Shown here: positions 1 to 64,000 of the stretch, piece by piece | Position numbering within the stretch: position 1 is the first letter of the stretch | Layout: each line of letters begins with the position of its first letter | Assembly: GCF_007751715.1 (NCBI RefSeq) | Contig: NZ_CP036292.1 | Span: 7,075,339 to 7,139,338, forward strand | Origin: Rosistilla oblonga | Lineage (GTDB): Bacteria; Planctomycetota; Planctomycetia; Pirellulales; Pirellulaceae | Reading direction: 5' to 3' | DNA length: 64,000 nt | Notes under the pieces: generated by a model | What the model was told of the DNA's origin: nothing | Databases searched by the model: none | Seen by the model: only the letters and a program-made list of their open reading frames with translations | Position numbers and translations under genes: made by a program

Positions 1-1396
1 CGTAATCGGCGCCTTGATTGCGGTAATGGAACAGGCTGATGTTCCAGCTGGGGTGCATGCTGGACAGAAAACGGACCAGCGCGCCGGGACGCTCGGGGAA
101 TTCGAAGCGGTACAGCCGCTCGTTTCCCACAAGCCGGCTGCGGCCACCGACCATGTAACGCAAGTGTTCTTTGGCCAGTTCATCATCCTTGAGGTCCAAC
201 GCGGCGAAGCCTTCGGTGGCGAGCGACTGTTGAATTTCGGGCAGTTCCCCACGGCTGCTGATCGCTAGACCGACCAACACATGGGCTTCGCGTTCATCCG
301 AGATGCGGTAGCTGAACTCGGTGACATTCCGCTGCCCAATGGTCTGGCACAATCGCTTGAAGCTGCCGCGCTGTTCGGGAATCGTGACCGCCAGCAGTGC
401 CTCGCGTTCTTCACCCGCTTCAGCTCGTTCGGCAACAAACCGCAGCCGGTCGAAGTTCATGTTGGCGCCACAGGTGATCGCCACCAGACTTTCGCCTTGT
501 AGGCCGTGCTGCGCGATGTACTGCTTCATTCCGGCGATCCCCATCGCCCCAGCCGGTTCCAAGATGCTGCGGGTATCTTCAAAGGCATCTTTGATGGCTG
601 CACAGACCGCGTCGGTATCGACGGACACAAAACCATCGACCAATTCCCGCGTCAATCGGAACGTTTCGGTTCCAACAACTTTAACCGCCGTGCCGTCTGA
701 AAAGAGTCCCACGTCGTGCAGCGGGACGACGCTGCCGGCATCGATCGATTGGATCATCGCATCGGAATCACCCATCTGAACGCCGATGACTTTGATCTCG
801 GGGCGAACCGCTTTGATATAGGCAGCGACGCCCGAGATCAGCCCGCCACCGCCGATCGCCACAAACACGGCATGGATCGGATGCTGATGCTGACGCAGGA
901 TTTCCATCCCGATCGTTCCCTGACCCGCGATCACATCGGGGTCATCAAACGGATGCACAAAGACATATCCATGTTGCTGTTCGAGCTCCAGAGCGTGCAA
1001 ATACGCGTCGGAATAACTGTCCCCATGCAGGACGATCTGGGCACCCAAGTCGCGGACGGCGTCGGACTTCAATTTCGGTGTTGTCACCGGCATCACGACG
1101 ACAGCTTGGCAGCCTAGCTGGCGGGCGCTGAGCGCAACGCCTTGCGCATGGTTTCCCGCCGAAGCACAAACCACGCCGCGAGCCAGTTCCGCCGAAGAGA
1201 GTCGCGACATTTTGTTGTACGCGCCACGCAATTTGAAACTGTGGACCGGCTGTGTATCCTCGCGTTTCAGCCAGACCTGGTTGCCGAGCCGCGCGGACAA
1301 TTTGTTCGCTCGTTCCAATGGCGATTCGATCGCGACATCGTAGACCCGGGCGTTGAGTATCCGTTGCAAGTATCCCAACAAGCGTTTATCCGTCAT
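1..1396 (-). CDS. ilvA: Threonine ammonia-lyase, biosynthetic (C-terminus cut by window edge)
   Basis: PLP-dependent deamination of threonine to 2-oxobutanoate, the first step of isoleucine synthesis, in the cytoplasm. Reading from the ATG at 1394-1396 gives MTDKRLLGYLQRILNARVYD and an uninterrupted frame to the left edge (465 codons seen). The PLP lysine is K55 in HSFKLRGAYNK; SAGNHAQGVA and the glycine-rich GGGGLISG loop follow. From about residue 330 there is an ACT-like regulatory region (GSFKRLCQTIGQRNVTEFSY), and a second ACT-like repeat (YRFEFPERPGALVRFLSSMH) is cut by the edge. Two ACT-like units mark the long, isoleucine-feedback-regulated form rather than the short catabolic TdcB form. 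The full E. coli type is about 514 residues, so roughly 50 residues are missing here. Nothing upstream suggests an operon; the leader is a repeat-filled spacer. Confidence 0.95.
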   Translation of the reverse strand, partial: MTDKRLLGYLQRILNARVYDVAIESPLERANKLSARLGNQVWLKREDTQPVHSFKLRGAYNKMSRLSSAELARGVVCASAGNHAQGVALSARQLGCQAVVVMPVTTPKLKSDAVRDLGAQIVLHGDSYSDAYLHALELEQQHGYVFVHPFDDPDVIAGQGTIGMEILRQHQHPIHAVFVAIGGGGLISGVAAYIKAVRPEIKVIGVQMGDSDAMIQSIDAGSVVPLHDVGLFSDGTAVKVVGTETFRLTRELVDGFVSVDTDAVCAAIKDAFEDTRSILEPAGAMGIAGMKQYIAQHGLQGESLVAITCGANMNFDRLRFVAERAEAGEEREALLAVTIPEQRGSFKRLCQTIGQRNVTEFSYRISDEREAHVLVGLAISSRGELPEIQQSLATEGFAALDLKDDELAKEHLRYMVGGRSRLVGNERLYRFEFPERPGALVRFLSSMHPSWNISLFHYRNQGADY

Positions 1397-1988
1397 TGGC
1401 TCTCTCAATTCACATCGCTTCCGTTGACTCGATCCCGTTGCACCAAACCTATCGCAACAACCCTTCGGACAATCCCAGCATATGCCAAATCACCGTCGAG
1501 CGATCGGGGGCCTTGGTCCTAAGCCAACCCCACTGCTCGAGAAAATCACAGCAGGGACAGTCTATATTTTCGCGGAGAGCGATTGCCCATCCAGCGAGCG
1601 AGTTTTGTACCGCCCGAAAAGGAGCTCTGTCCCCGAATTGTTCCGCCTCCGGAATGCCTCGATGCTCCCGGAAGGATCGCAGATCGATATGCGTCCCCGT
1701 TGGGGGCGACGGGCGATTACGCGATCGAGTCCGGTGGTATTCGCTGCGCTCAAACCACCGGCTACCTTCTGTGGCCGCTTCGCGGTCCGTTGAATCTGGA
1801 ACCTCGATCAGGGACAGTCTGCATTTTCGGGGAGAACGCCTGCCCGTCCAGAGAGCGACAGACCACGGATAGCGGACATTTGAAGAGGGCCGCAGGAGTA
1901 CGCATCACGCACCTGCGGCGTTAAACTGCTCGGTAATCTTTAAAGTGACCGGATTGCGAGGGACTGCAAAAGCTCTCGTTAACTCCGA
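1397..1988. repeat. Intergenic spacer with dispersed repeat copy 1
   Basis: No supported gene lies between ilvA and the GH97 gene. The spacer holds a composite repeat at about 1553-1870: a GGGACAGTCTAT box near 1556, a CTCTGTCCCCG box near 1625, a GCGTCCCCGTTGGGGGCGAC segment near 1690, a hairpin with stem CCGGTGGT (1731-1738) / ACCACCGG (1754-1761), and a second GGGACAGTCTGC box near 1810. The same modules in the same order recur at 4062-4270 and the hairpin recurs (opposite strand) near 31635 and 34003. Short open frames through it are chance readings of the repeat. Confidence 0.8.
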
Positions 1989-3908
1989 TTAGTCCTGAGC
2001 GACAAAATGGATCGCTTCACCGCTGCGAGCCGCCAGCGGGATCTCTAGCGACTTGCTGGCGGCGACCGATTCGTTGCGAATCCCAACGTGGGTCCGCGTG
2101 GCGACTTGTGAGTCGTGGAAATAGCGTCGCGCCGTAAACGTTTGCTCGTCGCTGAGGAAGTCCAACGGCACCGACAGGGTCCGCGGTTGGTCGCCGTTCA
2201 TCGCTCCCAAGAACCAATCTTTTCCGCTGCGACGGGCGATGACGGCAAACTCGCCGATCTCTCCTTGCAAGACGCGGGTTTCGTCCCAGACGACGGGCAG
2301 TTCCCGATAGAACTCCAGTTCCGGTTCGTCGCCGATCCGGCCTTCTGCCGTTGCGCCGGGACCGGCGGGGCGATCGTACCAGTAGAGGAATTGCCACGGG
2401 CTGTAGAAGCAGACGCCTTTGGCCAATTGATAGGCGTGGTTGGCGTTCCGCGTCACGCGGCTGTTGAAGTAGCAGATCGTATGGTCGGCCGCCCCACACA
2501 ACATTCGCGTGAACAGAATCCGCAGCGTCTGTTGATTCGAAGGTGACGTTTCGTCGCCGCCAATTCCCTCTTGAGTCATCAGGTTGGGATAGGTCCGCTC
2601 GTAGCCGGTCGGTCGGTATTCATCGTGGATGTCGACCATCAATTGGTGCTCGGCGGCTTTGCGAACCGCGTCGTGCAACCACTGCGTCCACTTCTGCGGA
2701 CCGACGTTTACAAATCCGTATTTGACTCCCGCGATGCCCCATTCTTGATAGAGGTCAAGGATTTGGTCGAGCTGTTTTTCCAGAGCTCGCCGGTTTACAT
2801 AGACAATGATTCCGATCCCGTGCTGCTTGCCGTAACGGATCACTTCGTGAAGGTCCAATGGCCCGGCGGACCGTTTGGGATCGACGGTGATCGTCGATGC
2901 ATCGGACGAATCGTCGTATTCGTGTCCGTACCATCCGGCGTCGTATTCGACATACTGCAACCCGTTGGCGACCGCGAAATCGATGCAGGCCTTTCCGCCG
3001 GCGGTCGTCAACGTCACCTCGCGGATGACTTTGCCGGGGCGAATCCAAGAGGTGTCTTCGATCGCGCAAGGATCGTTCAAATTTAAACTCAATGCGTTGT
3101 TGTTAAGCAGCTCCGCCGGCGAATCGGCGACCATCACGTAACGCCATGGTGTGGTGACACCTCCTTGGCAAACCACTTCGCTGGCCAATTGAGCCTGCAG
3201 CGCGTTGTCGACACCCTCGACAGGTTCCAACCGCATGCGAGCGTAATCGACCAACCGAGCTTCGCCGACGGCGAGGTATAGATCCTTGCGAGCCGACAGG
3301 ACCAGCGGCCGTTCGCAGTTCTTCTTGACCTCTTGCAACTTGGTCTGTTCGTAGACACCTTGTGCCGAATAGACGGGCCAACATTTGTGATTTCCAGTAA
3401 ACCGGAACTCGGTCTGTTCCCGTTGGATCACAAAGTCTTTCAGCCCATCCTGTTCGGGGACATGGTAGGCGAAGGCGATCCCTTCGTTGTAGGCGCGGAC
3501 CCGCAACGTCATCCGCCGCGGCGGTTGTTGCGAATCGATCAGATCGATCTCCGCTTGGCGATAGTGATCGCGAATCGAACTCCGCTCGCCATAGACAGGA
3601 CTCCACGTCGAATCGTGCGAACTGGTCCGCACCGCTTGAACCTGAAACCCATCCAACAGCGACGGGGCGTCTCGCAGCACCAAGCCCAATCGCGACGGCT
3701 CGATCACCTGTTCGCCCGATGCGAGGACGGAATAGCGAAGGGTGCCGTCGGAGCAATCCAACCGTAGCGACAATCGATCGTCGGGCGAAGCGACAGCGAC
3801 CGACTGAGGCTGCGGATCAGCAGCCGTCAGATTCGCGTGAACCCCAAGTCCTATCAAGCTAAAGAGAAGCGTCCGAAGCAAACCAACACGAAGCATTCGA
3901 CAAACCAT
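1989..3908 (-). CDS. Glycoside hydrolase family 97 (alpha-glucosidase/alpha-galactosidase-like), secreted
   Basis: Predicted exported glycosidase acting on alpha-linked sugars. The ATG at 3906-3908 gives MVCRMLRVGLLRTLLFSLIG, a typical signal peptide ending near the AANLTAA-like region, and a 639-residue product, normal for GH97 (about 640-740). An N-terminal beta-sandwich (roughly 35-290) precedes a (beta/alpha)8 domain with YVEYDAGWYGHEYDD, GIAGVKYGFVNVG and LMVDIHDEYRPTG, and a C-terminal sandwich follows (AVIARRSGKDWFLGAMNGD). The frame stays open about 75 codons further upstream, but that extension runs through the dispersed repeat, so it is not coding. The gene stands alone, with repeat copies on both sides in direct orientation. 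I cannot decide inverting or retaining mechanism from the residues alone. Confidence 0.88.
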   Translation of the reverse strand: MVCRMLRVGLLRTLLFSLIGLGVHANLTAADPQPQSVAVASPDDRLSLRLDCSDGTLRYSVLASGEQVIEPSRLGLVLRDAPSLLDGFQVQAVRTSSHDSTWSPVYGERSSIRDHYRQAEIDLIDSQQPPRRMTLRVRAYNEGIAFAYHVPEQDGLKDFVIQREQTEFRFTGNHKCWPVYSAQGVYEQTKLQEVKKNCERPLVLSARKDLYLAVGEARLVDYARMRLEPVEGVDNALQAQLASEVVCQGGVTTPWRYVMVADSPAELLNNNALSLNLNDPCAIEDTSWIRPGKVIREVTLTTAGGKACIDFAVANGLQYVEYDAGWYGHEYDDSSDASTITVDPKRSAGPLDLHEVIRYGKQHGIGIIVYVNRRALEKQLDQILDLYQEWGIAGVKYGFVNVGPQKWTQWLHDAVRKAAEHQLMVDIHDEYRPTGYERTYPNLMTQEGIGGDETSPSNQQTLRILFTRMLCGAADHTICYFNSRVTRNANHAYQLAKGVCFYSPWQFLYWYDRPAGPGATAEGRIGDEPELEFYRELPVVWDETRVLQGEIGEFAVIARRSGKDWFLGAMNGDQPRTLSVPLDFLSDEQTFTARRYFHDSQVATRTHVGIRNESVAASKSLEIPLAARSGEAIHFVAQD

Positions 3909-4061
3909 TGAGTGGGAGCGGGAAATAAAAAAGCCTGCATGCAATATAGTCGAAGGAGGATGCAGCGGGATCAACTGTGTCGAGGCCTGCCAGAGCTGTT
4001 GAGTGACGGTGTTAACGTAATCGCAGGCATGCGTTGGTGCGGCATTGTTCAAAACCTCAAG

Positions 4062-4330
4062 CAGGGACAGTCTATCTTTTCGGGGAGAATGCGTGCCCGT
4101 CCAGAGAGCGACTTCGGTACCGCCTGAAAACAAGCTCTGTCCCCGAATTGCTCGATCGATATGCGTCCCCGTTGGGGACGGCGGGCGATTACGCGATCGA
4201 GTCCGGTGGTATTCGCTGCGCTCAAACCACCGGCTACCCTCTGTGGCCGCTTCGCGGTGCGTGGAATCTGGTAGCGATTTGATTTCGGTGGTATTCGCTG
4301 CGCTCCCAACCGTTGGCTCGCTTCTGCGAA
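4062..4330. repeat. Dispersed repeat copy 2 (direct orientation with copy 1)
   Basis: Contains the GGGACAGTCTATC box, the CTCTGTCCCCGAATTG box, GCGTCCCCGTTGGGGACGGC and the hairpin CCGGTGGT (4203-4210) / ACCACCGG (4226-4233), all in the order of copy 1 and 2472 bp downstream of it at the hairpin. A decayed second hairpin module (CGGTGGTATTCGCTGCGCTC) begins near 4287. The rest of the 3909-4468 spacer shows no gene; it must carry the divergent promoters of the GH97 gene and the dienelactone hydrolase gene. Confidence 0.8.
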
Positions 4331-4468
4331 CCGTGCTGGATCGTTGGATTCAACACGCCTGTTGTTTCGGTGACGCATTCTCGATCGTGGGCGCGACTTC
4401 CGTTAAACTTGTTTTCGCGTTTTTGCGCGTCGTTTAACTCAGCTCACGAACCCTTCAGGATCTCTCTC

Positions 4469-5257
4469 ATGCGATACGTGTTTGCCGTTCTGTTCGCCTC
4501 CCTGGTCAGCTTGCACACGGCGACTGCCGAAGTCCAAACCAAGACTGTCCAGTACACCGATGGCGATGTCACGCTGGAAGGTTTTGTGGCTTGGGATCCC
4601 GAGAAAGCTGGAGCAAATGCTCCCGGCGTGTTGGTCGTGCATCAATGGATGGGGCTTTCCGATTACGAAAAGGGACGCTGCAAACAATTGGCCGAACTCG
4701 GCTACGTCGCGTTCGCTGCGGATATCTACGGCAAGGGGATTCGTCCCGCCAACCGGCAGGATGCCGCAAAGCAAGCGGGCGTCTACAAAAATGATCGCGA
4801 TCTGTATCGCCGCCGCTTGAACCTTGGGCTGGACCAGCTGCTGAAAATCGAGAACGTTTCGGCCGACAAAGTCGCCGCGATCGGGTACTGCTTCGGCGGC
4901 ACCGGCGCGTTGGAACTGGCTCGCAGCGGCGCCAAGATCGGTGGCGTCGTCAGCTTCCACGGCGGCTTGGATTCTCCCACGCCAGCGGACGGGAAAAACA
5001 TCGAAGCCAAATTGCTGATCTGCCACGGAGCGGACGATCCGTTTGTTCCGGCTGACGATATCGAAGCCTTCAAAGCCGAACTAAACGCCGCCGACGTCGA
5101 TTGGCAGATGGTTTATTACTCCGGCGCCGTCCATTCGTTCACGCAGCCGATGGCGGGCAACGACAATTCGGCCGGTGCGGCTTACAATCCGCGCGCCGAC
5201 CGACGATCATGGAATGCAATGCGAGTCTTCTTCACGGAATTATTCGCCGGCAAATAG
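4469..5257 (+). CDS. Dienelactone hydrolase family protein, exported
   Basis: Alpha/beta hydrolase of the dienelactone hydrolase family, which cleaves lactones or small esters. The ATG at 4469 starts a clear signal peptide (MRYVFAVLFASLVSLHTATA) and gives 262 residues, the family's size plus a leader. The catalytic triad is visible: nucleophile C141 in GYCFGGTG, aspartate in HGADDPF (D189/D190) and H222 in GAVHSF. The frame extends upstream to 4313, but that stretch lies in repeat sequence. It is the first gene of a close plus-strand group: 46 nt to the ceramidase-like gene. The physiological substrate is unknown; export suggests action in the periplasm. Confidence 0.9.
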   Translation: MRYVFAVLFASLVSLHTATAEVQTKTVQYTDGDVTLEGFVAWDPEKAGANAPGVLVVHQWMGLSDYEKGRCKQLAELGYVAFAADIYGKGIRPANRQDAAKQAGVYKNDRDLYRRRLNLGLDQLLKIENVSADKVAAIGYCFGGTGALELARSGAKIGGVVSFHGGLDSPTPADGKNIEAKLLICHGADDPFVPADDIEAFKAELNAADVDWQMVYYSGAVHSFTQPMAGNDNSAGAAYNPRADRRSWNAMRVFFTELFAGK

Positions 5258-5303
5258 AAGCTATCGTTCTTCCCACCTGAGTCCCCGCACGAGATCCCAC
5301 CCA

Positions 5304-6758
5304 ATGCCTCTGCCTACCAAGTTACTCCGCGTTGCAGCGTTCCTGTTTCTTGTCACCACAACCTGCGTCGCGGACGATCTGCGGGTGGGAGTGGCCGATG
5401 TCGATATCACGCCTTTGGAGTCGTATCCGATGGCGGGATATTTTCACGAGCGGTTGTCGACTGGCCAGCGGGATCCGCTGCGTGCCAAGGCGATTGTGAT
5501 GCGTGACGGTGAGACAGCTTGTGCAGTCGCGTTCTGCGACATGCTCGGTGTCTCGCGCGACCTGTACGAAGAGGTCCGCGATCAAGCGGCCAAAGCGACG
5601 GGGATTGCTCCCGATCAGATCGTCGTTTCGGCGACGCATGCGCACACCGCGCCGGACTACTTCGCCGAACTGTATCGGGTTCAACAGCAACCCGATTCCG
5701 AAGCTTCGAAAAAGAGTTATGCGAAATACTTAAGCAACCAGATCGTCGCGGCGATCGTGCAAGCCAACGCTGCCGCAGTGCCGGTCAGCATCGCTTGCGG
5801 GCAAACGAACCAAGAGACTCCCGTCTCGTTCAATCGTCGATTTGTGATGCGTGACGGCAGCGTTGCCACGTGGCAAAACCATCGCAATCCGAAAGTCGTC
5901 CGAGCGGCGGGTCCGATCGATCCCGAGATCGGATTGCTGATGTTTCGCTCGGCAGCCGACGATCAACCGCTGGGCGTCATGAGCAACTTTGCGTTGCACC
6001 TAGATACCGTCGGCGGAACCCAGTGGAGTGCCGATTTCCCGTTTTACATCGAACAAGCACTCCGCAAGCATTTGGGCGAACAAACCATCTCGCTGTTTGG
6101 TGCGGGAACCTGCGGCGACATCAATCACTCCAACCCGAACCAAAAGGAACGGAACAAGTGTGATATGATCGGCGGCTCGCTGGCGACAACGATCGTCGAC
6201 GCGTTGCCGACGCTTACTAAAATCGATTCGCCGCGTCTGCAAGTCTCACACGCCGTGGTCCAGTTGCCGTTGCAAGAGGTTTCGCCACTGGAAATCGAAC
6301 GAGCCCAGCAATTGATCCCCGCAGCCGAAGCGGGTGAAAAGATCGCGATGATGGATCGGGTCGCGGCCTACAGAGCGTTGCATTTGTATCAACTGCGGCA
6401 CGGGGAACCCGTTCCCGATATCACGCCTCGCCGTCAGGTGCACAGCCTGCGTGGCGTCGGGGCGTCGCTGCCGGTCGATGTGACCACGATCGCGTTGGGT
6501 GATCAAGCGGCGATCGTTTTCCTGCCCGGTGAGGTCTTCGTCGACATCGGTCTGGCGATCAAACGCGGATCTCCCTATCCAACGACACTGGTCGTCGAAC
6601 TGGCCAACAGCAACGAGACGATGTACATCCCCACTCGCGGCGCTTTCGCGGGGGGCGGATATGAAGTCATCAACTCTGCGGTCGCACCTGGCAGCGGAGA
6701 GATGTTGATCGAATCGGCGTTGACACAGTTGCGACAATTGGCGACGCCAGGCCAATAG
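5304..6758 (+). CDS. Neutral/alkaline ceramidase N-terminal-like domain protein, secreted
   Basis: 484 residues from the ATG at 5304, which begins a signal peptide (MPLPTKLLRVAAFLFLVTTT). It carries the neutral-ceramidase-like fold seen widely in planctomycetes: RVGVADVDITPLESYPMAGY at the mature N-terminus, the metal-ligand loop VSATHAHTAPDYF, SNFALHLDTVGG, GAGTCGDINHSN and PGEVFVDIGLAIK. It lacks the C-terminal domain of true ceramidases, so amide hydrolysis of ceramide is only one possibility. The protein is second in the group, 88 nt before the ThuA gene. A paralogous domain forms the N-terminus of the giant protein at 26522-31558. Confidence 0.85.
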   Translation: MPLPTKLLRVAAFLFLVTTTCVADDLRVGVADVDITPLESYPMAGYFHERLSTGQRDPLRAKAIVMRDGETACAVAFCDMLGVSRDLYEEVRDQAAKATGIAPDQIVVSATHAHTAPDYFAELYRVQQQPDSEASKKSYAKYLSNQIVAAIVQANAAAVPVSIACGQTNQETPVSFNRRFVMRDGSVATWQNHRNPKVVRAAGPIDPEIGLLMFRSAADDQPLGVMSNFALHLDTVGGTQWSADFPFYIEQALRKHLGEQTISLFGAGTCGDINHSNPNQKERNKCDMIGGSLATTIVDALPTLTKIDSPRLQVSHAVVQLPLQEVSPLEIERAQQLIPAAEAGEKIAMMDRVAAYRALHLYQLRHGEPVPDITPRRQVHSLRGVGASLPVDVTTIALGDQAAIVFLPGEVFVDIGLAIKRGSPYPTTLVVELANSNETMYIPTRGAFAGGGYEVINSAVAPGSGEMLIESALTQLRQLATPGQ

Positions 6759-6846
6759 CGACCCCTTGCCGCGACACGGCTATAATTTGCGTGATCGTCC
6801 GCCGGACGATCACGCTCTCCCCCAACAACACCCAAGAGTAATTCCC

Positions 6847-7803
6847 ATGCTGCGTACCCTTTTACTGCTGTTACTAGCGCTGGTCCCGCTGTCCGCCGGA
6901 GCTGCTGAAAAGCTGAAGGCGCTGATCGTCGATGGTCAAAACAACCACGAAGACTGGCCCAAGACAACGGTCATGATGAAGCGGTATCTCGAAGAGACCG
7001 GGCGGTTCACCGTCGATGTGCGACGCACCCAATACACCTGGAACGGCGGAAAGCTGCTGGACGATTATCCGCTGAACGACGGACGCAAATACCAAAGCCT
7101 CAGCAAGCCGAAGTCCGACCCCGACTTCAAGCCAACCTTTTCCGATTACGACGTCGTGATCAACAACTTCGGTCACAGCGCGGCGGCTTGGCCCAAGGAG
7201 ACGCAGACGGCATTGGACAAGTTCGTCCATTCCGGTGGCGGGTTGGTCGTGGTTCATGCGGCGGACAACGCGTTCTCCGAATGGCCACAGTACAACAAGA
7301 TGATTGGGCTGGGTGGCTGGGGCGGCCGCAATGAGAAATCGGGGCCTTACGTGTTCATCGACGCCGAAGGCAAAACGGTTCGCGACACGTCGCCAGGGCG
7401 AAGCGGAGCTCACGGACCGCAGCACGAGTACCAGATCGTCGTCCGCAATCCGGACCATCCGATCACCCGCGGTTTGCCCCGTTCGTGGATGCACACCAAA
7501 GATGAACTGTATCAACAACTGCGGGGCCCAGCCGACAAGATGACGATCCTGGCAACCGCCTTTGCCGCCGAAAATTTCAAAGGGACCGGACGCCACGAAC
7601 CGATCATGATGACGATCGATTACGGCAAGGGACGTGTCTACCACACGCCGATGGGACACGCCGATTATTCGATGGAATGCGTCGGGTTCATCACGACACT
7701 GATCCGCGGAACCGAATGGGCTGCGACGGGGGACGTCACCCTGACCGAAGTTCCCAAGGACTTCCCGACCTTCGAAACGGCGAGCAAGCGGTCGTTCGAA
7801 TGA
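6847..7803 (+). CDS. ThuA-like domain protein, secreted
   Basis: 318 residues from the ATG at 6847 (MLRTLLLLLLALVPLSAGAA, signal peptide). The ThuA domain is a glutamine-amidotransferase-like fold linked to trehalose and other sugar use; visible motifs are KALIVDGQNNHEDWPKTT at the start, YDVVINNFGHSAAAWP, GGLVVVHAADNAFSEWP and the C-terminal GKGRVYHTPMGHADYS. No catalytic cysteine is visible where amidotransferases have one, so the biochemical role stays open. Its TGA overlaps the ATG of rsmE (ATGA at 7800-7803), so the two are probably translationally coupled. Confidence 0.85.
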   Translation: MLRTLLLLLLALVPLSAGAAEKLKALIVDGQNNHEDWPKTTVMMKRYLEETGRFTVDVRRTQYTWNGGKLLDDYPLNDGRKYQSLSKPKSDPDFKPTFSDYDVVINNFGHSAAAWPKETQTALDKFVHSGGGLVVVHAADNAFSEWPQYNKMIGLGGWGGRNEKSGPYVFIDAEGKTVRDTSPGRSGAHGPQHEYQIVVRNPDHPITRGLPRSWMHTKDELYQQLRGPADKMTILATAFAAENFKGTGRHEPIMMTIDYGKGRVYHTPMGHADYSMECVGFITTLIRGTEWAATGDVTLTEVPKDFPTFETASKRSFE

Positions 7804-8522
7804 GTCAACGGTATTTAGTTCCCGATCTGATCGGCCACTCAAGCGTCGCCCTGACCGACGATGAAGCGCATCATGCCGCCGGCGTGATGCGAGTTAAACC
7901 GGGGGCGACGCTGACCTTGTTCGACGGTCAAAACAACGAAGCTCAAGCGACCGTCGAATCGGTTTCTCGCAAGCGAGTGGAATGCCGGATCGATCAGATC
8001 GGCGAGGTCGATCGCGAATCGCCGCGGATGCTGTTGATCGCTGTGGCGCTCCCCAAAGGGGATCGCGCTCGCAGCGTGATCGAAAAAGCTGTCGAACTGG
8101 GAGCTCACGGCTTCGTGCCGATCGTCTGCCGCCGTTCGGTCGCTCGCCCCAGCGATGGCCAACGAAAGCGGCTTGAGCGGTACGTGATCGACGCCAGCAA
8201 ACAGTGCGGGCGGAATCGTTTGATGCAGATCGCCCCGGCAATCGCTTGGTCCGATTTTGTCACCGCCGACGCGAGCGCGTTGTTCGACGGTACGACGATA
8301 GATCCACCGGCCGATGTGCAGCGGATCGTGGCCGACCCGACAGGCGTTTCAGCCGACCCGAGCGGCCAGCACCCGGTGTTGTTTGCCGTCGGTCCCGAAG
8401 GGGGCTTCGATCCCGAAGAGATTCGGTCGGCGCTCGATGCCGGATGGTCGACGATTTCGCTGGGACCGCGGATCTTACGAGTCGAAACTGCGGTCGGCGC
8501 GCTGCTGTCGATCGCTCAGTGA
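7800..8522 (+). CDS. rsmE: 16S rRNA (uracil(1498)-N(3))-methyltransferase
   Basis: 240-residue cytoplasmic SPOUT methyltransferase that methylates U1498 of 16S rRNA using SAM. The start ATG at 7800 overlaps the ThuA stop; the next residues SQRYLVPDLIGHSS form the N-terminal PUA-like domain with EAHHAAGVMRVKPG. The SPOUT knot shows IEKAVELGAHGFVPIVCRRS, FAVGPEGGFDPEEI and the C-terminal LGPRILRVETAVGALLSIAQ, all diagnostic of RsmE. The last 7 nt overlap, tail to tail, with the last 7 nt of the TolC gene. Confidence 0.95.
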   Translation: MSQRYLVPDLIGHSSVALTDDEAHHAAGVMRVKPGATLTLFDGQNNEAQATVESVSRKRVECRIDQIGEVDRESPRMLLIAVALPKGDRARSVIEKAVELGAHGFVPIVCRRSVARPSDGQRKRLERYVIDASKQCGRNRLMQIAPAIAWSDFVTADASALFDGTTIDPPADVQRIVADPTGVSADPSGQHPVLFAVGPEGGFDPEEIRSALDAGWSTISLGPRILRVETAVGALLSIAQ

Positions 8523-11128
8523 ACCAACTGCGGCTCGGCAAATGAAGCGACATTCGGCGGCCCCATCAACGATTGCCGCAGCGTTCCGGTCGCGCGGCCG
8601 AGATCGATTTGGGCGACGCCGTAATTGATTTGCGATTGCAGCAGAGAATTCTCCGACGCCTGCAGACGATCCTGAGCGCGGAGGATGTTGTCCAGGTAGA
8701 GATCGGTAAAGCTGGTACCGTCGGCGAGGTAACGCATCCGAGCGTTGACGTAGTTGAGATCTTCGTGAGCCGAGACGAGAGCGCGTCCTTTGAGGTCGAG
8801 ATCGGTGGCGGCTTGGGCTGTCGCCAGCCAGCGGTCGCGAACTTCCAAAGCGATATCGGCCGCCACGCCCTGCAGATCGGCTTCGAAGCGTTTTAGATTG
8901 GCTACCGTTTGACGCTGGCGAGCGTTCGCGGCGCGGTTGTAAACGGGGACTTCAAACGTCAGCCCGCCGCTGATCCCTGGATTGGAATCGACGAACTGAT
9001 CGCGGAACGCGTCGCCGAATTGCTTGTTGCCGCGGAGCGATGCCGAATAGGTCGACAGCACGAGGTTCAGAACCGGCAGCAACTCGTTGTCGGCGACGTT
9101 GTTTTCGATCGCCGCCGATTGAATCTGCTTCAACGCCCGCCGCACCTCGGGGCGATAGGCCAACCCGACTTCGACATCGTGCTGCACGTCGCTGGCTTCA
9201 CCCGTTTCGGGCGGCAGCGTCGTGGTGACAAATTCAAAGCCTTGCTGTTGAGCGTAGTTCGAACCAAAGATTTCGCGGAGCAAGGCTTCTTGAGCCCGCA
9301 CCACATCGTATTCGGCCGACACCGTCGCTGCGTAACGCGATGCAACGGCGCTGCGGATGCGGTTCATATTGTCCTTGCCAGCATCGATTTGCTGACGCTT
9401 CTCGACGATCTTCAACAGTTTGTCGGCGCGGTGCCACGATGCTCGGGTTTGGACAAACCGGCCGCGGACGCCAACCAGATTCCAATACGCCACGGCGACC
9501 ACCTGTAACTGCTGCTCGATCCCGGCCTGCAGATCTTCGACGGAAACTTGATGGGCGAACTTCGACAGTTCGACCGGACTGGTATTCACTTGGTAACCCG
9601 CACCGCGCAACAACGGTTGTGTGTAATCGATCGACAAGCGTTGATTAGCTTGATCCGGTGGGGTGAAGAAGCTGGAGTTCGAATCGCGGAAACCTGTGCG
9701 GTGCGCGATTTCGAGATCGCCGCCAAGTCGATTTCGCTGGCGGCCGCCGAAGCGGGTGCCGTAATCGTTGGCTTCCAAACGGCCAGCAGCACCGGCCAAC
9801 GCGTCCCCCACGGGATCGTCTTCATGAGCCCAGATCGATTCGACAAACACCGTCCAGTCGAATCCGGCGTCCAGGCGAGCGACCTCGTAACCGCGGCTGT
9901 CGACTTCCGCGGTCAACGACAGCAGCTCGGGTGAAAACCGCAGCGCCGCGCGGTACGCATCTTCCAGCGTCATCGCTTGAGAGCGATCGAACCGCAACAA
10001 AGGTTTGCGAATTTCATCATCCCACCACTTGCCATCGCGTTGCAGCGACGGCTGGGGATCGACGCGATCGACAACGACGCTGGCTCCCTCCGGTTGTGGT
10101 GACGCGGTGCGCGGCGGAGCGATCGCTTCGATTGGAGCGGCCGGCTGCGGGTCCGCGGCAGGCGTCTCGGTGATACTCTCCAAAAGCGCTTCAAACTGAG
10201 GCAGCGGTTGCGACGGAGTTGCCGCTGGGGGCGGCAGATCTTCGGCCACCGCGTCGGGGCGGGGCGGATCGATCGTCTCGCGTCGCATTGGCGGTACATC
10301 GGGGATCGCGATCCCGGTGATCTCGCTGTCGAGCCGCGGATCGGACCGAGGGGGCAGGGGAGCGACTTGCAACGGTTCGTGGGGCTGGTTGTCCAAATTG
10401 GGCAGCCGAAACGCGTCGTAGAGACTTGGCCCCGATCCCTGCGATTCACCGATGATGTGGGGCAGACGCTGCGGTTGAGGCTTTTGCACCTTCGGCAGAC
10501 GCTGGGTGTGGATGATGCTTGGAACCTCATCGACATCGGGCGATGAGGTCGCTGGCGGATCCGGCAGCGGTTGCTGCGAAGCGTCGGCGTTTTCCGCCGG
10601 CTGCAGCTGGATCGCCGGCAGGTCGACAAGCGGCGGCGGTTCGAGCGGATCGGTCGCGGACGCGTCATCGGTCGCCGGTTGTTCGTCTTCCGCAGGCTGC
10701 GACGGAGCCACTTCCTGCGGCTGCGATGCACTGTCTTGCGTCAGCACCGAATCGGGCAACCGGTCGCTGGGAGAAGGCGTTTCGTCTTCAGGAGGCGTGG
10801 GCCCGTTGAGAGCGATCGATAGTCGCACAGCTGCTGGAACGAAGGTGGCAGACGGTTTAGGTGTCGCCGGTTCGCGGACCCGTTGGACCCGTTTGGGCAA
10901 CGGCCTGCCGAGCGATGTCCCCGAGTGTCGCGGCGGCGCGGGGGCTGGATATCCCAGAGCGGTTCGTGCCGCAGCAGGCCGGTTAACCGGGGCGGGCCGA
11001 TTCCAGAGCTGCATGCTCTGGTCCGAACCGATCACCGGAGCCAACGGATTGACTGGATCGCCAGCCACTGCAAAACCTAGCGGCAGAGCGATCGAGAACG
11101 TCGCGATGATCTTATGAATAACCTGCAT
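8516..11128 (-). CDS. TolC-family outer membrane protein with long proline-rich N-terminal region
   Basis: 870 residues, about twice the size of TolC. MQVIHKIIATFSIALPLGFA is a signal peptide. Residues from about 25 to 350 are low-complexity, rich in Pro, Ala, Glu and Asp with few hydrophobic residues, hence probably disordered. From about 375 the outer membrane efflux protein domain starts (QAMTLEDAYRAALRFSPELL) and contains two alpha-helical hairpin repeats with RLSIDYTQPLLRGAGYQV and SGGLTFEVPVYNRAANARQ, the usual end-of-repeat beta strands. It would trimerise as the outer membrane duct of an efflux or secretion system; no inner membrane pump or adaptor lies nearby. The stop codon lies inside the 7-bp overlap with rsmE. 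Confidence 0.9.
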   Translation of the reverse strand: MQVIHKIIATFSIALPLGFAVAGDPVNPLAPVIGSDQSMQLWNRPAPVNRPAAARTALGYPAPAPPRHSGTSLGRPLPKRVQRVREPATPKPSATFVPAAVRLSIALNGPTPPEDETPSPSDRLPDSVLTQDSASQPQEVAPSQPAEDEQPATDDASATDPLEPPPLVDLPAIQLQPAENADASQQPLPDPPATSSPDVDEVPSIIHTQRLPKVQKPQPQRLPHIIGESQGSGPSLYDAFRLPNLDNQPHEPLQVAPLPPRSDPRLDSEITGIAIPDVPPMRRETIDPPRPDAVAEDLPPPAATPSQPLPQFEALLESITETPAADPQPAAPIEAIAPPRTASPQPEGASVVVDRVDPQPSLQRDGKWWDDEIRKPLLRFDRSQAMTLEDAYRAALRFSPELLSLTAEVDSRGYEVARLDAGFDWTVFVESIWAHEDDPVGDALAGAAGRLEANDYGTRFGGRQRNRLGGDLEIAHRTGFRDSNSSFFTPPDQANQRLSIDYTQPLLRGAGYQVNTSPVELSKFAHQVSVEDLQAGIEQQLQVVAVAYWNLVGVRGRFVQTRASWHRADKLLKIVEKRQQIDAGKDNMNRIRSAVASRYAATVSAEYDVVRAQEALLREIFGSNYAQQQGFEFVTTTLPPETGEASDVQHDVEVGLAYRPEVRRALKQIQSAAIENNVADNELLPVLNLVLSTYSASLRGNKQFGDAFRDQFVDSNPGISGGLTFEVPVYNRAANARQRQTVANLKRFEADLQGVAADIALEVRDRWLATAQAATDLDLKGRALVSAHEDLNYVNARMRYLADGTSFTDLYLDNILRAQDRLQASENSLLQSQINYGVAQIDLGRATGTLRQSLMGPPNVASFAEPQLVH

Positions 11129-11287
11129 CGATAACCTGGCAGAATAGACCTAGCGGAACTGGGTGTCCGACAATCGTGTCCATTCTGTTATCGATTACCA
11201 CGCGAACCGATTGCATCAATTCTACCGTGCAGATCGAAGTGCTTGCCCGGGAACTGAGGCGTGTCCGGTCTGCGGCAAGTTTGCCGG

Positions 11288-13675
11288 TTATCGCATCAAG
11301 CCATTGTCGCGCGATGCGGATTGAGGAACCGACTCCGATCCAGTCGCCGCTTTCAGCGCCGCTTTGACCTGGCTGTCGGTCAAGATATCGGGCAGCACGA
11401 TCGGATTCTTCGGATCGCCGGCGGGATAGATTGCCAGCAATGGAATCGACGCGCTCTTCAGCTCGCTGAGCTTCGCTTTGATCTCGTCGCTCGGTTGACT
11501 CCAGTCGGCTTTCATCGGGACGACGTCGTGCTGTTGCAGCGCTTCGGCCATCGATTCGGTGTTCAACACGCTGTTGAAGTTGTAGATGCAAGTCGGGCAC
11601 CAGTTGGCCGTGAAGTCGACCATCACGGTCTTGCCCTGCTTTTGCAATGCTATCAACTTGGCTTCGCTGTACGATTCCCACTTCATGATCTCCGCTGCGG
11701 GAACCAACAAGTGGAACATCAGCAGCGTCAGCGCGATCGCCGCGCTCGCACCGGTGCACCAAGCTGTAAACCGCTTCTGCATCGATTCCCAGTTCGGCAC
11801 GCGGCCGATGATCCAGCAACCGAACCAGACCGCGATCAGCATGCCAAACACGGCGGCGCGGTATTCATCGGGGACGCCAGCGAACAGATAGACAACCGTT
11901 CCCAGCAGGAAGAACGAGAGCCCTTGTTTCAGGGTCTCCATCCATTCGCCCGGCTTGGGCAGCCAAGCGATCGTGCTGGGGAACAGTCCGATCAACAGAT
12001 AGGGCAACGCCATCCCCAGTCCGATCGCCGTGAAGACTGCAACGACGACGACGTTCGACTGCGTCAGCATGAACCCAAAGACAGGGCCCAGGAACGGTCC
12101 GCTGCAGGGCGTGGCCAAGACCGTCGAAAAGACGCCCTTGGAAAACGCACCGGCGGGGCCCTCTTTCCGCTGCAGCGCGCCAGCGGAGCTGTTGGTCGCA
12201 AAGCCGGGCAGCGGGATCTCCCAGGTGCCCAGGAAGCTGAGTGCCATCGCAAAGACGAAGACCATCAACCCCAGCCGAAACTGGATGTAAGTGTATTGTT
12301 CACCCCACGAAAACGATTCGCCGTAAAAGGTGCGAAACCCGATTGCGACGGCTGCCAAGCACCAAAAGACCGACAGCAATCCGAGGGTATACCAAAGGTT
12401 CAGCGAGAGGATTTTGCCGCGATCTTGGCCGGCTTGTTCGACAAACGACATCACCTTCAACCCGATTACCGGCAGCACGCAAGGCATCAGGTTCAAGATC
12501 ACACCGCCCAACAAACCAAAGGCGAGAGCCAGCGGGATACTGAATCCGCTGCCCCCCTCGGTTCCAACGCTGGCCGACAGATCGTCGACCCAGTTGCCAA
12601 CCGTGGCAGCTTCGGCGATCTCGCGGTATTCCAGCGAGGTGATCGCGACGGGAACCGCGGCATCGGAAGCTTCTTTGCCCAGCGTGATCGCCGCTGTCAA
12701 ACGAATACCACGCCGCTCCAAACAACTGCTGTCGGTGCACGCTTGGTAACCGACCATCACTTCCAACGGATACTCACCCGCTTCGGCGGTCTTGTCGACT
12801 TGGATCGGCAACGTCCAGGTCACATCCCCTTCGTGATACGCGATCTCGGCCAAGCCAGGAATCTGTTGGTCGCTGAGCACCGGCTCGCTCGAAGCGGTCG
12901 GCGAGCCAACGCGCAACGCATTCTTCTTGGTCACGATGATGACCGTCGAGAAGTTGGCATCGACTGTCGAAGACTTATATAAGTGGTAGCCGTCATCGAC
13001 TGTCGCGCGGACGATCAATTGAGCATCGTCGCCGGGGCGAACCTTGCCCGGCAGCAATTCGGCACTCCAGGAGACAACGGAGTTTTCATCGCGGAACTCA
13101 CCGCCGGCCATCGGCGGGGCGTAGCTGCCGGTGAACTTTGCCGTCAGCGTCTCTTCGACTGGCAGACAGGTGGCGTCTTTGCAAGCTTGAGCATCGACGA
13201 TGATTTGCAATTCGCTGGACGCCGGGTTGGCCGGATCGGCGAACTGGATCGGCGCCGTCCAGATGACCTCATCGACATGGTCTTCCACCGTCACGCCTTG
13301 GAAGATCTCGGGATTCGATTTCTGCGGAGCGGTGTTGGGAGTGAACGGACCGAGCAGCTTGACCGGGCTGCCTTCGCCCAGTTCCAACCGCGTTCGCTTG
13401 GGACCGCCGGCGGGCTGAGTGACCGAATAGAGATGCCAGTCCTTGGCAACAACCGCTTTGACATGCACGCGGCCGCGGTCGGTCCCCTCGGCTTGTTCGA
13501 ACGTCGCTGTCAGCTGCACCTCTTTCTCGACAGCCCCCATCTTCAAGCCCGAAGGCAATTGAGGCGTGAGGTTAAATCGTCGATCGGTTTGAGCCAGAGC
13601 AGGCACAGCCAGCGCGAGCAAGCAGATCAGCGTAGCCAATCGAGATCCGTGGTTTACCATAATTTGACACTTCAT
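11288..13675 (-). CDS. DsbD-like thiol:disulfide interchange protein
   Basis: 795-residue inner membrane protein expected to move electrons from cytoplasmic thioredoxin to the periplasm. After a signal peptide (LATLICLLALAVPALAQ) come two periplasmic DsbD-alpha-like beta-domains (about 40-180 and 190-340; each has a cysteine pair, ACKDATC and ACTDSSC). A membrane part of about eight helices carries NLMPCVLPVIGLK and LATPCSGPFLGP, the redox cysteines of the DsbD/CcdA core. The C-terminal thioredoxin domain has NWCPTC (C693, C696). The ATG at 13673-13675 is preceded by GGGGAA at suitable distance; the ATG at 13658-13660 is the alternative. Two N-terminal alpha-type domains instead of one are usual in planctomycete members as far as I recall, which I could not verify. 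Confidence 0.9.
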   Translation of the reverse strand: MKCQIMVNHGSRLATLICLLALAVPALAQTDRRFNLTPQLPSGLKMGAVEKEVQLTATFEQAEGTDRGRVHVKAVVAKDWHLYSVTQPAGGPKRTRLELGEGSPVKLLGPFTPNTAPQKSNPEIFQGVTVEDHVDEVIWTAPIQFADPANPASSELQIIVDAQACKDATCLPVEETLTAKFTGSYAPPMAGGEFRDENSVVSWSAELLPGKVRPGDDAQLIVRATVDDGYHLYKSSTVDANFSTVIIVTKKNALRVGSPTASSEPVLSDQQIPGLAEIAYHEGDVTWTLPIQVDKTAEAGEYPLEVMVGYQACTDSSCLERRGIRLTAAITLGKEASDAAVPVAITSLEYREIAEAATVGNWVDDLSASVGTEGGSGFSIPLALAFGLLGGVILNLMPCVLPVIGLKVMSFVEQAGQDRGKILSLNLWYTLGLLSVFWCLAAVAIGFRTFYGESFSWGEQYTYIQFRLGLMVFVFAMALSFLGTWEIPLPGFATNSSAGALQRKEGPAGAFSKGVFSTVLATPCSGPFLGPVFGFMLTQSNVVVVAVFTAIGLGMALPYLLIGLFPSTIAWLPKPGEWMETLKQGLSFFLLGTVVYLFAGVPDEYRAAVFGMLIAVWFGCWIIGRVPNWESMQKRFTAWCTGASAAIALTLLMFHLLVPAAEIMKWESYSEAKLIALQKQGKTVMVDFTANWCPTCIYNFNSVLNTESMAEALQQHDVVPMKADWSQPSDEIKAKLSELKSASIPLLAIYPAGDPKNPIVLPDILTDSQVKAALKAATGSESVPQSASRDNGLMR

Positions 13676-13888
13676 ATTGGGTTTTCCCCGAGACGACTGG
13701 ATAGCCTGGGTGATAAGCTCTGCCCCCTACAGAGACAGAAAATTTTACGGTGTCGACAAAAACAGGGTCAACAGCTTAGTCGGCGCGATCGAACGTTTTT
13801 CGTGTGCGTTAGCACACATAACGTTTCACTCGCGGCCGAAAATATCCAACCAACCTGCACCAACTGACATATATCTGCGCCGTGGGGG

Positions 13889-14881
13889 CTACGGGAACAG
13901 CATTTCCGCCCGATCGACAGCTTCTCGGAAGCGATCGACAGCTTTTTCCGCTCCCGCATCGAACCTGCGGTTCTCAACGCACAGCCATTGGGTCCAATTT
14001 GCCGACGCTATCAAATGGGTGGCGGCGTCCAACAAGGGGATCAGACGCTCCGAATCGGCTGCCAGCGGGCAGATCCGACGGTACGAAGCGATAGCTGCAT
14101 TATACCACTGGGGAGGTATTCCCCCAAAACTTCCAAGAAATCTCGCCAGGTCGGTCGCTGGCGTGTCGATGCGGACGGCGTCGTAATCGACGATCGCTGA
14201 AACGGTTTCCGCCGCGTCGCCAAGGTTGTCAAACAACAGATGTTCCAGGTGGACATCGCGCAGCACCCATTGGGTTCTCACTCGGACCGCCGCCGCTTCT
14301 TGCAAGCGATAGCGAATCGAAGCGTGGTTCGCATTCCAGAGTGCCATCGCGCGGCGAGCCAACGATTGCAGTGGCGGTGGCGAAGCGAGCGCACGATCAA
14401 ACGGATTGTTGTGAGTCAGTTGGTCGATCCGCGCGATCCGAGCCAAGACCGCCGGAGCGACCTGGTCTTGGCAATCGACAGCGGCAACCGACTGATGGAT
14501 CGAGGCGATCGCTGCGGCCGCCTGTTCGATCCGCGGAAGCGACAGTTCGTCGCGCGAAAGGCATCGCCCGGGCATCCAACGCGTCAAATCCCAGACGCTA
14601 TTTTCGCTAGCGGTCCTGGCGGCTGAGCCCTGGCGACAGCCGACCTCGGGGACTAACAGGCATCCGCCGGATCGCGCGGCGGTCATAAAGCGATGCACCT
14701 GATCGACTCGCGCGAGCTCGGTTCCCAGCGGCCAACGCCGCAGGCAATAGCTGGTCCCATCGGCCTCGACGCGATAGACTCTCGCGCCGCTGAGGCCCCA
14801 ACCGCTAGCAGCCGGTTCGATCCGTGTGGCTCCTCGCGGCGCGAGCAGCTGATGGAGAATCGATTCGGGGATTTCGTTCAT
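13889..14881 (-). CDS. APH-fold phosphotransferase (aminoglycoside/choline/homoserine-kinase-like)
   Basis: 330 residues with the APH kinase-like fold. Visible elements are the N-lobe SGARVYRVEADGTSYCLRRW, the catalytic loop WVLRDVHLEHLLF (RD-V-H in place of the usual H-G-D-x-H, with the catalytic aspartate kept) and the metal-binding IVDYDAVRIDTPATDLARFL. It should transfer phosphate from ATP to a small-molecule hydroxyl group; the substrate cannot be read from sequence. The ATG at 14879-14881 is preferred; a TTG at 14911 would add ten residues. It lies 63 nt downstream of the DUF1501 stop, possibly in one transcript. Confidence 0.8.
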   Translation of the reverse strand: MNEIPESILHQLLAPRGATRIEPAASGWGLSGARVYRVEADGTSYCLRRWPLGTELARVDQVHRFMTAARSGGCLLVPEVGCRQGSAARTASENSVWDLTRWMPGRCLSRDELSLPRIEQAAAAIASIHQSVAAVDCQDQVAPAVLARIARIDQLTHNNPFDRALASPPPLQSLARRAMALWNANHASIRYRLQEAAAVRVRTQWVLRDVHLEHLLFDNLGDAAETVSAIVDYDAVRIDTPATDLARFLGSFGGIPPQWYNAAIASYRRICPLAADSERLIPLLDAATHLIASANWTQWLCVENRRFDAGAEKAVDRFREAVDRAEMLFP

Positions 14882-14944
14882 GCGAGCAAATCGGTTGCGG
14901 AGCCAGGGCAAAGCCTTGATTCTACCGATCGCAACCGCCGACGC

Positions 14945-16312
14945 TTAGACCAGTTCGCGGATCGGTTCGATTCCCTGAGCGACAGGATATTGAGGCCGCC
15001 CGCGGAGATCGAACTCGCGGACCGTGTTCAGGTCGATGCCAAGGTTGTGATAAAGCGTCGCCAAGATCTCTTGAAACTGAATCGGCCGATCGACTGCGTA
15101 TTCGCCCAAGCGATTGGTCGAACCGATCACTTGGCCGGTTCGCATTCCACCGCACGCCAACAGCGCCGTCGAAACACGAGGCCAGTGGTCGCGTCCGGCG
15201 TTGGCGTTGATCTTCGGCGTGCGACCGAATTCACCCCAGCAGACGACCGAAACATCTTTGTCGAGATTCCGTTCGACGAGATCTTGGATCAGCGCGGCGA
15301 GGGCTTGGTCCAACATCGGCATGTCCTGACGGGCGCGTTTGAAGTTGCCGCCGTGCCAATCCCAACGGCTGAAGTTCAACGACACGACGCGTGCCCCCGC
15401 TTCGACCAACCGTCGGGCGATCAACAGATTCTCGACCATCTTGGGCGCTCCGTCGGCGCGGAACTGCGGATCTCCTTTGCCATAACGTTCGACGGTCGCG
15501 GGATCCTCTTTCGACAGATCCATCGCGTCGGCCAATTTGCTGCTGGTCAGGATTCCCAACGCTTGGTTTGTGAAAGCGTCCATCCCGTCCATCGCGCCGC
15601 TGCTGTCGAGATCCCGTTTCAGCGAATCGATCGATTTCAGCAGGCCGGCTCGATCCTGCAGTCGCTCGAGCGTGATGTCTTTGAGAACCATGTTGTCGAT
15701 CTTGGAGGTCTCGCCTTTGCCTCCCATCAATCGGAACGGTGCATGGGCCAAGCCAAGGAAGCCGCCAGCGCCCGGTTCACCCCACGGGGCATGACGCGTC
15801 TTGTACATCAGGCTCACGTGCGGCGGCATCGCGTTGCCCGCGGGGCCTTGCAGTTTGCTGACCCATGCGCCCATCGACGGCCAGCCGCCGGCGGGTTCGT
15901 TGTTCCGAGCGTCCCAACCGGTGACGCATTGGTCGCTGTAGTGCGGCCCCTTGGCGCCGACGACCGAGCGGATGATCGCACAATGCTCCATCTGCTTGGC
16001 CAGCTTGGGAAACAGCTCACAAATTTCGATCCCCGGCACGCTGGTCCCGATCGGCCGGAACTCGCCCCGAATTTCGCTCGGGGCATCCTGCTTGAGATCC
16101 CACATGTCTTGATGGGGCGGGCCGCCGGGCAGGAAGACGTTGATCACCGCTTTGTGCGAACGATGCCCTTCACCTTTTGCCGCTTCGGCCTGCAACAACT
16201 GGGGCAACGAAAGCGTCCCCAGCGTCATCCCGCCGACTTTGATGAAGTTGCGCCGCGAGACGCCATCACAATACTGACCAGCACCGCCAGATCGGCCGAG
16301 AATCGTTAACAT
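14945..16312 (-). CDS. DUF1501 domain protein with twin-arginine leader
   Basis: 455 residues of the DUF1501 family, distant relatives of sulfatases/alkaline phosphatases that are abundant in planctomycetes. The leader has the twin-arginine motif SRRNFIKVGG followed by a weak hydrophobic stretch. Family motifs are INVFLPGGPPHQDMWDLK, IRSVVGAKGPHYSDQCVTG, SRWDWHGGNF, VVCWGEFGRTPKIN and GRDHWPRVSTALLACGG. The ATG at 16310-16312 has a GGAG box nine bases upstream. DUF1501 genes usually follow a DUF1549/DUF1553 cytochrome partner; none is present here, so this copy is an orphan. Biochemical function is not established. Confidence 0.88.
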   Translation of the reverse strand: MLTILGRSGGAGQYCDGVSRRNFIKVGGMTLGTLSLPQLLQAEAAKGEGHRSHKAVINVFLPGGPPHQDMWDLKQDAPSEIRGEFRPIGTSVPGIEICELFPKLAKQMEHCAIIRSVVGAKGPHYSDQCVTGWDARNNEPAGGWPSMGAWVSKLQGPAGNAMPPHVSLMYKTRHAPWGEPGAGGFLGLAHAPFRLMGGKGETSKIDNMVLKDITLERLQDRAGLLKSIDSLKRDLDSSGAMDGMDAFTNQALGILTSSKLADAMDLSKEDPATVERYGKGDPQFRADGAPKMVENLLIARRLVEAGARVVSLNFSRWDWHGGNFKRARQDMPMLDQALAALIQDLVERNLDKDVSVVCWGEFGRTPKINANAGRDHWPRVSTALLACGGMRTGQVIGSTNRLGEYAVDRPIQFQEILATLYHNLGIDLNTVREFDLRGRPQYPVAQGIEPIRELV

Positions 16313-17026
16313 CAGACATTGCTCCACAGGTAGGAACGAACAACCTTCAAGTCGTTCGCGCGTGGTTGAGAGTCATTTGCGGCCGCCGTTGGTTTTGGAT
16401 CGGGCAACCTAACGCATATCGTAACGGCCAATTGCCCGCCGTACAACAAACGAAACTTGCGGATTCGTGCTGTATTTTGCCTGCGATAGCAAAGGCGGCT
16501 CGGTTCGTAGCGACGGGACGAGCACCCCCAAACGCCATTCCCGCCACACCAAGTGACCCATAAACGACAGTCCAGGTGCTGATGGACACTATCCAGGCTT
16601 GAAATTTGACGCGGTGGTACGCGCCTGCACAACGAACGAATGCGTCCAAATCCCCGTAGGCCGCTCGCCTGGATCGAGGCTCTCGCAAAGGACCGTTTCC
16701 CGCTCCTCCTGCGGCAACGACACCAACCTCCGCGAGGACGCCAACAGAAGCGTTGTTTGCCGGCGCATCTACCAGAGCAATTAAGCGTTCGTTCTTAGGC
16801 GAATTAGCCGGCACCTTCCTCTAGCGCCTGGATGATGACTGCGCCGGACGATCCAAGCCAACAAACACGTCGTTTTTCTAGGCGATCACATTTGGCCACG
16901 TTGTTTGTCGGGACATCTGTTACACGCGATACAACGTCGGAAATCGCGTCCTGGAAAGAGAGCGCGAATAAAAGTTGCATGGTGAAAGTGACCTAGTCTT
17001 CTGAAGACACAAGGGAGCAGGACCAC
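16313..17026. other. 714-bp spacer without a supported gene
   Basis: Lies between the divergent DUF1501 and HD-GYP regulator genes and should hold both promoters. Several overlapping short frames exist on both strands (the longest, 16347-16814 on the minus strand, 155 codons), but none has a good ribosome-binding site or a recognisable fold. An AGGGAGCAGGA box at about 17010-17020 serves the regulator gene. No repeat of the types found elsewhere is seen here. Confidence 0.5.
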
Positions 17027-18148
17027 ATGAACGTATTGGTTGTTGACGACGACTACATCTCGCGAACCGCAATCGCTCGAACGCTGGAAAAGGGAGGCTA
17101 CCAAGTCACCACAGCAAACGACGGGCAGATGGCGTTAGAGCTATTCCACAAACACAACTTCCAGGTCGTCGTGACCGACTGGGAGATGCCGCGGATCAGT
17201 GGCATCGAATTGTGTAAGGCGATTCGCAAGCTGAGTCCGCGACGTTACATCTATTGTATTATCGTCACCGCTCGCGATCGCGCGGCCGATACCGCTGCGG
17301 GCTTCGCCGGCGGCGCAGACGATTACGTCACCAAACCGTTCAATCCGCACGAACTGTTGATGCGAGTTGGCGTGGGCCGCCGGATCGTTCAATTGGAATC
17401 CGCCAATATGACGATCTTCGCCTTGGCCAAACTGGCTGAATCGCGAGATCCCGAAACCGGTGCGCATCTCGAACGCGTGCAACGCTACTGCCGAATCCTG
17501 GCAGAACACCTGCAGAAGTGCCCGCGGTTCGCCGACCAGATCGACGACGAATACGTCGACCTGATCTGCCGTACCAGCCCGCTGCACGACATCGGCAAGG
17601 TCTCGATCCCCGACAACATTTTGTTGAAGCCGGGGCGATTGAGCAGAGAAGAGTTTGAGGTGATGAAGTCGCACACAACGCGTGGGGCCGACACGATCGA
17701 ATCGTTGCTGCACGAATTCCCCAACACCTGCTTCTTGGACATGGCGCTGAACATCATCATTTCTCACCATGAGAAGTGGGACGGCAGCGGTTATCCGTTT
17801 GGCTTGTCGGGATCGGAGATTCCACTGTGCGGACGGATCATGGCGATCGCCGACGTCTACGACGCGCTGACATCCAAGCGGGTCTACAAAGAGGCGTTCT
17901 CTCACGAACGCGCCAAGTCGATCATCGTGGGCGATGCCGGAACTCACTTCGATCCCGACATGGTCGACGCCTTTGTCGCCCTGGAAGATGAGTTTATCAA
18001 GATCGCCGAGCAGTTCGCCGAACCTGCTTCGCCGAGCCTGCCGCCGGAGTCGAACACGCCAACGGAGCTGGCTCCGCCGAGCGAGGCGATTGCGAACGCT
18101 CCCGCTCCTGCGCTCAACAACTCTGCACCCAGCCTCGAACATGCCTAA
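17027..18148 (+). CDS. Response regulator with HD-GYP domain (c-di-GMP phosphodiesterase)
   Basis: 373 residues. The receiver (1-120) has the acidic pair D7-D8-D9, phosphorylation site D51 in VVVTDWEMP and the lysine in VTKPFNPHE. The HD-GYP domain (about 130-320) has an intact set: SPLHDIGKVSIPD, ISHHEKWDGSGYP and RIMAIADVYDALTSKRVYK, so hydrolysis of cyclic di-GMP is expected. The tail (about 325-373) is Pro/Ala-rich and probably disordered. The ATG at 17027 has a strong AGGGAG site. It converges on the large histidine kinase gene, 104 nt away, the obvious candidate partner. Confidence 0.93.
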   Translation: MNVLVVDDDYISRTAIARTLEKGGYQVTTANDGQMALELFHKHNFQVVVTDWEMPRISGIELCKAIRKLSPRRYIYCIIVTARDRAADTAAGFAGGADDYVTKPFNPHELLMRVGVGRRIVQLESANMTIFALAKLAESRDPETGAHLERVQRYCRILAEHLQKCPRFADQIDDEYVDLICRTSPLHDIGKVSIPDNILLKPGRLSREEFEVMKSHTTRGADTIESLLHEFPNTCFLDMALNIIISHHEKWDGSGYPFGLSGSEIPLCGRIMAIADVYDALTSKRVYKEAFSHERAKSIIVGDAGTHFDPDMVDAFVALEDEFIKIAEQFAEPASPSLPPESNTPTELAPPSEAIANAPAPALNNSAPSLEHA

Positions 18149-18150
18149 GA

Positions 18151-18182
18151 CGCTCCGCGCCTTGGGCGTCGATGACGGAGCG
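18151..18182. terminator. Hairpin between convergent signalling genes (possible bidirectional terminator)
   Basis: Stem CGCTCCG (18151-18157) pairs with CGGAGCG (18176-18182), with an inner CGCC/GGCG pairing possible. It lies just after the regulator stop and before the stop of the convergent kinase. There is no clear T-run, so the terminator call is tentative. Confidence 0.35.
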
Positions 18183-18252
18183 AGCGCCCGCACTACCGAC
18201 ATCGACACACCGATTGCAACGCTGCGGTTGCCAAGTCCGCACGACAAAACGC

Positions 18253-21200
18253 TTAACGCGATTTCGACGCTGGCGACTTAGCCGCAATCAAATGCAGTTC
18301 CTCTCGATCGTCGACGCTGCAAAACAACTCGACAAGCGCCGCATGCAACTGCGTTTGCCCGATCGGTTTGGGCAGCGGGCGAACATCCAACGTCTCGTCG
18401 GACAAGATCGGACTGACCGCCGACACGACTAACATCATCGCCGCTTGCCGCGCTGCCGACTGTTGTTGAATCGCGAGACTCAGCGGATGACCTTCCCGAT
18501 CGCTGAGCGTTTCGTCAACGATCACCAGGTCGTACGTTATCCCCGCGTCGGATGCTTGTCGCAGCCGGTCCAATCCGGTTTCCAAATCGACCGCCGAATC
18601 GACCTCGATCCCCCAGTCGCGAAGCGAATCGACAAGCATGATTCGGACCGCAGGATGAGCTTGAATCACCAACACGCGGCGTGAATCGAAGCCGCGCAGC
18701 ACGTGTTCGGAGACTGCGTCCGCGGCGGAATTGGTTCGGCGAAAGTCGACCGAGAACCAAAACCGCGAACCGACACCGACATCACTCTCCACACCGATCT
18801 GGCCTCCCATCGCTTCGACGATCGCTTGGCTGATCGACAGCCCCAATCCCGAGCCTCCGTAGCGGCGGCTGATCGAACTGTCGACCTGAGAGAACGACTG
18901 AAAAACCGCTTCCAAGCGATCGGCAGGAATCCCGATCCCGGTATCTTCGACGGAGAACAGCAGCCGCGCTTCGTCGTCGTTCAGATGTTGCACTTTGACG
19001 CGGAGCGTGATCTCGCCGCGCTCGGTGAATTTGATCGCGTTGGCCATCAGATTCACAAGCACTTGCCGCAACCGATGGCTGTCCCCCAACAGATGCAACG
19101 TGGTCGGATGGTCGAGATGATAGAGCAGTTCGATATCTTTATTGACCACGCGAGCTGGCATCGCTTCCATCAGATCGTCGAGCAATTGCAGCAGTTCGAA
19201 CGGATGATCCTCCAACTCCATCGCCCCCGCTTCGACCCGCGATAGATCTAGGATATCGCTGATCAAGGTCAGCAGAGCACTGCCGCTGCTTTGACACGCG
19301 CTGACAAACCGTCGCTGCCTCGCATCCAACGGCGAATCGGCCAATAGCTCGGTCATTCCGATCACACCGTTGAGCGGCGTCCGCAGTTCATGACTCATCG
19401 TCGCCAGGAACTCGCTCTTCGCATTGCTCGCCCGCTCCGCTTCTTCTTTCGCCGCCAGCAGCGATCGTTCGCTCTCCTTGCGCTGCGTGATATCGACTTG
19501 CGTGACGACAAAATTGCAGACCTCGCCAGCTTCGTCGAACACCGGATCGATTTTCAGATCGGTCCAATAGCCTTTGCCGAACTTGTTGTAGTTATAGATT
19601 TCGGTTGCCACGTTCTGCCGCCGCTTCAGTCGGCTAATGATCTGAGCAACCGTCGCGGGATCGGTTTCGGGGCCGTGCAAAATCGTTTCGGGCCGGCGGC
19701 CGACAACATCTTCTTGCGTGTAACCAGTCAACATCGTGAACGCATGGTTCACCCACTCGACCCGCCGCAGGGAGTCGGTGATGAAGACCGAGTGCTGGGT
19801 CTTGCTGGCAACCAACGACAGTTTGGAGATCTCGCGATGCGAATCGCGGAGCTTGTCCTCGGCTCGCTTCCGCTCGACAAACAGCGCGATCGTATCGGCG
19901 ATCGCCGCCAAGCCTTCGAGCGTTTTCGCTTCCAAGCGATCGGCGGCAAACAGCGCCAAGACGCCGGCAACGCGATCGCCAACGATCAACGGATATCCCG
20001 CAAACGCGACCATTCCTTCACGCTTCGCCCACTCCGGATTGCCGATCTCGGGATCGCTGGAAACATCGTTGGTCAGATGGGGCTTGCGCGTCGACGCGAT
20101 CCGGCCAATCTTTAAACTACCTACCGGAACGCGTGCGTGACCGCCATCGATGTGCGTGTAGATCCCCGCGCTCGCTTGCAGATCGAGCATTTTTTCAGAG
20201 TGATCGACGGTCCAGATCCTAGCGAAACTGGCCCCCAGTCGATTCACCACCGCTTCGCAACATTGCTGTAACCCCGGCTGCAGTTGATCTGCCCGCGAGA
20301 GGGCGATTCCAACATCGGCCATCAAGTTCGCAACCTGAGTCCGCTCGGCCAGTCGCGCTTCGACCTGCTTGCGCTGCGAGATGTCGCGGACGATCGCGAC
20401 AAACCGCGGCGGTTCGTCGTTGGGAGCGACGTACTGGATCAGAACGTCGACGGGCACCTCCAGCCCATCCTTGCGGCGATGCAGCGTTTCGAAGCGTCGC
20501 GAGGATTGCGAATCGGCAATCAACTCCTCAAAAAATCCGCTCAGCTGATCGGTTGAGGCCGACGCGTCGATGTCGAAGATCGACATCTGCCCCAGCTCCT
20601 CTGCACTATAGCCAAGGTGTTCGATCGCGCCGCGGTTCACGTAATAGAAAAGGAAATTGTCCGGACGGAACATGAACACGCAGTCATACGTCTGGTCGAG
20701 CGTCGTCTTAAATTGATTCAGTTCCAGTTCGTGTTGCTTCCACTTTGTCAGATCGACCTGAGTTCCAACCATCCGGTAGGGACGCTCTTCGCCCACGCGG
20801 CGGACCGCGACGGCACGGGCCAACACGTGCAGATAGCGACCGTCTTTGTGTCGCATCCGACATTCGAGTTCAAGCGTGTCGACGCGACCGCTGACGCAGC
20901 GATCGATGACTTCTTTGACGCGTGGCTGTTCGTCGGGATGCAGCAGCGAAAAAGCCCACCGAGGTCCGACGCCGACTTCTTCCCGCTCATACCCCAGCAT
21001 TTCCAAAAACCGGGGCGAATAAAACATATCGCCCGACTCAAGATTCCAATCCCAAATCCCATCGTTGCTGCCGCGGACCGCTAAATTTAACTGCTCGCGA
21101 CTTAGCTGCAATTCATCCTCCAACGCCAACTGACGCGCGATCTGTTCGTCGGCGTCGCGTTTCGCCGAACGCAATTCCGCTGTGCGAACGGCGACCAAAC

Positions 21201-22290
21201 GCTGAACATGTTCGGTGCGACGCGACAGATAACAGACAAATCCGCTAGCCAAAAACGAGACCAAAATCCCCGATGCCAGCGCCAGCGTTGGGGTGCTGCT
21301 GCGACGCTTGCTGATGTAGTCGTTGTTGGCGGTGCAGTGCATCGTCCACTGTCGCCCGGCCAGTTCAAAGCTGCCGTCATGCACTAACGAGTTTGCCGAA
21401 AGCAGCCCGTAGGGTCCATGATTGGGACGCCCCGCGCCATCGACTAAGCGCGGCTTGCGGACATAGGTGACGCGGTCCTCTTGCTTCGGTTCGGTCTCGA
21501 ACAGCGAGATTTGGATTCCGACAGGAACCAACGCATCGATAGCCTCTTCGAGGACGTGATCGATCCGCAGATGAGCGACCACATAACCTCGCAACAGCGA
21601 CTCAGCGGCCACCGTAAAAGGTGCATCGGGCGACTCAAAGAAAATCGGATGGAACAATTTGACTCGCAACCCGGCCTCGCCATCGGCAGGCCGTTCGGCC
21701 GACGTCGCAACGATCCGCGGCGGGGATTCAGAACTGGCAAGCGTCTCGCGAATCTTCGGACGCGCCAAAAGGTCTTCGCCCATCGCGTTCGCCGAATCGT
21801 CCAGCGGATAGACAAACGTCACCGGCAGATAGCGATCGCGAGCCGCAGCGATCTTCAACGTCCCGTCGGCTTGCCGCTCCAGAATCTCGTTGGTCGGCAC
21901 GATCGGATCGTCTTCAAACGGGCCGCGAGAATGCCCGGCGACGTTTCGCACCCACTGGATGCGATCGAACCCGCTGGCAACGGGATCGACCGTCTCGAGA
22001 AACACTTCGAATTCCGACCGATCGACCACCGAAGAACTGTTGTACATCCCCTCGACCGCCTCGATCAGATCGATCGACCGAGCCAACCGGGCGTTAAACA
22101 CAGCGATCCGTTCGAGCGACGAGGCGTGAAATTCATTGCCGATCGCGGTGCGTTCGAGCGACCGCATCATCTGCCACAACGACAAACTTGCGATCACGCC
22201 CGAGACGAGGATCATCGCGGGCAGAATCCACTGCATCCATCGCGTTCCGCGGAACTCGCGTGCTTCGTTGGGGCTTGTTGGAAAATTCAT
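18253..22290 (-). CDS. CHASE/PAS/GAF hybrid sensor histidine kinase with degenerate receiver
   Basis: 1345 residues from the ATG at 22288-22290 (MNFPTSPNEAREFRG). Order: membrane helix (WILPAMILVSGVIASLSLW), periplasmic CHASE domain (VVDRSEFEVFLETVDPVA) to about 335, second membrane helix (ALASGILVSFLASGFVCYL), PAS-PAC, second PAS, GAF (about 655-800), third PAS, HisKA with MSHELRTPLNG (phospho-accepting H967), HATPase with NAIKF, DTGIGI and GSGLGLSI boxes, and a C-terminal receiver-like domain (about 1190-1330). In that receiver the phospho-site aspartate (D1259, VIVDETL) and the lysine (PLPKP) remain, but the acidic pair is replaced: VLVIQAHP instead of the usual VLVVDDxP. It probably cannot bind magnesium normally. 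An in-frame ATG at 22383 would add 31 residues without membrane features. Confidence 0.92.
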   Translation of the reverse strand: MNFPTSPNEAREFRGTRWMQWILPAMILVSGVIASLSLWQMMRSLERTAIGNEFHASSLERIAVFNARLARSIDLIEAVEGMYNSSSVVDRSEFEVFLETVDPVASGFDRIQWVRNVAGHSRGPFEDDPIVPTNEILERQADGTLKIAAARDRYLPVTFVYPLDDSANAMGEDLLARPKIRETLASSESPPRIVATSAERPADGEAGLRVKLFHPIFFESPDAPFTVAAESLLRGYVVAHLRIDHVLEEAIDALVPVGIQISLFETEPKQEDRVTYVRKPRLVDGAGRPNHGPYGLLSANSLVHDGSFELAGRQWTMHCTANNDYISKRRSSTPTLALASGILVSFLASGFVCYLSRRTEHVQRLVAVRTAELRSAKRDADEQIARQLALEDELQLSREQLNLAVRGSNDGIWDWNLESGDMFYSPRFLEMLGYEREEVGVGPRWAFSLLHPDEQPRVKEVIDRCVSGRVDTLELECRMRHKDGRYLHVLARAVAVRRVGEERPYRMVGTQVDLTKWKQHELELNQFKTTLDQTYDCVFMFRPDNFLFYYVNRGAIEHLGYSAEELGQMSIFDIDASASTDQLSGFFEELIADSQSSRRFETLHRRKDGLEVPVDVLIQYVAPNDEPPRFVAIVRDISQRKQVEARLAERTQVANLMADVGIALSRADQLQPGLQQCCEAVVNRLGASFARIWTVDHSEKMLDLQASAGIYTHIDGGHARVPVGSLKIGRIASTRKPHLTNDVSSDPEIGNPEWAKREGMVAFAGYPLIVGDRVAGVLALFAADRLEAKTLEGLAAIADTIALFVERKRAEDKLRDSHREISKLSLVASKTQHSVFITDSLRRVEWVNHAFTMLTGYTQEDVVGRRPETILHGPETDPATVAQIISRLKRRQNVATEIYNYNKFGKGYWTDLKIDPVFDEAGEVCNFVVTQVDITQRKESERSLLAAKEEAERASNAKSEFLATMSHELRTPLNGVIGMTELLADSPLDARQRRFVSACQSSGSALLTLISDILDLSRVEAGAMELEDHPFELLQLLDDLMEAMPARVVNKDIELLYHLDHPTTLHLLGDSHRLRQVLVNLMANAIKFTERGEITLRVKVQHLNDDEARLLFSVEDTGIGIPADRLEAVFQSFSQVDSSISRRYGGSGLGLSISQAIVEAMGGQIGVESDVGVGSRFWFSVDFRRTNSAADAVSEHVLRGFDSRRVLVIQAHPAVRIMLVDSLRDWGIEVDSAVDLETGLDRLRQASDAGITYDLVIVDETLSDREGHPLSLAIQQQSAARQAAMMLVVSAVSPILSDETLDVRPLPKPIGQTQLHAALVELFCSVDDREELHLIAAKSPASKSR

Positions 22291-22661
22291 GACTTCGATG
22301 CGAAACAAAAGCGTGATCGGACCCAATCCATCAAGCGACGCAGGGCCCAGTTGCAGCCCGCCGATCCATCCGTCGCCTCTCATCCGCGATCGGTCTCGAT
22401 CCGAGGCGAATTGCGGGCAGGGGCAAGCTCCGCGTCACATGGTCTCTCGAGCAAATCGAATCCCGCCACAGTTCGGTGCTCACCGATTTATCGTCTAAGC
22501 GAGGCGCGTGTGCCTGTAAATCAGGAGCGATTCGGTGCGGGATTAAATTGCTATCGTCCCCCTCAAACAAAACCAGCCTTGCGATCGACACAGTCGCTTC
22601 AATCGGCAAACCTCCGATCGGATTTGCCTGCGGAAACGGAGCATGTTGAGAAGAAAAACGT
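22291..22661. other. Spacer between divergent kinase and protease genes
   Basis: About 370 bp. No gene is supported on either strand, and none of the repeat families found elsewhere is seen. It should carry the promoters of both flanking genes. GAGAAG about eight bases before 22662 may be the ribosome-binding site of the protease gene. Confidence 0.5.
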
Positions 22662-25256
22662 ATGTTTGCGGTGAGCTTCCTCTCACGCTTTTCCCTCGCA
22701 AAACTACGCAACATGCCCATTCCAGACCGCCGCGATCCACTCATGCAGGGCACGTCCCGCCTGCTACGCTTCGAGACGCGACTTGCGCTCTCCGCGAGCG
22801 CCACCGCCGACGTGTTGATGGACCTATGGGACATCGATCCGCTTGCAGGAGCGCAGGCTGGCGATGCCTCGGCGTCGCAAACGTTGATGGACCAGGCGCA
22901 AGACATCTTCGAAAACTATGGCCTCGATGGTTCGGGGCAGACCGTGGCCGTGATCGACAGCGGAATCGCATACGATCACGTCGCACTCGGCGGAGGATTT
23001 GGCCCCGGTTATCGCGTCGTTGGCGGATGGGACTTTGCCGAAAACGACGCCAATCCATACGACGATGGCCCCTCCGGTTTTCATGGAACCCATGTCGCCG
23101 GAACGCTGGCCGGTTCGACCGATTCGTTTTCGGGAATCGCGCCGGGAGCCGACCTGGTCGCGCTCCGCGTGTTCGACGACTACGGTGGCGGCAACCTCGA
23201 CTGGATCGAAGACGCGCTAGCTTGGGTGCACGAGAATCGGTTCGCTTTCGAAAACCCGATCACAACGGTCAACCTGTCGCTCGGATCGGTCTTGCCGGAA
23301 GAGATGGCATCGCAGATTCAAGCGCAGCTGGAAGACGAACTTAGCCTGTTGAAAGCCGACGGGATCATGGTCTTTGCCGCTGCCGGAAACGCGTTCGACG
23401 CCGACGCTCCGTCGCAGCTAGCCTATCCCGCTGCGAGCCCCAGCGTGACGCCGGTCGGCAGCATCTCAGGAGACGGTTCGCTCAGTTCCTTCTCCCAGCG
23501 AACCGATGGAATCCTCGTCGCCCCCGGCGAATTGGTCAACAGTTCGGTCCCCGATCACGTCCTCGGCCGCGATGGCCGCATCGACGACTTCGTCAACGCC
23601 ACCGGTACCAGCATGGCCTCGCCACAGATCGCTGGAGCGGCGGTCTTGGTCCGCGAAGCGATGCTATCGGCCGGTCTCGAGACCGACGGCGACGCGGTTC
23701 TCGATCACCTTTATGACACCGCCGATCGATCGACCGACGATGCGACGGGGCTTACGTATTATCAAATCAATCTAACCCGCGCGATCGAACAATTGATCGT
23801 CGACGGCGGCGGCGGTGAAGAACCCACCGAACCGCCCGCGCCGGTCGATCCTCCCGCGATCGAACCCGAACCAATCGACCCGATCGACGAATCGATGGAA
23901 GATCTGGGTTCGGTCCAATGGACGCAGACCGAATTGGAAACCGGCCGCTGGTATACCGTCGATGCGGAGCGCGATGGAGTCCTTTCGGTCGTTCGCGGCG
24001 ATGAATCGAACGACGCGTTGCCGATCGTGATCGAGCGTGTCGGCGGAGACGCGGTCGTCGAATCGGGGACCGCGGCGCAGCGACAATACGACGTCAACGT
24101 CCAAGCTGGCGAGACGCTCCGCTTCCGCATCGATTCCAGCGCCGGAGATTCGCTGGCCGTCGAAATCGCAAACCTTGTCAGCGTTTCCGGCGGCGAGGCA
24201 CGCTTCACCGGAACCGATGCTGCCGACCGAGTCGAGATCGATCTGCGGAACGATGCGATGCTGCGGTTTGGGAATTTCGAATACCAGTTCAGCCACGGCG
24301 CGATCTCCAACCTGCAGATCCTTGGCGGCGGCGGCAACGATACCGTCGACGTGATCGGCTCGGAAGCTGTCGAAAAAGTGACTCTCCGCGTCGGCAGCGG
24401 CGAGATCGAAAACGCGTCGCTGCTGGTCCAAATGTCGGCGGTCGAAAAGGTCGCGATCGATGGCGGCGGCGGCTCCGACAGAGCCTACCTCTACGATTCC
24501 CCCGGCAACGACACGCTCTCGGCCAGCCCTGGCGACACGAAACTGTCGGGCGTCGGATTTGAGCACACAGTCACCGGGATCCACAGCATCTACGTGCACG
24601 CCACCGCTGGCGGAAACGATACAGCGTACCTGTACGATTCGGCCGGCGACGACCGCTTGGCGATCCGCCCCGAATTCACAAGCCTTCGCGGCGACGACTT
24701 CCTGAGCCTGGTCTACGGCTTCGATCGCGTTAACGCCTACGGCACCGCGGGGGGCAACGACACGGCGGACCTCTACGATTCGGCCGGCGACGATCGGATG
24801 AGTGCCAACGCGACCAATGCTTACATCAGCGGGCCGGGCTACTACAGTCAAGCGAGACACTTTGAATCGGTCGTCGGACACGCGACAGCTGGTGGTACCG
24901 ACCACGCGACGATCTATGCCGATTCAGCCGATCAGACGCTGCACAACATCGGTGGCTTGGTGCAATTGGATGCTGGCGGAGGAGCGGTCCGCGCGGCTCA
25001 AGGCTTTGAAATCGCCGAGACCTTCCTCAACGGATCGCCGATCGTTGTCACGCCGCAAGCTCTGGCTGTCGAGATCGACAGCGACCGGATCGAAGAACCG
25101 GAATATCGAGGCGTCGTGACGCTCGACGAAGACCCGACCGATCTATCGGTCTCCAAACGAGCCAACGAAATCATGGGTCTCGCCCAGTCTCGGGTCCAGG
25201 GTCCTAGCGACGACGAAGATCGCGATCTGCTGGACCAATTGTTCGCCGAACTCTAA
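22662..25256 (+). CDS. Subtilisin-like (S8) extracellular serine protease with C-terminal repeats
   Basis: 864 residues. The catalytic triad is intact: D99 in VAVIDSGIAYDH, H141 in FHGTHVAGTLAG and S317 in GTSMASPQIAGAA. Near the N-terminus RLLRFETRLALSA resembles the Arg-Leu-Leu-Ser-Ala signature found close to the start of many giant planctomycete secreted proteins, instead of a classical leader. After a Pro/Glu linker (about 380-420) and a beta-sandwich-like region, four repeats of about 47 residues carry the core GGNDTAYLYDSAGDDRL; the regular Asp/Gly/Asn pattern suggests calcium-stabilised beta structure. The C-terminus is acidic. Starts at 22662, 22713 or 22743 are all possible; the first has the better upstream purine box. 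Confidence 0.9.
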   Translation: MFAVSFLSRFSLAKLRNMPIPDRRDPLMQGTSRLLRFETRLALSASATADVLMDLWDIDPLAGAQAGDASASQTLMDQAQDIFENYGLDGSGQTVAVIDSGIAYDHVALGGGFGPGYRVVGGWDFAENDANPYDDGPSGFHGTHVAGTLAGSTDSFSGIAPGADLVALRVFDDYGGGNLDWIEDALAWVHENRFAFENPITTVNLSLGSVLPEEMASQIQAQLEDELSLLKADGIMVFAAAGNAFDADAPSQLAYPAASPSVTPVGSISGDGSLSSFSQRTDGILVAPGELVNSSVPDHVLGRDGRIDDFVNATGTSMASPQIAGAAVLVREAMLSAGLETDGDAVLDHLYDTADRSTDDATGLTYYQINLTRAIEQLIVDGGGGEEPTEPPAPVDPPAIEPEPIDPIDESMEDLGSVQWTQTELETGRWYTVDAERDGVLSVVRGDESNDALPIVIERVGGDAVVESGTAAQRQYDVNVQAGETLRFRIDSSAGDSLAVEIANLVSVSGGEARFTGTDAADRVEIDLRNDAMLRFGNFEYQFSHGAISNLQILGGGGNDTVDVIGSEAVEKVTLRVGSGEIENASLLVQMSAVEKVAIDGGGGSDRAYLYDSPGNDTLSASPGDTKLSGVGFEHTVTGIHSIYVHATAGGNDTAYLYDSAGDDRLAIRPEFTSLRGDDFLSLVYGFDRVNAYGTAGGNDTADLYDSAGDDRMSANATNAYISGPGYYSQARHFESVVGHATAGGTDHATIYADSADQTLHNIGGLVQLDAGGGAVRAAQGFEIAETFLNGSPIVVTPQALAVEIDSDRIEEPEYRGVVTLDEDPTDLSVSKRANEIMGLAQSRVQGPSDDEDRDLLDQLFAEL

Positions 25257-25303
25257 CCCGTTAGCGAAGCTTTGGATTTGCGAGCGACGACGGCTGGCAA
25301 GAC

Positions 25304-25552
25304 TTAGGCCGATTGAGCTTGAACGCGAGCCATTGCGGCGCGGCGTTGTGCTTCGCGGCGGCGATGCACCATGTCGTAGCGAGCCAGAACCAAGTGAGCG
25401 AGGTTGCCCATTCGTTGAGGTTCGTCACGCGATGTCGTTGCGGCAAACGAAGGCTGGCCGGTGTAGCGAGAATCGACGGCCGAGCGACTGGGAACCGAAG
25501 CGACGGGAACGTTGGTGGGGACGGGAGCGTCGAACAGCATCAATTGAGTCAT
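25304..25552 (-). CDS. Small conserved-looking protein with clamp-binding-like N-terminus
   Basis: 82 residues, start ATG at 25550-25552 with a GGAG box nine bases upstream. The sequence begins MTQLMLFDAPVP, then a Pro/Ser/Thr-rich middle and a basic helical C-terminus (MVHRRREAQRRAAMARVQAQ). QLMLF matches the QLxLF consensus for binding the beta sliding clamp of DNA polymerase III. No enzymatic domain is visible. I do not recognise the family. The frame is open further upstream to 25630 but without a ribosome-binding site. It is followed on the same strand by nothing and preceded by the membrane coiled-coil gene (84 nt). Confidence 0.6.
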   Translation of the reverse strand: MTQLMLFDAPVPTNVPVASVPSRSAVDSRYTGQPSFAATTSRDEPQRMGNLAHLVLARYDMVHRRREAQRRAAMARVQAQSA

Positions 25553-25636
25553 CGGATGGTCTCCAGTTCGTGGCACATGACAACAAAGCAAATGTCTTAT
25601 GTCCACAATCATTGGCGACCGGCGTGACACGTCAGG

Positions 25637-26152
25637 TCAAACCGAATTCGTCGGCTGCGGAATTTCCCCCTGCAGCCCCAGCGACAACTCGATCTCCGCT
25701 TGCGGAAGTCCCATCCGTTGCGAGATCTCTTCGGCCGAAAACCCGATCGCCGCCAAACGCTGAACCTTGCCGTAGACGCCTGGAGAATCCGACACGTGGG
25801 TGGTCGCGGCCGGATCGTCCCGCTGCAACGCTCGCAATTCCTCGACCCGTTGATCGACCCGACGCAGCAGCGATTCGACGACCAAAATCCGCGAATCCAG
25901 CTCCGCCTTCAGCTCGCGCTGCAGATCGAAGATCGACGCCTGCCACCGCAGAACCTCTTTGGGTGCGTCCGCAAGCGGTGCTCCCCGCACGGGCTTTTGC
26001 ACCTCGGCCTGCTGCGCTTTCAGCTCCCGATCGACAGCCCGGCTGCGTCCCCGCATCTTGATGTTCCGCCGCACCAAGATCCATGCCAGCAGGACCATCC
26101 CGACAAGCAGCATCATTTGAGGCAGGAACGATCCGGCTGCTAGCAATAACAT
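25637..26152 (-). CDS. Membrane-anchored coiled-coil protein of unknown function
   Basis: 171 residues from the ATG at 26150-26152. An N-terminal membrane helix (LPQMMLLVGMVLLAWILV) is followed by basic residues (RRNIKMRGRSR), placing the rest in the cytoplasm. Residues about 40-115 are charged and heptad-like, likely a coiled coil (QRELKAELDSRILVVESLLR). The C-terminal part has a helix-turn-helix-like segment (VQRLAAIGFSAEEISQRMGL) that resembles the sigma-70 region 4 type DNA-binding turn, as in several membrane-anchored planctomycete hypotheticals. Function unknown. Confidence 0.75.
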   Translation of the reverse strand: MLLLAAGSFLPQMMLLVGMVLLAWILVRRNIKMRGRSRAVDRELKAQQAEVQKPVRGAPLADAPKEVLRWQASIFDLQRELKAELDSRILVVESLLRRVDQRVEELRALQRDDPAATTHVSDSPGVYGKVQRLAAIGFSAEEISQRMGLPQAEIELSLGLQGEIPQPTNSV

Positions 26153-26521
26153 CAAAGCACCATCGGAACGGGGATCGGTAACTCAACACGCGCACACCCC
26201 TAGACATCGACAGTCAGCTAGCAGCGCATGAACAACTTGGCAAAGATTTCCAGTCGCAACGATTACAGCAGAGATCCGCCCGCGTCGCTGCCAATCGTTG
26301 CGCGGCCCCGCCGACGCCAGCGCGTGCCTTCGATCGGAACATGCGGTTAGCTCTGCCCGCACACCCTTTCCGGCGTCCCAGCATCAGCCACTAGGCCAGC
26401 AAGACAAAAAAAGGACAGCCAAAGCCAACAATCGCCCGCCCGATTCGGGTAAACTCGCGGTAACTATGGTCCTTCTCCGGGTGACCTTTCCCGCCTCTCC
26501 CTCCCGCCTGCTCGACATCTC
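26153..26521. other. Spacer before the giant fusion gene
   Basis: About 370 bp between divergently transcribed genes. No coding frame with support, no copy of the repeat families. An A-rich stretch at about 26401-26413 is the only notable composition change and could belong to a promoter. Confidence 0.45.
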
Positions 26522-29500
26522 ATGACTACCACTGCGCCCTACGTCAAATCGTTGACGTGCCTATTCATTGTGTTGCTCTCCACGGTCACGTTCGGTCAAT
26601 CCGACGCGATCTACCAAGTTGGTTTTGCCAAAGTCGACATCACGCCCGACTATCCGGTGCGGCTCAACGGCTTTGGGTTCCGCCGCGAGGAATCCGAAGG
26701 CGTTTCGCAGTCGGTATTCGCCCGCGCGATGGCGATCTCGCAGACCGACGCTCCGCCGCTGGTGATCATCGCCGTCGACAACCTCGGTTTGCGGTTGCCT
26801 CAAGTCGACCAGATCGCGGAACAACTGAAGCAGTCCCACGGGCTGCCGCGCGAGAACTTTGCCCTCACCTTCAGCCATTCGCACTGCGCCCCGAAAGTCA
26901 ACGGCGCCAGCGACAACATCTTCAGCCAAGCGATCCCGCCGGAGCACCAGGAACATCTCGACCGATACAGCGAAGAAATCATCGGCCTGATCGTCCAGGC
27001 CGCCAGCGAAGCGATCGATTCGCGCCAACCGGCGACCTTGCATCGATCGACAGGGACCGTTGGATTCGCAAAAAATCGGCGGCCGATGGGCGGACCGACC
27101 GATCACGATCTGCCGACGTTGATCGCTCGCGATCCCAACACGCAAGCCGTCCGCGGCGTCTACGTTTCTTACGCCTGCCACTGCGTGACGCTGCGATTCA
27201 ATCAGATCAGCGGCGATTGGGCGGGATACGCCGCCGAAGGGATCGAGCGACAGTTTCCCGACAGCGTCGCCCTGGTATCGATCGGTGCCGGATCGGATCA
27301 AAACCCGATCGACATGTCGGTCGGCGACGTCTCGATCGCGCAGCGACAGGGGGCGGAGATCGCCAGCGAAGTCAAACGCCTTGCCGAAACCAAAGCCCTG
27401 CCGATCAGCGGCCCGTTGAGTGCTCAACTGCAACGCATCTCGCTGCCGCTCAATCCGCTGCCGTCGCGGGAGGAACTGACCGAACTGGCCGAAAAGAACT
27501 CCAATGTTGCGGTTCGCTACAACGCGACGACTCAGCTGGCAAAGCTCGATCGTGGCGAACCGCTGCTGACCGAGATCGATTACCCGATCCAAACCTTTGT
27601 GTTCGGGGACAGCTTGTGCATGAGCTTCTTAGCTGGCGAGGTTTGCGTCGACTATTCGATCCGTTTGAAAAACGAAATCGATCGCAAGCGTTATTGGTTG
27701 AACACCTACAGCAACGATTTCTGCAGCTACATCCCGTCGGAACGCCTTGTCGGCGAAGGGGGCTACGGCGGCGGAGCGGAAGTCCCTTACTTCGCTCTGC
27801 CAACCACATTGGCTGCCGGCTTGGAACAGCGGATCGTCGACGAGGTCCATCGCCAGGTTCCCGATGAGTTTGTGATCCCCAAGGGTGTCCAAGGCGTTGC
27901 GCCGAAATCGCCTCAGGATGCGCTGCAAAGCATGCAGACGCACGACGATCTGGAGATCGAACTGGTGGCCGCCGAACCGTTGGTCCGCGATCCGGTCGCT
28001 ATCGATTTTGCCGCGGACGGCAGCGTTTGGGTTGCTCAGATGAGCGACTACGGCCGCGGCGTCTACGAGAAATTTGAACATCACGGCCAGGTCCGCCGAC
28101 TGAGCGATACGACCGGCGACGGACAATTTGATAAAGCGGTAACCTTTGTCGATGGGTTGCGTTTCCCCACCGATGTCAAGGTTTGGCGCGATGGACTGCT
28201 GATCTGCGATGCTCCCGATATCCTGCTGGCTCGCGACACCGACGGCGACGGCGTCGCCGATTCGGTCGACAAGCTCTTCTCGGGTTTCGAGATCGTCAAC
28301 GCTCAAGCGCGAGTCAACAGTTTGCGGTGGGGCATCGATAACTGGATCTACGGTTCGTGTGGACTCTTCGGCGGAAAAATCCTCAGCCACAAGACGGGTC
28401 AGACGCACAACATCGTCGGTCGCGATTTCCGCATGAATCCCGATACCGGCGAGATCCAAGCTGTCGCCGGTCGCACGCAACAAGGCCGCAGCCAAAACGA
28501 CTGGGGCGATTGGTTTGGCTGCACCAACAGCTCGCTGCTGCTGCACTATGCAAGCGACGCACGCTACGACAGTCGCAATGCCTTGGTCTCGCTGCCGACT
28601 CCGGCGGGGCTCGCCGGCGGGGCGGAAACCCGACGCCTGTTCCCCCCCGAGGACCTCGTTCAATTTGCGCTCAGCGGAGCGTCCGGAAATGCGACCGCCG
28701 CCTGCGGCTTGGACATCTACCGCGACAACCAACTGGGCGAAGAATACCTTAACAACGCTTTCACCTGCGAACCGGTGAATCAATTGGTGCACCGCAGCGT
28801 CCTGCAACCGACCGGGATCGATTATCAAGTTTCGCGTGGCGAGAACGAAACCGAATCGGAGTTCCTGACATCGACCGACCGCTGGTTTCGTCCAGTCCAA
28901 GCCCGGACCGGCCCCGACGGCAGCCTGTGGGTCGTCGACATGTACCGCTACGTGATCGAACACTCCCGTTGGATCCCGCAAGCGACGTTGGCGGAACTGG
29001 ACGTCTACGCGGGTCAGTCGATGGGCCGGATCTATCGCGTGCGTCCCAAGTCCGATCAATCTGCCGCACCGGCGACGGAAGCTTCTTCGGCCCCGTTCGA
29101 TCTGACGGGGAAGTCGGATCTGCAGTTGGCGATGCTGTTGAAGTCGAGCAACGGAACGGTCCGCGATCTCGCGCATCAGATGCTCTTCTGGAATTCCCCC
29201 ACCGCTCCGGTCGCCGATCAATTGCGAGCGATCGTTGCCGAAGCCCCGTTGGCGGCGTCTCGGATCCACGCTCTCGCTCTCCTTTCGGCTTGGCAGAAGT
29301 TGGATGCTCCCACGCTGCTTGTAGCCCTCGCCAATACGCATAATGAAGTCGTCCGCCACGGGATCCGCTTCGCCGAACCGATGCTCGACGACGACGCAGC
29401 CCTCCGCGACGCGGTGATCCGGCACGCAGCTCACGCCAGCCCGCGCGTCCGGCGTCAAGTCGCCTGGTCGTTGGGCGAACTGCAAAACGCATCGGCGATT

Positions 29501-31558
29501 CCCGCTCTGACAGCATTGGCATCCAAAACGGAAACCGATCGCTACGTCCGCGCCGCCGCCATCTCGTCGCTCAATCCGACGAACGTCTCGTCGATGCTGG
29601 CTGCCTACGTCGCGCTGCCGCCTGCACAACAACAGCCCGAATCGCTGCAGCAGATCATGCGAACGGCGATCCGATTGGGCGACGCCGAGGGAATCAACGC
29701 CTCCGCATCGCAAGTCCTGCCAGCGATTGCCAACGATGACGCCGCGGCAAACCGCTTGCTGATCGAACTGCTCGATTCGGCTGACGCTCGAATCGGCGAC
29801 GCCACGATCGCCTGGACGCCCGAACTGAAACAAGCGGTTCAGGAAGCTCATCGCCGCGCGATCGAGACGCTCGATCCCAACGCGTTGGCATTGTTGGGCC
29901 GATACCGCGGCGCCGCGACGACTCAACTATTAACGTCCGGCGACCAGCCATCGGTAGCCGATGAATTGTCGATGGCAAACGTGCTCGACGCGATCAGCCA
30001 ACGCGTCAGCGCGCGACATGCTGCACCGCTGCAAGTCGCTGCCATCAACGCGTTGGCCAAAACGCGGCATCCCGACGCGGCGGAGTTGCTGTTGGAGCGT
30101 TATCGCGAAGTCAGCGCGTCGGCGCAAACGGCGATCCTCGACCACTTGATCGCTCGCAACGACTGGTCCTTGACGCTGCTGGACACGATCGCCGAGGGAG
30201 ATTTGCGAGCCAACATTCTCGACGCGGACCGTCGCGGCAAGCTGTTGTCGCACGCCGATGAAACGATCCGCCAGCGAGCCAAGAGTGCCTTGGAGATGGC
30301 CGGTTCGCCCAGCCGAGCTGCCATCCTCGACACGTTTCAAGCTTCGCTGAAGCTGGCCGGCGACGTCGACCGCGGCCGCGCCGTGTTCCGCAAACATTGT
30401 TCGGCCTGTCATCGCGTCGAGGAACATGGGTTTGTTGTTGGTCCCGACCTGACGGCACTCACCAACCGCGACCCGCAATGGATGCTCTCGGCGATCCTGG
30501 ATCCCAACCGCGAAGTCGATGCACGTTACGTTTCTTGGTCGGCGCTCTCCGAAGATGGCCGCGTCCTGTCGGGCTTGGTCGTCGAAGAGAACGCCGCGAT
30601 GATTCGGCTGCGTGAATCGGGCGGCAAGGAGCACGAACTGCTCCGCGATTCGATCGAACAACTGCGAGCAAGCGACCGTTCGTTGATGCCCGAAGGACTT
30701 GAAAAGGATATGACGACGCAGGAGGTCAGCGATCTGATCGCCTACGTGATCCATTCGATTGGCACCCCGGCACCGATGGCTGCGGACCAACCGCTGCCGC
30801 GACAAGCTCATGCTATCGCTCCGTTTCTGTTGGACGAATCCCAATCGATCGAGCGACGTCAGCAGGCGATCGACCAGCGGCCGGGAATGGGACCAGCGAT
30901 CTTGAATCTGTTGGCAGTCGATCTGCGAGCCGACGATCTGGCGACGCAATACAAGCGGATCCCGTGGATCTGGCGAGTCGCGTTGGCGGTCGGTCGCCGC
31001 AGCGACGATGGCGAACTTCACGACGCGTTGGAATCGAGCTTGCCCCGCTCGGGCGATCCGTTATTGGATTGGCAAGCGGTTGTGATCGGCGGCGGCCTGA
31101 TCAATGGACTGACGCAGATCGGCCAGTGGCCGGGAGATCGGATCGCAGCAATTCTGGACGCCGATCCGGCGCTCGCTCCACGCTGGCAGCAGACGTTGGC
31201 GATGTCAGCAGCGATGGCTGACGATGACGCGGTGAAGAATGGCACCCGGTACGACGCGCTGCGAATCGTGGCGTTAGACGATCCAGAAAAAGCGATTTCG
31301 CACCTGAAGCGTTACCTGGGGGCCGACATCAACGGAGAACTGCAGATGGGAGCGGTCAGCGGCTTGGCTGACATCGACGCCCCGCAGATCGCGGCTCTGC
31401 TGATCGAAAGCCTCCCCGGGCTGACACCACGAAATCGCCAGCTCGCGATCGAAGGTCTGTTAAGAACGCCCACTCGCCGCGAGGCCCTTGAAGCCGCGCT
31501 TGCGAAAGACGCCAAGCTGTTGACCGCCGAAGAAGCTAAACAGCTAGCCCAACCGTAG
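26522..31558 (+). CDS. Giant secreted fusion: ceramidase-like domain, PVC beta-propeller, HEAT repeats, PVC-type cytochrome c
   Basis: 1678 residues after an ATG at 26522 and a signal peptide (SLTCLFIVLLSTVTFG). Residues about 28-440 form a neutral-ceramidase-like domain (VGFAKVDITPDYPVRLNGFG, LTFSHSHCAPKVNG, YVSYACHCVTLRF). Residues about 475-850 resemble the membrane-bound-dehydrogenase/beta-propeller unit of planctomycetes (AIDFAADGSVWVAQMSDYGR, DTDGDGVADSVDKLFSGF, NSLRWGIDNWIYGSCG). HEAT-like helical repeats span about 860-1280 (HASPRVRRQVAWSLGELQNA). The haem site is C1293-x-x-C1296-H1297 in KHCSACHRVEEHG, followed by the PVC-type LTNRDPQWMLSAILDPNREV. The last 230 residues are again helical. 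The ceramidase module fused to a redox module is not an arrangement I know well. A substrate-oxidising, electron-donating role in the periplasm is inferred for the C-terminal two thirds. Confidence 0.88.
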   Translation: MTTTAPYVKSLTCLFIVLLSTVTFGQSDAIYQVGFAKVDITPDYPVRLNGFGFRREESEGVSQSVFARAMAISQTDAPPLVIIAVDNLGLRLPQVDQIAEQLKQSHGLPRENFALTFSHSHCAPKVNGASDNIFSQAIPPEHQEHLDRYSEEIIGLIVQAASEAIDSRQPATLHRSTGTVGFAKNRRPMGGPTDHDLPTLIARDPNTQAVRGVYVSYACHCVTLRFNQISGDWAGYAAEGIERQFPDSVALVSIGAGSDQNPIDMSVGDVSIAQRQGAEIASEVKRLAETKALPISGPLSAQLQRISLPLNPLPSREELTELAEKNSNVAVRYNATTQLAKLDRGEPLLTEIDYPIQTFVFGDSLCMSFLAGEVCVDYSIRLKNEIDRKRYWLNTYSNDFCSYIPSERLVGEGGYGGGAEVPYFALPTTLAAGLEQRIVDEVHRQVPDEFVIPKGVQGVAPKSPQDALQSMQTHDDLEIELVAAEPLVRDPVAIDFAADGSVWVAQMSDYGRGVYEKFEHHGQVRRLSDTTGDGQFDKAVTFVDGLRFPTDVKVWRDGLLICDAPDILLARDTDGDGVADSVDKLFSGFEIVNAQARVNSLRWGIDNWIYGSCGLFGGKILSHKTGQTHNIVGRDFRMNPDTGEIQAVAGRTQQGRSQNDWGDWFGCTNSSLLLHYASDARYDSRNALVSLPTPAGLAGGAETRRLFPPEDLVQFALSGASGNATAACGLDIYRDNQLGEEYLNNAFTCEPVNQLVHRSVLQPTGIDYQVSRGENETESEFLTSTDRWFRPVQARTGPDGSLWVVDMYRYVIEHSRWIPQATLAELDVYAGQSMGRIYRVRPKSDQSAAPATEASSAPFDLTGKSDLQLAMLLKSSNGTVRDLAHQMLFWNSPTAPVADQLRAIVAEAPLAASRIHALALLSAWQKLDAPTLLVALANTHNEVVRHGIRFAEPMLDDDAALRDAVIRHAAHASPRVRRQVAWSLGELQNASAIPALTALASKTETDRYVRAAAISSLNPTNVSSMLAAYVALPPAQQQPESLQQIMRTAIRLGDAEGINASASQVLPAIANDDAAANRLLIELLDSADARIGDATIAWTPELKQAVQEAHRRAIETLDPNALALLGRYRGAATTQLLTSGDQPSVADELSMANVLDAISQRVSARHAAPLQVAAINALAKTRHPDAAELLLERYREVSASAQTAILDHLIARNDWSLTLLDTIAEGDLRANILDADRRGKLLSHADETIRQRAKSALEMAGSPSRAAILDTFQASLKLAGDVDRGRAVFRKHCSACHRVEEHGFVVGPDLTALTNRDPQWMLSAILDPNREVDARYVSWSALSEDGRVLSGLVVEENAAMIRLRESGGKEHELLRDSIEQLRASDRSLMPEGLEKDMTTQEVSDLIAYVIHSIGTPAPMAADQPLPRQAHAIAPFLLDESQSIERRQQAIDQRPGMGPAILNLLAVDLRADDLATQYKRIPWIWRVALAVGRRSDDGELHDALESSLPRSGDPLLDWQAVVIGGGLINGLTQIGQWPGDRIAAILDADPALAPRWQQTLAMSAAMADDDAVKNGTRYDALRIVALDDPEKAISHLKRYLGADINGELQMGAVSGLADIDAPQIAALLIESLPGLTPRNRQLAIEGLLRTPTRREALEAALAKDAKLLTAEEAKQLAQP

Positions 31559-31616
31559 CCACTCCGTTCCCATTGCGGTCCGCAGCACGGACGATTTATT
31601 CGCGAACGATCCCGAC

Positions 31617-31850
31617 AGGGATCGCAGAAGGTAGCCGGTGGTTTGAGCGCAGCGAACACCACCGGCCCCGAATCGCGAAATCAAACGCCGTCCTCAACGG
31701 GGACGCACGCCGATCTGCGGGATCACCGCGCGTTTGGGACGTCGTATTCCGGAGGTGCGCCGCTGCGCGACAACCTCCGGCTACCAACTTGCATCTCTTT
31801 GGAATCGTTGCGTCAGGCACAAACTGCCCCTGATCGCAACGCGGGCGAGG
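31617..31850. repeat. Dispersed repeat copy 3 (two hairpin modules)
   Basis: Module A: CCGGTGGT (31635-31642) / ACCACCGG (31658-31665), the reverse-strand form of the hairpin in copies 1 and 2. Module B: CCGGAGGT (31749-31756) / ACCTCCGG (31773-31780) with inner GCGC pairings. The remaining bases of the 31559-31858 spacer are related linker sequence (CAACGGGGACGCAC). No gene is present. It lies just past the stops of two convergent genes, so it may also help end transcription. Confidence 0.8.
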
Positions 31851-31858
31851 CGGAACTG

Positions 31859-33565
31859 CTACAGCGGTAGGATGCTCACGCGATGAAAACGGTACCTGCA
31901 ATTGTAGCTACCCAAAACGAGTTTGGTCTTGTCGGGCGTCGACCAGTAATCGCCGATCGACAACGCGCTGCGGTCGCCTTTCCAGTCGATCGTCGTGTGG
32001 CCGTCGACTTCGACTTGCACTCCCGACTTGCGAACCGTGACGATCACTTCGGACAACTGGTTCTCAACAAGACACTTGCCCTTGAACGTAGTCTCGTTGC
32101 CCACGTTACGTCCGCCAACGTTCTCCAACGCACTTAGCCATGTGTCGCCCGTGCGGAAGTTCAGAAGCGTCATGAATCGGTTCTCTCCCGATCGCTGTCC
32201 CAACAGCAAAGCGTTGATTTCGTCCAACGGTTCGACGATCACAGTCATGCGATATTCTTCGGGCGGCGTGTAGGGAAGTTGGATGCGAACACCATACGCT
32301 TTGTTCGATTCGAGCACTCCATCGACGAGCTTCCATTCGCCAGCTGTCCAGCATTTTTCAACCTCCAGTTTGTCCAGCAGATCGACTTCGCCCTGCGGCC
32401 ACTTGTCGATCGGTGCGTTGGATACCGCGGTTCCGGGTGAGACAAACAGGTCTTTTGAAAGCGCCATCGGTTGCGGCGGCGTGTTGGGGTCGGAGCGAAC
32501 TTGCAAGTACCCCCAGAGTTCTGCCGTCGCTCCAGATTCCAATTGGGCATCGATGCGATAGCTGACCGGCGTCGGCCGGTCGAATCGTCCGACCGATGCT
32601 AATTCGGGGGCGTCGTTGTCCCATGCTTGCGGTATCTCTACCCAGGCTCCGTCGATCGCGGTCTGCACGCGGACACGAAACGACTTCACCTTCGCATCGT
32701 CGGGCCATTGCAATTTCAATTGCACCGGCTCGCCCGGCTTGGGAACCATCGGTTCGGGAAGAGCCGAGAAGGCGTCGAACAGCTCCATCTGCGAGGTCGG
32801 TGGAATCGTTTCGGGCTGCCAATTCATGCGAAGCTTTTGCTCTTTGTCCAGCCAAGATTGGTTGATCCAACCGCGATACTGCCCGACGCTCATGACCGAC
32901 CCGTTTTGAGGCTCTGGATGTGGCAAGCCGACCGTGTGGCCGCATCCCTCGTGATAGATCACGCAGTCGCTGCCTCGATAGGGAACGCGCCAGCCATCGC
33001 CGCTGACAAGACCACGCCCCACGCCGCTGCGCGAAATGTAGCTGGCTCGCGAACCGCCCGACGCTGCCCCGGGAAAGTGTTGCCCGTTGTTCAGGTTGCC
33101 TTCGAACTTCAACGTCCCGTCGGCGTCGGGATGCAACCGGTAGAAGTCGTCCAACGCTCGCCAATTGATGTCGCTCAGCACCAACAGAATCGGAAACGTG
33201 TCATCGTCTTTGCGGCCAAATCCAATCCGCCGCTCCACTTCGCTGAGCGTCCGGTAGTAGATCGCGTTTGCGTCGCCACGACGCAGCGTGGCGGTATCGG
33301 ATTCCGAAACCAAAGGTTCTGGATGCACATTCGCCTTCATCACCGACTGAGTCCCAAATTCGCGACGATGAAATTGTTCGATACGGCGGCAATAGTAATC
33401 CAGACGATCTCGCCAGTCGGGCAGAGCCACGCGGTCGGATGGCACGAAGTAGACCACCGTCACATCGATTCTTTCGGTCGAGTATTTGCCATCCCAAGTC
33501 GTGGTGGCGGCGAAGGCGATCGATCCCAACGATGCCAACAAAAGCGTGGCAAAACAGCGTATCAT
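31859..33565 (-). CDS. Secreted zincin-like protein with C-terminal jelly-roll (DUF1080-like) domain
   Basis: 568 residues from the ATG at 33563-33565, which begins a signal peptide (MIRCFATLLLASLGSIAFA); AGAGG lies upstream. The frame is open another 80 codons upstream but that is spacer. The N-terminal domain (about 25-260) has VIYHEGCGHTVGLPHPEP: H205, E206, H210, G213 and H216 look like a metzincin zinc site, except that three residues instead of two separate E206 from H210. Residues 270-400 look like a beta-sandwich. The C-terminal ~170 residues (GEWKLVDGVLESNKAYGVRI ... FHRVSILPL) resemble the concanavalin-like DUF1080 fold found in planctomycete sugar-binding or glycosidase proteins. 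Protease activity is inferred, not certain. Confidence 0.75.
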   Translation of the reverse strand: MIRCFATLLLASLGSIAFAATTTWDGKYSTERIDVTVVYFVPSDRVALPDWRDRLDYYCRRIEQFHRREFGTQSVMKANVHPEPLVSESDTATLRRGDANAIYYRTLSEVERRIGFGRKDDDTFPILLVLSDINWRALDDFYRLHPDADGTLKFEGNLNNGQHFPGAASGGSRASYISRSGVGRGLVSGDGWRVPYRGSDCVIYHEGCGHTVGLPHPEPQNGSVMSVGQYRGWINQSWLDKEQKLRMNWQPETIPPTSQMELFDAFSALPEPMVPKPGEPVQLKLQWPDDAKVKSFRVRVQTAIDGAWVEIPQAWDNDAPELASVGRFDRPTPVSYRIDAQLESGATAELWGYLQVRSDPNTPPQPMALSKDLFVSPGTAVSNAPIDKWPQGEVDLLDKLEVEKCWTAGEWKLVDGVLESNKAYGVRIQLPYTPPEEYRMTVIVEPLDEINALLLGQRSGENRFMTLLNFRTGDTWLSALENVGGRNVGNETTFKGKCLVENQLSEVIVTVRKSGVQVEVDGHTTIDWKGDRSALSIGDYWSTPDKTKLVLGSYNCRYRFHRVSILPL

Positions 33566-33756
33566 TGCAAAAGGCCTCTCATCGGTTGAACTGAAAACGG
33601 ATCGCCCAAAAGAGCGCCCGGTTCGATCTGCCTGTTTGGTTAGGCGACTCGCCCGAGGCGTCGCTCGTGGTGATTGGGCAACAACTGTCGAGGAACAGTT
33701 TAGTCGATAAAACAAGGCGTATTCACGCATGTCATTCCCGTGTGATGCGGCCGTGC

Positions 33757-34100
33757 TGGAGCCATCGCAGTCAAACGCCCAAAATCCACGAAGCGAAACG
33801 CGGTAGCACACCGATCTGCGATCCCTCCGGGATCACCTCGCGTTTGGGTCAGCATTCCGGAGCTGCGCCGCTGCGCGACAACCTCCGGCTACCTTCTTGC
33901 ATCCCTTCGGGATCGTCGCATCGGACGCAACCGCACCAGCACTCCACCAACCGTACCAACGTCCCAACAGCCCATGGACCGCGGAGCGGCCCCAGAAGGT
34001 AGCCGGTGGTTTGAGCGTTGCGAACACCACCGGAAAACCAACGCCCATCAAATCACCGCCCCCAGCGGGGGCGCACCTCGATTGCCCTCGCGGAGTGTCA
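33757..34100. repeat. Dispersed repeat copy 4 (module B then A)
   Basis: Module B: CCGGAG (33857-33862) / CTCCGG (33883-33888), followed by TGCATCCCTTCGGGATCGTC. Module A: CCGGTGGT (34003-34010) / ACCACCGG (34026-34033), followed by CCCCAGCGGGGGCGCACCTC. Both modules have the same strand orientation as in copy 3, but in swapped order. The rest of the 33566-34214 spacer contains no supported gene; it must hold divergent promoters for the zincin and porin genes. Confidence 0.8.
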
Positions 34101-34214
34101 CAATCGTTAAAATCGGCTAGTCGCTCGATGGGGAACAAACGCGAACCGATAGATAAACAAGGTGTGAAGCGAACGAGAACAAACTCACGTCAAATCCCCA
34201 ATCCGCTGCAACAA

Positions 34215-35486
34215 ATGATGCATTCTCTTGCAAAGAGTCATGCCGCGATCGTCATCGCCAGCGTCATTGCGGTAACGGGAGTCCTTTCGGTCAGAGCTGA
34301 TGAGGGGAGTGTCGATTGTGACGTTGAAACATGGTGTTGTGACGATCCGGCGGAAGAGGCCATCTGTCCACGGGAGTACCTATTGTGCGACTGGTGTGGC
34401 GCCCGTCCTTGCCTTCAAGATTCAGGCATCACTCCGTTTTTCTATTACGATTCGATCACTGCGGCGAATGTTGACGGTGGAATCGAAGCGGACCAGGACT
34501 TTACCGGGCAGGTTTACGCGGGTGCCGATCTCGATCTGGATACCCTGCTGGGATGGAACCGCACGACGTTGAAGATCTCCACGGTCCAGCGGCACGGCGA
34601 CAGCATCAGCCCATCGGTCGGCGGAATCTACGATCCGATGTGTATCTTCGGAGGACAGGTCCTTTTCCTGTACCAGCTTTGGCTCGAGAGAGAGGTATGC
34701 GACAACTGGTCGATCAAAGCGGGTCGCGTCTCCGCAGACATCGATTTCTTGAACGATGGCCTCTACCGCTATTCGCTTAGCACGGCGATCAACGGTCCTA
34801 TTCGCGCCACGCTTCTGGAAAGCACGGTCACGTCGTTTCCGTTTCCTGTTTGGGGTGGCCGCGTCAAATACACGCCCGACGACAAACATCAATTCCAAGT
34901 CGGCGCCTACCAGATCGGCGACGACATGTTTGATTTCACCAAACATGGGCTCGACTTCAGCATCCGCAGCGACGATGGAGTTTCGATCCTGATGCAATAC
35001 GACTGGACGTCGACGGTTTGCGAACGTCCAACGCATCTTTTCGTCGGAGCGGTCAACTCCTTTTTCGAATTCGACAACCACGACGGCGTGGGAACCACCG
35101 ACTACGTGCTGCGGGTCTATGCGCATCTCGCGGTCGAGGTGGTTCCCAATCTGACCGTTTTTGGTTTCGCTGCCAATTCCGAACAGGATGAGGTCGCGTT
35201 GACGCCGCTGCAAATCAGTGTCGGCATCAACGGCAAGGGAATGTTCTCCAGTCGTCCCGACGACCACACGATGCTCTTTGCAACCTGTGGTGATCTCAGC
35301 GACGACTACGGCGATTCGATCGGCGAAGCTGTCGACCACGAAATCGTCTACGAAGTGGGGCATCGATTCCAGGTCTTGCCCTCGGCCTACATCCAGCCAG
35401 CATTGCAATACATCGTCACCCCCGGCGGCACCGGCGATATTGCGAACAGTACGGTCATGGGCGCGTGGGTCGGCGCGACATTTTGA
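34215..35486 (+). CDS. OprB-type carbohydrate porin
   Basis: 423 residues from the tandem ATG at 34215/34218, with signal peptide (SLAKSHAAIVIASVIAVTGV). The mature protein is rich in alternating beta strands with aromatic belts and shows features of the OprB family: YAGADLDLDTLLGWNRTTLK, an acidic short loop set, WSIKAGRVSADIDFLNDG, FPFPVWGGRVKYTPDDKHQF, and the terminal strand ANSTVMGAWVGATF ending in phenylalanine as outer membrane barrels do. The first 45 mature residues are cysteine-rich (eight cysteines, including CC and CDWCGARPC), which is unusual for a porin and suggests a disulfide-bonded N-terminal plug. The frame is open 106 codons upstream but that is repeat sequence. It probably passes sugars across the outer membrane. 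Confidence 0.82.
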   Translation: MMHSLAKSHAAIVIASVIAVTGVLSVRADEGSVDCDVETWCCDDPAEEAICPREYLLCDWCGARPCLQDSGITPFFYYDSITAANVDGGIEADQDFTGQVYAGADLDLDTLLGWNRTTLKISTVQRHGDSISPSVGGIYDPMCIFGGQVLFLYQLWLEREVCDNWSIKAGRVSADIDFLNDGLYRYSLSTAINGPIRATLLESTVTSFPFPVWGGRVKYTPDDKHQFQVGAYQIGDDMFDFTKHGLDFSIRSDDGVSILMQYDWTSTVCERPTHLFVGAVNSFFEFDNHDGVGTTDYVLRVYAHLAVEVVPNLTVFGFAANSEQDEVALTPLQISVGINGKGMFSSRPDDHTMLFATCGDLSDDYGDSIGEAVDHEIVYEVGHRFQVLPSAYIQPALQYIVTPGGTGDIANSTVMGAWVGATF

Positions 35487-35585
35487 TATCACCGAAGGGC
35501 ATGGTGCCTACGCATACATCACGTGAACTCAACGTTCTCGGCGCCTCCCCGTTTTAAAACGAGCGTCTTCCAACCCGCGAGGGCA

Positions 35586-36548
35586 TCAACCCGCCGCACT
35601 GTTGCCCCAGCGGCTGCGGAGTGCGTCGAGCAAGACGGCAACGACGATCACGCTGCCGGTGATGATCTGTTTCATCGGGTCGGAGACGCCGATCTGAGCG
35701 AGCCCCGTTTGCAGGACGGCGATGATCAGCACGCCCAAGAACGAATTGATCACGTTGCCGCGGCCGCCCATCAGGCTCGTCCCTCCGATTACACAGGCGG
35801 CGATCGCGGACAGCTCCAAGCCAATCGCCGCGTTGGGGTCGGCTGTCGACAATCGAGAGGCGTAGGTTAGCCCGGCCAGTCCACACATCACGCCGCTGAT
35901 CACAAACACGCCGATCGCGTAGGGCGCCGGTCGGACTCCCGACATCCGAACCGCTTCTTCGTTGGTCCCAATCGCGACGCAGTATCGCCCGAAAACGGTC
36001 CGCGTCAGCAGCAGTTGCCCGCCGACGACCGCGGCGATCGCCAGCAGGAAGGCCGGCGATAGCGAGAGCCCTGCGATCGGCTGGCCGATCGATTCGACTG
36101 CCTGCCCGATGTATTTGGTTTGCGAATCGGTAACCAGTTTCGTTCCGCCGCGCGCGATCTCCAGCATCCCTAGAGTGACGATAAACGATGGGATTCTTGC
36201 CAGCACCGAAACACACCCGTTAAACAATCCGCAGGCCGCGCCGGCTAGGATGCAAAACGGAATCGATGCCCACAGCGACCATTGCCAATCGACCATCAAG
36301 GCGCCTAAGACCGCAGAGGAGAAGGCGAGGATTGAACCGACCGATAGATCGATCCCACCAACGACCAAGACCAACGTCATCCCAACGGCGACCAGAGTCA
36401 GGTCGGGGATCTGGTTGGCGATCGAAATGAAGGTGCGGGTTTGCAGAAAGTTCTCGCTCGACGACGCGAACACAACAATCAAAAGCGCCAGCACGCCCAG
36501 CAGGCCGGCGTATTGGATCAACGAACGATAGGCGGCGGTGTTTTTCAT
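35586..36548 (-). CDS. rbsC: Ribose-type ABC transporter permease
   Basis: 320-residue inner membrane permease of the BPD_transp_2 family. The ATG at 36546-36548 gives MKNTAAYRSLIQYAGLLGVL; hydrophobic segments fill the protein. Family motifs: LVLVVGGIDLSVGSILAFSS and the C-terminal SAIAACVIGGTSLMGGRGNV. It would form a dimer that passes a pentose or nucleoside-type sugar to the cytoplasm, powered by the RbsA-like ATPase encoded 69 nt upstream. Last gene of the operon. An in-frame TTG about 60 nt upstream is less likely. Confidence 0.92.
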   Translation of the reverse strand: MKNTAAYRSLIQYAGLLGVLALLIVVFASSSENFLQTRTFISIANQIPDLTLVAVGMTLVLVVGGIDLSVGSILAFSSAVLGALMVDWQWSLWASIPFCILAGAACGLFNGCVSVLARIPSFIVTLGMLEIARGGTKLVTDSQTKYIGQAVESIGQPIAGLSLSPAFLLAIAAVVGGQLLLTRTVFGRYCVAIGTNEEAVRMSGVRPAPYAIGVFVISGVMCGLAGLTYASRLSTADPNAAIGLELSAIAACVIGGTSLMGGRGNVINSFLGVLIIAVLQTGLAQIGVSDPMKQIITGSVIVVAVLLDALRSRWGNSAAG

Positions 36549-36617
36549 CGAGGAAGTGTTGTTGTCGGGTTGGATAAGGCAGCTTGCGACGCAACAGGCT
36601 TTCGGCAATCGAGATGG

Positions 36618-38141
36618 TCAGCCGACAGCAACAGAGCCTGGGGGTGCAAAGGCGGCTTGCATGATCTGTTCCGGCGACCAGTCGCCGCGTGCGAAACTGG
36701 CGACCAAGCGTCCCGCCGACATGACGGCGATTCGGTCGCAGGTTTCCATCAGTTCCTCGAGGTCGCTGCTAACGATCACCAGCGACTTTTCCTCGCGAGC
36801 CAAGGTTTCGAACAGCCGATAGATCCGCCGCCGCGCGGCGACGTCGATCCCACGCGTCGGTTCGTCGAACAAAAAGATATCGGCATCGCGGACCAACCAC
36901 TTCGCCACAGCAACCTTTTGCTGATTGCCGCCGCTGAGTGTCCCAACGGTCTGTTCGATGCTGGTGCAACGCGTCTCCATCGACTCGCGCATCCGATCGG
37001 CCATCTGCCGTTCGGCGGCTCCGCGGATCCATCCGCCCGCGGAAAAGAGTCGGTTCATCGAGGCGAGGGTCGTGTTGGCGCGGATCGATTGGGACAGCAG
37101 CAGGCCGTTTTCCTTGCGGTCTTCGGTCACCATCGCCAGTCCCGCCGCAACGGCATCGCTCGGATCGACGAAGCGTCGCGGCGTCGATTCGTCGTTGAGA
37201 TAGACTTCGCCGCTATCGGCGCGATCGGCGGCAAAGATCAGTCGCAGAAGTTCGGTTCGCCCGGCGCCGACCAGTCCGGCGATTCCCAGTCGTTCGCCAC
37301 GATTTACCGAAAACGATACGTCGCGAACCCAACGGCCGCGCGACATTCCTTCGACTCGCATCGCAACACGATCGGTTTGATGCGACACATACTCGTCGCC
37401 CGCCTGGTTTTCGGTGCTTTCACCGGTCATCAGATCGACCATCGCATCACGGTCGACATCGGCAGTCCGCCGCGTGCAGATGAACTTTCCATCGCGGAGG
37501 ACCGTGATCCGGTCGGAGAGCCTGGCGACTTCGTCCAATCGATGCGAGATGTAGATGATCCCGACGCCTTGCTGTCGCAGCTTGTTCAGCCACGTAAAGA
37601 GCGTTTCGGATTCACCGGCGCTCAACGCCGCTGTCGGTTCGTCGAGGATCAGCACCCGGCAATCACGATCTAGCGCCGTGGCGATCTCGATCATCTGTTG
37701 CCGTCCCACGCCCAATGAACCAGTGATCGCGTGGGTGTCGATCTCTTGCAAGCCGAAGCGATCCAATGCGATTCGGGCGCGGCGGTGCAGTTTGCCCCGA
37801 TCGACGACGCCAAACCGAGCGGGCAAGCGGCCGATCATGATGTTTTCAGCGACCGAGAGCGTGGCGATCTGGTTTAACTCTTGTTGGACGATCTGCACGC
37901 CGGCCGCTTCGGCGGCCCGCTTTTCTTGCGGCGCGTAGACTTGGCCCGCGACCTGCATCGTTCCGGACGACGACGGGGTTAGCCCAGCGATGATCCGGCA
38001 CAGGGTGCTTTTGCCCGCCCCGTTCGCGCCCAGCAGCGCATGGATTTCTCCGGCGTGGAAATCGATCGACACATCGTCCAAGACCTTGACCGCATAACGT
38101 TTGGTCAGGTTTCGGACCGAAAGCAACAGCGGGTCACTCAC
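36618..38141 (-). CDS. rbsA: Ribose-type ABC transporter, tandem ATP-binding protein
   Basis: 507 residues with two ABC domains. The first has Walker A GANGAGKST, signature SLGVGRQQMIEIA and Walker B VLILDEPTAALS; the second has the degenerate loop GLVGAGRTELLRL, signature LSGGNQQKVAVAKWL and FLFDEPTRGIDVAAR, as in RbsA/XylG/MglA. The start is a GTG at 38139-38141, whose GTGA overlaps the stop of the binding-protein gene by four bases, so translation is likely coupled. Substrate ribose is inferred from the operon (ribokinase, nucleoside hydrolases). Confidence 0.93.
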   Translation of the reverse strand: MSDPLLLSVRNLTKRYAVKVLDDVSIDFHAGEIHALLGANGAGKSTLCRIIAGLTPSSSGTMQVAGQVYAPQEKRAAEAAGVQIVQQELNQIATLSVAENIMIGRLPARFGVVDRGKLHRRARIALDRFGLQEIDTHAITGSLGVGRQQMIEIATALDRDCRVLILDEPTAALSAGESETLFTWLNKLRQQGVGIIYISHRLDEVARLSDRITVLRDGKFICTRRTADVDRDAMVDLMTGESTENQAGDEYVSHQTDRVAMRVEGMSRGRWVRDVSFSVNRGERLGIAGLVGAGRTELLRLIFAADRADSGEVYLNDESTPRRFVDPSDAVAAGLAMVTEDRKENGLLLSQSIRANTTLASMNRLFSAGGWIRGAAERQMADRMRESMETRCTSIEQTVGTLSGGNQQKVAVAKWLVRDADIFLFDEPTRGIDVAARRRIYRLFETLAREEKSLVIVSSDLEELMETCDRIAVMSAGRLVASFARGDWSPEQIMQAAFAPPGSVAVG

Positions 38142-39124
38142 TGGGCCAACGTCTCTTTGGTGACCAGATCGACCGGCGTCTGAACGTCTTCGGTCGCCGC
38201 CGCCGGATCCTTCAAGATCTTCAGCGCCGTCTCGATCCCATAGACCGCCAGCTGGTCGCCGTGCTGATCCGCTGTGGCCAAGACCTTCTCCTCGCGGATC
38301 AATTGCTGGACCGCGCCGATGTTGTCGAAACCAACAACCAAGACCTCGCCCGTTTTGCCAGCCGACTTGATCGCCGCCACAGCGCCTAGCGCCATCGAAT
38401 CGTTGGCCGCCAGGATCGCTTTGATCTGCGGATGTTCGCTGAGCATCGAAGCAGCGATCGTGTTCGCCTTGTTCGTTTCCCAGTCGGCCGATTGGCTGCT
38501 GGCGATTTCAATCCCGGCCTGCTTCATCGCCGCTTCGAATCCCAGTCGACGTTGGATCCCGTTGAAGGCAGTCGTCTTTCCTTCGAGGACTGCGACCTGA
38601 TCTCCTTTGGCGAGCGATGCAGCCAACAGATCGCCGACCTGTTTTGCGCCGGCTTGGTTGTCGGGACCAACAAACGGAATCGTCACCTTTTCCGACTTCA
38701 GCACTTCGGCATCCAGGCGATTGTCGATGTTGACGACAACCACGCCAGCCTGCTGAGCCTTGCGAAGCGCCGGGACCAACGCTTTGGAATCGGCCGGAGC
38801 GATCACGATCGCGTCGACTCCCGCCGCCACCATCTCGTCGACCAACGCAACTTGGCGGCCGAGATCCGATTCATCTTTGATTCCGTTGACCAGCAGTTCG
38901 TATTGATCGCTGTTCGCCGCTTGATGCTTTTCGGCTCCCTTTTCCATCGTCGAAAAGAATTCGTTCGCCAGCGACTTCATCACTAATGCGATTCGCGGCT
39001 TGCCCGCCGCGGCGGGATCGGCCGATTCGTTGGTCGCGGTTTTGGAACTGCATCCGCCGGCCAACACCATCATTGCGATTGCCGAGAGGATCAACGGCAG
39101 GGAGCGTCGTTTGTTCGTTTTCAT
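38138..39124 (-). CDS. rbsB: Ribose-type periplasmic substrate-binding lipoprotein
   Basis: 328 residues of the type I periplasmic binding protein (ribose/galactose) family. The leader MKTNKRRSLPLILSAIAMMV ends in the lipobox LAGGC (C25), so the mature protein is membrane-anchored. Binding-fold motifs: IALVMKSLANEFFSTMEKGA, VDAIVIAPADSKALVPAL, AVLEGKTTAFNGIQRRLGF, AILAANDSMALGAVAAIKSA and VLVVGFDNIGAVQQLI. The ATG at 39122-39124 overlaps the ribokinase stop (ATGA). The ligand is ribose or a similar sugar by context. Confidence 0.93.
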   Translation of the reverse strand: MKTNKRRSLPLILSAIAMMVLAGGCSSKTATNESADPAAAGKPRIALVMKSLANEFFSTMEKGAEKHQAANSDQYELLVNGIKDESDLGRQVALVDEMVAAGVDAIVIAPADSKALVPALRKAQQAGVVVVNIDNRLDAEVLKSEKVTIPFVGPDNQAGAKQVGDLLAASLAKGDQVAVLEGKTTAFNGIQRRLGFEAAMKQAGIEIASSQSADWETNKANTIAASMLSEHPQIKAILAANDSMALGAVAAIKSAGKTGEVLVVGFDNIGAVQQLIREEKVLATADQHGDQLAVYGIETALKILKDPAAATEDVQTPVDLVTKETLAQ

Positions 39125-40071
39125 GATTTTTGACTTTGCAAAATTTGATCGATTTCAGTTCGTGTCGGCATGCCCGGCTGAGCTCCAGGGCGAGTCGCGG
39201 CCAATGCGCCGGCGACGGCAGCAAAACCGGCGGCTTCAAACAAGTTGGCTCCTTCGGCCAAGCGAACCGCCAACGCGCCGGCAAACGCATCGCCGGCGGC
39301 TGTTGTGTCGACCGGATCGATCGGCGTCGGATCGATCCGCCGAATTGTCGTTCCATCGCTAGCGACCGCGCCGCGCGACCCAAGCGTCAGGATCACCTGT
39401 CGGGCTCCCCGAGCGTGCAGACGGGCGATCGCGCGATCGATCTCTTCGTCGCTTGAAACCGGATGCCCGACGATCGCCTCGGTCTCCGATTCGTTGGGGC
39501 AGATTAGATCGACGCGCAGTAGCGAGTCGTCCAACGTCGCTGGCATCGGAGCGGGATCCAGCACGATCGTGACTCCAGCTTGTCGCGCGACTTCGATCGC
39601 GGCTTGGACGGTTTCGATCGGGACCTCCAATTGCAGCATCAGCACATCGGCGGTGCGGATCCGGTCGGCAAACGTCGTGACATCGGCTGGAGACAGCTGG
39701 GCGTTGGCACCGGGAACGGCGACTATCGAGTTTTCGCCGCTGCTTTCAACAGCAACGATCGCCAGCCCGCTGGGCGTTTCCGTTGTGGGGAGCACGCCAT
39801 CCGTAGCGACCTGTTCGCGTTGCAGGTTCTCGACCAAGCGGCTCGAAAACGCGTCGTCACCAACGCGTCCGATCATCGACACGTTGCCGCCGGCCCGCGC
39901 GGCGGCGACAGCTTGGTTGGCCCCTTTGCCGCCGGGAACCTCCGCCGACGAATCGGCGATGATCGTTTGCCCCGGCCGCGGCAACTGGTTGCAGCGGATC
40001 ATGAGATCCATGTTGATCGAACCGAGGACCACGATCTGTGCCCCTCGATTCGTTGACTCAGGCGTGCTCAT
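39121..40071 (-). CDS. rbsK: Ribokinase (PfkB family)
   Basis: 316-residue cytoplasmic kinase making ribose 5-phosphate from ribose and ATP. Motifs: VVLGSINMDLMIRCNQLPRP at the N-terminus, the PfkB signature EVPGGKGANQAVAAARAGG, and the catalytic segment PVDTTAAGDAFAGALAVRL containing the anion-hole glycine and the base aspartate of AGD. The start ATG at 40069-40071 overlaps the stop of the upstream nucleoside hydrolase gene by four bases (ATGA). A longer frame upstream lies inside that gene and is not coding. Confidence 0.93.
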   Translation of the reverse strand: MSTPESTNRGAQIVVLGSINMDLMIRCNQLPRPGQTIIADSSAEVPGGKGANQAVAAARAGGNVSMIGRVGDDAFSSRLVENLQREQVATDGVLPTTETPSGLAIVAVESSGENSIVAVPGANAQLSPADVTTFADRIRTADVLMLQLEVPIETVQAAIEVARQAGVTIVLDPAPMPATLDDSLLRVDLICPNESETEAIVGHPVSSDEEIDRAIARLHARGARQVILTLGSRGAVASDGTTIRRIDPTPIDPVDTTAAGDAFAGALAVRLAEGANLFEAAGFAAVAGALAATRPGAQPGMPTRTEIDQILQSQKS

Positions 40072-41117
40072 TGCTTCGGTGGCTCGCTGGACAACAGGAC
40101 CAAGGTTTCGACGACGCGCAACTTCTGGGCGTCGGTCAGCGTCAGGTATTGATGCAAGCCATCTTCCGCCGGTGCGAAGGTCGTCAGCCCATCGTCGGCG
40201 ACGGTGACCGTGCCGCGTGGGGAGAGTCCAAAATAGTCGCGTCCCGGACGCACGGCGATCAGCACGCTGGTCAGATCCCAAGTCGGTCGATTGTGGGGGG
40301 GCGGATTGTAAGCGATGTAGGCTTCGGCCAACGGATGATGTGGCACGTAGCCGTAATCCTGTTGGATGCTTTCGTGCGGATAAGCGACAGCCAAACCGAT
40401 CTCAAAACCGCTCCAGAGGATCGGCGTTGGCCAATCGGTGGCGAGAGCTTGAGCAGCCGGAATGTCTTTGATGATGTTGTATTCCTTGTGGTCGTACGGG
40501 CCCTTGGAACCGGAGATCTTAGTGAAAGCGCCAGCCATCGCCGACAGCAAGCGAACCTTCTTTTTGACAAGGGCCGTGCCGTCCAACGGGCTCACATCGT
40601 CCGGTTTTGACTTCAGCAGATCTGCTAGGTTCGTCGAAAAGCCGACTTGAGCGATCACCACGCTGCCATCCTCTGCGTCGGCCAGCGCCTTTCGCAAGAC
40701 AGTCACCGCGTTGGGAGCGTCTTTGCCCGATCGCAGGTCGTGTGGGAAACGGAATTCATCGCCATCTTTGATCGATGCCAAGCCGTTGAATCGCCCGGTG
40801 CCAGGCGTCACGCCGCTACGGCAGACTCCGATCGGAATCTCGCCCCGTCCATAAAACGTGTTGACGGCATCGGTGAAGGGAGCGGCCATCGGATCGTCTT
40901 TGGTGATCGTCACGGCAAGCAGTTCGCATTCGCCGCGAGTCTGCAACGCGTGGATCATTCCCAACGCCAGCACATCGTCGACGTCGTTACCGATGTCGGT
41001 ATCGAAGATCAACGGCACCGGACGTTTTACATCGTCGGCATTCGATACAGCCGGCAGACAGCACAGCGATACCAGCATCAGCGGCAGGACGAGAGAGCGT
41101 GAACGATCGATCATCAT
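40068..41117 (-). CDS. Nucleoside hydrolase (IUNH family), exported, copy 1
   Basis: 349 residues from tandem ATGs at 41115-41117/41112-41114 with GAGG eight bases before. A signal peptide (SLVLPLMLVSLCCLPAVSNA) sends it to the periplasm. The calcium-binding aspartate cluster FDTDIGNDVDDVLALGMIHA is the hallmark of nucleoside N-ribohydrolases, which split nucleosides into base and ribose. It is a close paralogue of the gene just upstream (35 nt between them); most of the mature sequences align without gaps. Released ribose could be taken up by the transporter of this operon. Confidence 0.9.
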   Translation of the reverse strand: MMIDRSRSLVLPLMLVSLCCLPAVSNADDVKRPVPLIFDTDIGNDVDDVLALGMIHALQTRGECELLAVTITKDDPMAAPFTDAVNTFYGRGEIPIGVCRSGVTPGTGRFNGLASIKDGDEFRFPHDLRSGKDAPNAVTVLRKALADAEDGSVVIAQVGFSTNLADLLKSKPDDVSPLDGTALVKKKVRLLSAMAGAFTKISGSKGPYDHKEYNIIKDIPAAQALATDWPTPILWSGFEIGLAVAYPHESIQQDYGYVPHHPLAEAYIAYNPPPHNRPTWDLTSVLIAVRPGRDYFGLSPRGTVTVADDGLTTFAPAEDGLHQYLTLTDAQKLRVVETLVLLSSEPPKQ

Positions 41118-41152
41118 GGGAAGAACCTCTGGGGTGTCGGGTTTCGTAGCGT

Positions 41153-42199
41153 TCAACGTTGGGGCGGTTCGCTGGACAAGAGGACCAGCGTTTCGATCAC
41201 GCGGAGTTTTTGGTCCTCGGTCAGCGTGAGGTATCGGTGGCGGCCGTCGGGCGACGGTGTGAACTGGGTCGATCCATCGTCGGCGACCGCAACGCTGCCG
41301 GGCTGGGAGATGCCAAAGTAGTTGCGATTTGGGCGAACGACTTGCAACACGCTGGTCAAATCCCAGGTGGGACGATTGTGCGGCGGAGGCAGGAACGCGA
41401 CGTAGGCTTCGGACAGCGGATGATGCGGCACGTAGCCGTAATCCTGCTGGATGCTTTGGTGCGGGTAGGGAAGCGAGATGCCGATCTCGTAGCCGCTCCA
41501 CAAAAGCGGCGTCGGCCAATGGTGAGCCACCGTTTGCGCCGACGGGATGTCTTTGATGATGTTGTATCCCTTGTGATTCTTCAGCCGACCGACCGCTTCG
41601 GCGGGCTTGGGAAATGCGCCAGCCATCAACGACAACAGACGGACCTTCTGTTTGACAAGAGCTTCTCCGTCCAACGGGCTCGCCTGGTCCGGTTTCGATT
41701 TCAGCAGGTTCGCCAGGTTGGTCGAAAAGCCAACTTGAGCGATCACGACGCTGTGATCTTCAGCCGCAGCCAACGTCTCTCGCAAGACCGAGACCGCATC
41801 GGGAGCATCGTCTCCCGACAAAAGATCGTGCGGGTAGCGGAGGCGCTGGCCATCTTTCTGCTTCGCCAGTTGCGTAAACCGCCCCGGTTCGGGAGTTTTT
41901 CCACTGCGGCAGACACCGATCGGAATCTCTCCCCGTCCGTAAAACGTATTGACGGCATCGGCAAACGGAGCGGCCAGCGGATGATCTTTGGTGATCGTCA
42001 CGGCCAACAGTTCGCACTCGCCGCGCGACTGCAACGCATGGATCATCCCCAGCGCCAACGCATCATCGACATCGTTGCCGATATCGGTATCGAAGATCAG
42101 CGGCACCGGCCGCCTTTCATCGCCAGCAGCTAACGCGGGTAAGGCAACGGTCCAAGCCAACATCAGCGTAACGGCGGCGCATCGAAAACAATCGAACAT
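41153..42199 (-). CDS. Nucleoside hydrolase (IUNH family), exported, copy 2
   Basis: 348 residues, ATG at 42197-42199, signal peptide MFDCFRCAAVTLMLAWTVAL. Calcium-site motif FDTDIGNDVDDALALGMIHA (D37 to D46) and the downstream AVNTFYGRGEIPIGVCRSG and DYGYVPHHPLSEAYVAFLPP blocks are shared with copy 1. First gene of the six-gene operon. Tandem duplication followed by modest divergence suggests either dosage or different base preference (purine versus pyrimidine nucleosides). Confidence 0.9.
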   Translation of the reverse strand: MFDCFRCAAVTLMLAWTVALPALAAGDERRPVPLIFDTDIGNDVDDALALGMIHALQSRGECELLAVTITKDHPLAAPFADAVNTFYGRGEIPIGVCRSGKTPEPGRFTQLAKQKDGQRLRYPHDLLSGDDAPDAVSVLRETLAAAEDHSVVIAQVGFSTNLANLLKSKPDQASPLDGEALVKQKVRLLSLMAGAFPKPAEAVGRLKNHKGYNIIKDIPSAQTVAHHWPTPLLWSGYEIGISLPYPHQSIQQDYGYVPHHPLSEAYVAFLPPPHNRPTWDLTSVLQVVRPNRNYFGISQPGSVAVADDGSTQFTPSPDGRHRYLTLTEDQKLRVIETLVLLSSEPPQR

Positions 42200-42715
42200 C
42201 AGGTGGGAAACTTTCCAGGGGATAGGAGGCGTAGCGGTTGGATCGGCATTGCAATCGGATCGTCAAGGGAAGATAGGATCCTCTTGGCAGTCGGACGTGA
42301 CAGTATAAAACCGCCGCCACAGAAATGCCATCGCGTGAGCGCGGTTGCCGAACGCGAAACCCTATTTCCATCTGCGTCTCTCTACTCTCGTCCTTTCCAC
42401 CCGGCGATCATTCTGCCCCATCATTCTGCCCCATCATTCTGCCCCATCATTCTGCCAACCCGAGCATCGTTTGGCCCAACCGCACAAGCATCTGCTTCTG
42501 CGTCTTCGGTCGATCGAACGCGCGGCCCGCTGGGCACGCGGTTAAACAAAAAGCGCGGGCCGTTTGGGGTGGGGGTGTCGCCTGGGCAACGTTGCTTTGC
42601 CGCCAGATCCGGTGCGAACGTTTTTCCACAATAACGGTCTGCTTAGGTGTAGTTCTTGGATCGAGGGCAACGACCTCGCCCTGAAACTCGAAGCTGTTAC
42701 GAGAGGAGTTAACTG
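42200..42715. promoter_or_regulatory. 516-bp divergent spacer (operon promoter region)
   Basis: Separates the nucleoside/ribose operon from a divergent small gene and should carry both promoters. It contains the 13-bp tandem repeat described next and an 8-bp stem CGGCCCGC (42523-42530) / GCGGGCCG (42555-42562) near the small gene. No regulator gene (RbsR-like) is adjacent. Frames reading through the tandem repeat are not supported as genes. Confidence 0.5.
42407..42456. repeat. 13-bp direct tandem repeat, 3.8 copies
   Basis: Unit ATCATTCTGCCCC occurs at 42407-42419, 42420-42432 and 42433-42445, then a partial copy to 42456. The copies are identical. Period 13 is not a multiple of three or of a helical turn. 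A slippage-prone array in a divergent promoter region could vary in copy number between strains. Confidence 0.95.
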
Positions 42716-43009
42716 ATGGAATCGCTGGAAGAGAAGCTGCAATTTTTGCGAGAGACGTATCCGCTGGTGCCTCACACCTCGGCCGGGCAGATGTGGTCGT
42801 CGGTGCGGCGGATGAAAGCGGAAAAGGAGTTGGGAATTCCGATCAACCGCCGCACAGGATTTGCCGTTTCGCTGGAGTCGGGGTTAGCTGCGAATGAGAT
42901 GCAGGAGGAGGCGTGGGAGGAGTTTTACGCTGGCCTGTGCGATGACCTCCACCAGCGGTTTCCCGAGTTGTACCGCAGCATCTTTCGCGATGCCGCCGAT
43001 GCAACCTAA
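42716..43009 (+). CDS. Small hypothetical protein (97 residues)
   Basis: Start ATG at 42716 with a strong AGGAG site seven bases upstream. The product (MESLEEKLQFLRETYPLVPH...) is mostly helical and charged, with acidic C-terminal half (NEMQEEAWEEFYAGLCDDLH) and no signal peptide or membrane helix. I do not recognise the family. It lies 255 nt upstream of the AbiE pair on the same strand, but the long gap and separate ribosome-binding site argue against one operon. Confidence 0.65.
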   Translation: MESLEEKLQFLRETYPLVPHTSAGQMWSSVRRMKAEKELGIPINRRTGFAVSLESGLAANEMQEEAWEEFYAGLCDDLHQRFPELYRSIFRDAADAT

Positions 43010-43264
43010 CCGCACCGCTCCGTCCCAACGCAGCTCGCCCGAGATGCACAAGCGTGCGTGATTCACACGTCGACGCGGACCTTGCCGAGCAAGAGCAAAG
43101 CGATTGGGGGATCGTTGCCGATCCGTGGTTTGAACTTGAAGGCGGCGGCTTTTTCGGTTGGGGCACGACGACTCGGGGCTTGCTTCGTCTGCATCATTGT
43201 GTTCGACACGTGCGATCGCTCATGGTACAAAACACCTCCCGGTTCGATTTCCAGGAGGTCATTT

Positions 43265-43891
43265 GTGACGCAGCCCAAACCGTCGTCTCGTCTTTCACCA
43301 ACGCTTCGCGCGACGGAGATCTTTCGCGCTCATGGCGGCATGATGAGGATGGCCGATGCCGTACGGGTGGGGATCAGTCGTCGAACGTTGTACCAAATGC
43401 GAGACTCTGGACAGCTGGAGCAGCTGGCCCGAGGTCTCTATCGGATCGCAGACCTTCCGCCGCTAAGCGAACCCGACCTAGTCACGGTCGCAAAGAAGGT
43501 CCCCCAGGGAGTCGTCTACCTGATTTCAGCGCTCGCGTTCCATGGGCTGACGACGCAGATTCCGCATGAAGTGTGGATCGCGATACCGCGCAATAGCGAA
43601 CCGCCTCGGCTGGCCTTTCCTCCGACGCGAGCGGCTCGGCTCAGCGACACCGCCTATGAACTGGGGATCGAGAGACACAACTGCGATGGCGTGACCGTGA
43701 AGGTCTACTCTCGCGAAAAAACGCTCGTCGATTGTTTCTGTCGCCGAAACGAGACCGGACTCGATGTCGCGATCGAAGCGGTCAAGGCATACCGGACTCA
43801 AAAGCGGACCAACTTTGACTTGGTCATGGATTACGCTAAGAAGCTACGAGCGGCAAAGACGATGCGGCCCTATCTGGAGGCATTGCTGTGA
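43265..43891 (+). CDS. abiEi: AbiEi-family antitoxin (type IV toxin-antitoxin)
   Basis: 208 residues from the GTG at 43265, chosen because a perfect AGGAGG lies six bases before it. The N-terminal winged helix-turn-helix (GGMMRMADAVRVGISRRTLY QMRDS region, about 30-70, ending LARGLYRI) would bind its own promoter; the C-terminal AbiEi domain has PQGVVYLISALAFHGLTTQI, VTVKVYSREKTLVDCFCRRN and the helical end YAKKLRAAKTMRPYLEALL. In AbiE systems the antitoxin represses the operon and counteracts the nucleotidyltransferase toxin without direct binding. The stop overlaps the toxin's GTG start by four bases. A longer upstream frame to 43058 is not needed. Confidence 0.88.
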   Translation: MTQPKPSSRLSPTLRATEIFRAHGGMMRMADAVRVGISRRTLYQMRDSGQLEQLARGLYRIADLPPLSEPDLVTVAKKVPQGVVYLISALAFHGLTTQIPHEVWIAIPRNSEPPRLAFPPTRAARLSDTAYELGIERHNCDGVTVKVYSREKTLVDCFCRRNETGLDVAIEAVKAYRTQKRTNFDLVMDYAKKLRAAKTMRPYLEALL

Positions 43892-44838
43892 CGCGCGATC
43901 TGGCAGCGTCTGTTCGCGGGCGTCTGCTGCGTCAGGCAAAAGAATCGGGCCGCCCGCTGCAAGAATTGCTTCAGTATTTTGCGATGGAACGCTTCTTGTT
44001 CCGGTTGTCTCGATCGGAGCACGCCGATCGTTTCGTTTTGAAGGGAGCGCTCATGTTTCGTGTTTGGGGCACACCCCAGACGCGTGCGACGCGCGACATC
44101 GACCTGCTGGCTCGGGCCGACAATTCAGTCGACTCGATGACACAGATCATGCGGTCGGTTTGCGAACATGCGGTTGCACCCGATGGCGTTATATTTCACG
44201 GCCAGAGCGTGCAAGGCATCGCGATCAAAGAAGATGCCGACTACTTAGGCGTACGCGTGACGTTTCTGGCGACGATTCAAAACGCTCGCTTGCCAATGCA
44301 AATCGATATTGGGTTTGGGGACGTTGTGAATCCAGCGGCAATAGCGATCGCCTACCCCGCAATGCTCGACTTTGAACCGGCCAAGCTGATCGGTTACCCG
44401 CGAGAAACCGTGATCGCTGAGAAGTTTGAAGCGATGGTTAAGCTCGGGCAACTCAACAGTCGCATGAAAGACTTCTACGACATCCTTATTTTGTCCCGGC
44501 AGTTTGCCTTCGATGGCGAGTCGCTTGCCACAGCGATCTCCGCGACGTTTCGAAATCGAGGGACGACGGCCAAGGCGAATCCGCCGGCATTCTCCAATGA
44601 GTTTGCCAACGATCCAGGGAAGCAAATCCAGTGGGCCAGCTTCATTCGCAAATCCAAGCTTTCGGATGTACCCGATGCTTTAGCTGACGCGATTCGTGAG
44701 ATCGCTGGTTTCCTAAACCCCATCGCAAAAGCAATCGAGTCAAACGAGCCTTTCGCCGCCACCTGGATTCCCGGTTCCGGATGGATTAAGTCGCAACCGC
44801 CCGCCAACAGCGGGAGGGCTGTTGGAGGGACAGAGTAA
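43888..44838 (+). CDS. abiEii: AbiEii-family nucleotidyltransferase toxin
   Basis: 316 residues from the GTG at 43888 (GTGA overlap with the antitoxin). Nucleotidyltransferase motifs: RFVLKGALMFRVWG, then TRATRDIDLLARA with D70 and D72 as metal ligands, VIAEKFEAMVKLGQ and SRMKDFYDILILSRQF, matching motifs I-IV of the AbiEii/MenA fold. Related toxins modify tRNA 3' ends or otherwise block growth during phage infection. The last ~50 residues are not part of the core and end in a Gly/Ser-rich tail. Confidence 0.9.
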   Translation: MTRDLAASVRGRLLRQAKESGRPLQELLQYFAMERFLFRLSRSEHADRFVLKGALMFRVWGTPQTRATRDIDLLARADNSVDSMTQIMRSVCEHAVAPDGVIFHGQSVQGIAIKEDADYLGVRVTFLATIQNARLPMQIDIGFGDVVNPAAIAIAYPAMLDFEPAKLIGYPRETVIAEKFEAMVKLGQLNSRMKDFYDILILSRQFAFDGESLATAISATFRNRGTTAKANPPAFSNEFANDPGKQIQWASFIRKSKLSDVPDALADAIREIAGFLNPIAKAIESNEPFAATWIPGSGWIKSQPPANSGRAVGGTE

Positions 44839-44991
44839 ATTTTTGTTGGAGCCGACAGCGCTTGCCGTGGATGGTTGGTGGCAGGCTCCGCGGCGACGTG
44901 GGCTGCGGGAGAATTGCCCCTCGAGAACGCTGGCCCCGGCGATGTTCTGTTGCGATTAGAATACGGTGCCACGTCTTTAGTATTGCTTCAC

Positions 44992-45064
44992 GTTGGTCGC
45001 CTTTCGCTCCGCGAAAGTACGCCCGGGAAACACCGCTGATTTCGCGGAGCGCAAGGCGACCAAC
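44992..45064. repeat. Long hairpin repeat upstream of sulfatase
   Basis: Arms at 44992-45016 and 45040-45064 pair over 25 bp with one mismatch (GTTGGTCGCCTTTCGCTCCG start); the loop is 23 bases. The left arm recurs at 46693 after the sulfatase and at 53186, 53396 and 53633 in the palindrome array. Apart from this, the 44839-45103 spacer shows no gene. Confidence 0.9.
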
Positions 45065-45103
45065 GGCAGGCCTGCCTTCTTTTAGAACTGCAACGGGAGC
45101 CCC

Positions 45104-46684
45104 ATGATGAAGCCCTTCTTCCTGCGGACCTTCTGCCAATTGGCAGGCTGCGTTTTTGCAACCCTCAGCTTCGCTCATGCACTGATCGCCGCCGATGCCT
45201 CGCGGCCCAATATCGTTTACATTCTGGCCGACGATCTCGGGTACGGCGACTTGAGTTGTTACAACGAGCAGTCAAAGATCCCGACGCCCCATGTCGATCG
45301 ACTGGCCGCCGAGGGGATGCGTTTTAGCGACGCCCACACGCCGTCGGCAGTTTGCACGCCGACGCGTTATGGAATTTTGACGGGGCGTTATTGCTGGCGG
45401 ACGCGATTGACCAAACGTGTGCTCGATGGACTCGATCCGCCGCTGATCGACGCCGATCAAGTCACGGTTCCCGGCTTTCTTCGCGATCACGGCTACAGCA
45501 CGCACTGCGTCGGCAAGTGGCATCTGGGGATGCAATTTACCGATCGCGAGGGCAAGCCCGTGCCAGCGGTTCCGGTCGATCGACGCACGCCGCCGCGTCC
45601 GGGCCGCGACGTCGATTACGAACAACCGATCACCGGCGGTCCGATCGACCGCGGGTTCGATTCCTACTTTGGAATTTCAGCCTCTCTAAATATGCCGCCG
45701 TTGTGTTTTCTGCGCGACGACCGTCCGGTGATCCTGCCGACGATCGATTCGCCTCGCATGAAGACCGAATTCATTTCGGTCGATGCCGGGATGCGGTCTC
45801 CCGATTTCACGATCGCCAGCGTCATGCCGCGGCTGGCGGGCGAAGCGACCGACTGCATTCGGCAAGCTTGCGAAACTCCCGACCAACCGTTTTTCCTCTA
45901 CCTGCCCCTCACCTCGCCCCATCTGCCCGTCGTCCCCAATCAAGAGTATTTGGGACTCAGCCAAGCTGGACTCTATGGCGACTTTGTCGTCGAGACCGAT
46001 GCCTTGGTCGGCGCGGTGATCGATGAACTTGAGCGCTGCGGGATCGCCGACAACACGTTGGTGATCTTCACTTCGGACAACGGCGGTCTGTATCACGCCT
46101 GGGATGCTGCCGAAGCGGATGACGTGAAGCACTACCGTCCCAGCAAGCGCGGCGAGTCGGTTCGAGCGATGGGGCATCAGGGGAACCGGCATCTGCGTGG
46201 CACCAAAGCCGATATCTGGGAAGGGGGCCACCGCGTGCCGTTTGTCGTCCGTTGGCCGGGGAAGACGCCCGCGGGAACTGTCAGCGATGAATTGATCGAG
46301 CTGACCGATCTGATCGCCACCTGCGCGGCAATGCTTGGGAAACCTCTACCCGAAGGGGCGGGCCCCGACAGCTTGAACATCTTGCCAGCGCTGTTGGCCG
46401 CCAAGCCACCGCAGCCGGTTCGCGAATTTGCGGTCCATCATTCACTGTGGGGGCATTTTGCGATTCGCCAAGGTCCCTGGAAGATGATCCCGCAACGCGG
46501 ATCGGGCGGCTTTACGCGTCCCCGCGAGATCGACCCCAACAAAGAGGGAGGTCCTGTCGGTCAGTTGTATCATCTTGGCGACGATCCCTCGGAAACCAAG
46601 AACCTTTGGGATCAGCACCCTGAGGTTGTGACAGAATTGCAATCGCGTTTGCGACAGATCCAAGCTGACGACGTCGCGCCATAA
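45104..46684 (+). CDS. Arylsulfatase-type sulfatase, exported (formylglycine-dependent)
   Basis: 526 residues from the first ATG at 45104, signal peptide CQLAGCVFATLSFAHALIAA. The sulfatase signature is intact: SAVCTPTRYGILTGRY, with C84 the residue converted to formylglycine. Metal ligands are seen in YILADDLGYGD and in FTSDNGGLYHAW; KWHLGMQF contributes the active-site Lys/His pair. Planctomycetes use many such enzymes to remove sulfate from algal polysaccharides. It is transcribed alone, with repeat copies of one family on both sides. Confidence 0.93.
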   Translation: MMKPFFLRTFCQLAGCVFATLSFAHALIAADASRPNIVYILADDLGYGDLSCYNEQSKIPTPHVDRLAAEGMRFSDAHTPSAVCTPTRYGILTGRYCWRTRLTKRVLDGLDPPLIDADQVTVPGFLRDHGYSTHCVGKWHLGMQFTDREGKPVPAVPVDRRTPPRPGRDVDYEQPITGGPIDRGFDSYFGISASLNMPPLCFLRDDRPVILPTIDSPRMKTEFISVDAGMRSPDFTIASVMPRLAGEATDCIRQACETPDQPFFLYLPLTSPHLPVVPNQEYLGLSQAGLYGDFVVETDALVGAVIDELERCGIADNTLVIFTSDNGGLYHAWDAAEADDVKHYRPSKRGESVRAMGHQGNRHLRGTKADIWEGGHRVPFVVRWPGKTPAGTVSDELIELTDLIATCAAMLGKPLPEGAGPDSLNILPALLAAKPPQPVREFAVHHSLWGHFAIRQGPWKMIPQRGSGGFTRPREIDPNKEGGPVGQLYHLGDDPSETKNLWDQHPEVVTELQSRLRQIQADDVAP

Positions 46685-46692
46685 GCTGCAGA

Positions 46693-46763
46693 TGGTCGTC
46701 TTTCGCTCCGCGAAAAAACTTCCGAGAGGCACACTGCTTTCACGCAGCGAACGGCGACGTTCC
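46693..46763. repeat. Decayed copy of the hairpin repeat downstream of sulfatase
   Basis: Starts TGGTCGTCTTTCGCTCCGCG and ends in GGCGACGTTCC; it aligns in direct orientation with 44993-45064, but the right arm has several changes, so the hairpin is weaker. It lies nine bases after the sulfatase stop. Confidence 0.75.
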
Positions 46764-46818
46764 AAAAAGCTCGCGGCGGCTTGCATTCTCGACCACTCTG
46801 GGACACGCTGGGTGAATC

Positions 46819-48780
46819 ATGATTAAAAATCCAACATCCCACCGAGAGGAAACATCGGAAGCGTGTGCAGCTCCCGATATCGCTGCGCATCTGCAGCTTG
46901 TCCGCCAACAACTACTGAACGCCCGCGGCGATCAAAAACACTGGACCGGCCGCTTGGCTGCTTCATCGCTGTCCACGGCGACCGCGATCAGTGCGCTGTC
47001 GGTCTTCAGTCGCGTCGGCGACGACGAACATGCGGTGTCGGCTCGCGAATCGGTTAAGAAGGGACTCGTGTGGCTCGATGCCGCGCAAAACGATGACGGC
47101 GGATTTGGGGATACCGATCGCAGTCCGTCGAACATCGCGTCGAGCTTTCTGGCGATGGCAGCCTGGCATCTTGGCGACGATCCGGCAAACCGGACCGAAG
47201 CGATCGCGCGGCTGCAGAAATACATTGACCGCGAAGGCGGCTGGGCTGGGCTGAAGCGACGCTATGGCCGCGACAAGACCTTTGTCGTCCCGATCCTCTC
47301 GAACTGTGCGATCGCTGGGCTGGTCCCCTGGTCGCGAGTTCCGGCGCTTCCGTTTGAATTGGCGGCGTTCCCGCAAAGCATGTATCGCTTCGTGCAGATG
47401 CCGGTCGTCAGCTACGCCATTCCCGCATTGGTCGCGATCGGGCAAGCACGCTACCAGCACGCCGGCACCTGGAATCCGATCACTTGGTTGGCGCGAGCCG
47501 CCACCCGCGGCAAGACGCTGGACGTGTTGCAGAAGATGCAGCCCGAGAGCGGCGGCTATCTGGAAGCGACGCCGCTGACCAGTTTCGTTTTGATGAGCCT
47601 GTCGTCGATCGGGCACGCTCAACATCCGGTCAGCCGCGACGCTGTGAAGTTCCTGTTGGGCAGCCAGTTGCCCGACGGCAGTTGGCCGATCGACGAAAAT
47701 CTGGCGACTTGGATCACTTCCCTTTCGTTGGGGGCGTTGGCGAAATCGCAGCCGAGCGAACTGGCGCAATTTGTCGACGACGGGACGCTCGACTGGCTGC
47801 TCAGTTGTCAGTATCACGAGCGGCATCCGTTCACCGGCGCCGATCCGGGCGGTTGGGGATGGACCGATCTCAGCGGAGCGGTTCCCGATGCCGACGACAC
47901 GCCGGCGGCGATCCTGGCGCTCTCCAAGATTCGAGCTTCGGTCGATCTCGAATCCTCGCGGCGGCAACAATTGGCTGAAGCTTCGCTTGCGGGAGTCCGT
48001 TGGCTGTTGGGACTGCAGAATCGCAACGGCGGCTGGCCGACCTTCTGCCGCGGTTGGGGCAAGTTGCCCTTCGATCGCAGCGGCAGCGATCTGACGGCGC
48101 ACGCGATGCGGGCGTTAAACGCTTGGCGAACATCGCTCGAAACCGAGGCTGAGGCTGGCGTCGAGCCAACTGTCGACCCGGCCGAATTGCAAAAAATGAA
48201 GCGGGATGTTGCAGCAGCGATCGAACGAGGGTTCGTTTATATCGAGAAGACCCAGCGAGCCGATGGCAGCTGGCTGCCGTTGTGGTTCGGAAACCACGAC
48301 CTCCCCGACGACGAAAACCCCTACTATGGAACCGCTCGCGTCCTGCTGGCCTACCAGGAACTGGGCCGCGACGAAACTCCAGCTTGCCGCCGGGGTTGGG
48401 ATTTCTTGGTGAAGACCCAGAACACCGATGGGGGCTGGGGCGGCGGCGCGTCGGTCGGCGACTGGTTGCGACGCCACGGATTGCCCGATCGGAACGCCGA
48501 AACGGGACAATTGATCAGCAGTAGCGTTGAGGAAACGGCAGTTGTCGTGGAAGCTCTGTCCGGGAGTGGCTATCCGCCCCACCGAGCAACTATAATCGAA
48601 GGCGTCCGATTCCTGTGCGATGCTGTCGACGCCGGTCGATGCGAGCATCCCTGGCCGATCGGATTTTATTTTGCGAAGCTTTGGTATCACGAACAATTGT
48701 ATCCGCTGGTCTTTACGACCGCCGCGTTGGGACAAGCCCAGCACGCATTGAAGCACGCTAAACGTAGTCGATCTTGTTGA
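46819..48780 (+). CDS. Squalene-hopene-cyclase-like class II terpene cyclase
   Basis: 653 residues, close to the usual length for this family (630-720). The acid motif is VPDADDTPAAIL (D357-A-D-D360, the DxDD of class II cyclases). QW-type repeats appear throughout: AAQNDDGGFGDT, GSQLPDGSWPID, GLQNRNGGWPTF, EKTQRADGSWLPLWFG, VKTQNTDGGWGGG. It would protonate and cyclise a polyprenyl substrate at the membrane. The N-terminal half is less like bacterial SHC, so the substrate may differ from squalene (for example a C20-C35 prenyl diphosphate or its product). The next gene on the strand is a polyprenyl synthase, 219 nt away. Confidence 0.85.
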   Translation: MIKNPTSHREETSEACAAPDIAAHLQLVRQQLLNARGDQKHWTGRLAASSLSTATAISALSVFSRVGDDEHAVSARESVKKGLVWLDAAQNDDGGFGDTDRSPSNIASSFLAMAAWHLGDDPANRTEAIARLQKYIDREGGWAGLKRRYGRDKTFVVPILSNCAIAGLVPWSRVPALPFELAAFPQSMYRFVQMPVVSYAIPALVAIGQARYQHAGTWNPITWLARAATRGKTLDVLQKMQPESGGYLEATPLTSFVLMSLSSIGHAQHPVSRDAVKFLLGSQLPDGSWPIDENLATWITSLSLGALAKSQPSELAQFVDDGTLDWLLSCQYHERHPFTGADPGGWGWTDLSGAVPDADDTPAAILALSKIRASVDLESSRRQQLAEASLAGVRWLLGLQNRNGGWPTFCRGWGKLPFDRSGSDLTAHAMRALNAWRTSLETEAEAGVEPTVDPAELQKMKRDVAAAIERGFVYIEKTQRADGSWLPLWFGNHDLPDDENPYYGTARVLLAYQELGRDETPACRRGWDFLVKTQNTDGGWGGGASVGDWLRRHGLPDRNAETGQLISSSVEETAVVVEALSGSGYPPHRATIIEGVRFLCDAVDAGRCEHPWPIGFYFAKLWYHEQLYPLVFTTAALGQAQHALKHAKRSRSC

Positions 48781-48905
48781 AAGATCCTTTTGCGTGAGGG
48801 ATCTTTAACCAGATCCACTACCACGTGAACTGAGGGATCTTTTAACAAGATCCACTACGACGTGAATTGGGGGATCTTTTGACAAGATCCGCTACGACGT
48901 GAAAT
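48780..48905. repeat. Cluster of tandem 37-bp units, each a small hairpin
   Basis: Three diverged units begin GTGA at 48794, 48825 and 48862 (spacing 31, then 37). Each contains GGATCTT and AAGATCC (or AGATCC) arms around five to seven bases; a first half-unit pairs AAAGATCC (48781-48788) with GGATCTTT (48799-48806). The array starts at the terpene cyclase stop and ends 95 bases before the next gene. It may weaken or end transcription between the two, or bind a protein. Confidence 0.8.
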
Positions 48906-48999
48906 GTTGAGAGCCTGTTGCCGCCTTCCGTTAGCAAACCAAGTATCGTCCCGCCTGCTAGCCCGATCTGCACCGAAGAAGAACTGACGAGGAAAGCCT

Positions 49000-50886
49000 T
49001 TGTCCACTGTTACGCCCCCCGCCACGGTCGCTTCCGATGCTGAAAACGTCACGCCTAAAGAAGGTCGCCGAAAACGGCGCCGCAGCACCGGGCACTTAAA
49101 GATTGTTCCCGAGACGCCCGAACTGCGGCAACGCCTGCGCGATCGTTGTCGCGAGGTCGCGGCGAAGTTCGATAAGTCGACGCCGATGACCAAAGACGAG
49201 ATGGAAACCGTCTCGCGTGGGTTGTTGGCCGACATGGATATGCCCGAGGGCTATCTGGGCTGGATCATGGTCGTGTTGAGCAGCGAATACTGGCGCGATC
49301 AGGTCGCCGGGGTGCCGCACAACCGCCGGTTGTTCCTGCTGCCCCACTGCCTCAAGCACGCCGAGGGCTGCCCCGCCGACTACGACGAATTTGGTATGAA
49401 CTGCAAGACCTGCGGTGCCTGTTCGATCGCCGACTTCCGAACTCGAGCCGAAGAGTTGGGGCATCGCGTGCTGGTCGCCGAAGGCTCGCCAGTCGTCATG
49501 AAGATCATCGTCAGCGGATATGTCGACGCGGTTGTTGGTGTCGCTTGTTTAAATGTGTTAGAGAAGGCGATCGACAAGATCTTGCTGGCTGGCATTCCTT
49601 GCATGGCGGTTCCGTTGCTTTCGAGCGATTGCCGCAACACCAGCGTCGACGAGGATTGGGTCCGCGAGATGGTGATGCTGGAACATCGCGAACCGGAACA
49701 GAAGACGCGGTCTTACGTTCACCTGCTGCGTGGTGCGGCCGATATCTTTGAACCCGAACAGCTTCAAAACTTGGTCCCTAAGCTGCGCGGGGAACTCTCG
49801 CTGCGGGAGATCAAAGAAAAACTGCACGACGGCAGCGACGCACTGGTCGGAATCGATCCGATCGCCGCGACCGAAGCCCTCGGTTTGGACTTCGTCTCGC
49901 GCGGTGGAAAGTACGCGCGGCCCTTCATCACGCTAGCGGCTTACGATGCGTTGACGGGCGACAAGGGAACCGAATCGGGAGGCGCCGATGTCGTTGCGGA
50001 GATTCCCGACGGCGTCAAACGAGCGGCTCTCTGCATCGAGACGTTCCACAAGGCGAGCTTGGTTCACGACGACATCGAAGACGACGATACGTTCCGTTAC
50101 GGCGAGCAATCGGTTCACAAATCGCACGGTATCCCAACGGCGATCAACGTCGGCGATTACCTGATCGGACTCGGATACCGCTTGGTCGCCGGGGAAACCA
50201 AAACGCTTGGCCCTGCCGCGGTTGCCGACGTCCTGCACTGCTTGTCGAACGCTCACACGCGGTTGTCCGAAGGTCAGGGAGCGGAATTGGTGTGGCGCGA
50301 TAATCGCGACAAACGACTGAAACCGATCGATGCTCTGAAGGTCTACGCGCTTAAGACCGCGCCAGCTTTCGAAGCGGCACTCTACAGCGGCGTCCGCCTG
50401 GCCGGCGAAGCGGAAGCCTACGAAGAACCGATTCGCGGCTTCTCGCGAAACCTCGGCGTCGCCTTCCAGATCCTCAACGATCTGAAGGATTGGCAAGGCG
50501 ATGCGGACAACAAACTGGAAGCCGGCGGCGACGTCTTGGGCGGACGCCCGACGTTGTTGTGGGCTCTGGCGTTGGCTTCGTTGGATGCCGACGATCAGTC
50601 GAAGTTGCTCTCGATGGCTTCGGCCGATTGCGGGCTGTCCGATACGCAGCGAATCGCCACGGTCCGGACGCTGTACAACAAAGCCAAGGTCTTCGATCAG
50701 GCGAGTCGTTTGGTCGACAAGCATCAGCAGCGGGCCGAAGAGATCGCCGACGCGATCCAGCCCGAACCGCTGCGTCGGTTGTTGTATCATTTGGTCGATA
50801 CCGTTTTGGAACGCCCCAGCGAATCGGCGGTGCCGCTGGTTTCGATCAGCAGCTCGCTGCCGATCACTGCTCCAACAAAAGCGTAA
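49000..50886 (+). CDS. DUF116 domain fused to polyprenyl diphosphate synthase
   Basis: 628 residues. The TTG at 49000 is preferred because AGGA lies about six bases before it. Residues about 90-250 are a DUF116 domain with a cysteine-rich core (LLPHCLKHAEGCP, then MNCKTCGACSIADF). Residues about 285-600 are an isoprenyl diphosphate synthase: first aspartate-rich motif LVHDDIEDDDTFR (D357 onward), GDYLIGLGYRLV, GQGAELVWR and the second motif FQILNDLKDWQGD, in which asparagine replaces the first aspartate. The GGKYARPF segment binds IPP. It elongates allylic diphosphates; chain length cannot be read confidently. The DUF116 fusion is unusual and might bind a metal or Fe-S cluster. Confidence 0.88.
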   Translation: MSTVTPPATVASDAENVTPKEGRRKRRRSTGHLKIVPETPELRQRLRDRCREVAAKFDKSTPMTKDEMETVSRGLLADMDMPEGYLGWIMVVLSSEYWRDQVAGVPHNRRLFLLPHCLKHAEGCPADYDEFGMNCKTCGACSIADFRTRAEELGHRVLVAEGSPVVMKIIVSGYVDAVVGVACLNVLEKAIDKILLAGIPCMAVPLLSSDCRNTSVDEDWVREMVMLEHREPEQKTRSYVHLLRGAADIFEPEQLQNLVPKLRGELSLREIKEKLHDGSDALVGIDPIAATEALGLDFVSRGGKYARPFITLAAYDALTGDKGTESGGADVVAEIPDGVKRAALCIETFHKASLVHDDIEDDDTFRYGEQSVHKSHGIPTAINVGDYLIGLGYRLVAGETKTLGPAAVADVLHCLSNAHTRLSEGQGAELVWRDNRDKRLKPIDALKVYALKTAPAFEAALYSGVRLAGEAEAYEEPIRGFSRNLGVAFQILNDLKDWQGDADNKLEAGGDVLGGRPTLLWALALASLDADDQSKLLSMASADCGLSDTQRIATVRTLYNKAKVFDQASRLVDKHQQRAEEIADAIQPEPLRRLLYHLVDTVLERPSESAVPLVSISSSLPITAPTKA

Positions 50887-50969
50887 GCGATCGATGCGGA
50901 GGGTCGCCGTGGAGGGCGGCTCTCGATTCGACCGATGGCCCCATTCCTGCTTCACTCACTGGAAAACCT

Positions 50970-51521
50970 GTGACATCAGAAATTGCCAACCTGCCGCCGT
51001 CGGTCGACTTACATGCTCTGATCGCCCTCTTTTATGACCGCAGCGAAGAGCTCGGCGAGTTCACTCAGCAGCCGGCCGAAGCGCTGCCGCCGGCGTATCA
51101 GCAATTGTTGGCGCACCATGCCCACATGACGGTGACGGTGGAGCGGTTTCACAACTCGTTGGTCGATGTCCACGTACACCGGACCGACACCGACGAAAAC
51201 CGTTACGCGCGGGAAATCACGTTGGCACGGCAGAGCGATGGCGAGGTCGTTCAATATGGAATCGTTCGATTGAACCACGAATATCTGGAGCCACAGGTTT
51301 GGAAGGAGATCGCCAGCGAAGAGATCCCGCTGGGCCGCGTCTTGATCCAACACAACGTGTTGCGCGAAGTGGTGCTCGAAAAACTGTGGCAGGTAAAGTG
51401 TGCTCCGCCGTTGGCTCGGTTCCTGAACGTCTCGCCCGGTGACATCGTCTACGGCCGCACCGCGATGATCTTCTGCAACAAAGAACCCGCAATCGAACTT
51501 CTGGAAATCGTCGTCGCCTAA
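50970..51521 (+). CDS. Chorismate-lyase-like (UbiC/UTRA fold) protein
   Basis: 183 residues from the GTG at 50970 (GGA six bases upstream). The fold looks like chorismate pyruvate-lyase: RYAREITLARQSDGEVVQYG in the central sheet, IPLGRVLIQHNVLREVVLEK and the C-terminal GDIVYGRTAMIFCNKEPAIE LLEIVVA region, which parallel UbiC strands with its product-binding arginine and C-terminal glutamate. Conversion of chorismate to hydroxybenzoate plus pyruvate is the inferred reaction. UTRA ligand-binding domains have the same fold, but no DNA-binding part is attached here. It starts 83 nt after the prenyl synthase stop, on the same strand. Confidence 0.5.
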   Translation: MTSEIANLPPSVDLHALIALFYDRSEELGEFTQQPAEALPPAYQQLLAHHAHMTVTVERFHNSLVDVHVHRTDTDENRYAREITLARQSDGEVVQYGIVRLNHEYLEPQVWKEIASEEIPLGRVLIQHNVLREVVLEKLWQVKCAPPLARFLNVSPGDIVYGRTAMIFCNKEPAIELLEIVVA

Positions 51522-51537
51522 GATTCGTGGTCGACAT

Positions 51538-51571
51538 ATACCAGCACGAAGCGCAAGTTTTGATGTTGCGC
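51538..51571 (+). repeat. Left inverted repeat of the insertion sequence
   Basis: 34 bases, ATACCAGCACGAAGCGCAAG followed by TTTTGATGTTGCGC; pairs with 53063-53096 with one mismatch at the fifth base. Confidence 0.85.
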
Positions 51572-51667
51572 GTTGATGGGGTTGCTAGCGAAAATTGGTA
51601 TTGCAGAAAGAGGTGAGACATCCTGAGTTTGTGAGTTACCACACAAACAAAGCCCAGGAGCTCACCG

Positions 51668-53047
51668 ATGGCAATCATGGAAGATTCCCTCCCCGCAATC
51701 AAGTCGTTTCTGCCGAACACGCAGGTTTCTGCTCACTTTCGAAGCATGCTGCTGCGATTCTTGATCGCTATTCTTACGCGGCACGGTCGAAACTCGTGCA
51801 TGTCTGCTGCCTCCGCCATCGAGGGAAAACCGCGACATCGGGCACAACCCCGACGCTTCCTTAAACGGTACCGGCAGGCGATCGCCGATTTGCTCACGGC
51901 GATCACACTGAAGATGCTCCGTGATCAGGATTGGAACGGCCGCTATCTCCTACTGCTCGATTCAACACTCGTCGCCACTGCCGGCCAGACCGTCGAAAAC
52001 ACCTTCAGCACCGGTAACTCCAAGCGACGACCGGCCAAGAATCGCCGCTACACAAAGTACAAGTATCAACGAAAGAGTTGCCACTGTTTCGTGTTCGCAT
52101 TGCTGCTGACGCCCGATGGACTGCGAGTACCGATGTGGCTGCCGTACTACACCAAGCCTTATGCGAAGGCCCACAAGATCAAACATCGGACGCAGGCGCA
52201 GCTTGCGGCGCAGTTGATTTGCGACGCGCAAGTACCCGCCGGCACCGAACTGATTGTGCTCGGAGACACCGCATTTGACGCCAAATGCGTGCGTGCGGCT
52301 TGCCGGGAGCGAGGCTATTTTTGGATCGTTCCGGTCAACACCAATCGCGTCTTCTCTGCAAAGAAGCACGGCAAGCGGCCTCGTGTGAGTTTGCGAATCG
52401 AACAACTTCCTGCATCACGTTTCCAAACCATTCGTCTTTCGATCGGTGCGGGGCCTTACGCTGCTCAGCGACGAGCCTCCTGCCATCGAACGGCACGCCG
52501 CCGCGACGGGACGAAGTCAACTCGGACGTATCACGTCCACAGCGAGAGAAGCGAGGTCCACAATGTGGGCATGGTCATGCTCGTCTTTTCCTCGAGTAAG
52601 CCGATTGGCAAAAAGATTCAACGTGAAGGGACGAAGTTGTTGATGACCAATGCAAAGCACTTGTCGGCTCGGCAGGTTTGTGAGCTGTACAGTCTACGTT
52701 GGCAGATCGAGTTGTTCTTCAAAGAACTCAAGAGCACGCTGGGAATGAACCAGTACAGCTTCAAAGATTTCGAGGCGGTCGAGAGCTGGATGGGGATTGT
52801 CTTGATCACGTTCTGCTATCTGGAATGGACTCGTCGCCGCAAGCTGGCCGATCGCCGAATCGATGATCGGCAGCGCAAATGCTGGAAGCACGCTCGCAGC
52901 TACACCGTCCGCGAGGCGTTGTTGGTAGGCATTCGCTATCGCGAGCACCAGTGGCATCTGCGACGGCTAAAAACCAACCACGGCCTCCGCACACTGAGGA
53001 AACGCTACACTGAGCTTTTATCCCAGGAATACCGGTGCATCGCCTGA
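51668..53047 (+). CDS. IS4-family DDE transposase
   Basis: 459 residues, apparently intact. The RNase-H-like catalytic core shows D in LLLLDSTLVATAGQ, D in VLGDTAFDAKCVRA and the IS4 signature YSLRWQIELFFKELKSTLGM (Y-2-R-3-E-6-K). ATG at 51668 with AGGAG seven bases upstream. A basic region between the second D and the E (RRASCHRTARRRDGTKST) suits DNA binding. Codon usage is similar to the neighbours, with more arginine and lysine. No frameshift is visible, so the element may be active. Confidence 0.92.
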   Translation: MAIMEDSLPAIKSFLPNTQVSAHFRSMLLRFLIAILTRHGRNSCMSAASAIEGKPRHRAQPRRFLKRYRQAIADLLTAITLKMLRDQDWNGRYLLLLDSTLVATAGQTVENTFSTGNSKRRPAKNRRYTKYKYQRKSCHCFVFALLLTPDGLRVPMWLPYYTKPYAKAHKIKHRTQAQLAAQLICDAQVPAGTELIVLGDTAFDAKCVRAACRERGYFWIVPVNTNRVFSAKKHGKRPRVSLRIEQLPASRFQTIRLSIGAGPYAAQRRASCHRTARRRDGTKSTRTYHVHSERSEVHNVGMVMLVFSSSKPIGKKIQREGTKLLMTNAKHLSARQVCELYSLRWQIELFFKELKSTLGMNQYSFKDFEAVESWMGIVLITFCYLEWTRRRKLADRRIDDRQRKCWKHARSYTVREALLVGIRYREHQWHLRRLKTNHGLRTLRKRYTELLSQEYRCIA

Positions 53048-53062
53048 TTAAAGCATCCACCG

Positions 53063-53096
53063 GCGCAACATCAAAACTTGCGCTTCGTGCTAGTAT
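53063..53096 (-). repeat. Right inverted repeat of the insertion sequence
   Basis: 34 bases, reading GCGCAACATCAAAACTTGCG then CTTCGTGCTAGTAT; pairs with 51538-51571. It begins 15 bases after the transposase stop. Confidence 0.85.
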
Positions 53097-53770
53097 TGCT
53101 AACGCTGCATCCCTGGTGCTGGATCGGGAGCATGGGCTACAACCAAACCGACGCCCAAACGTTTCACGCGTTTCGAGATTTTTGGTTGGTCGCCTTTCGC
53201 TCCGCGAAAGTGCGTACGCGAACAAATTGCTAGCACGAAGCGCAAGCGAGTGATTCTCGAGTGATAAAAGTATGCGCATTCACTCGCTTGCGCTTCGTGC
53301 TAGTATTGCTGGCGCTGCATCCCTGGTGCTGGATTGGGAGCATGGGCTACAACCAAACCGACGCCCAAACGTTTCACACGTTTCGAGATTTTTGGTTGGT
53401 CGCCTTTCGCTCCGCGAAAGAGCGTACGCGAACCATTTACGAGCACGAAGCGCAATACTAGCACGAAGCGCAAGCGAGTGATTCTCGAGTGATAAAAGTG
53501 TGCATTCACTCGCTTGCGCTTCGTGCTAGTATTGGTGGCGTTGCATCCCGAGGTGCCGGATTGGGAGCATGGGCTACAACCAAACCGACGACCAAGCGTG
53601 TCACGCGTTTCGAGATTTTTGGTTGGTCGCCTTTCGCTCCGCGAAAGTGCGTCCGCGAACAATTTACTAGCACGAAGCGCAAGCGAGTGATTCTCGAGTG
53701 ATAAAACGGTGCGCGTTCACTCGCTTGCGCTTCGTGTTAGTATTGCTGGCGCTGCATTCCGGGGGGATGG
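53077..53770. repeat. Tandem array of ~210-bp units separated by long palindromes
   Basis: Units begin CTTGCGCTTCGTGCTAGTAT at 53077, 53287, 53513 and 53724 (last partial): spacing 210, 226 and 211. Each full unit contains TGCATCCC, GGGAGCATGGGCTACAACCA, a TTTCACGCGTTTCGAGATTT box and TTGGTCGCCTTTCGCTCCGC (53186, 53396, 53633). Unit junctions are palindromes: 53230-53253/53280-53303 (24 bp), 53454-53481/53506-53533 (28 bp, perfect) and 53665-53690/53717-53742 (26 bp, one mismatch), each with a TTCTCGAGTGATAAAA loop. Frames inside are not coding. The region 53771-53830 before bioF is plain spacer. Confidence 0.92.
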
Positions 53771-53830
53771 GCTCAATACGGCGATCAACTGTTTCATTAT
53801 TTCAAGCTCAACGGCAGGTAGTTCCGCAGA

Positions 53831-54985
53831 ATGGACGCACGTTTCGACTGGATCGCTAAACGACTGAAGCAATTCGATGGCGAAGGGGCGACGCGGCGAC
53901 TGGCGCCTCGGCAATCGCAGCCCAGCCGGATGGTGATCCAATCCGAGGGCATCAACATGGTGAACTTCGGTTCCAACGATTACTTGGGATTGGCGGCGGA
54001 GCAATCGACCCAGCGGCCTGAACATGGATCGATGGGGAGTGGTTCGAGCGCACTGGTCACCGGATTTTCTCCCGTTGCGTTGCAGTTGCAACAACGACTG
54101 GCCCAGTGGGAAGCGACCGAGAGCTGCGTTTTGTTCCCGAGCGGATTCGCAGCTAACTTGGGGACGATCTCCGCTTTGGCCGAAGCGGGGGATCTGATCT
54201 TGAGCGACGCCGCGAACCACGCGAGCATCATCGACGGCTGTCGCTTGTCGAAGGCGCAGCGATTCGTCTACCCGCACAACGACACGTCGGCCGTCGCCGC
54301 GCTGTTGGAAACGCATCGGCGGCGATTTGCGCGGGTCTTCATCGTCACCGACAGCGTCTTCAGCATGGATGGCGACTTTGCGCCGCTGGAGGCGTTGTGC
54401 GATCTGGCCGACCGATACGATTCGATTCTGATCGCCGATGAAGCGCATGGAACGGGAGTCTTTGGCGATTCTGGCAGCGGGTTGTGCGAGCACTTGGGAG
54501 TCAAACATCGGGTGCCGATTCGGATCGGCACGCTCAGCAAAGCGATCGGCGCGATGGGCGGTTTTGTTGTCGGGCCGCAAGTCGTCACCGACTATCTGGT
54601 GAACCGAGCCCGATCGATGATCTACAGCACGGCCCTGCCACCGGCGCTCGTTTCGGCGGCGCTTGCCAACGTGATCCAGATTCAAGAGGAACCGCAGCGG
54701 CGGGCGCAGCTGTTTGAACTCTCCCAGCGGCTGCGCGATCGCGTCGCCAGCAAGTGGCGGCTGCCGCCGATGTCGACTCCCGGGCAGATTGTTCCGTTTG
54801 TTGTTGGCAGCAACGAGGAAGCGGTTCACGCCTCGCAGCGGCTGGCCGATGCCGGTCTGTTTGTCCCCGCGATTCGGCCGCCCACGGTTCCCGCGGGGAC
54901 GGCGCGATTGCGGGTGAGTCTGTCGTCGAGTCACAGCGACGAAGAGATCGATCGCTTGGCGGAGGCGTTGTGCGGGCTGCGATGA
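53831..54985 (+). CDS. bioF: 8-amino-7-oxononanoate synthase-like (alpha-oxoamine synthase)
   Basis: 384-residue PLP enzyme that condenses pimeloyl-ACP/CoA with alanine in biotin synthesis. Motifs: NFGSNDYLGLA, GSGSSALVTGFSPV, LFPSGFAANLGTISAL, the cofactor-binding IADEAHGTGVFGDSGSG and the PLP lysine K237 in RIGTLSKAIGAMGGFVVG. Length and motifs fit BioF; the related 2-amino-3-ketobutyrate ligase (Kbl) cannot be fully excluded without other bio genes, none of which is nearby. The gene starts about 60 bases after the palindrome array, which must be upstream of or overlap its promoter. Confidence 0.87.
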   Translation: MDARFDWIAKRLKQFDGEGATRRLAPRQSQPSRMVIQSEGINMVNFGSNDYLGLAAEQSTQRPEHGSMGSGSSALVTGFSPVALQLQQRLAQWEATESCVLFPSGFAANLGTISALAEAGDLILSDAANHASIIDGCRLSKAQRFVYPHNDTSAVAALLETHRRRFARVFIVTDSVFSMDGDFAPLEALCDLADRYDSILIADEAHGTGVFGDSGSGLCEHLGVKHRVPIRIGTLSKAIGAMGGFVVGPQVVTDYLVNRARSMIYSTALPPALVSAALANVIQIQEEPQRRAQLFELSQRLRDRVASKWRLPPMSTPGQIVPFVVGSNEEAVHASQRLADAGLFVPAIRPPTVPAGTARLRVSLSSSHSDEEIDRLAEALCGLR

Positions 54986-55031
54986 TCGGCAGCGCGGCAT
55001 CACATCGATCGGCGCCCTGGGCGGGCGCGAT

Positions 55032-55445
55032 CTACTCGCGCGGACGCAACTGATAAAAGAGCGCCTTCTTTTGATCGGGCAACGCGTAATCGAAGCCGCA
55101 CGATTGCAGGAACCGTTCCGACGAACTGATCGCCATCACCTCCATCACTCCCAATTCCCGGGCTCGCATCGCACAACGGCGGACCAATTCGTGGCCGATC
55201 CCTTGGTTGCGGAACCTTTCGGAAACGGCCAGGCACTGAATTTCGGCCAGCTTGCGGCTGTAGATCTCGACCGCGGCAAATCCGATGCAGACGTCGGCTT
55301 CGAAGGCGACGAAGCCGTGTTTGCTGAGCACTTGGACCTCTTCCTCGCTGCGGCGCAACAACAGCCGATCGGCGAAGAAGGGTTCCAGGAATTCCCAGAT
55401 CACCGCAGCGTCGTCCGCTGTCGCTTCACGAATTGTTGTGCTCAT
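55032..55445 (-). CDS. GNAT N-acetyltransferase, ArgA-like
   Basis: 137 residues of the GNAT fold. Acetyl-CoA site RFRNQGIGHELVRRCAMRA (the Q/R-x-x-G-x-G loop) and the C-terminal SSERFLQSCGFDYALPDQKK ALFYQLRPRE block resemble the acetyltransferase half of N-acetylglutamate synthase and the short stand-alone ArgA forms. It lies 94 nt downstream of an M20 deacylase gene on the same strand, so the two could act in the acetyl phase of arginine synthesis. Substrate is inferred. Confidence 0.75.
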   Translation of the reverse strand: MSTTIREATADDAAVIWEFLEPFFADRLLLRRSEEEVQVLSKHGFVAFEADVCIGFAAVEIYSRKLAEIQCLAVSERFRNQGIGHELVRRCAMRARELGVMEVMAISSSERFLQSCGFDYALPDQKKALFYQLRPRE

Positions 55446-55539
55446 TAATGTCTTTCATTTTACCGCGTTAGAGGGAGATGGGATCCGTAACGCAAGATCA
55501 TCGGCAGCGCGTCGGGCGGCCTTGGGGAACTTCAAAAAA

Positions 55540-56694
55540 TTACGCTTGCCGCGAGCTCGTCGCACAGCACCAACGTTGAATGACTTGTCGATAGACTTCC
55601 ACGCCACGATCCAGTTGCTGCAGATCGATCCATTCGTCGACGGTGTGGGCTTGGGCGATATCGCCGGGGCCACAGACGACCATCTGCTTGAACGCGTTGA
55701 AAATTCCCGCATCGGTTCCGTAGCAAACGGTTTTCGATTTTTCCGATCCGGTTAGTTCAACCATCTCGCGAACAAACGGAGCATCGGGATCGATCCACAT
55801 CGGACCGCAACCGTTGATCCGTTGGAAGGCGATCCCCAGTTCGTCGGCTTTGGCTTGCACTTGAGCGACCAATTCGCTGCCGTCGATGCCGGGCATCGTT
55901 CGCAGACTGCCCCATGCCTGGCACTTCGCAGGAGTCACGTTGATCGCGGTCCCGCCGCCGGTGATGCCGATGTTCCAGGAGAGGTCGGGCGGATCGAAGC
56001 GGCTGTCTTGCAGAGTGGGATCGCTTTGCGTTTGTTCGTAGATCGACTTCAACAGTTGCAGCATCGAGATCATCGGCAGCGTGGCGTTGACGCCGTCGCG
56101 CGAGCTGCTGTGCCCCGCCTTGCCGCGGCTGGTCAGTCGAAAGCCGTCGATCCCTTTGTGGGCGTGGACGATGTCCAGCGAAGTCGGTTCGCCGATCACG
56201 GCGACCGGTTGTTGTTCGACCATCTGGCGATACAGCTGCGACTGGTCAGCGACGTTCCGCGCGCCGCCAAAACCTGTCTCCTCGTCGGCGGTGACGACGA
56301 TCCACAGCGGCGCTTGCTGTTGTGTTGCTGTGACGCTTTCGGCGGCGATCAACATCGCGGCCAGCGAGCCTTTCATGTCGCAACTGCCGCGGCCGTACAG
56401 CCGCCCCCCCTCGATGATCGGATCAAATGGATCGTTGCTGCCGGGGCCCTGCCAGTCGTCGACTGGGACGACATCGTTGTGCGCGAAGTAGGCCAGCCCG
56501 CCAACTCCCTCGCCACGGCGTGCGACCAGACTGACCTTCGTGACGCCCGCGGGGTCGATGTAAGAGACGCGTTCGGTGGTGAAGTCCAACCGATCCAATC
56601 GCTGCTGGATAAACGCAGCGACATCTTCGTTGCAGCGGTGGCTGACCGATGGAAAGCGAATCAGATCGGACGTTAAGTCGACGACGGGCGACAT
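55540..56694 (-). CDS. M20-family deacylase (acetylornithine deacetylase / succinyl-diaminopimelate desuccinylase type)
   Basis: 384 residues. Zinc-ligand motifs: YFAHNDVVPVDDW (H, D), GRGSCDMKGSLAAML (bridging D), ADEETGFGGARN (catalytic EE), AVIGEPTSLDIVHAHKG and the terminal DIAQAHTVDEWI (H). Central dimerisation domain KAGHSSSRDGVNATLPMISM. ATG at 56692-56694. Length and motifs fit ArgE or DapE; the GNAT neighbour favours N-acetylornithine deacetylase. No leader, so cytoplasmic. Confidence 0.85.
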   Translation of the reverse strand: MSPVVDLTSDLIRFPSVSHRCNEDVAAFIQQRLDRLDFTTERVSYIDPAGVTKVSLVARRGEGVGGLAYFAHNDVVPVDDWQGPGSNDPFDPIIEGGRLYGRGSCDMKGSLAAMLIAAESVTATQQQAPLWIVVTADEETGFGGARNVADQSQLYRQMVEQQPVAVIGEPTSLDIVHAHKGIDGFRLTSRGKAGHSSSRDGVNATLPMISMLQLLKSIYEQTQSDPTLQDSRFDPPDLSWNIGITGGGTAINVTPAKCQAWGSLRTMPGIDGSELVAQVQAKADELGIAFQRINGCGPMWIDPDAPFVREMVELTGSEKSKTVCYGTDAGIFNAFKQMVVCGPGDIAQAHTVDEWIDLQQLDRGVEVYRQVIQRWCCATSSRQA

Positions 56695-56811
56695 CAAACA
56701 AACCTTTGGGGGTGGCGACGGAATGGAACAAGAGAACCTTGGGAGGTCAAAAGGTTCGCCCGCGCGTGAGGATATCGATCGGTGAGGGCGTTGTCGACGG
56801 GCGGACTCGCG

Positions 56812-58395
56812 TTAGGGGAAGATCGCTTTGACTTCCGCTTCCAATCCTGTCACGTCGGCGTCGGCCGATTGCCCGGCAACGCGTTGCCAATCTTTAAACG
56901 CCGCCTCGCGATCGGCTGGCCTCGAATCCTTCTGAACGCACAACCACGCCGCTCGGAAAGCCGTCAGCAGCGCTTCGTCTTTGGGGAGCGAGAGTGGCGC
57001 CAAGGCGCTGGCGACGACTGCGGGAAGCGTCGCTCGCGGGTAGGTCTTGTTCCGCCCGGGAAGCCGCAGCGTCAGTTCGGTCGGGGTGACTTCGACCACG
57101 GCAACTTTCAAACCCTCGCGGATCTCCAGCGTATCGAGCGGTTGAGCCAGCGTGCGATCGATCGCAGCTTGATACTCTCCGGCGTAGTGGACCAATCGTC
57201 GGCGAGCCGCTGCGGATTGCTTTTGGTCGGCGGTCTGAGCCAGGTCGTACGCCTTTTCAGCCAGCGGCATCATTTGATCCCAGTCGCCGGCAGCGATTGC
57301 ATCGCGGGCCTGTTTGGTCGCCGCCGTCGCAGCTTGAACCATCGCCGCCGAAGGGGCTTCCGGTTCGGAAGGTGTGGCCGGCTTGGGATCTTCCGCCATC
57401 GGGATCTCTTCGACAGTCGTCATCTCCATCGATGGGCCTGAATTCATCGGCTGATTCATATCCATCGACGGCGACATGTTATCCATGTTGTTTTGGTTGG
57501 CCATCATGCCCTCCATTCCTCCGTCGGGTACGGGACCATCGTTGGTCAGCAGCACGCCCATCTGGATTCCCGAATCCTCGACCGTCGACTGCGTGGGAGA
57601 GCCCTCGGGCAACAGATCACCCATCACGTTGTCGCGTGGTCGCTGGGGGGCGGCCGCCGGAGCAGCAGCGGGCGCGGCGGGACGTGTCTGAGCGATCTGC
57701 GCGGCATGGTCCTTTTCGCGGTCCATCAACAGCTTGACGCAGTAGCCCATCGCGCCGAACAGGCCGAGCACAAATAGCGTCATGAAGATCCCGGCGATCG
57801 GCAATCCTCGCTTGCGACGGACTCGTGTTTTGGGAGTGTCGACGATCGCATCGCTGATGACAGCCGTCGCCGCCGTCTGCCCAAACGGATTCTCCTCTTC
57901 GATCGGCTCCAGATCGTCGTCGGCCATCTCCAGCGTCTCTTCGATTTCCTGATCGATCTGTTCGGGATCTGAGGAGAGCGCTTCGAACGCCGCCGCCATA
58001 TCGAAGCTGGCAAACGGGTCTCCCTCCGGCAGCCAGCCTGCTAGCGGGTCGGTTGCCCCCGCCGCCGCACCGGTTGCCGCGCCGACGGTCGCGACGGCAG
58101 GCTGCGTTTCGCCGACAGCCATCGAATCGAAAGTGCTCCGCAAGCGGCTGTCGTATTTGCCCTTCTGCTCCGGATCGCCAAGGATCTGCTGAGCCTTGTT
58201 GACGCTCTTGGCCGCCTGAGCCCATGCGGTTGGATCGGCACTCTCCTTGGCAGCTTTTAAGCTAGCAATCCGCGTTCGGATCGCAGCTCGAATCGTTGCG
58301 TCGTCCGATTCCAGCACCTCCAGCCCAAAGATCTGGTAGGCGTTGGGTCGCTCGATTCGCGGGTCCAGCCCCAGTAATTGGTGCATTTCGGACAT
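56812..58395 (-). CDS. Membrane protein with degenerate J-like N-terminus
   Basis: 527 residues from the ATG at 58393-58395 (MSEMHQLLGLDPR). Residues 18-82 look like a J-domain helix set without the HPD tripeptide (YQIFGLEVLESDDATIRAAI then AQQILGDPEQKGKYDSRL). An acidic low-complexity stretch (150-172) precedes a single membrane helix at about 198-222 (LPIAGIFMTLFVLGLFGAMG). Outside the membrane there is a Met/Asn-rich segment (MANQNNMDNMSPSMDMNQPM) and an Ala-rich alpha-helical domain to the end. Proteins with this layout are common hypotheticals in planctomycetes. Function unknown. Stand-alone transcription is likely. Confidence 0.75.
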   Translation of the reverse strand: MSEMHQLLGLDPRIERPNAYQIFGLEVLESDDATIRAAIRTRIASLKAAKESADPTAWAQAAKSVNKAQQILGDPEQKGKYDSRLRSTFDSMAVGETQPAVATVGAATGAAAGATDPLAGWLPEGDPFASFDMAAAFEALSSDPEQIDQEIEETLEMADDDLEPIEEENPFGQTAATAVISDAIVDTPKTRVRRKRGLPIAGIFMTLFVLGLFGAMGYCVKLLMDREKDHAAQIAQTRPAAPAAAPAAAPQRPRDNVMGDLLPEGSPTQSTVEDSGIQMGVLLTNDGPVPDGGMEGMMANQNNMDNMSPSMDMNQPMNSGPSMEMTTVEEIPMAEDPKPATPSEPEAPSAAMVQAATAATKQARDAIAAGDWDQMMPLAEKAYDLAQTADQKQSAAARRRLVHYAGEYQAAIDRTLAQPLDTLEIREGLKVAVVEVTPTELTLRLPGRNKTYPRATLPAVVASALAPLSLPKDEALLTAFRAAWLCVQKDSRPADREAAFKDWQRVAGQSADADVTGLEAEVKAIFP

Positions 58396-58795
58396 GGGAG
58401 GCCTTCTTTTGTTGTCTTTAAAATGTGTCTCGCAGTCGCATCGTTCCGACGCGCCAGATCGGATCGAGTTCCATCGCGCGGCGGCTGTCGCTGCGTTCGA
58501 GCTGCTGACGGAATCCACAACATGGTCGGCGAACAGCCAGCATCTGAACCATCAATAATAGCCTGAAGAGCTGTTTTTCGCGAAGCGACATTCGAAAAAC
58601 TGCAGCTTCCAGCCCGATTGGCCGCTCGTTATATCCCCACTAAACCCGCTCAGGCGTTTTCCGGGTTGACATCGCCCGGCGGTTTCGGCGAATAGGTTGG
58701 CTGGGTATAGCCCGCGGGCGATCGGTGCGCAATCTCTGTCGACCGATCGCGTGCCGGCCTGATCGATTCAAAGAATATCGCGCGAGACGTCCGTC
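58396..58795. other. 400-bp spacer between divergent genes
   Basis: No gene supported. Includes promoters of the J-like protein (minus) and the M48 peptidase (plus). No repeat family member recognised. Confidence 0.45.
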
Positions 58796-59623
58796 ATGAA
58801 AGAAATCAATCGTCGCCAGTGCCTCGGCGGTCTGCTGGTCACAGGAGCCGCAGCAGGAGTCGCCTCATGTGGATGCCGCAGCGCCCCATACACCGGCCGC
58901 AAACAGTTGCTGATCTATCCCGAAGGGAAGGAGATGTCGCTGGGATCGGAAGCTTACGGGGAGGTGACGAAAGAGACTCCGCTGAGCGAAAACCCGCAAT
59001 ACACAGCGATGGTCCAACGCGTTGGCGAGCGGATCGCGGCGGTCGCCGGCCGCAGCGATTTCGAGTGGGAATTCAAAACGCTGCAGAGCGAAGAGCAAAA
59101 CGCGTTCTGCCTGCCCGGTGGCAAGGTCGCCGTTTACGAGGGGATTCTGCCGGTCTGCCAGAACGAAGCGGGGTTGGCTGTCGTGATGGGGCACGAGATC
59201 GCTCACGCGTTGGCTCGCCACGGCGGGGAACGGATGAGCCAAAACGCGGCGGTGCAAGGCGTCCAGACGGCAGCCAGCTACATCCTGCAGAATCAGGAAG
59301 AGACGAAGAAGGAGATGATCTTCAAAGCCTACGGGATGGCGACCGAATATGGCGTGCTGTTGCCCTTCAGCCGCAAACACGAATCGGAAGCCGATGAGAT
59401 CGGGATCACGCTGATGGCCAATGCCGGTTACGATCCTGCGGAGGCTCCCAAATTCTGGACTCGCTTTGGCGCAGCCGGTACGGGGGAGAAGCAGCCAGAG
59501 TTCCTGTCGACCCACCCGTCGGATGAACGCCGGTCCCAAGATCTCGAAGCGTTGTTGCCCGGTGCGCGGGAACTATATGAACAGGCTGCCGAGAAGGTTG
59601 GGTTGGGCGAAGCGATCTCCTGA
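58796..59623 (+). CDS. M48-family metallopeptidase lipoprotein
   Basis: 275 residues. The leader INRRQCLGGLLVTGAAAGVA has twin arginines and ends in a lipobox-like VASC with C25. Zinc site HEIAH (H133, H137) in VVMGHEIAHALARHGGERMS and the third ligand in KHESEADEIGITLMANAGYD are intact, as in BepA/LoiP-type periplasmic proteases that help outer membrane assembly. FLSTHPSDERR near the C-terminus is the family's conserved last motif. No TPR domain follows, so it is the short type. Confidence 0.92.
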   Translation: MKEINRRQCLGGLLVTGAAAGVASCGCRSAPYTGRKQLLIYPEGKEMSLGSEAYGEVTKETPLSENPQYTAMVQRVGERIAAVAGRSDFEWEFKTLQSEEQNAFCLPGGKVAVYEGILPVCQNEAGLAVVMGHEIAHALARHGGERMSQNAAVQGVQTAASYILQNQEETKKEMIFKAYGMATEYGVLLPFSRKHESEADEIGITLMANAGYDPAEAPKFWTRFGAAGTGEKQPEFLSTHPSDERRSQDLEALLPGARELYEQAAEKVGLGEAIS

Positions 59624-59757
59624 TCGTTATTGCTTCATGTGCTCGCTCGAAAACGCAGCGTCAGTTGCGTTGCCCAGCTCTTTCAGCTTCTGCCTCGGTG
59701 TGTGCTGAAGCCAAGAACAGCAGCGTCGATTCAATGCGGCCGATCTTCGATCCAAGG

Positions 59758-59780
59758 CCGCCGGCCGTGCTGGCCGGCGG
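59758..59780. terminator. GC-rich hairpin after the M48 gene
   Basis: Perfect 9-bp stem CCGCCGGCC (59758-59766) / GGCCGGCGG (59772-59780) with a 5-base loop, between two convergent genes. There is no T-run, so it is a terminator candidate only. Confidence 0.4.
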
Positions 59781-59830
59781 GGAAGAGAAGCGGCTGCCGT
59801 CCGCAGCGTGAGCTGCAGCGAGAGAAATCG

Positions 59831-60673
59831 CTAGGCAGATTTTGCAAGTACGGCATACATGTTATCGCTTAAAGGAAACTTATCCAAAACGTTCTGTCGC
59901 GCAACGGCAAACTGCGACTCATGCGCCAGCCTCTGGAGCGTTTTCGGTGTGAAATAGTTGACGTGATCTGGGTATCGAAACCCACACCACTTCCGTCCCC
60001 GAATCAGGCGATTCCAACAATCGAAATTTGGGACTTTGAGGACCACGGCTCCGTTCGGCGCGAGAACGATGTGAAGTCGCTGAAGAAGTTGCAGCGGTTG
60101 GCATTCGTGCTCAAGAAATGAAGACATCAGTGCTAGGTCGATGCTATCGGGTTCCAGATCTGAGATTCCATCGATAGCGTTTGCACAAATCACCTTTCCA
60201 CCTATCGGCGCAATCTTCTCTTCCGATAGCAGAGCGAGCTCCTTCGATACTTCAATGCCAATAGGCAGGACGTCGCGGCCAAGTTGCGCAAAACGACAGT
60301 GGACTTCCAACATAAGATCGCCCCATCCGCAGCCGATATCCAGGACTTTCAGGGGCTTCGAATGGTCCTGAGTTTGCATGACGTCGAAGGCAACGGACGC
60401 GATTTTGTTGCGTTTCGGTGCGATAAATGATTTCACGTTTTTGGCGAATGACGAAACACGTGTCATCACAGGCTCAGCCGTTTCGCGGCGTTGCCGTTCC
60501 GCAAAGTGCGTTTTTTCCCAAGCAAATTCTGATTCAAGCTGGGAGTATTCGGGCGGATTTGCCAGAAACACAAAGCCTGTTTCCTGACAACGGACGATTT
60601 CCCACGAGTCCTGGCAAAAGTCCGTTTTGTCGACGTCGGTATCTCGTTTGAGAATTGGGCAGGTATGGCGCAA
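59831..60673 (-). CDS. Class I SAM-dependent methyltransferase
   Basis: 280 residues. The start is a TTG at 60671-60673 with GGAGG eleven bases upstream; no in-frame ATG precedes. The nucleotide-binding motif LKVLDIGCGWGDLMLEV (about 110-125), GIEVSKELALLSEEKIAPIG with the acidic SAM-ribose contact, DSIDLALMSSFLEHECQPLQ and APNGAVVLKVPNFDCWNRLI are the Methyltransf_23-type order. N-terminal MRHTCPILKRDTDVDKTDFC has two cysteines. Such enzymes often methylate sugars or lipid precursors; substrate unknown. Confidence 0.85.
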   Translation of the reverse strand: MRHTCPILKRDTDVDKTDFCQDSWEIVRCQETGFVFLANPPEYSQLESEFAWEKTHFAERQRRETAEPVMTRVSSFAKNVKSFIAPKRNKIASVAFDVMQTQDHSKPLKVLDIGCGWGDLMLEVHCRFAQLGRDVLPIGIEVSKELALLSEEKIAPIGGKVICANAIDGISDLEPDSIDLALMSSFLEHECQPLQLLQRLHIVLAPNGAVVLKVPNFDCWNRLIRGRKWCGFRYPDHVNYFTPKTLQRLAHESQFAVARQNVLDKFPLSDNMYAVLAKSA

Positions 60674-61501
60674 CGTAATACATTCCTCCGCGCGGGTGTC
60701 TACGCCCGCGTCAAAAAACGACCAAGTTTAAGTATCCCAACTTGAAGCGTGTCGCGAACGGAGGACAGGGTTGTCCGGCGTGCTGAGACGTTTCGCCGAC
60801 ACGATTCTGGTTGACTCTTAGCAGTTGTTGTGGAGTCGACGGTAGGCCAGATTGACGGGTTCTTTGTCTTGGGGAGGGAATGACTGCCGTGGTCCTTGAA
60901 TGGCGTATAGAATCCCTTTATGGGGTTGTCGCTGCTAAGCAATGAAAATTATCTGCGCGAAAAGTCTCGCTCCTGCTCACGCATTTGTATGCAAAGCACC
61001 CAACGATATTTTCGGGCTTTTTGAACTGAGTCTTGTGAGCATCAGTTCCGTTGTACGTCGGTTGGCGACGGCAAGTCATTCTGGCGAGACAATCTGCTTC
61101 TTGTTTCTCAAGATCGTGTGCGACATCCAGTTCCTTCAGCTTCTGTCGCGCCGGGGCGCTGCGCTCTGCAAACGCGGGTTGGGGCTCAGGTGCGAGGTTC
61201 GGAAATCCGCAGCGCTTGATTCTGACAAGTCGCTCCTACGCGTAAAACTTGCTGGCGCTTGTTTTCCGAGCCTGCCGGCTGTTCGCCGGGGAGCAAATGC
61301 AAGTCGCAGAAATCGCCGGTAAGAGCGAAACGTCGGCTGCGGCGGACGGGTGAAGCAAGTTGTTGATATTCGGGTGTGGAGAACCGCAGACCGTCGGTGT
61401 TGTGGGGGAACTGCAGGTCCAATGGACGTGCAGTCGCTTGGGCGATGCGTTAGAATACGGGCTTTCCTGCTCGCTTTTTACTTTTGCTCCAGGTGCATCG
61501 C
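60674..61501. other. 828-bp region without a supported gene
   Basis: Two short divergent frames (60700-60942 minus, 60942-61322 plus) occur but lack convincing ribosome-binding sites or known motifs. The base composition is lower in GC around 60940-61130 than in neighbouring genes, which may mark degraded foreign sequence. No tRNA-like cloverleaf was found. The promoter of the 61502 gene should lie near 61400-61490. Confidence 0.4.
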
Positions 61502-62428
61502 ATGGGTCTGTACCGTCACAGCGGACGCGTTCCGATCACTGGATTGATCTTGTGCAGCTTGCTGCTGACACCGTTGGCGATTTTTGGGGGGGCGGCCTAC
61601 AGTGCCGCGATGGTTTTTCTCCCCTTCATCAAACTGAAGTGGCTGATCAGTCTGCTGTTTGCTGCGGCGGCTGGGTTTATCGTCGGTAAGGTTTGTCTAG
61701 CGGGGAAGGTCCGCAATCGCGGTTTTGTGATCTTGGCAACCGTCAGCACGATGGGACTTGCCTACTACGTATCATGGGGAGTGCAGCGTTTTTGGTTGGT
61801 GGTAGGTGAGTTGGGATTTGAGGGGGCGATCGACAACGTCGGCTTGGCCGATCTGTTGCCGCTCTCGCTAGCAGCCTGGGTGACCTGGCTGTTCGAAAAC
61901 GGATTGTGGAGCATGCGTGGGGGAGCCGACACGATCAAGGGTTGGCCCTTGGTGGCGCTGTGGGGGATCGAAGCGGCGACGCTATTTGTCACCAGTTGGA
62001 CGCTGGCACTTGGCACGTATGGCTTCCGGCCATTTTGTGAAGCCTGCGAACGCTGGACGACGTTGGATGTGGGGATTGCAGAACTGCCGGTCGATGTCGA
62101 CGATCCGGCTTGGGCGGAGGTTCGCGACGGTCGATTCGAAGCCTTGCGTCATTTGAAGATCAATCCCGCCGAAGACCGACACGCCCGCATCGATCTAGCG
62201 ACCTGTCCCGAATGTGAAACCAGCGACCACGTGCTGATCTCGGGGGTCGTTTACGCGGTCGATAAAGAAGGTAATTTGACAGCAAACGAGACGCCGATCA
62301 TCGAGTATCTGCATATGACGCGTGAGAAGACGAACGAGCTGCGCGAGTTTGCGGCGGAGTTGAACGAAGCTGTCGAGTTGATGCGAGCCGATGAAGAAGC
62401 GTTGAGTGAAGAGCCGACCGATGAATAG
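61502..62428 (+). CDS. Integral membrane protein with cytoplasmic zinc-ribbon-like part
   Basis: 308 residues from the ATG at 61502 (MGLYRHSGRVPITGLILCSL); a TTG six codons upstream is an alternative. Five or so membrane helices occupy residues 12-190. The C-terminal part contains CEAC and CPEC pairs (RPFCEACERWTTLD and IDLATCPECETSDHVL), spaced as in a zinc ribbon, and a helical acidic tail (LREFAAELNEAVELMRADEE). The next gene on the strand is a kinase, 61 nt away, so the two may be co-expressed. Function unknown. Confidence 0.72.
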   Translation: MGLYRHSGRVPITGLILCSLLLTPLAIFGGAAYSAAMVFLPFIKLKWLISLLFAAAAGFIVGKVCLAGKVRNRGFVILATVSTMGLAYYVSWGVQRFWLVVGELGFEGAIDNVGLADLLPLSLAAWVTWLFENGLWSMRGGADTIKGWPLVALWGIEAATLFVTSWTLALGTYGFRPFCEACERWTTLDVGIAELPVDVDDPAWAEVRDGRFEALRHLKINPAEDRHARIDLATCPECETSDHVLISGVVYAVDKEGNLTANETPIIEYLHMTREKTNELREFAAELNEAVELMRADEEALSEEPTDE

Positions 62429-62489
62429 GTTTGCCGGGGCAGAACGAGACGCAGTCGCTTGAGTACGAGGTTGATGTTGGAGTAAATGT

Positions 62490-63962
62490 TTGGCTGACGA
62501 ACGAAATCCGAGTGTCGATACATCCAATTCGGCTGCGGCTCGCGATCATCATACGACCGAACACGGGTACGTCACCGCTCACGATCCATGTGTCGACCGC
62601 ACGTTGTTGTTGCCCGGCATGCATGTCGATCGTTTTGTGATCCAGCAGGAGGTTGGCCGCGGTGGATTTGGGATCGTCTACAAGGCGTTGGATCCCAATC
62701 TGGGACGGCACGTCGCTATCAAGGTTCCCAGAGCCGACTTTTTGACGACCTCCACCGATCGACTGTATCGGGAAGCGAAGATCGTCGCGACGTTGGAACA
62801 CGAAGGGATCGTGAGAGTCTACGAAGCGGGGACCGACAGCGAGACGTCGTTCATTGTTTCGCAGCTTTGCGAAGGTCCCGACCTGCACACCTGGATGCTC
62901 GATCGCGCGAACCGGCTGTCGTTTGTGCAGGCTGCCGAATTGATCGCCCAACTGGCCGATGCGTTGAGCTATGCACATCGTCATGGCGTTTTGCATCGCG
63001 ATGTCAAACCGGGCAACGTGTTGTTGTTTCCGCTGGCAACGCCGACGTCGGACGATGGACCACTGCCGGGCCACGCATTGCCGTTCCAGCCACGGTTGAC
63101 CGATTTTGGGCTGGCGTCGATGCAATCGAGCGATTGGGCGATCACTCGCAACAGCGTCGCGATCGGCACTCCGCTTTATATGGCTCCGGAATGTTTCGCT
63201 CGCGGCGACCAGACGCCTGGTGAACCCGCCGACATCTATGGTCTAGGAGCTGTGCTGTTTGAACTGTTGATCGGCAAGCCGCCTGTCAGAGGTGAGCATT
63301 TTGGGCAACTGTTGCACAGCATCACCAACGAGGTTCGCGAGTACCCGCATCAACTGGATGCTCGGGTTCCGATCGATCTTTCGATCATCTGCAACAAATG
63401 CCTTCGCAAAGATGCCGAGGATCGGTACGCGTCGGCTGGCGATTTACGCGACGATTTGAGACGCTTTCTGCAGGGTCAACCGATCGACGCCCGCGTGCCG
63501 ACGTGGCGCGATCGGTTTGCCAAATGGTGCCAACAGCCGCAGCGAATTCGGATCGCCGGTGCCAGCTCGTTTTGGTTCCACTTGATGCTTGTCCCTTGGT
63601 TGGTAGGCCAGTTGTTGCTGCTGGGGAACATGGGGGCGATCCCGCGGGATATTTTAGTTCGCAGTCTGATCGATGCCTTTTGGGTCTCCGTCGTCCTGCA
63701 TCTTCCCCAGGTCTGGCTCGGCTATCGACTTGCCAAAGGAAGCCGCTGGGCCTTTTGGCCCTCTGCGATCACAAGCGTTTTGAGCCTCTGCGTGTTTGCA
63801 GCTTCCGCATTTTCGCAGCAAGCATTGTTCGACTATATGTACCCCTCATCGGTATCGAAAGTCGCAACCTTTTCTCTGCTGATCTCCGCTGGCAGCATCG
63901 TGCTGGGGTGCTACGTGCTCGCCATCCCGGCCTATTTGCGATCTCGCCGCCACGCTGCTTGA
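62490..63962 (+). CDS. Serine/threonine protein kinase with C-terminal membrane segments
   Basis: 490 residues from a TTG at 62490, supported by GGAG seven bases upstream. Kinase core (about 45-340): glycine loop GRGGFG (56-61), K78 in HVAIKVPR, E95, the catalytic HRDVKPGN (D171), the metal-binding DFGLAS and the MAPECFARG substrate loop are all intact, so it is active Hanks type. Four hydrophobic segments at about 365-480 (FWFHLMLVPWLVGQLLLLGN and following) anchor it in the membrane, with no extracellular sensor domain visible. Typical of planctomycete kinases. Confidence 0.92.
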   Translation: MADERNPSVDTSNSAAARDHHTTEHGYVTAHDPCVDRTLLLPGMHVDRFVIQQEVGRGGFGIVYKALDPNLGRHVAIKVPRADFLTTSTDRLYREAKIVATLEHEGIVRVYEAGTDSETSFIVSQLCEGPDLHTWMLDRANRLSFVQAAELIAQLADALSYAHRHGVLHRDVKPGNVLLFPLATPTSDDGPLPGHALPFQPRLTDFGLASMQSSDWAITRNSVAIGTPLYMAPECFARGDQTPGEPADIYGLGAVLFELLIGKPPVRGEHFGQLLHSITNEVREYPHQLDARVPIDLSIICNKCLRKDAEDRYASAGDLRDDLRRFLQGQPIDARVPTWRDRFAKWCQQPQRIRIAGASSFWFHLMLVPWLVGQLLLLGNMGAIPRDILVRSLIDAFWVSVVLHLPQVWLGYRLAKGSRWAFWPSAITSVLSLCVFAASAFSQQALFDYMYPSSVSKVATFSLLISAGSIVLGCYVLAIPAYLRSRRHAA

Positions 63963-64000
63963 CCGGTTTCTTGCAATCGCCCTCGTCTGTGTCATGCTGG

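Follow-up and report, generated by a model that had tools for sequence, protein, structure and literature searches.

In gene cassettes and composite transposons, a gene sits between two direct repeats. Repetitive extragenic palindromes (REPs) form a different background: RAYT genes are described in PMC2817692 as always flanked by two inverted REPs, whose usual copy number exceeds 100 per genome. According to PMC3733652, RAYT carriers include Planctomycetes and R. baltica, and the recombinant Escherichia coli RAYT cleaves REP DNA at GTAG. A role of REP clusters in recombination has already been reported in other bacteria. In Pseudomonas fluorescens SBW25, such clusters were proposed, and seen, as hot spots of large rearrangements (PMC11708052), and the same source cites Shyamala 1990, the title of which concerns REP sequences at a duplication join-point. 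For the TRIP1 repeats of Escherichia coli, PMC10888264 reports 156 rearrangement events, with zero to five copies at set loci. A literature search for repetitive extragenic palindromes and synteny breakpoints together found no paper.

The DNA analyzed here, referred to as the window, is a stretch of 64,000 nucleotides (C1:7075339-7139338) of the single 7,250,512-bp contig of Rosistilla oblonga. A preliminary description had proposed that three genes for secreted hydrolase-type proteins, each bracketed by direct repeats, form single-gene cassettes. The comparison with two genomes of the same genus, G001 (7,437,004 bp) and G002 (7,475,804 bp), for which 400 kb (6.85-7.25 Mb) of the 7.25-Mb R. 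oblonga genome were aligned with stretches of both relatives, points to another reading: the repeats are probably orphan REP arrays acting as reused recombination joints, at which large chromosome blocks are rejoined, rather than the ends of single-gene cassettes. Over the shared DNA of the fetched stretches, the identities, which do not amount to a tree, are 91.7% between R. oblonga and G002, 90.0% between R. oblonga and G001, and 89.1% between G001 and G002. The repeat modules are named A, B, Bz, D, E and F, where B is a hairpin of the GH97 and zincin loci, D a second hairpin of the zincin locus and E the hairpin of the sulfatase locus.

The B and D modules resemble the GTAG-tagged REP/BIME elements and associated RAYT genes of PMC2817692 and PMC3733652. 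Each contains a short palindrome with GTAG at one end, the palindrome being preceded by GGTAGCCGG, as seen in 31625-31665 and, when the reverse strand is read, in 31746-31785. Their copies are extragenic and numerous, with at least 37 places in the R. oblonga genome for the GH97-side repeat (best 40 of 55 candidates scored) and at least 57 matches for a second B/D-family query (best 40 candidates scored); they alternate in arrays at the G001 loci L121 and L122, and adjoin a RAYT gene in G001. Unlike the elements described in PMC2817692, which usually exceed 100 copies, they are present in at least a few dozen, no partner RAYT was found in R. oblonga, and the printed E and F hairpins and the A family carry no GTAG tag. 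None of the five PF01797 loci of R. oblonga has A-F modules within about 1.5 kb. One of the five in G001 (L137, 6963232-6963570, 147 aa) has a B/D array immediately next to it on a single side. Its protein reads DHVD at a place where the HUH motif of the other 13 aligned proteins retains its second H; the D at this position suggests decay. One of the seven in G002 (L134) has a weak B-like hairpin match, again on one side only, and encodes a protein with an intact motif that is 55% identical to the G001 RAYT. At G002 L139, F copies flank both sides of a weak PF01797 match (29.7 bits, cut-off 23). Because the hairpins lie on one RAYT side only, the arrangement of a RAYT between two inverted REPs is reproduced at most in part. 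Judging from these sequence features, B and D are best filed as REPs, orphaned in R. oblonga. The five RAYT-like loci of R. oblonga were also considered as the source of the repeats in the window and rejected: one of 21 repeat stretches matched their flanks (at -20105, outside the window), and modules A, B, Bz, D, E and F gave no flank match.

The same observations bear on the possibility that the transposase itself makes the breaks, by nicking REP hairpins whose repair then leads to rearrangements. The cleavage at GTAG by the E. coli enzyme (PMC3733652) and the position of the G001 gene beside a B/D array would fit this route, but it is made very improbable by the five R. oblonga loci, all free of B/D copies within about 1.5 kb, by the altered HUH motif of the G001 protein, and by the E and F hairpins, which lack the tag.

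With the left sulfatase copy as query, the genome yields at least 102 matches (best 40 of 83 candidates scored). In contrast to TRIP1 as described in PMC10888264, the repeats considered here occupy dozens of places and belong to several families. In a search of 30 genomes with window positions 1-8520, the repeat part was matched in three same-genus genomes only (10 candidates scored per genome), and in 20 evenly spaced stretches (400 kb) the families are nearly absent, four of ten modules being matched, with one or two matches each. Repeats of the 6.85-7.25 Mb region of R. oblonga were collected de novo, each requiring two or more additional matches within 994 kb of the same genome. This gave 53 loci, from which repeats lying mostly inside called genes were left out, leaving the 35 intergenic loci. 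An even spread over all spacers irrespective of gene type, an outcome that the preliminary description had set against its own proposal, was not seen, since 34 of the 216 spacers in the 400 kb carry a repeat.

The tight pairing of repeat copies is not due to chance. For the B family, 35 of the 37 listed places were used, two being left out, and merged to 29; among the matches listed, six neighbor pairs within 5 kb were found against 0.55 expected (maximum 5 in 5000 simulations), all six on the same strand. For the E family, 46 places from the 102 listed matches, merged to 37, gave seven neighbor pairs within 5 kb against 0.93 expected, again among the matches listed.

Hairpins at both ends of one-gene units might instead serve transcription, as terminators or mRNA stabilizers. 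The intergenic position of 35 of the 53 repeat loci and the high stability of the E hairpin are consistent with such a role. However, repeats are sparse in the sampled stretches, the window has no Rfam match at gathering thresholds (on which ground known structured RNA was rejected as a candidate), and the association with synteny breaks described below would be left unexplained. As the main explanation it is thus highly unlikely, while being compatible with, and not exclusive of, the reading of the arrays as recombination joints.

Among the three loci of the window, the GH97 glycoside hydrolase gene (1989-3908, minus strand; start uncertain in the gene calls) is bracketed as claimed, with both module pairs on the same strand and in the same order. 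To its left lie an A module (1550-1643, plus; 94 nt, 84% identical to 4060-4153), a B hairpin with copies elsewhere in the genome (1682-1799, on the minus strand, where GGTAGCCGG reads; 118 nt, 96% identical to 4154-4271) and a second, partial A module (1800-1859, plus). To its right, an A module (4060-4153, plus) is followed by a B module with a partial third hairpin (4154-4305, minus). In G002 the gene is present and the order ilvA-GH97-DLH is collinear, with A-type repeats on the left, B/D-type repeats on the right, and two extra genes within the bracket. In G001 the gene was found neither as a DNA match (best 10 of 124 candidates scored) nor in the 400-kb alignment; the left flank stops at 1537 and the right flank begins at 4061, in the right A module, the two lying about 0.30 Mb apart. 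At the ilvA end, at 1537, a repeat is present in R. oblonga, and none was found on the side of the other genome with the library of R. oblonga repeats. A search of genome contigs gave 143 GH97 relatives, none of them from Rosistilla among the best 80 listed; given that G002 has the gene, near records were left out of this search, and it has no bearing on G001.

The sulfatase gene (45104-46684, plus strand) is present in both relatives. A long E-type hairpin (44990-45068, unstranded; 26-nt arms, 96% complementary) lies to its left and a degenerate E-type copy (46693-46763, unstranded) to its right, so that repeats on both sides are confirmed, but their direct orientation is not. The left copy is a near-palindrome, and the pair aligns equally well in inverted (30 nt at 87%) and in direct orientation (40 nt at 80%, 44994-45033 against 46693-46732), which leaves the orientation claim without force at this locus. 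The right copy is also weak: on folding against shuffles, the left copy is far better (z -8.2) and the right copy no better (z -0.5), and the right copy was not recovered at E ≤ 0.01 when the genome was searched with the left one (best 40 of 83 candidates scored). G002 is collinear across the locus. The G001 block stops at 46659, next to the right copy, the genes that follow lie 0.37 Mb off and inverted, and no repeat of the R. oblonga library was found on the G001 side of this end. A second bracketed sulfatase (L026) keeps its bracket in all three species; on its left side G001 diverges between 4867 and 5165, at the repeat. As a separate observation, G001 carries beside the sulfatase of the window an extra piece of 1.3 kb, flanked by a duplication of about 35 bp rather than by the E repeat.

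The third gene, described as zincin-like (31859-33568, minus strand), encodes a protein with no Pfam match even at E ≤ 10 and no match among PDB sequences. The gene calls agree with the limits first given for this gene (31859-33565) and the sulfatase (45104-46684), and Pfam supports the identities of the GH97 and sulfatase proteins. On the left side of the zincin gene, a B-type REP hairpin (31605-31665, plus) is followed by a D-type one (31740-31822, minus); on the right side, D (33848-33930, minus) precedes B (33985-34040, plus). The D copies match over 77 nt at 86% (31746-31822 and 33854-33930) and the B copies over 41 nt at 95% (31625-31665 and 33993-34033), both on the same strand. The presence of both modules on one strand agrees with the preliminary description, but their order is swapped, from B-D on the left to D-B on the right. 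The gene was found in neither G001 nor G002, by DNA or by protein search. Near-full-length relatives occur in 11 of 79 other genomes in the protein search, while a peptide-pattern search of genome contigs gave none. In G001 its flanks break off at 31661 and 34069 and are separated by 0.14 Mb; in G002 they break off at 31665 and 33797, with 0.19 Mb between them. Codon score and GC3 (14th and 19th percentile, like the sulfatase) give no sign of a foreign origin.

In neither relative does any of the three loci show its gene cleanly missing, duplicated or swapped between two retained repeat copies, and the proposal of single-gene cassettes is not supported by this comparison. It is also in this lack of clean single-gene excision at three loci that they differ from gene cassettes and composite transposons. 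The expectation that the enclosed genes vary holds for GH97, not found in one of two relatives, and for zincin, not found in either, but not for the sulfatase, kept in both. The breaks fall at the repeats or next to them. Since the flanks of the missing genes lie 0.14-0.30 Mb apart, the unit moved is a large block. Recombination between repeat copies, which had been proposed as well, is the best explanation of several junctions, but a single gene as its unit is unsupported. The suggested focus on hydrolases is not borne out either: the neighbor pairs examined enclose zero to five genes of mixed type, clear hydrolases being a minority. Hydrolase-only cassettes were rejected on the basis of 19 neighbor pairs outside the window, 14 with whole genes (one gene in four pairs, two in six, three to five in four) and five without. 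Pfam analysis of 20 of the 33 bracketed genes gave four clear hydrolases (sulfatase, M14 peptidase, PIG-L, AXE1), besides two TPM-domain proteins, a ceramidase-like match below cut-off, transporters, a transposase, PIN/HTH and others; 20 random control genes gave two hydrolases (amidohydrolase, FAA hydrolase) and one dCTP deaminase-like protein. These counts are too few, and no preference is claimed.

That each repeat pair nevertheless bounds one gene, which recombination between the copies would excise, duplicate or exchange, is an unlikely explanation. It would account for the GH97 and zincin genes missing from some relatives, for the two extra genes in the G002 GH97 bracket, for neighbor pairs far above chance frequency and, through entry of a gene plus repeat into a resident array, for the non-resident left D of the zincin locus discussed below. 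However, no empty site with one repeat was found between the original GH97 or zincin flanks in G001 or G002, the sulfatase brackets are stable, and gene-sized indels also occur away from repeats, for example, at 16.7 and 59.6 kb. A gene with repeats on both sides is not necessarily a cassette, and the brackets are most plausibly the intervals left between joints.

The reading of the arrays as joints is supported by the position of the synteny breaks. Some ends were omitted from the break counts: for G001, 3 of 22, namely two that fall at tandem paralogues and one at the limit of a fetched stretch; for G002, 4 of 24, half of them at tandem paralogues and half at a collinear 9.8-kb indel. One G001 end was shifted from 93607 to 93573, the start of a second alignment match. 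Before the omissions, 13 of 22 and 15 of 24 ends, respectively, were no more than 200 bp from a repeat. In the final counts, 11 of 19 ends in G001 (p 0.003) and 14 of 20 in G002 (p 5e-5) have an intergenic repeat at a distance of 250 bp or less. As one event makes several ends, these are not independent. Counted as distinct sites, 15 of 25 have an intergenic repeat no farther than 250 bp away, against a null of 26% of spacer bases (p 3e-4), and a circular shift of the whole pattern reaches the observed count in 0.1% of trials (p 0.001). Over the 400 kb, breaks are held by 15 of 34 spacers with repeats and by 10 of 182 without (p 5e-8); for spacers of at least 200 bp, the values are 12 of 30 and 6 of 71 (p 4e-4). 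Among spacers of at least 150 bp, the effect is significant in co-directional (52) and divergent (50) ones, not in the 16 convergent ones. At L035, too, blocks are parted at repeats in G001.

A common cause, in which repeat insertion and rearrangement are both tolerated in certain of the spacers that separate transcription units and the repeats are not causal, is rather unlikely, although several observations suit it and speak against the arrays as joints. Ten of the 25 break sites are more than 250 bp away from any repeat, and in the control stretch L016 (20 kb) both relatives break near 11 kb, where no dispersed repeat is present. On the partner side, scanned with R. oblonga repeats only, the 40 ends divide into 15 with repeats in both genomes, 11 with a repeat only in R. 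oblonga, one only in the partner and 13 in neither; that is, 15 of the 26 ends with an R. oblonga repeat also have one in the partner, and for 11 of 26 none was found. Against a common cause, the repeat effect stays in a logistic model that includes spacer length and gene orientation (p 4e-5), and in G001 both the X-Z and the b-a junction, described next, pass through the hairpins themselves.

The rearrangement around the zincin gene involves the blocks X (ending at 31661), a (33.8-51.5 kb), b (53.4-86.09 kb) and Z (from 86.03 kb), with r for a repeat. The order is X-r-zincin-r-a-b-r-Z in R. oblonga; G001 has X-r-Z in one place and b-r-a elsewhere (a up to 46.7 kb), and G002 has b-r-a, on the other strand. 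More precisely, 34069-46659 followed by 53632-86089 in R. oblonga equals 53632-86089, r, 34069-46659 in G001, and the G002 counterpart is 53398-86089, r, 33797-51522, so that b-r-a of both relatives is a circular permutation of a-b in R. oblonga. This 52-kb segment occupies 34069-64000 of the window and extends to about 86,090, beyond it; its start, at the right zincin hairpins, falls at 33797 against G002 and at 34069 against G001. An array of E and F hairpins (53063-53764, unstranded) holds a block boundary, at 53632 (G001) and 53398 (G002). The outer joints of the segment in R. oblonga lie in the B/D hairpin family, and no repeat was found at its right outer end in G001 or G002. The X-Z junction of G001 contains a single B hairpin, the left side of which matches X and the right side Z, and the b-a junctions of both relatives are B/D arrays. 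Homology at the joints is short, the left B copy giving 41-49 nt at 88-100%. Block X ends in this B hairpin (31661 for G001, 31665 for G002) and continues into zincin in R. oblonga and into Z in G001, while other DNA comes next in G002; with different DNA after X and a B hairpin each time, one hairpin-marked block end has three partners in three species.

The D copies provide further indications. The right D of the zincin locus shares 97.5% identity with the D copy that both relatives have at their b-a junction, whereas the left D is only 84-86% identical to that copy and has no match in the G001 X-Z junction or at the G002 X end. The right D is thus the resident copy, and the left one came from elsewhere. 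Given a left D that does not belong to the resident array, the zincin locus might represent a genuine insertion of a gene with its repeat, one locus being too few to tell.

Taking into account that R. oblonga is nearer to G002 in shared-DNA identity than G001 is, the shared b-r-a order is probably ancestral. In a breadth-first search, the core change costs one circle move (excision and permuted reinsertion) or three inversions, and the circle route would be favored by economy; excision between two REPs is only a candidate, because the right outer end is free of repeats in G001 and G002. Overall, a RAYT transposase may once have spread the B/D hairpins between transcription units. The dispersed arrays would then provide homologous patches at which host homologous recombination rejoins blocks, some joints being reused in different species, and a directly bracketed gene would be whatever lies between two joints. 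At the zincin locus, the ancestral b-r-a may have been broken open; the b-a segment would then have joined the REP between X and Z, either in circular form or through the equivalent series of inversions, giving X-r-a-b-r-Z; the zincin gene with its divergent left D would have come to sit inside the array. On the sequence evidence, homologous recombination between dispersed REP arrays would be the simplest account.

It is doubtful, though conceivable, that the arrays act more generally as docking ports. Circles made of chromosome segments of tens of kb, or of one gene with its hairpin, would be released from them and could integrate again wherever an array of that family lies. If so, gene order would be reshuffled between fixed joints, and the 52-kb block and the D-zincin-D arrangement would be products of one process.

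Like the SBW25 clusters described in PMC11708052, the arrays of R. oblonga are dispersed REP clusters at the sites of large rearrangements. Unlike them, they belong to another phylum and another REP family, the evidence is drawn from comparison between species, and it includes reused joints and a circularly permuted 52-kb block. The findings call for caution, as bracketing by repeats alone is no proof of a cassette. They present short palindromic repeats, apparently derived from a transposase no longer found beside them, as reused break and join points, and thereby offer an explanation, open to testing, of why gene order is lost so quickly between these planctomycete species.

The protein encoded by the zincin-like gene (31859-33568, minus strand) carries the motif HEGxGHTVGLPHP, which exceeds HExxH, the usual zincin motif, by one residue. 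A pattern scan of 12 loci in the three forward frames recovered HEGxGHTVGLPHP in three relatives. A Pfam search and a PDB sequence search with the protein itself returned no match.

Further along, two adjacent paralogous genes on the minus strand (40068-42163), nucleoside-hydrolase-like by eye, are about 76% alike by cross-match, and a stretch related to them also occurs near the junction of blocks b and a in both same-genus relatives, G001 and G002. At 43349-44838 (plus strand), directly before the repeat-flanked sulfatase gene, Pfam identifies an AbiEii-type nucleotidyltransferase; the 180-aa gene preceding it looks, by eye, like its partner.

An 892-aa gene present in both relatives at the site corresponding to 16642-16874 is missing there from the R. 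oblonga genome, and no repeat lies near this site. At L035, an R. oblonga locus whose blocks are separated at repeats in G001, positions 3051-4629 are insertion-sequence-like, with nine copies in G002 at 98-99%.

Tandem organization was observed within the intergenic stretch 48763-48880, where a unit containing GGGATCTTTTAACAAGATCC is present in about three copies. At the G001 locus L121 (17513-19361), the B and D hairpins, both GTAG-tagged REP-type families, alternate in a regular tandem array, with seven B copies spaced about 290-305 bp apart. Regarding the five RAYT-like loci of R. oblonga, self-comparison revealed repeat arrays of other families near L004 and L005 and, apparently, near L003; such arrays are also visible by eye near L001 and L002. 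Some repeats near these five loci are shared with the 6.85-7.25 Mb stretch of the same genome.
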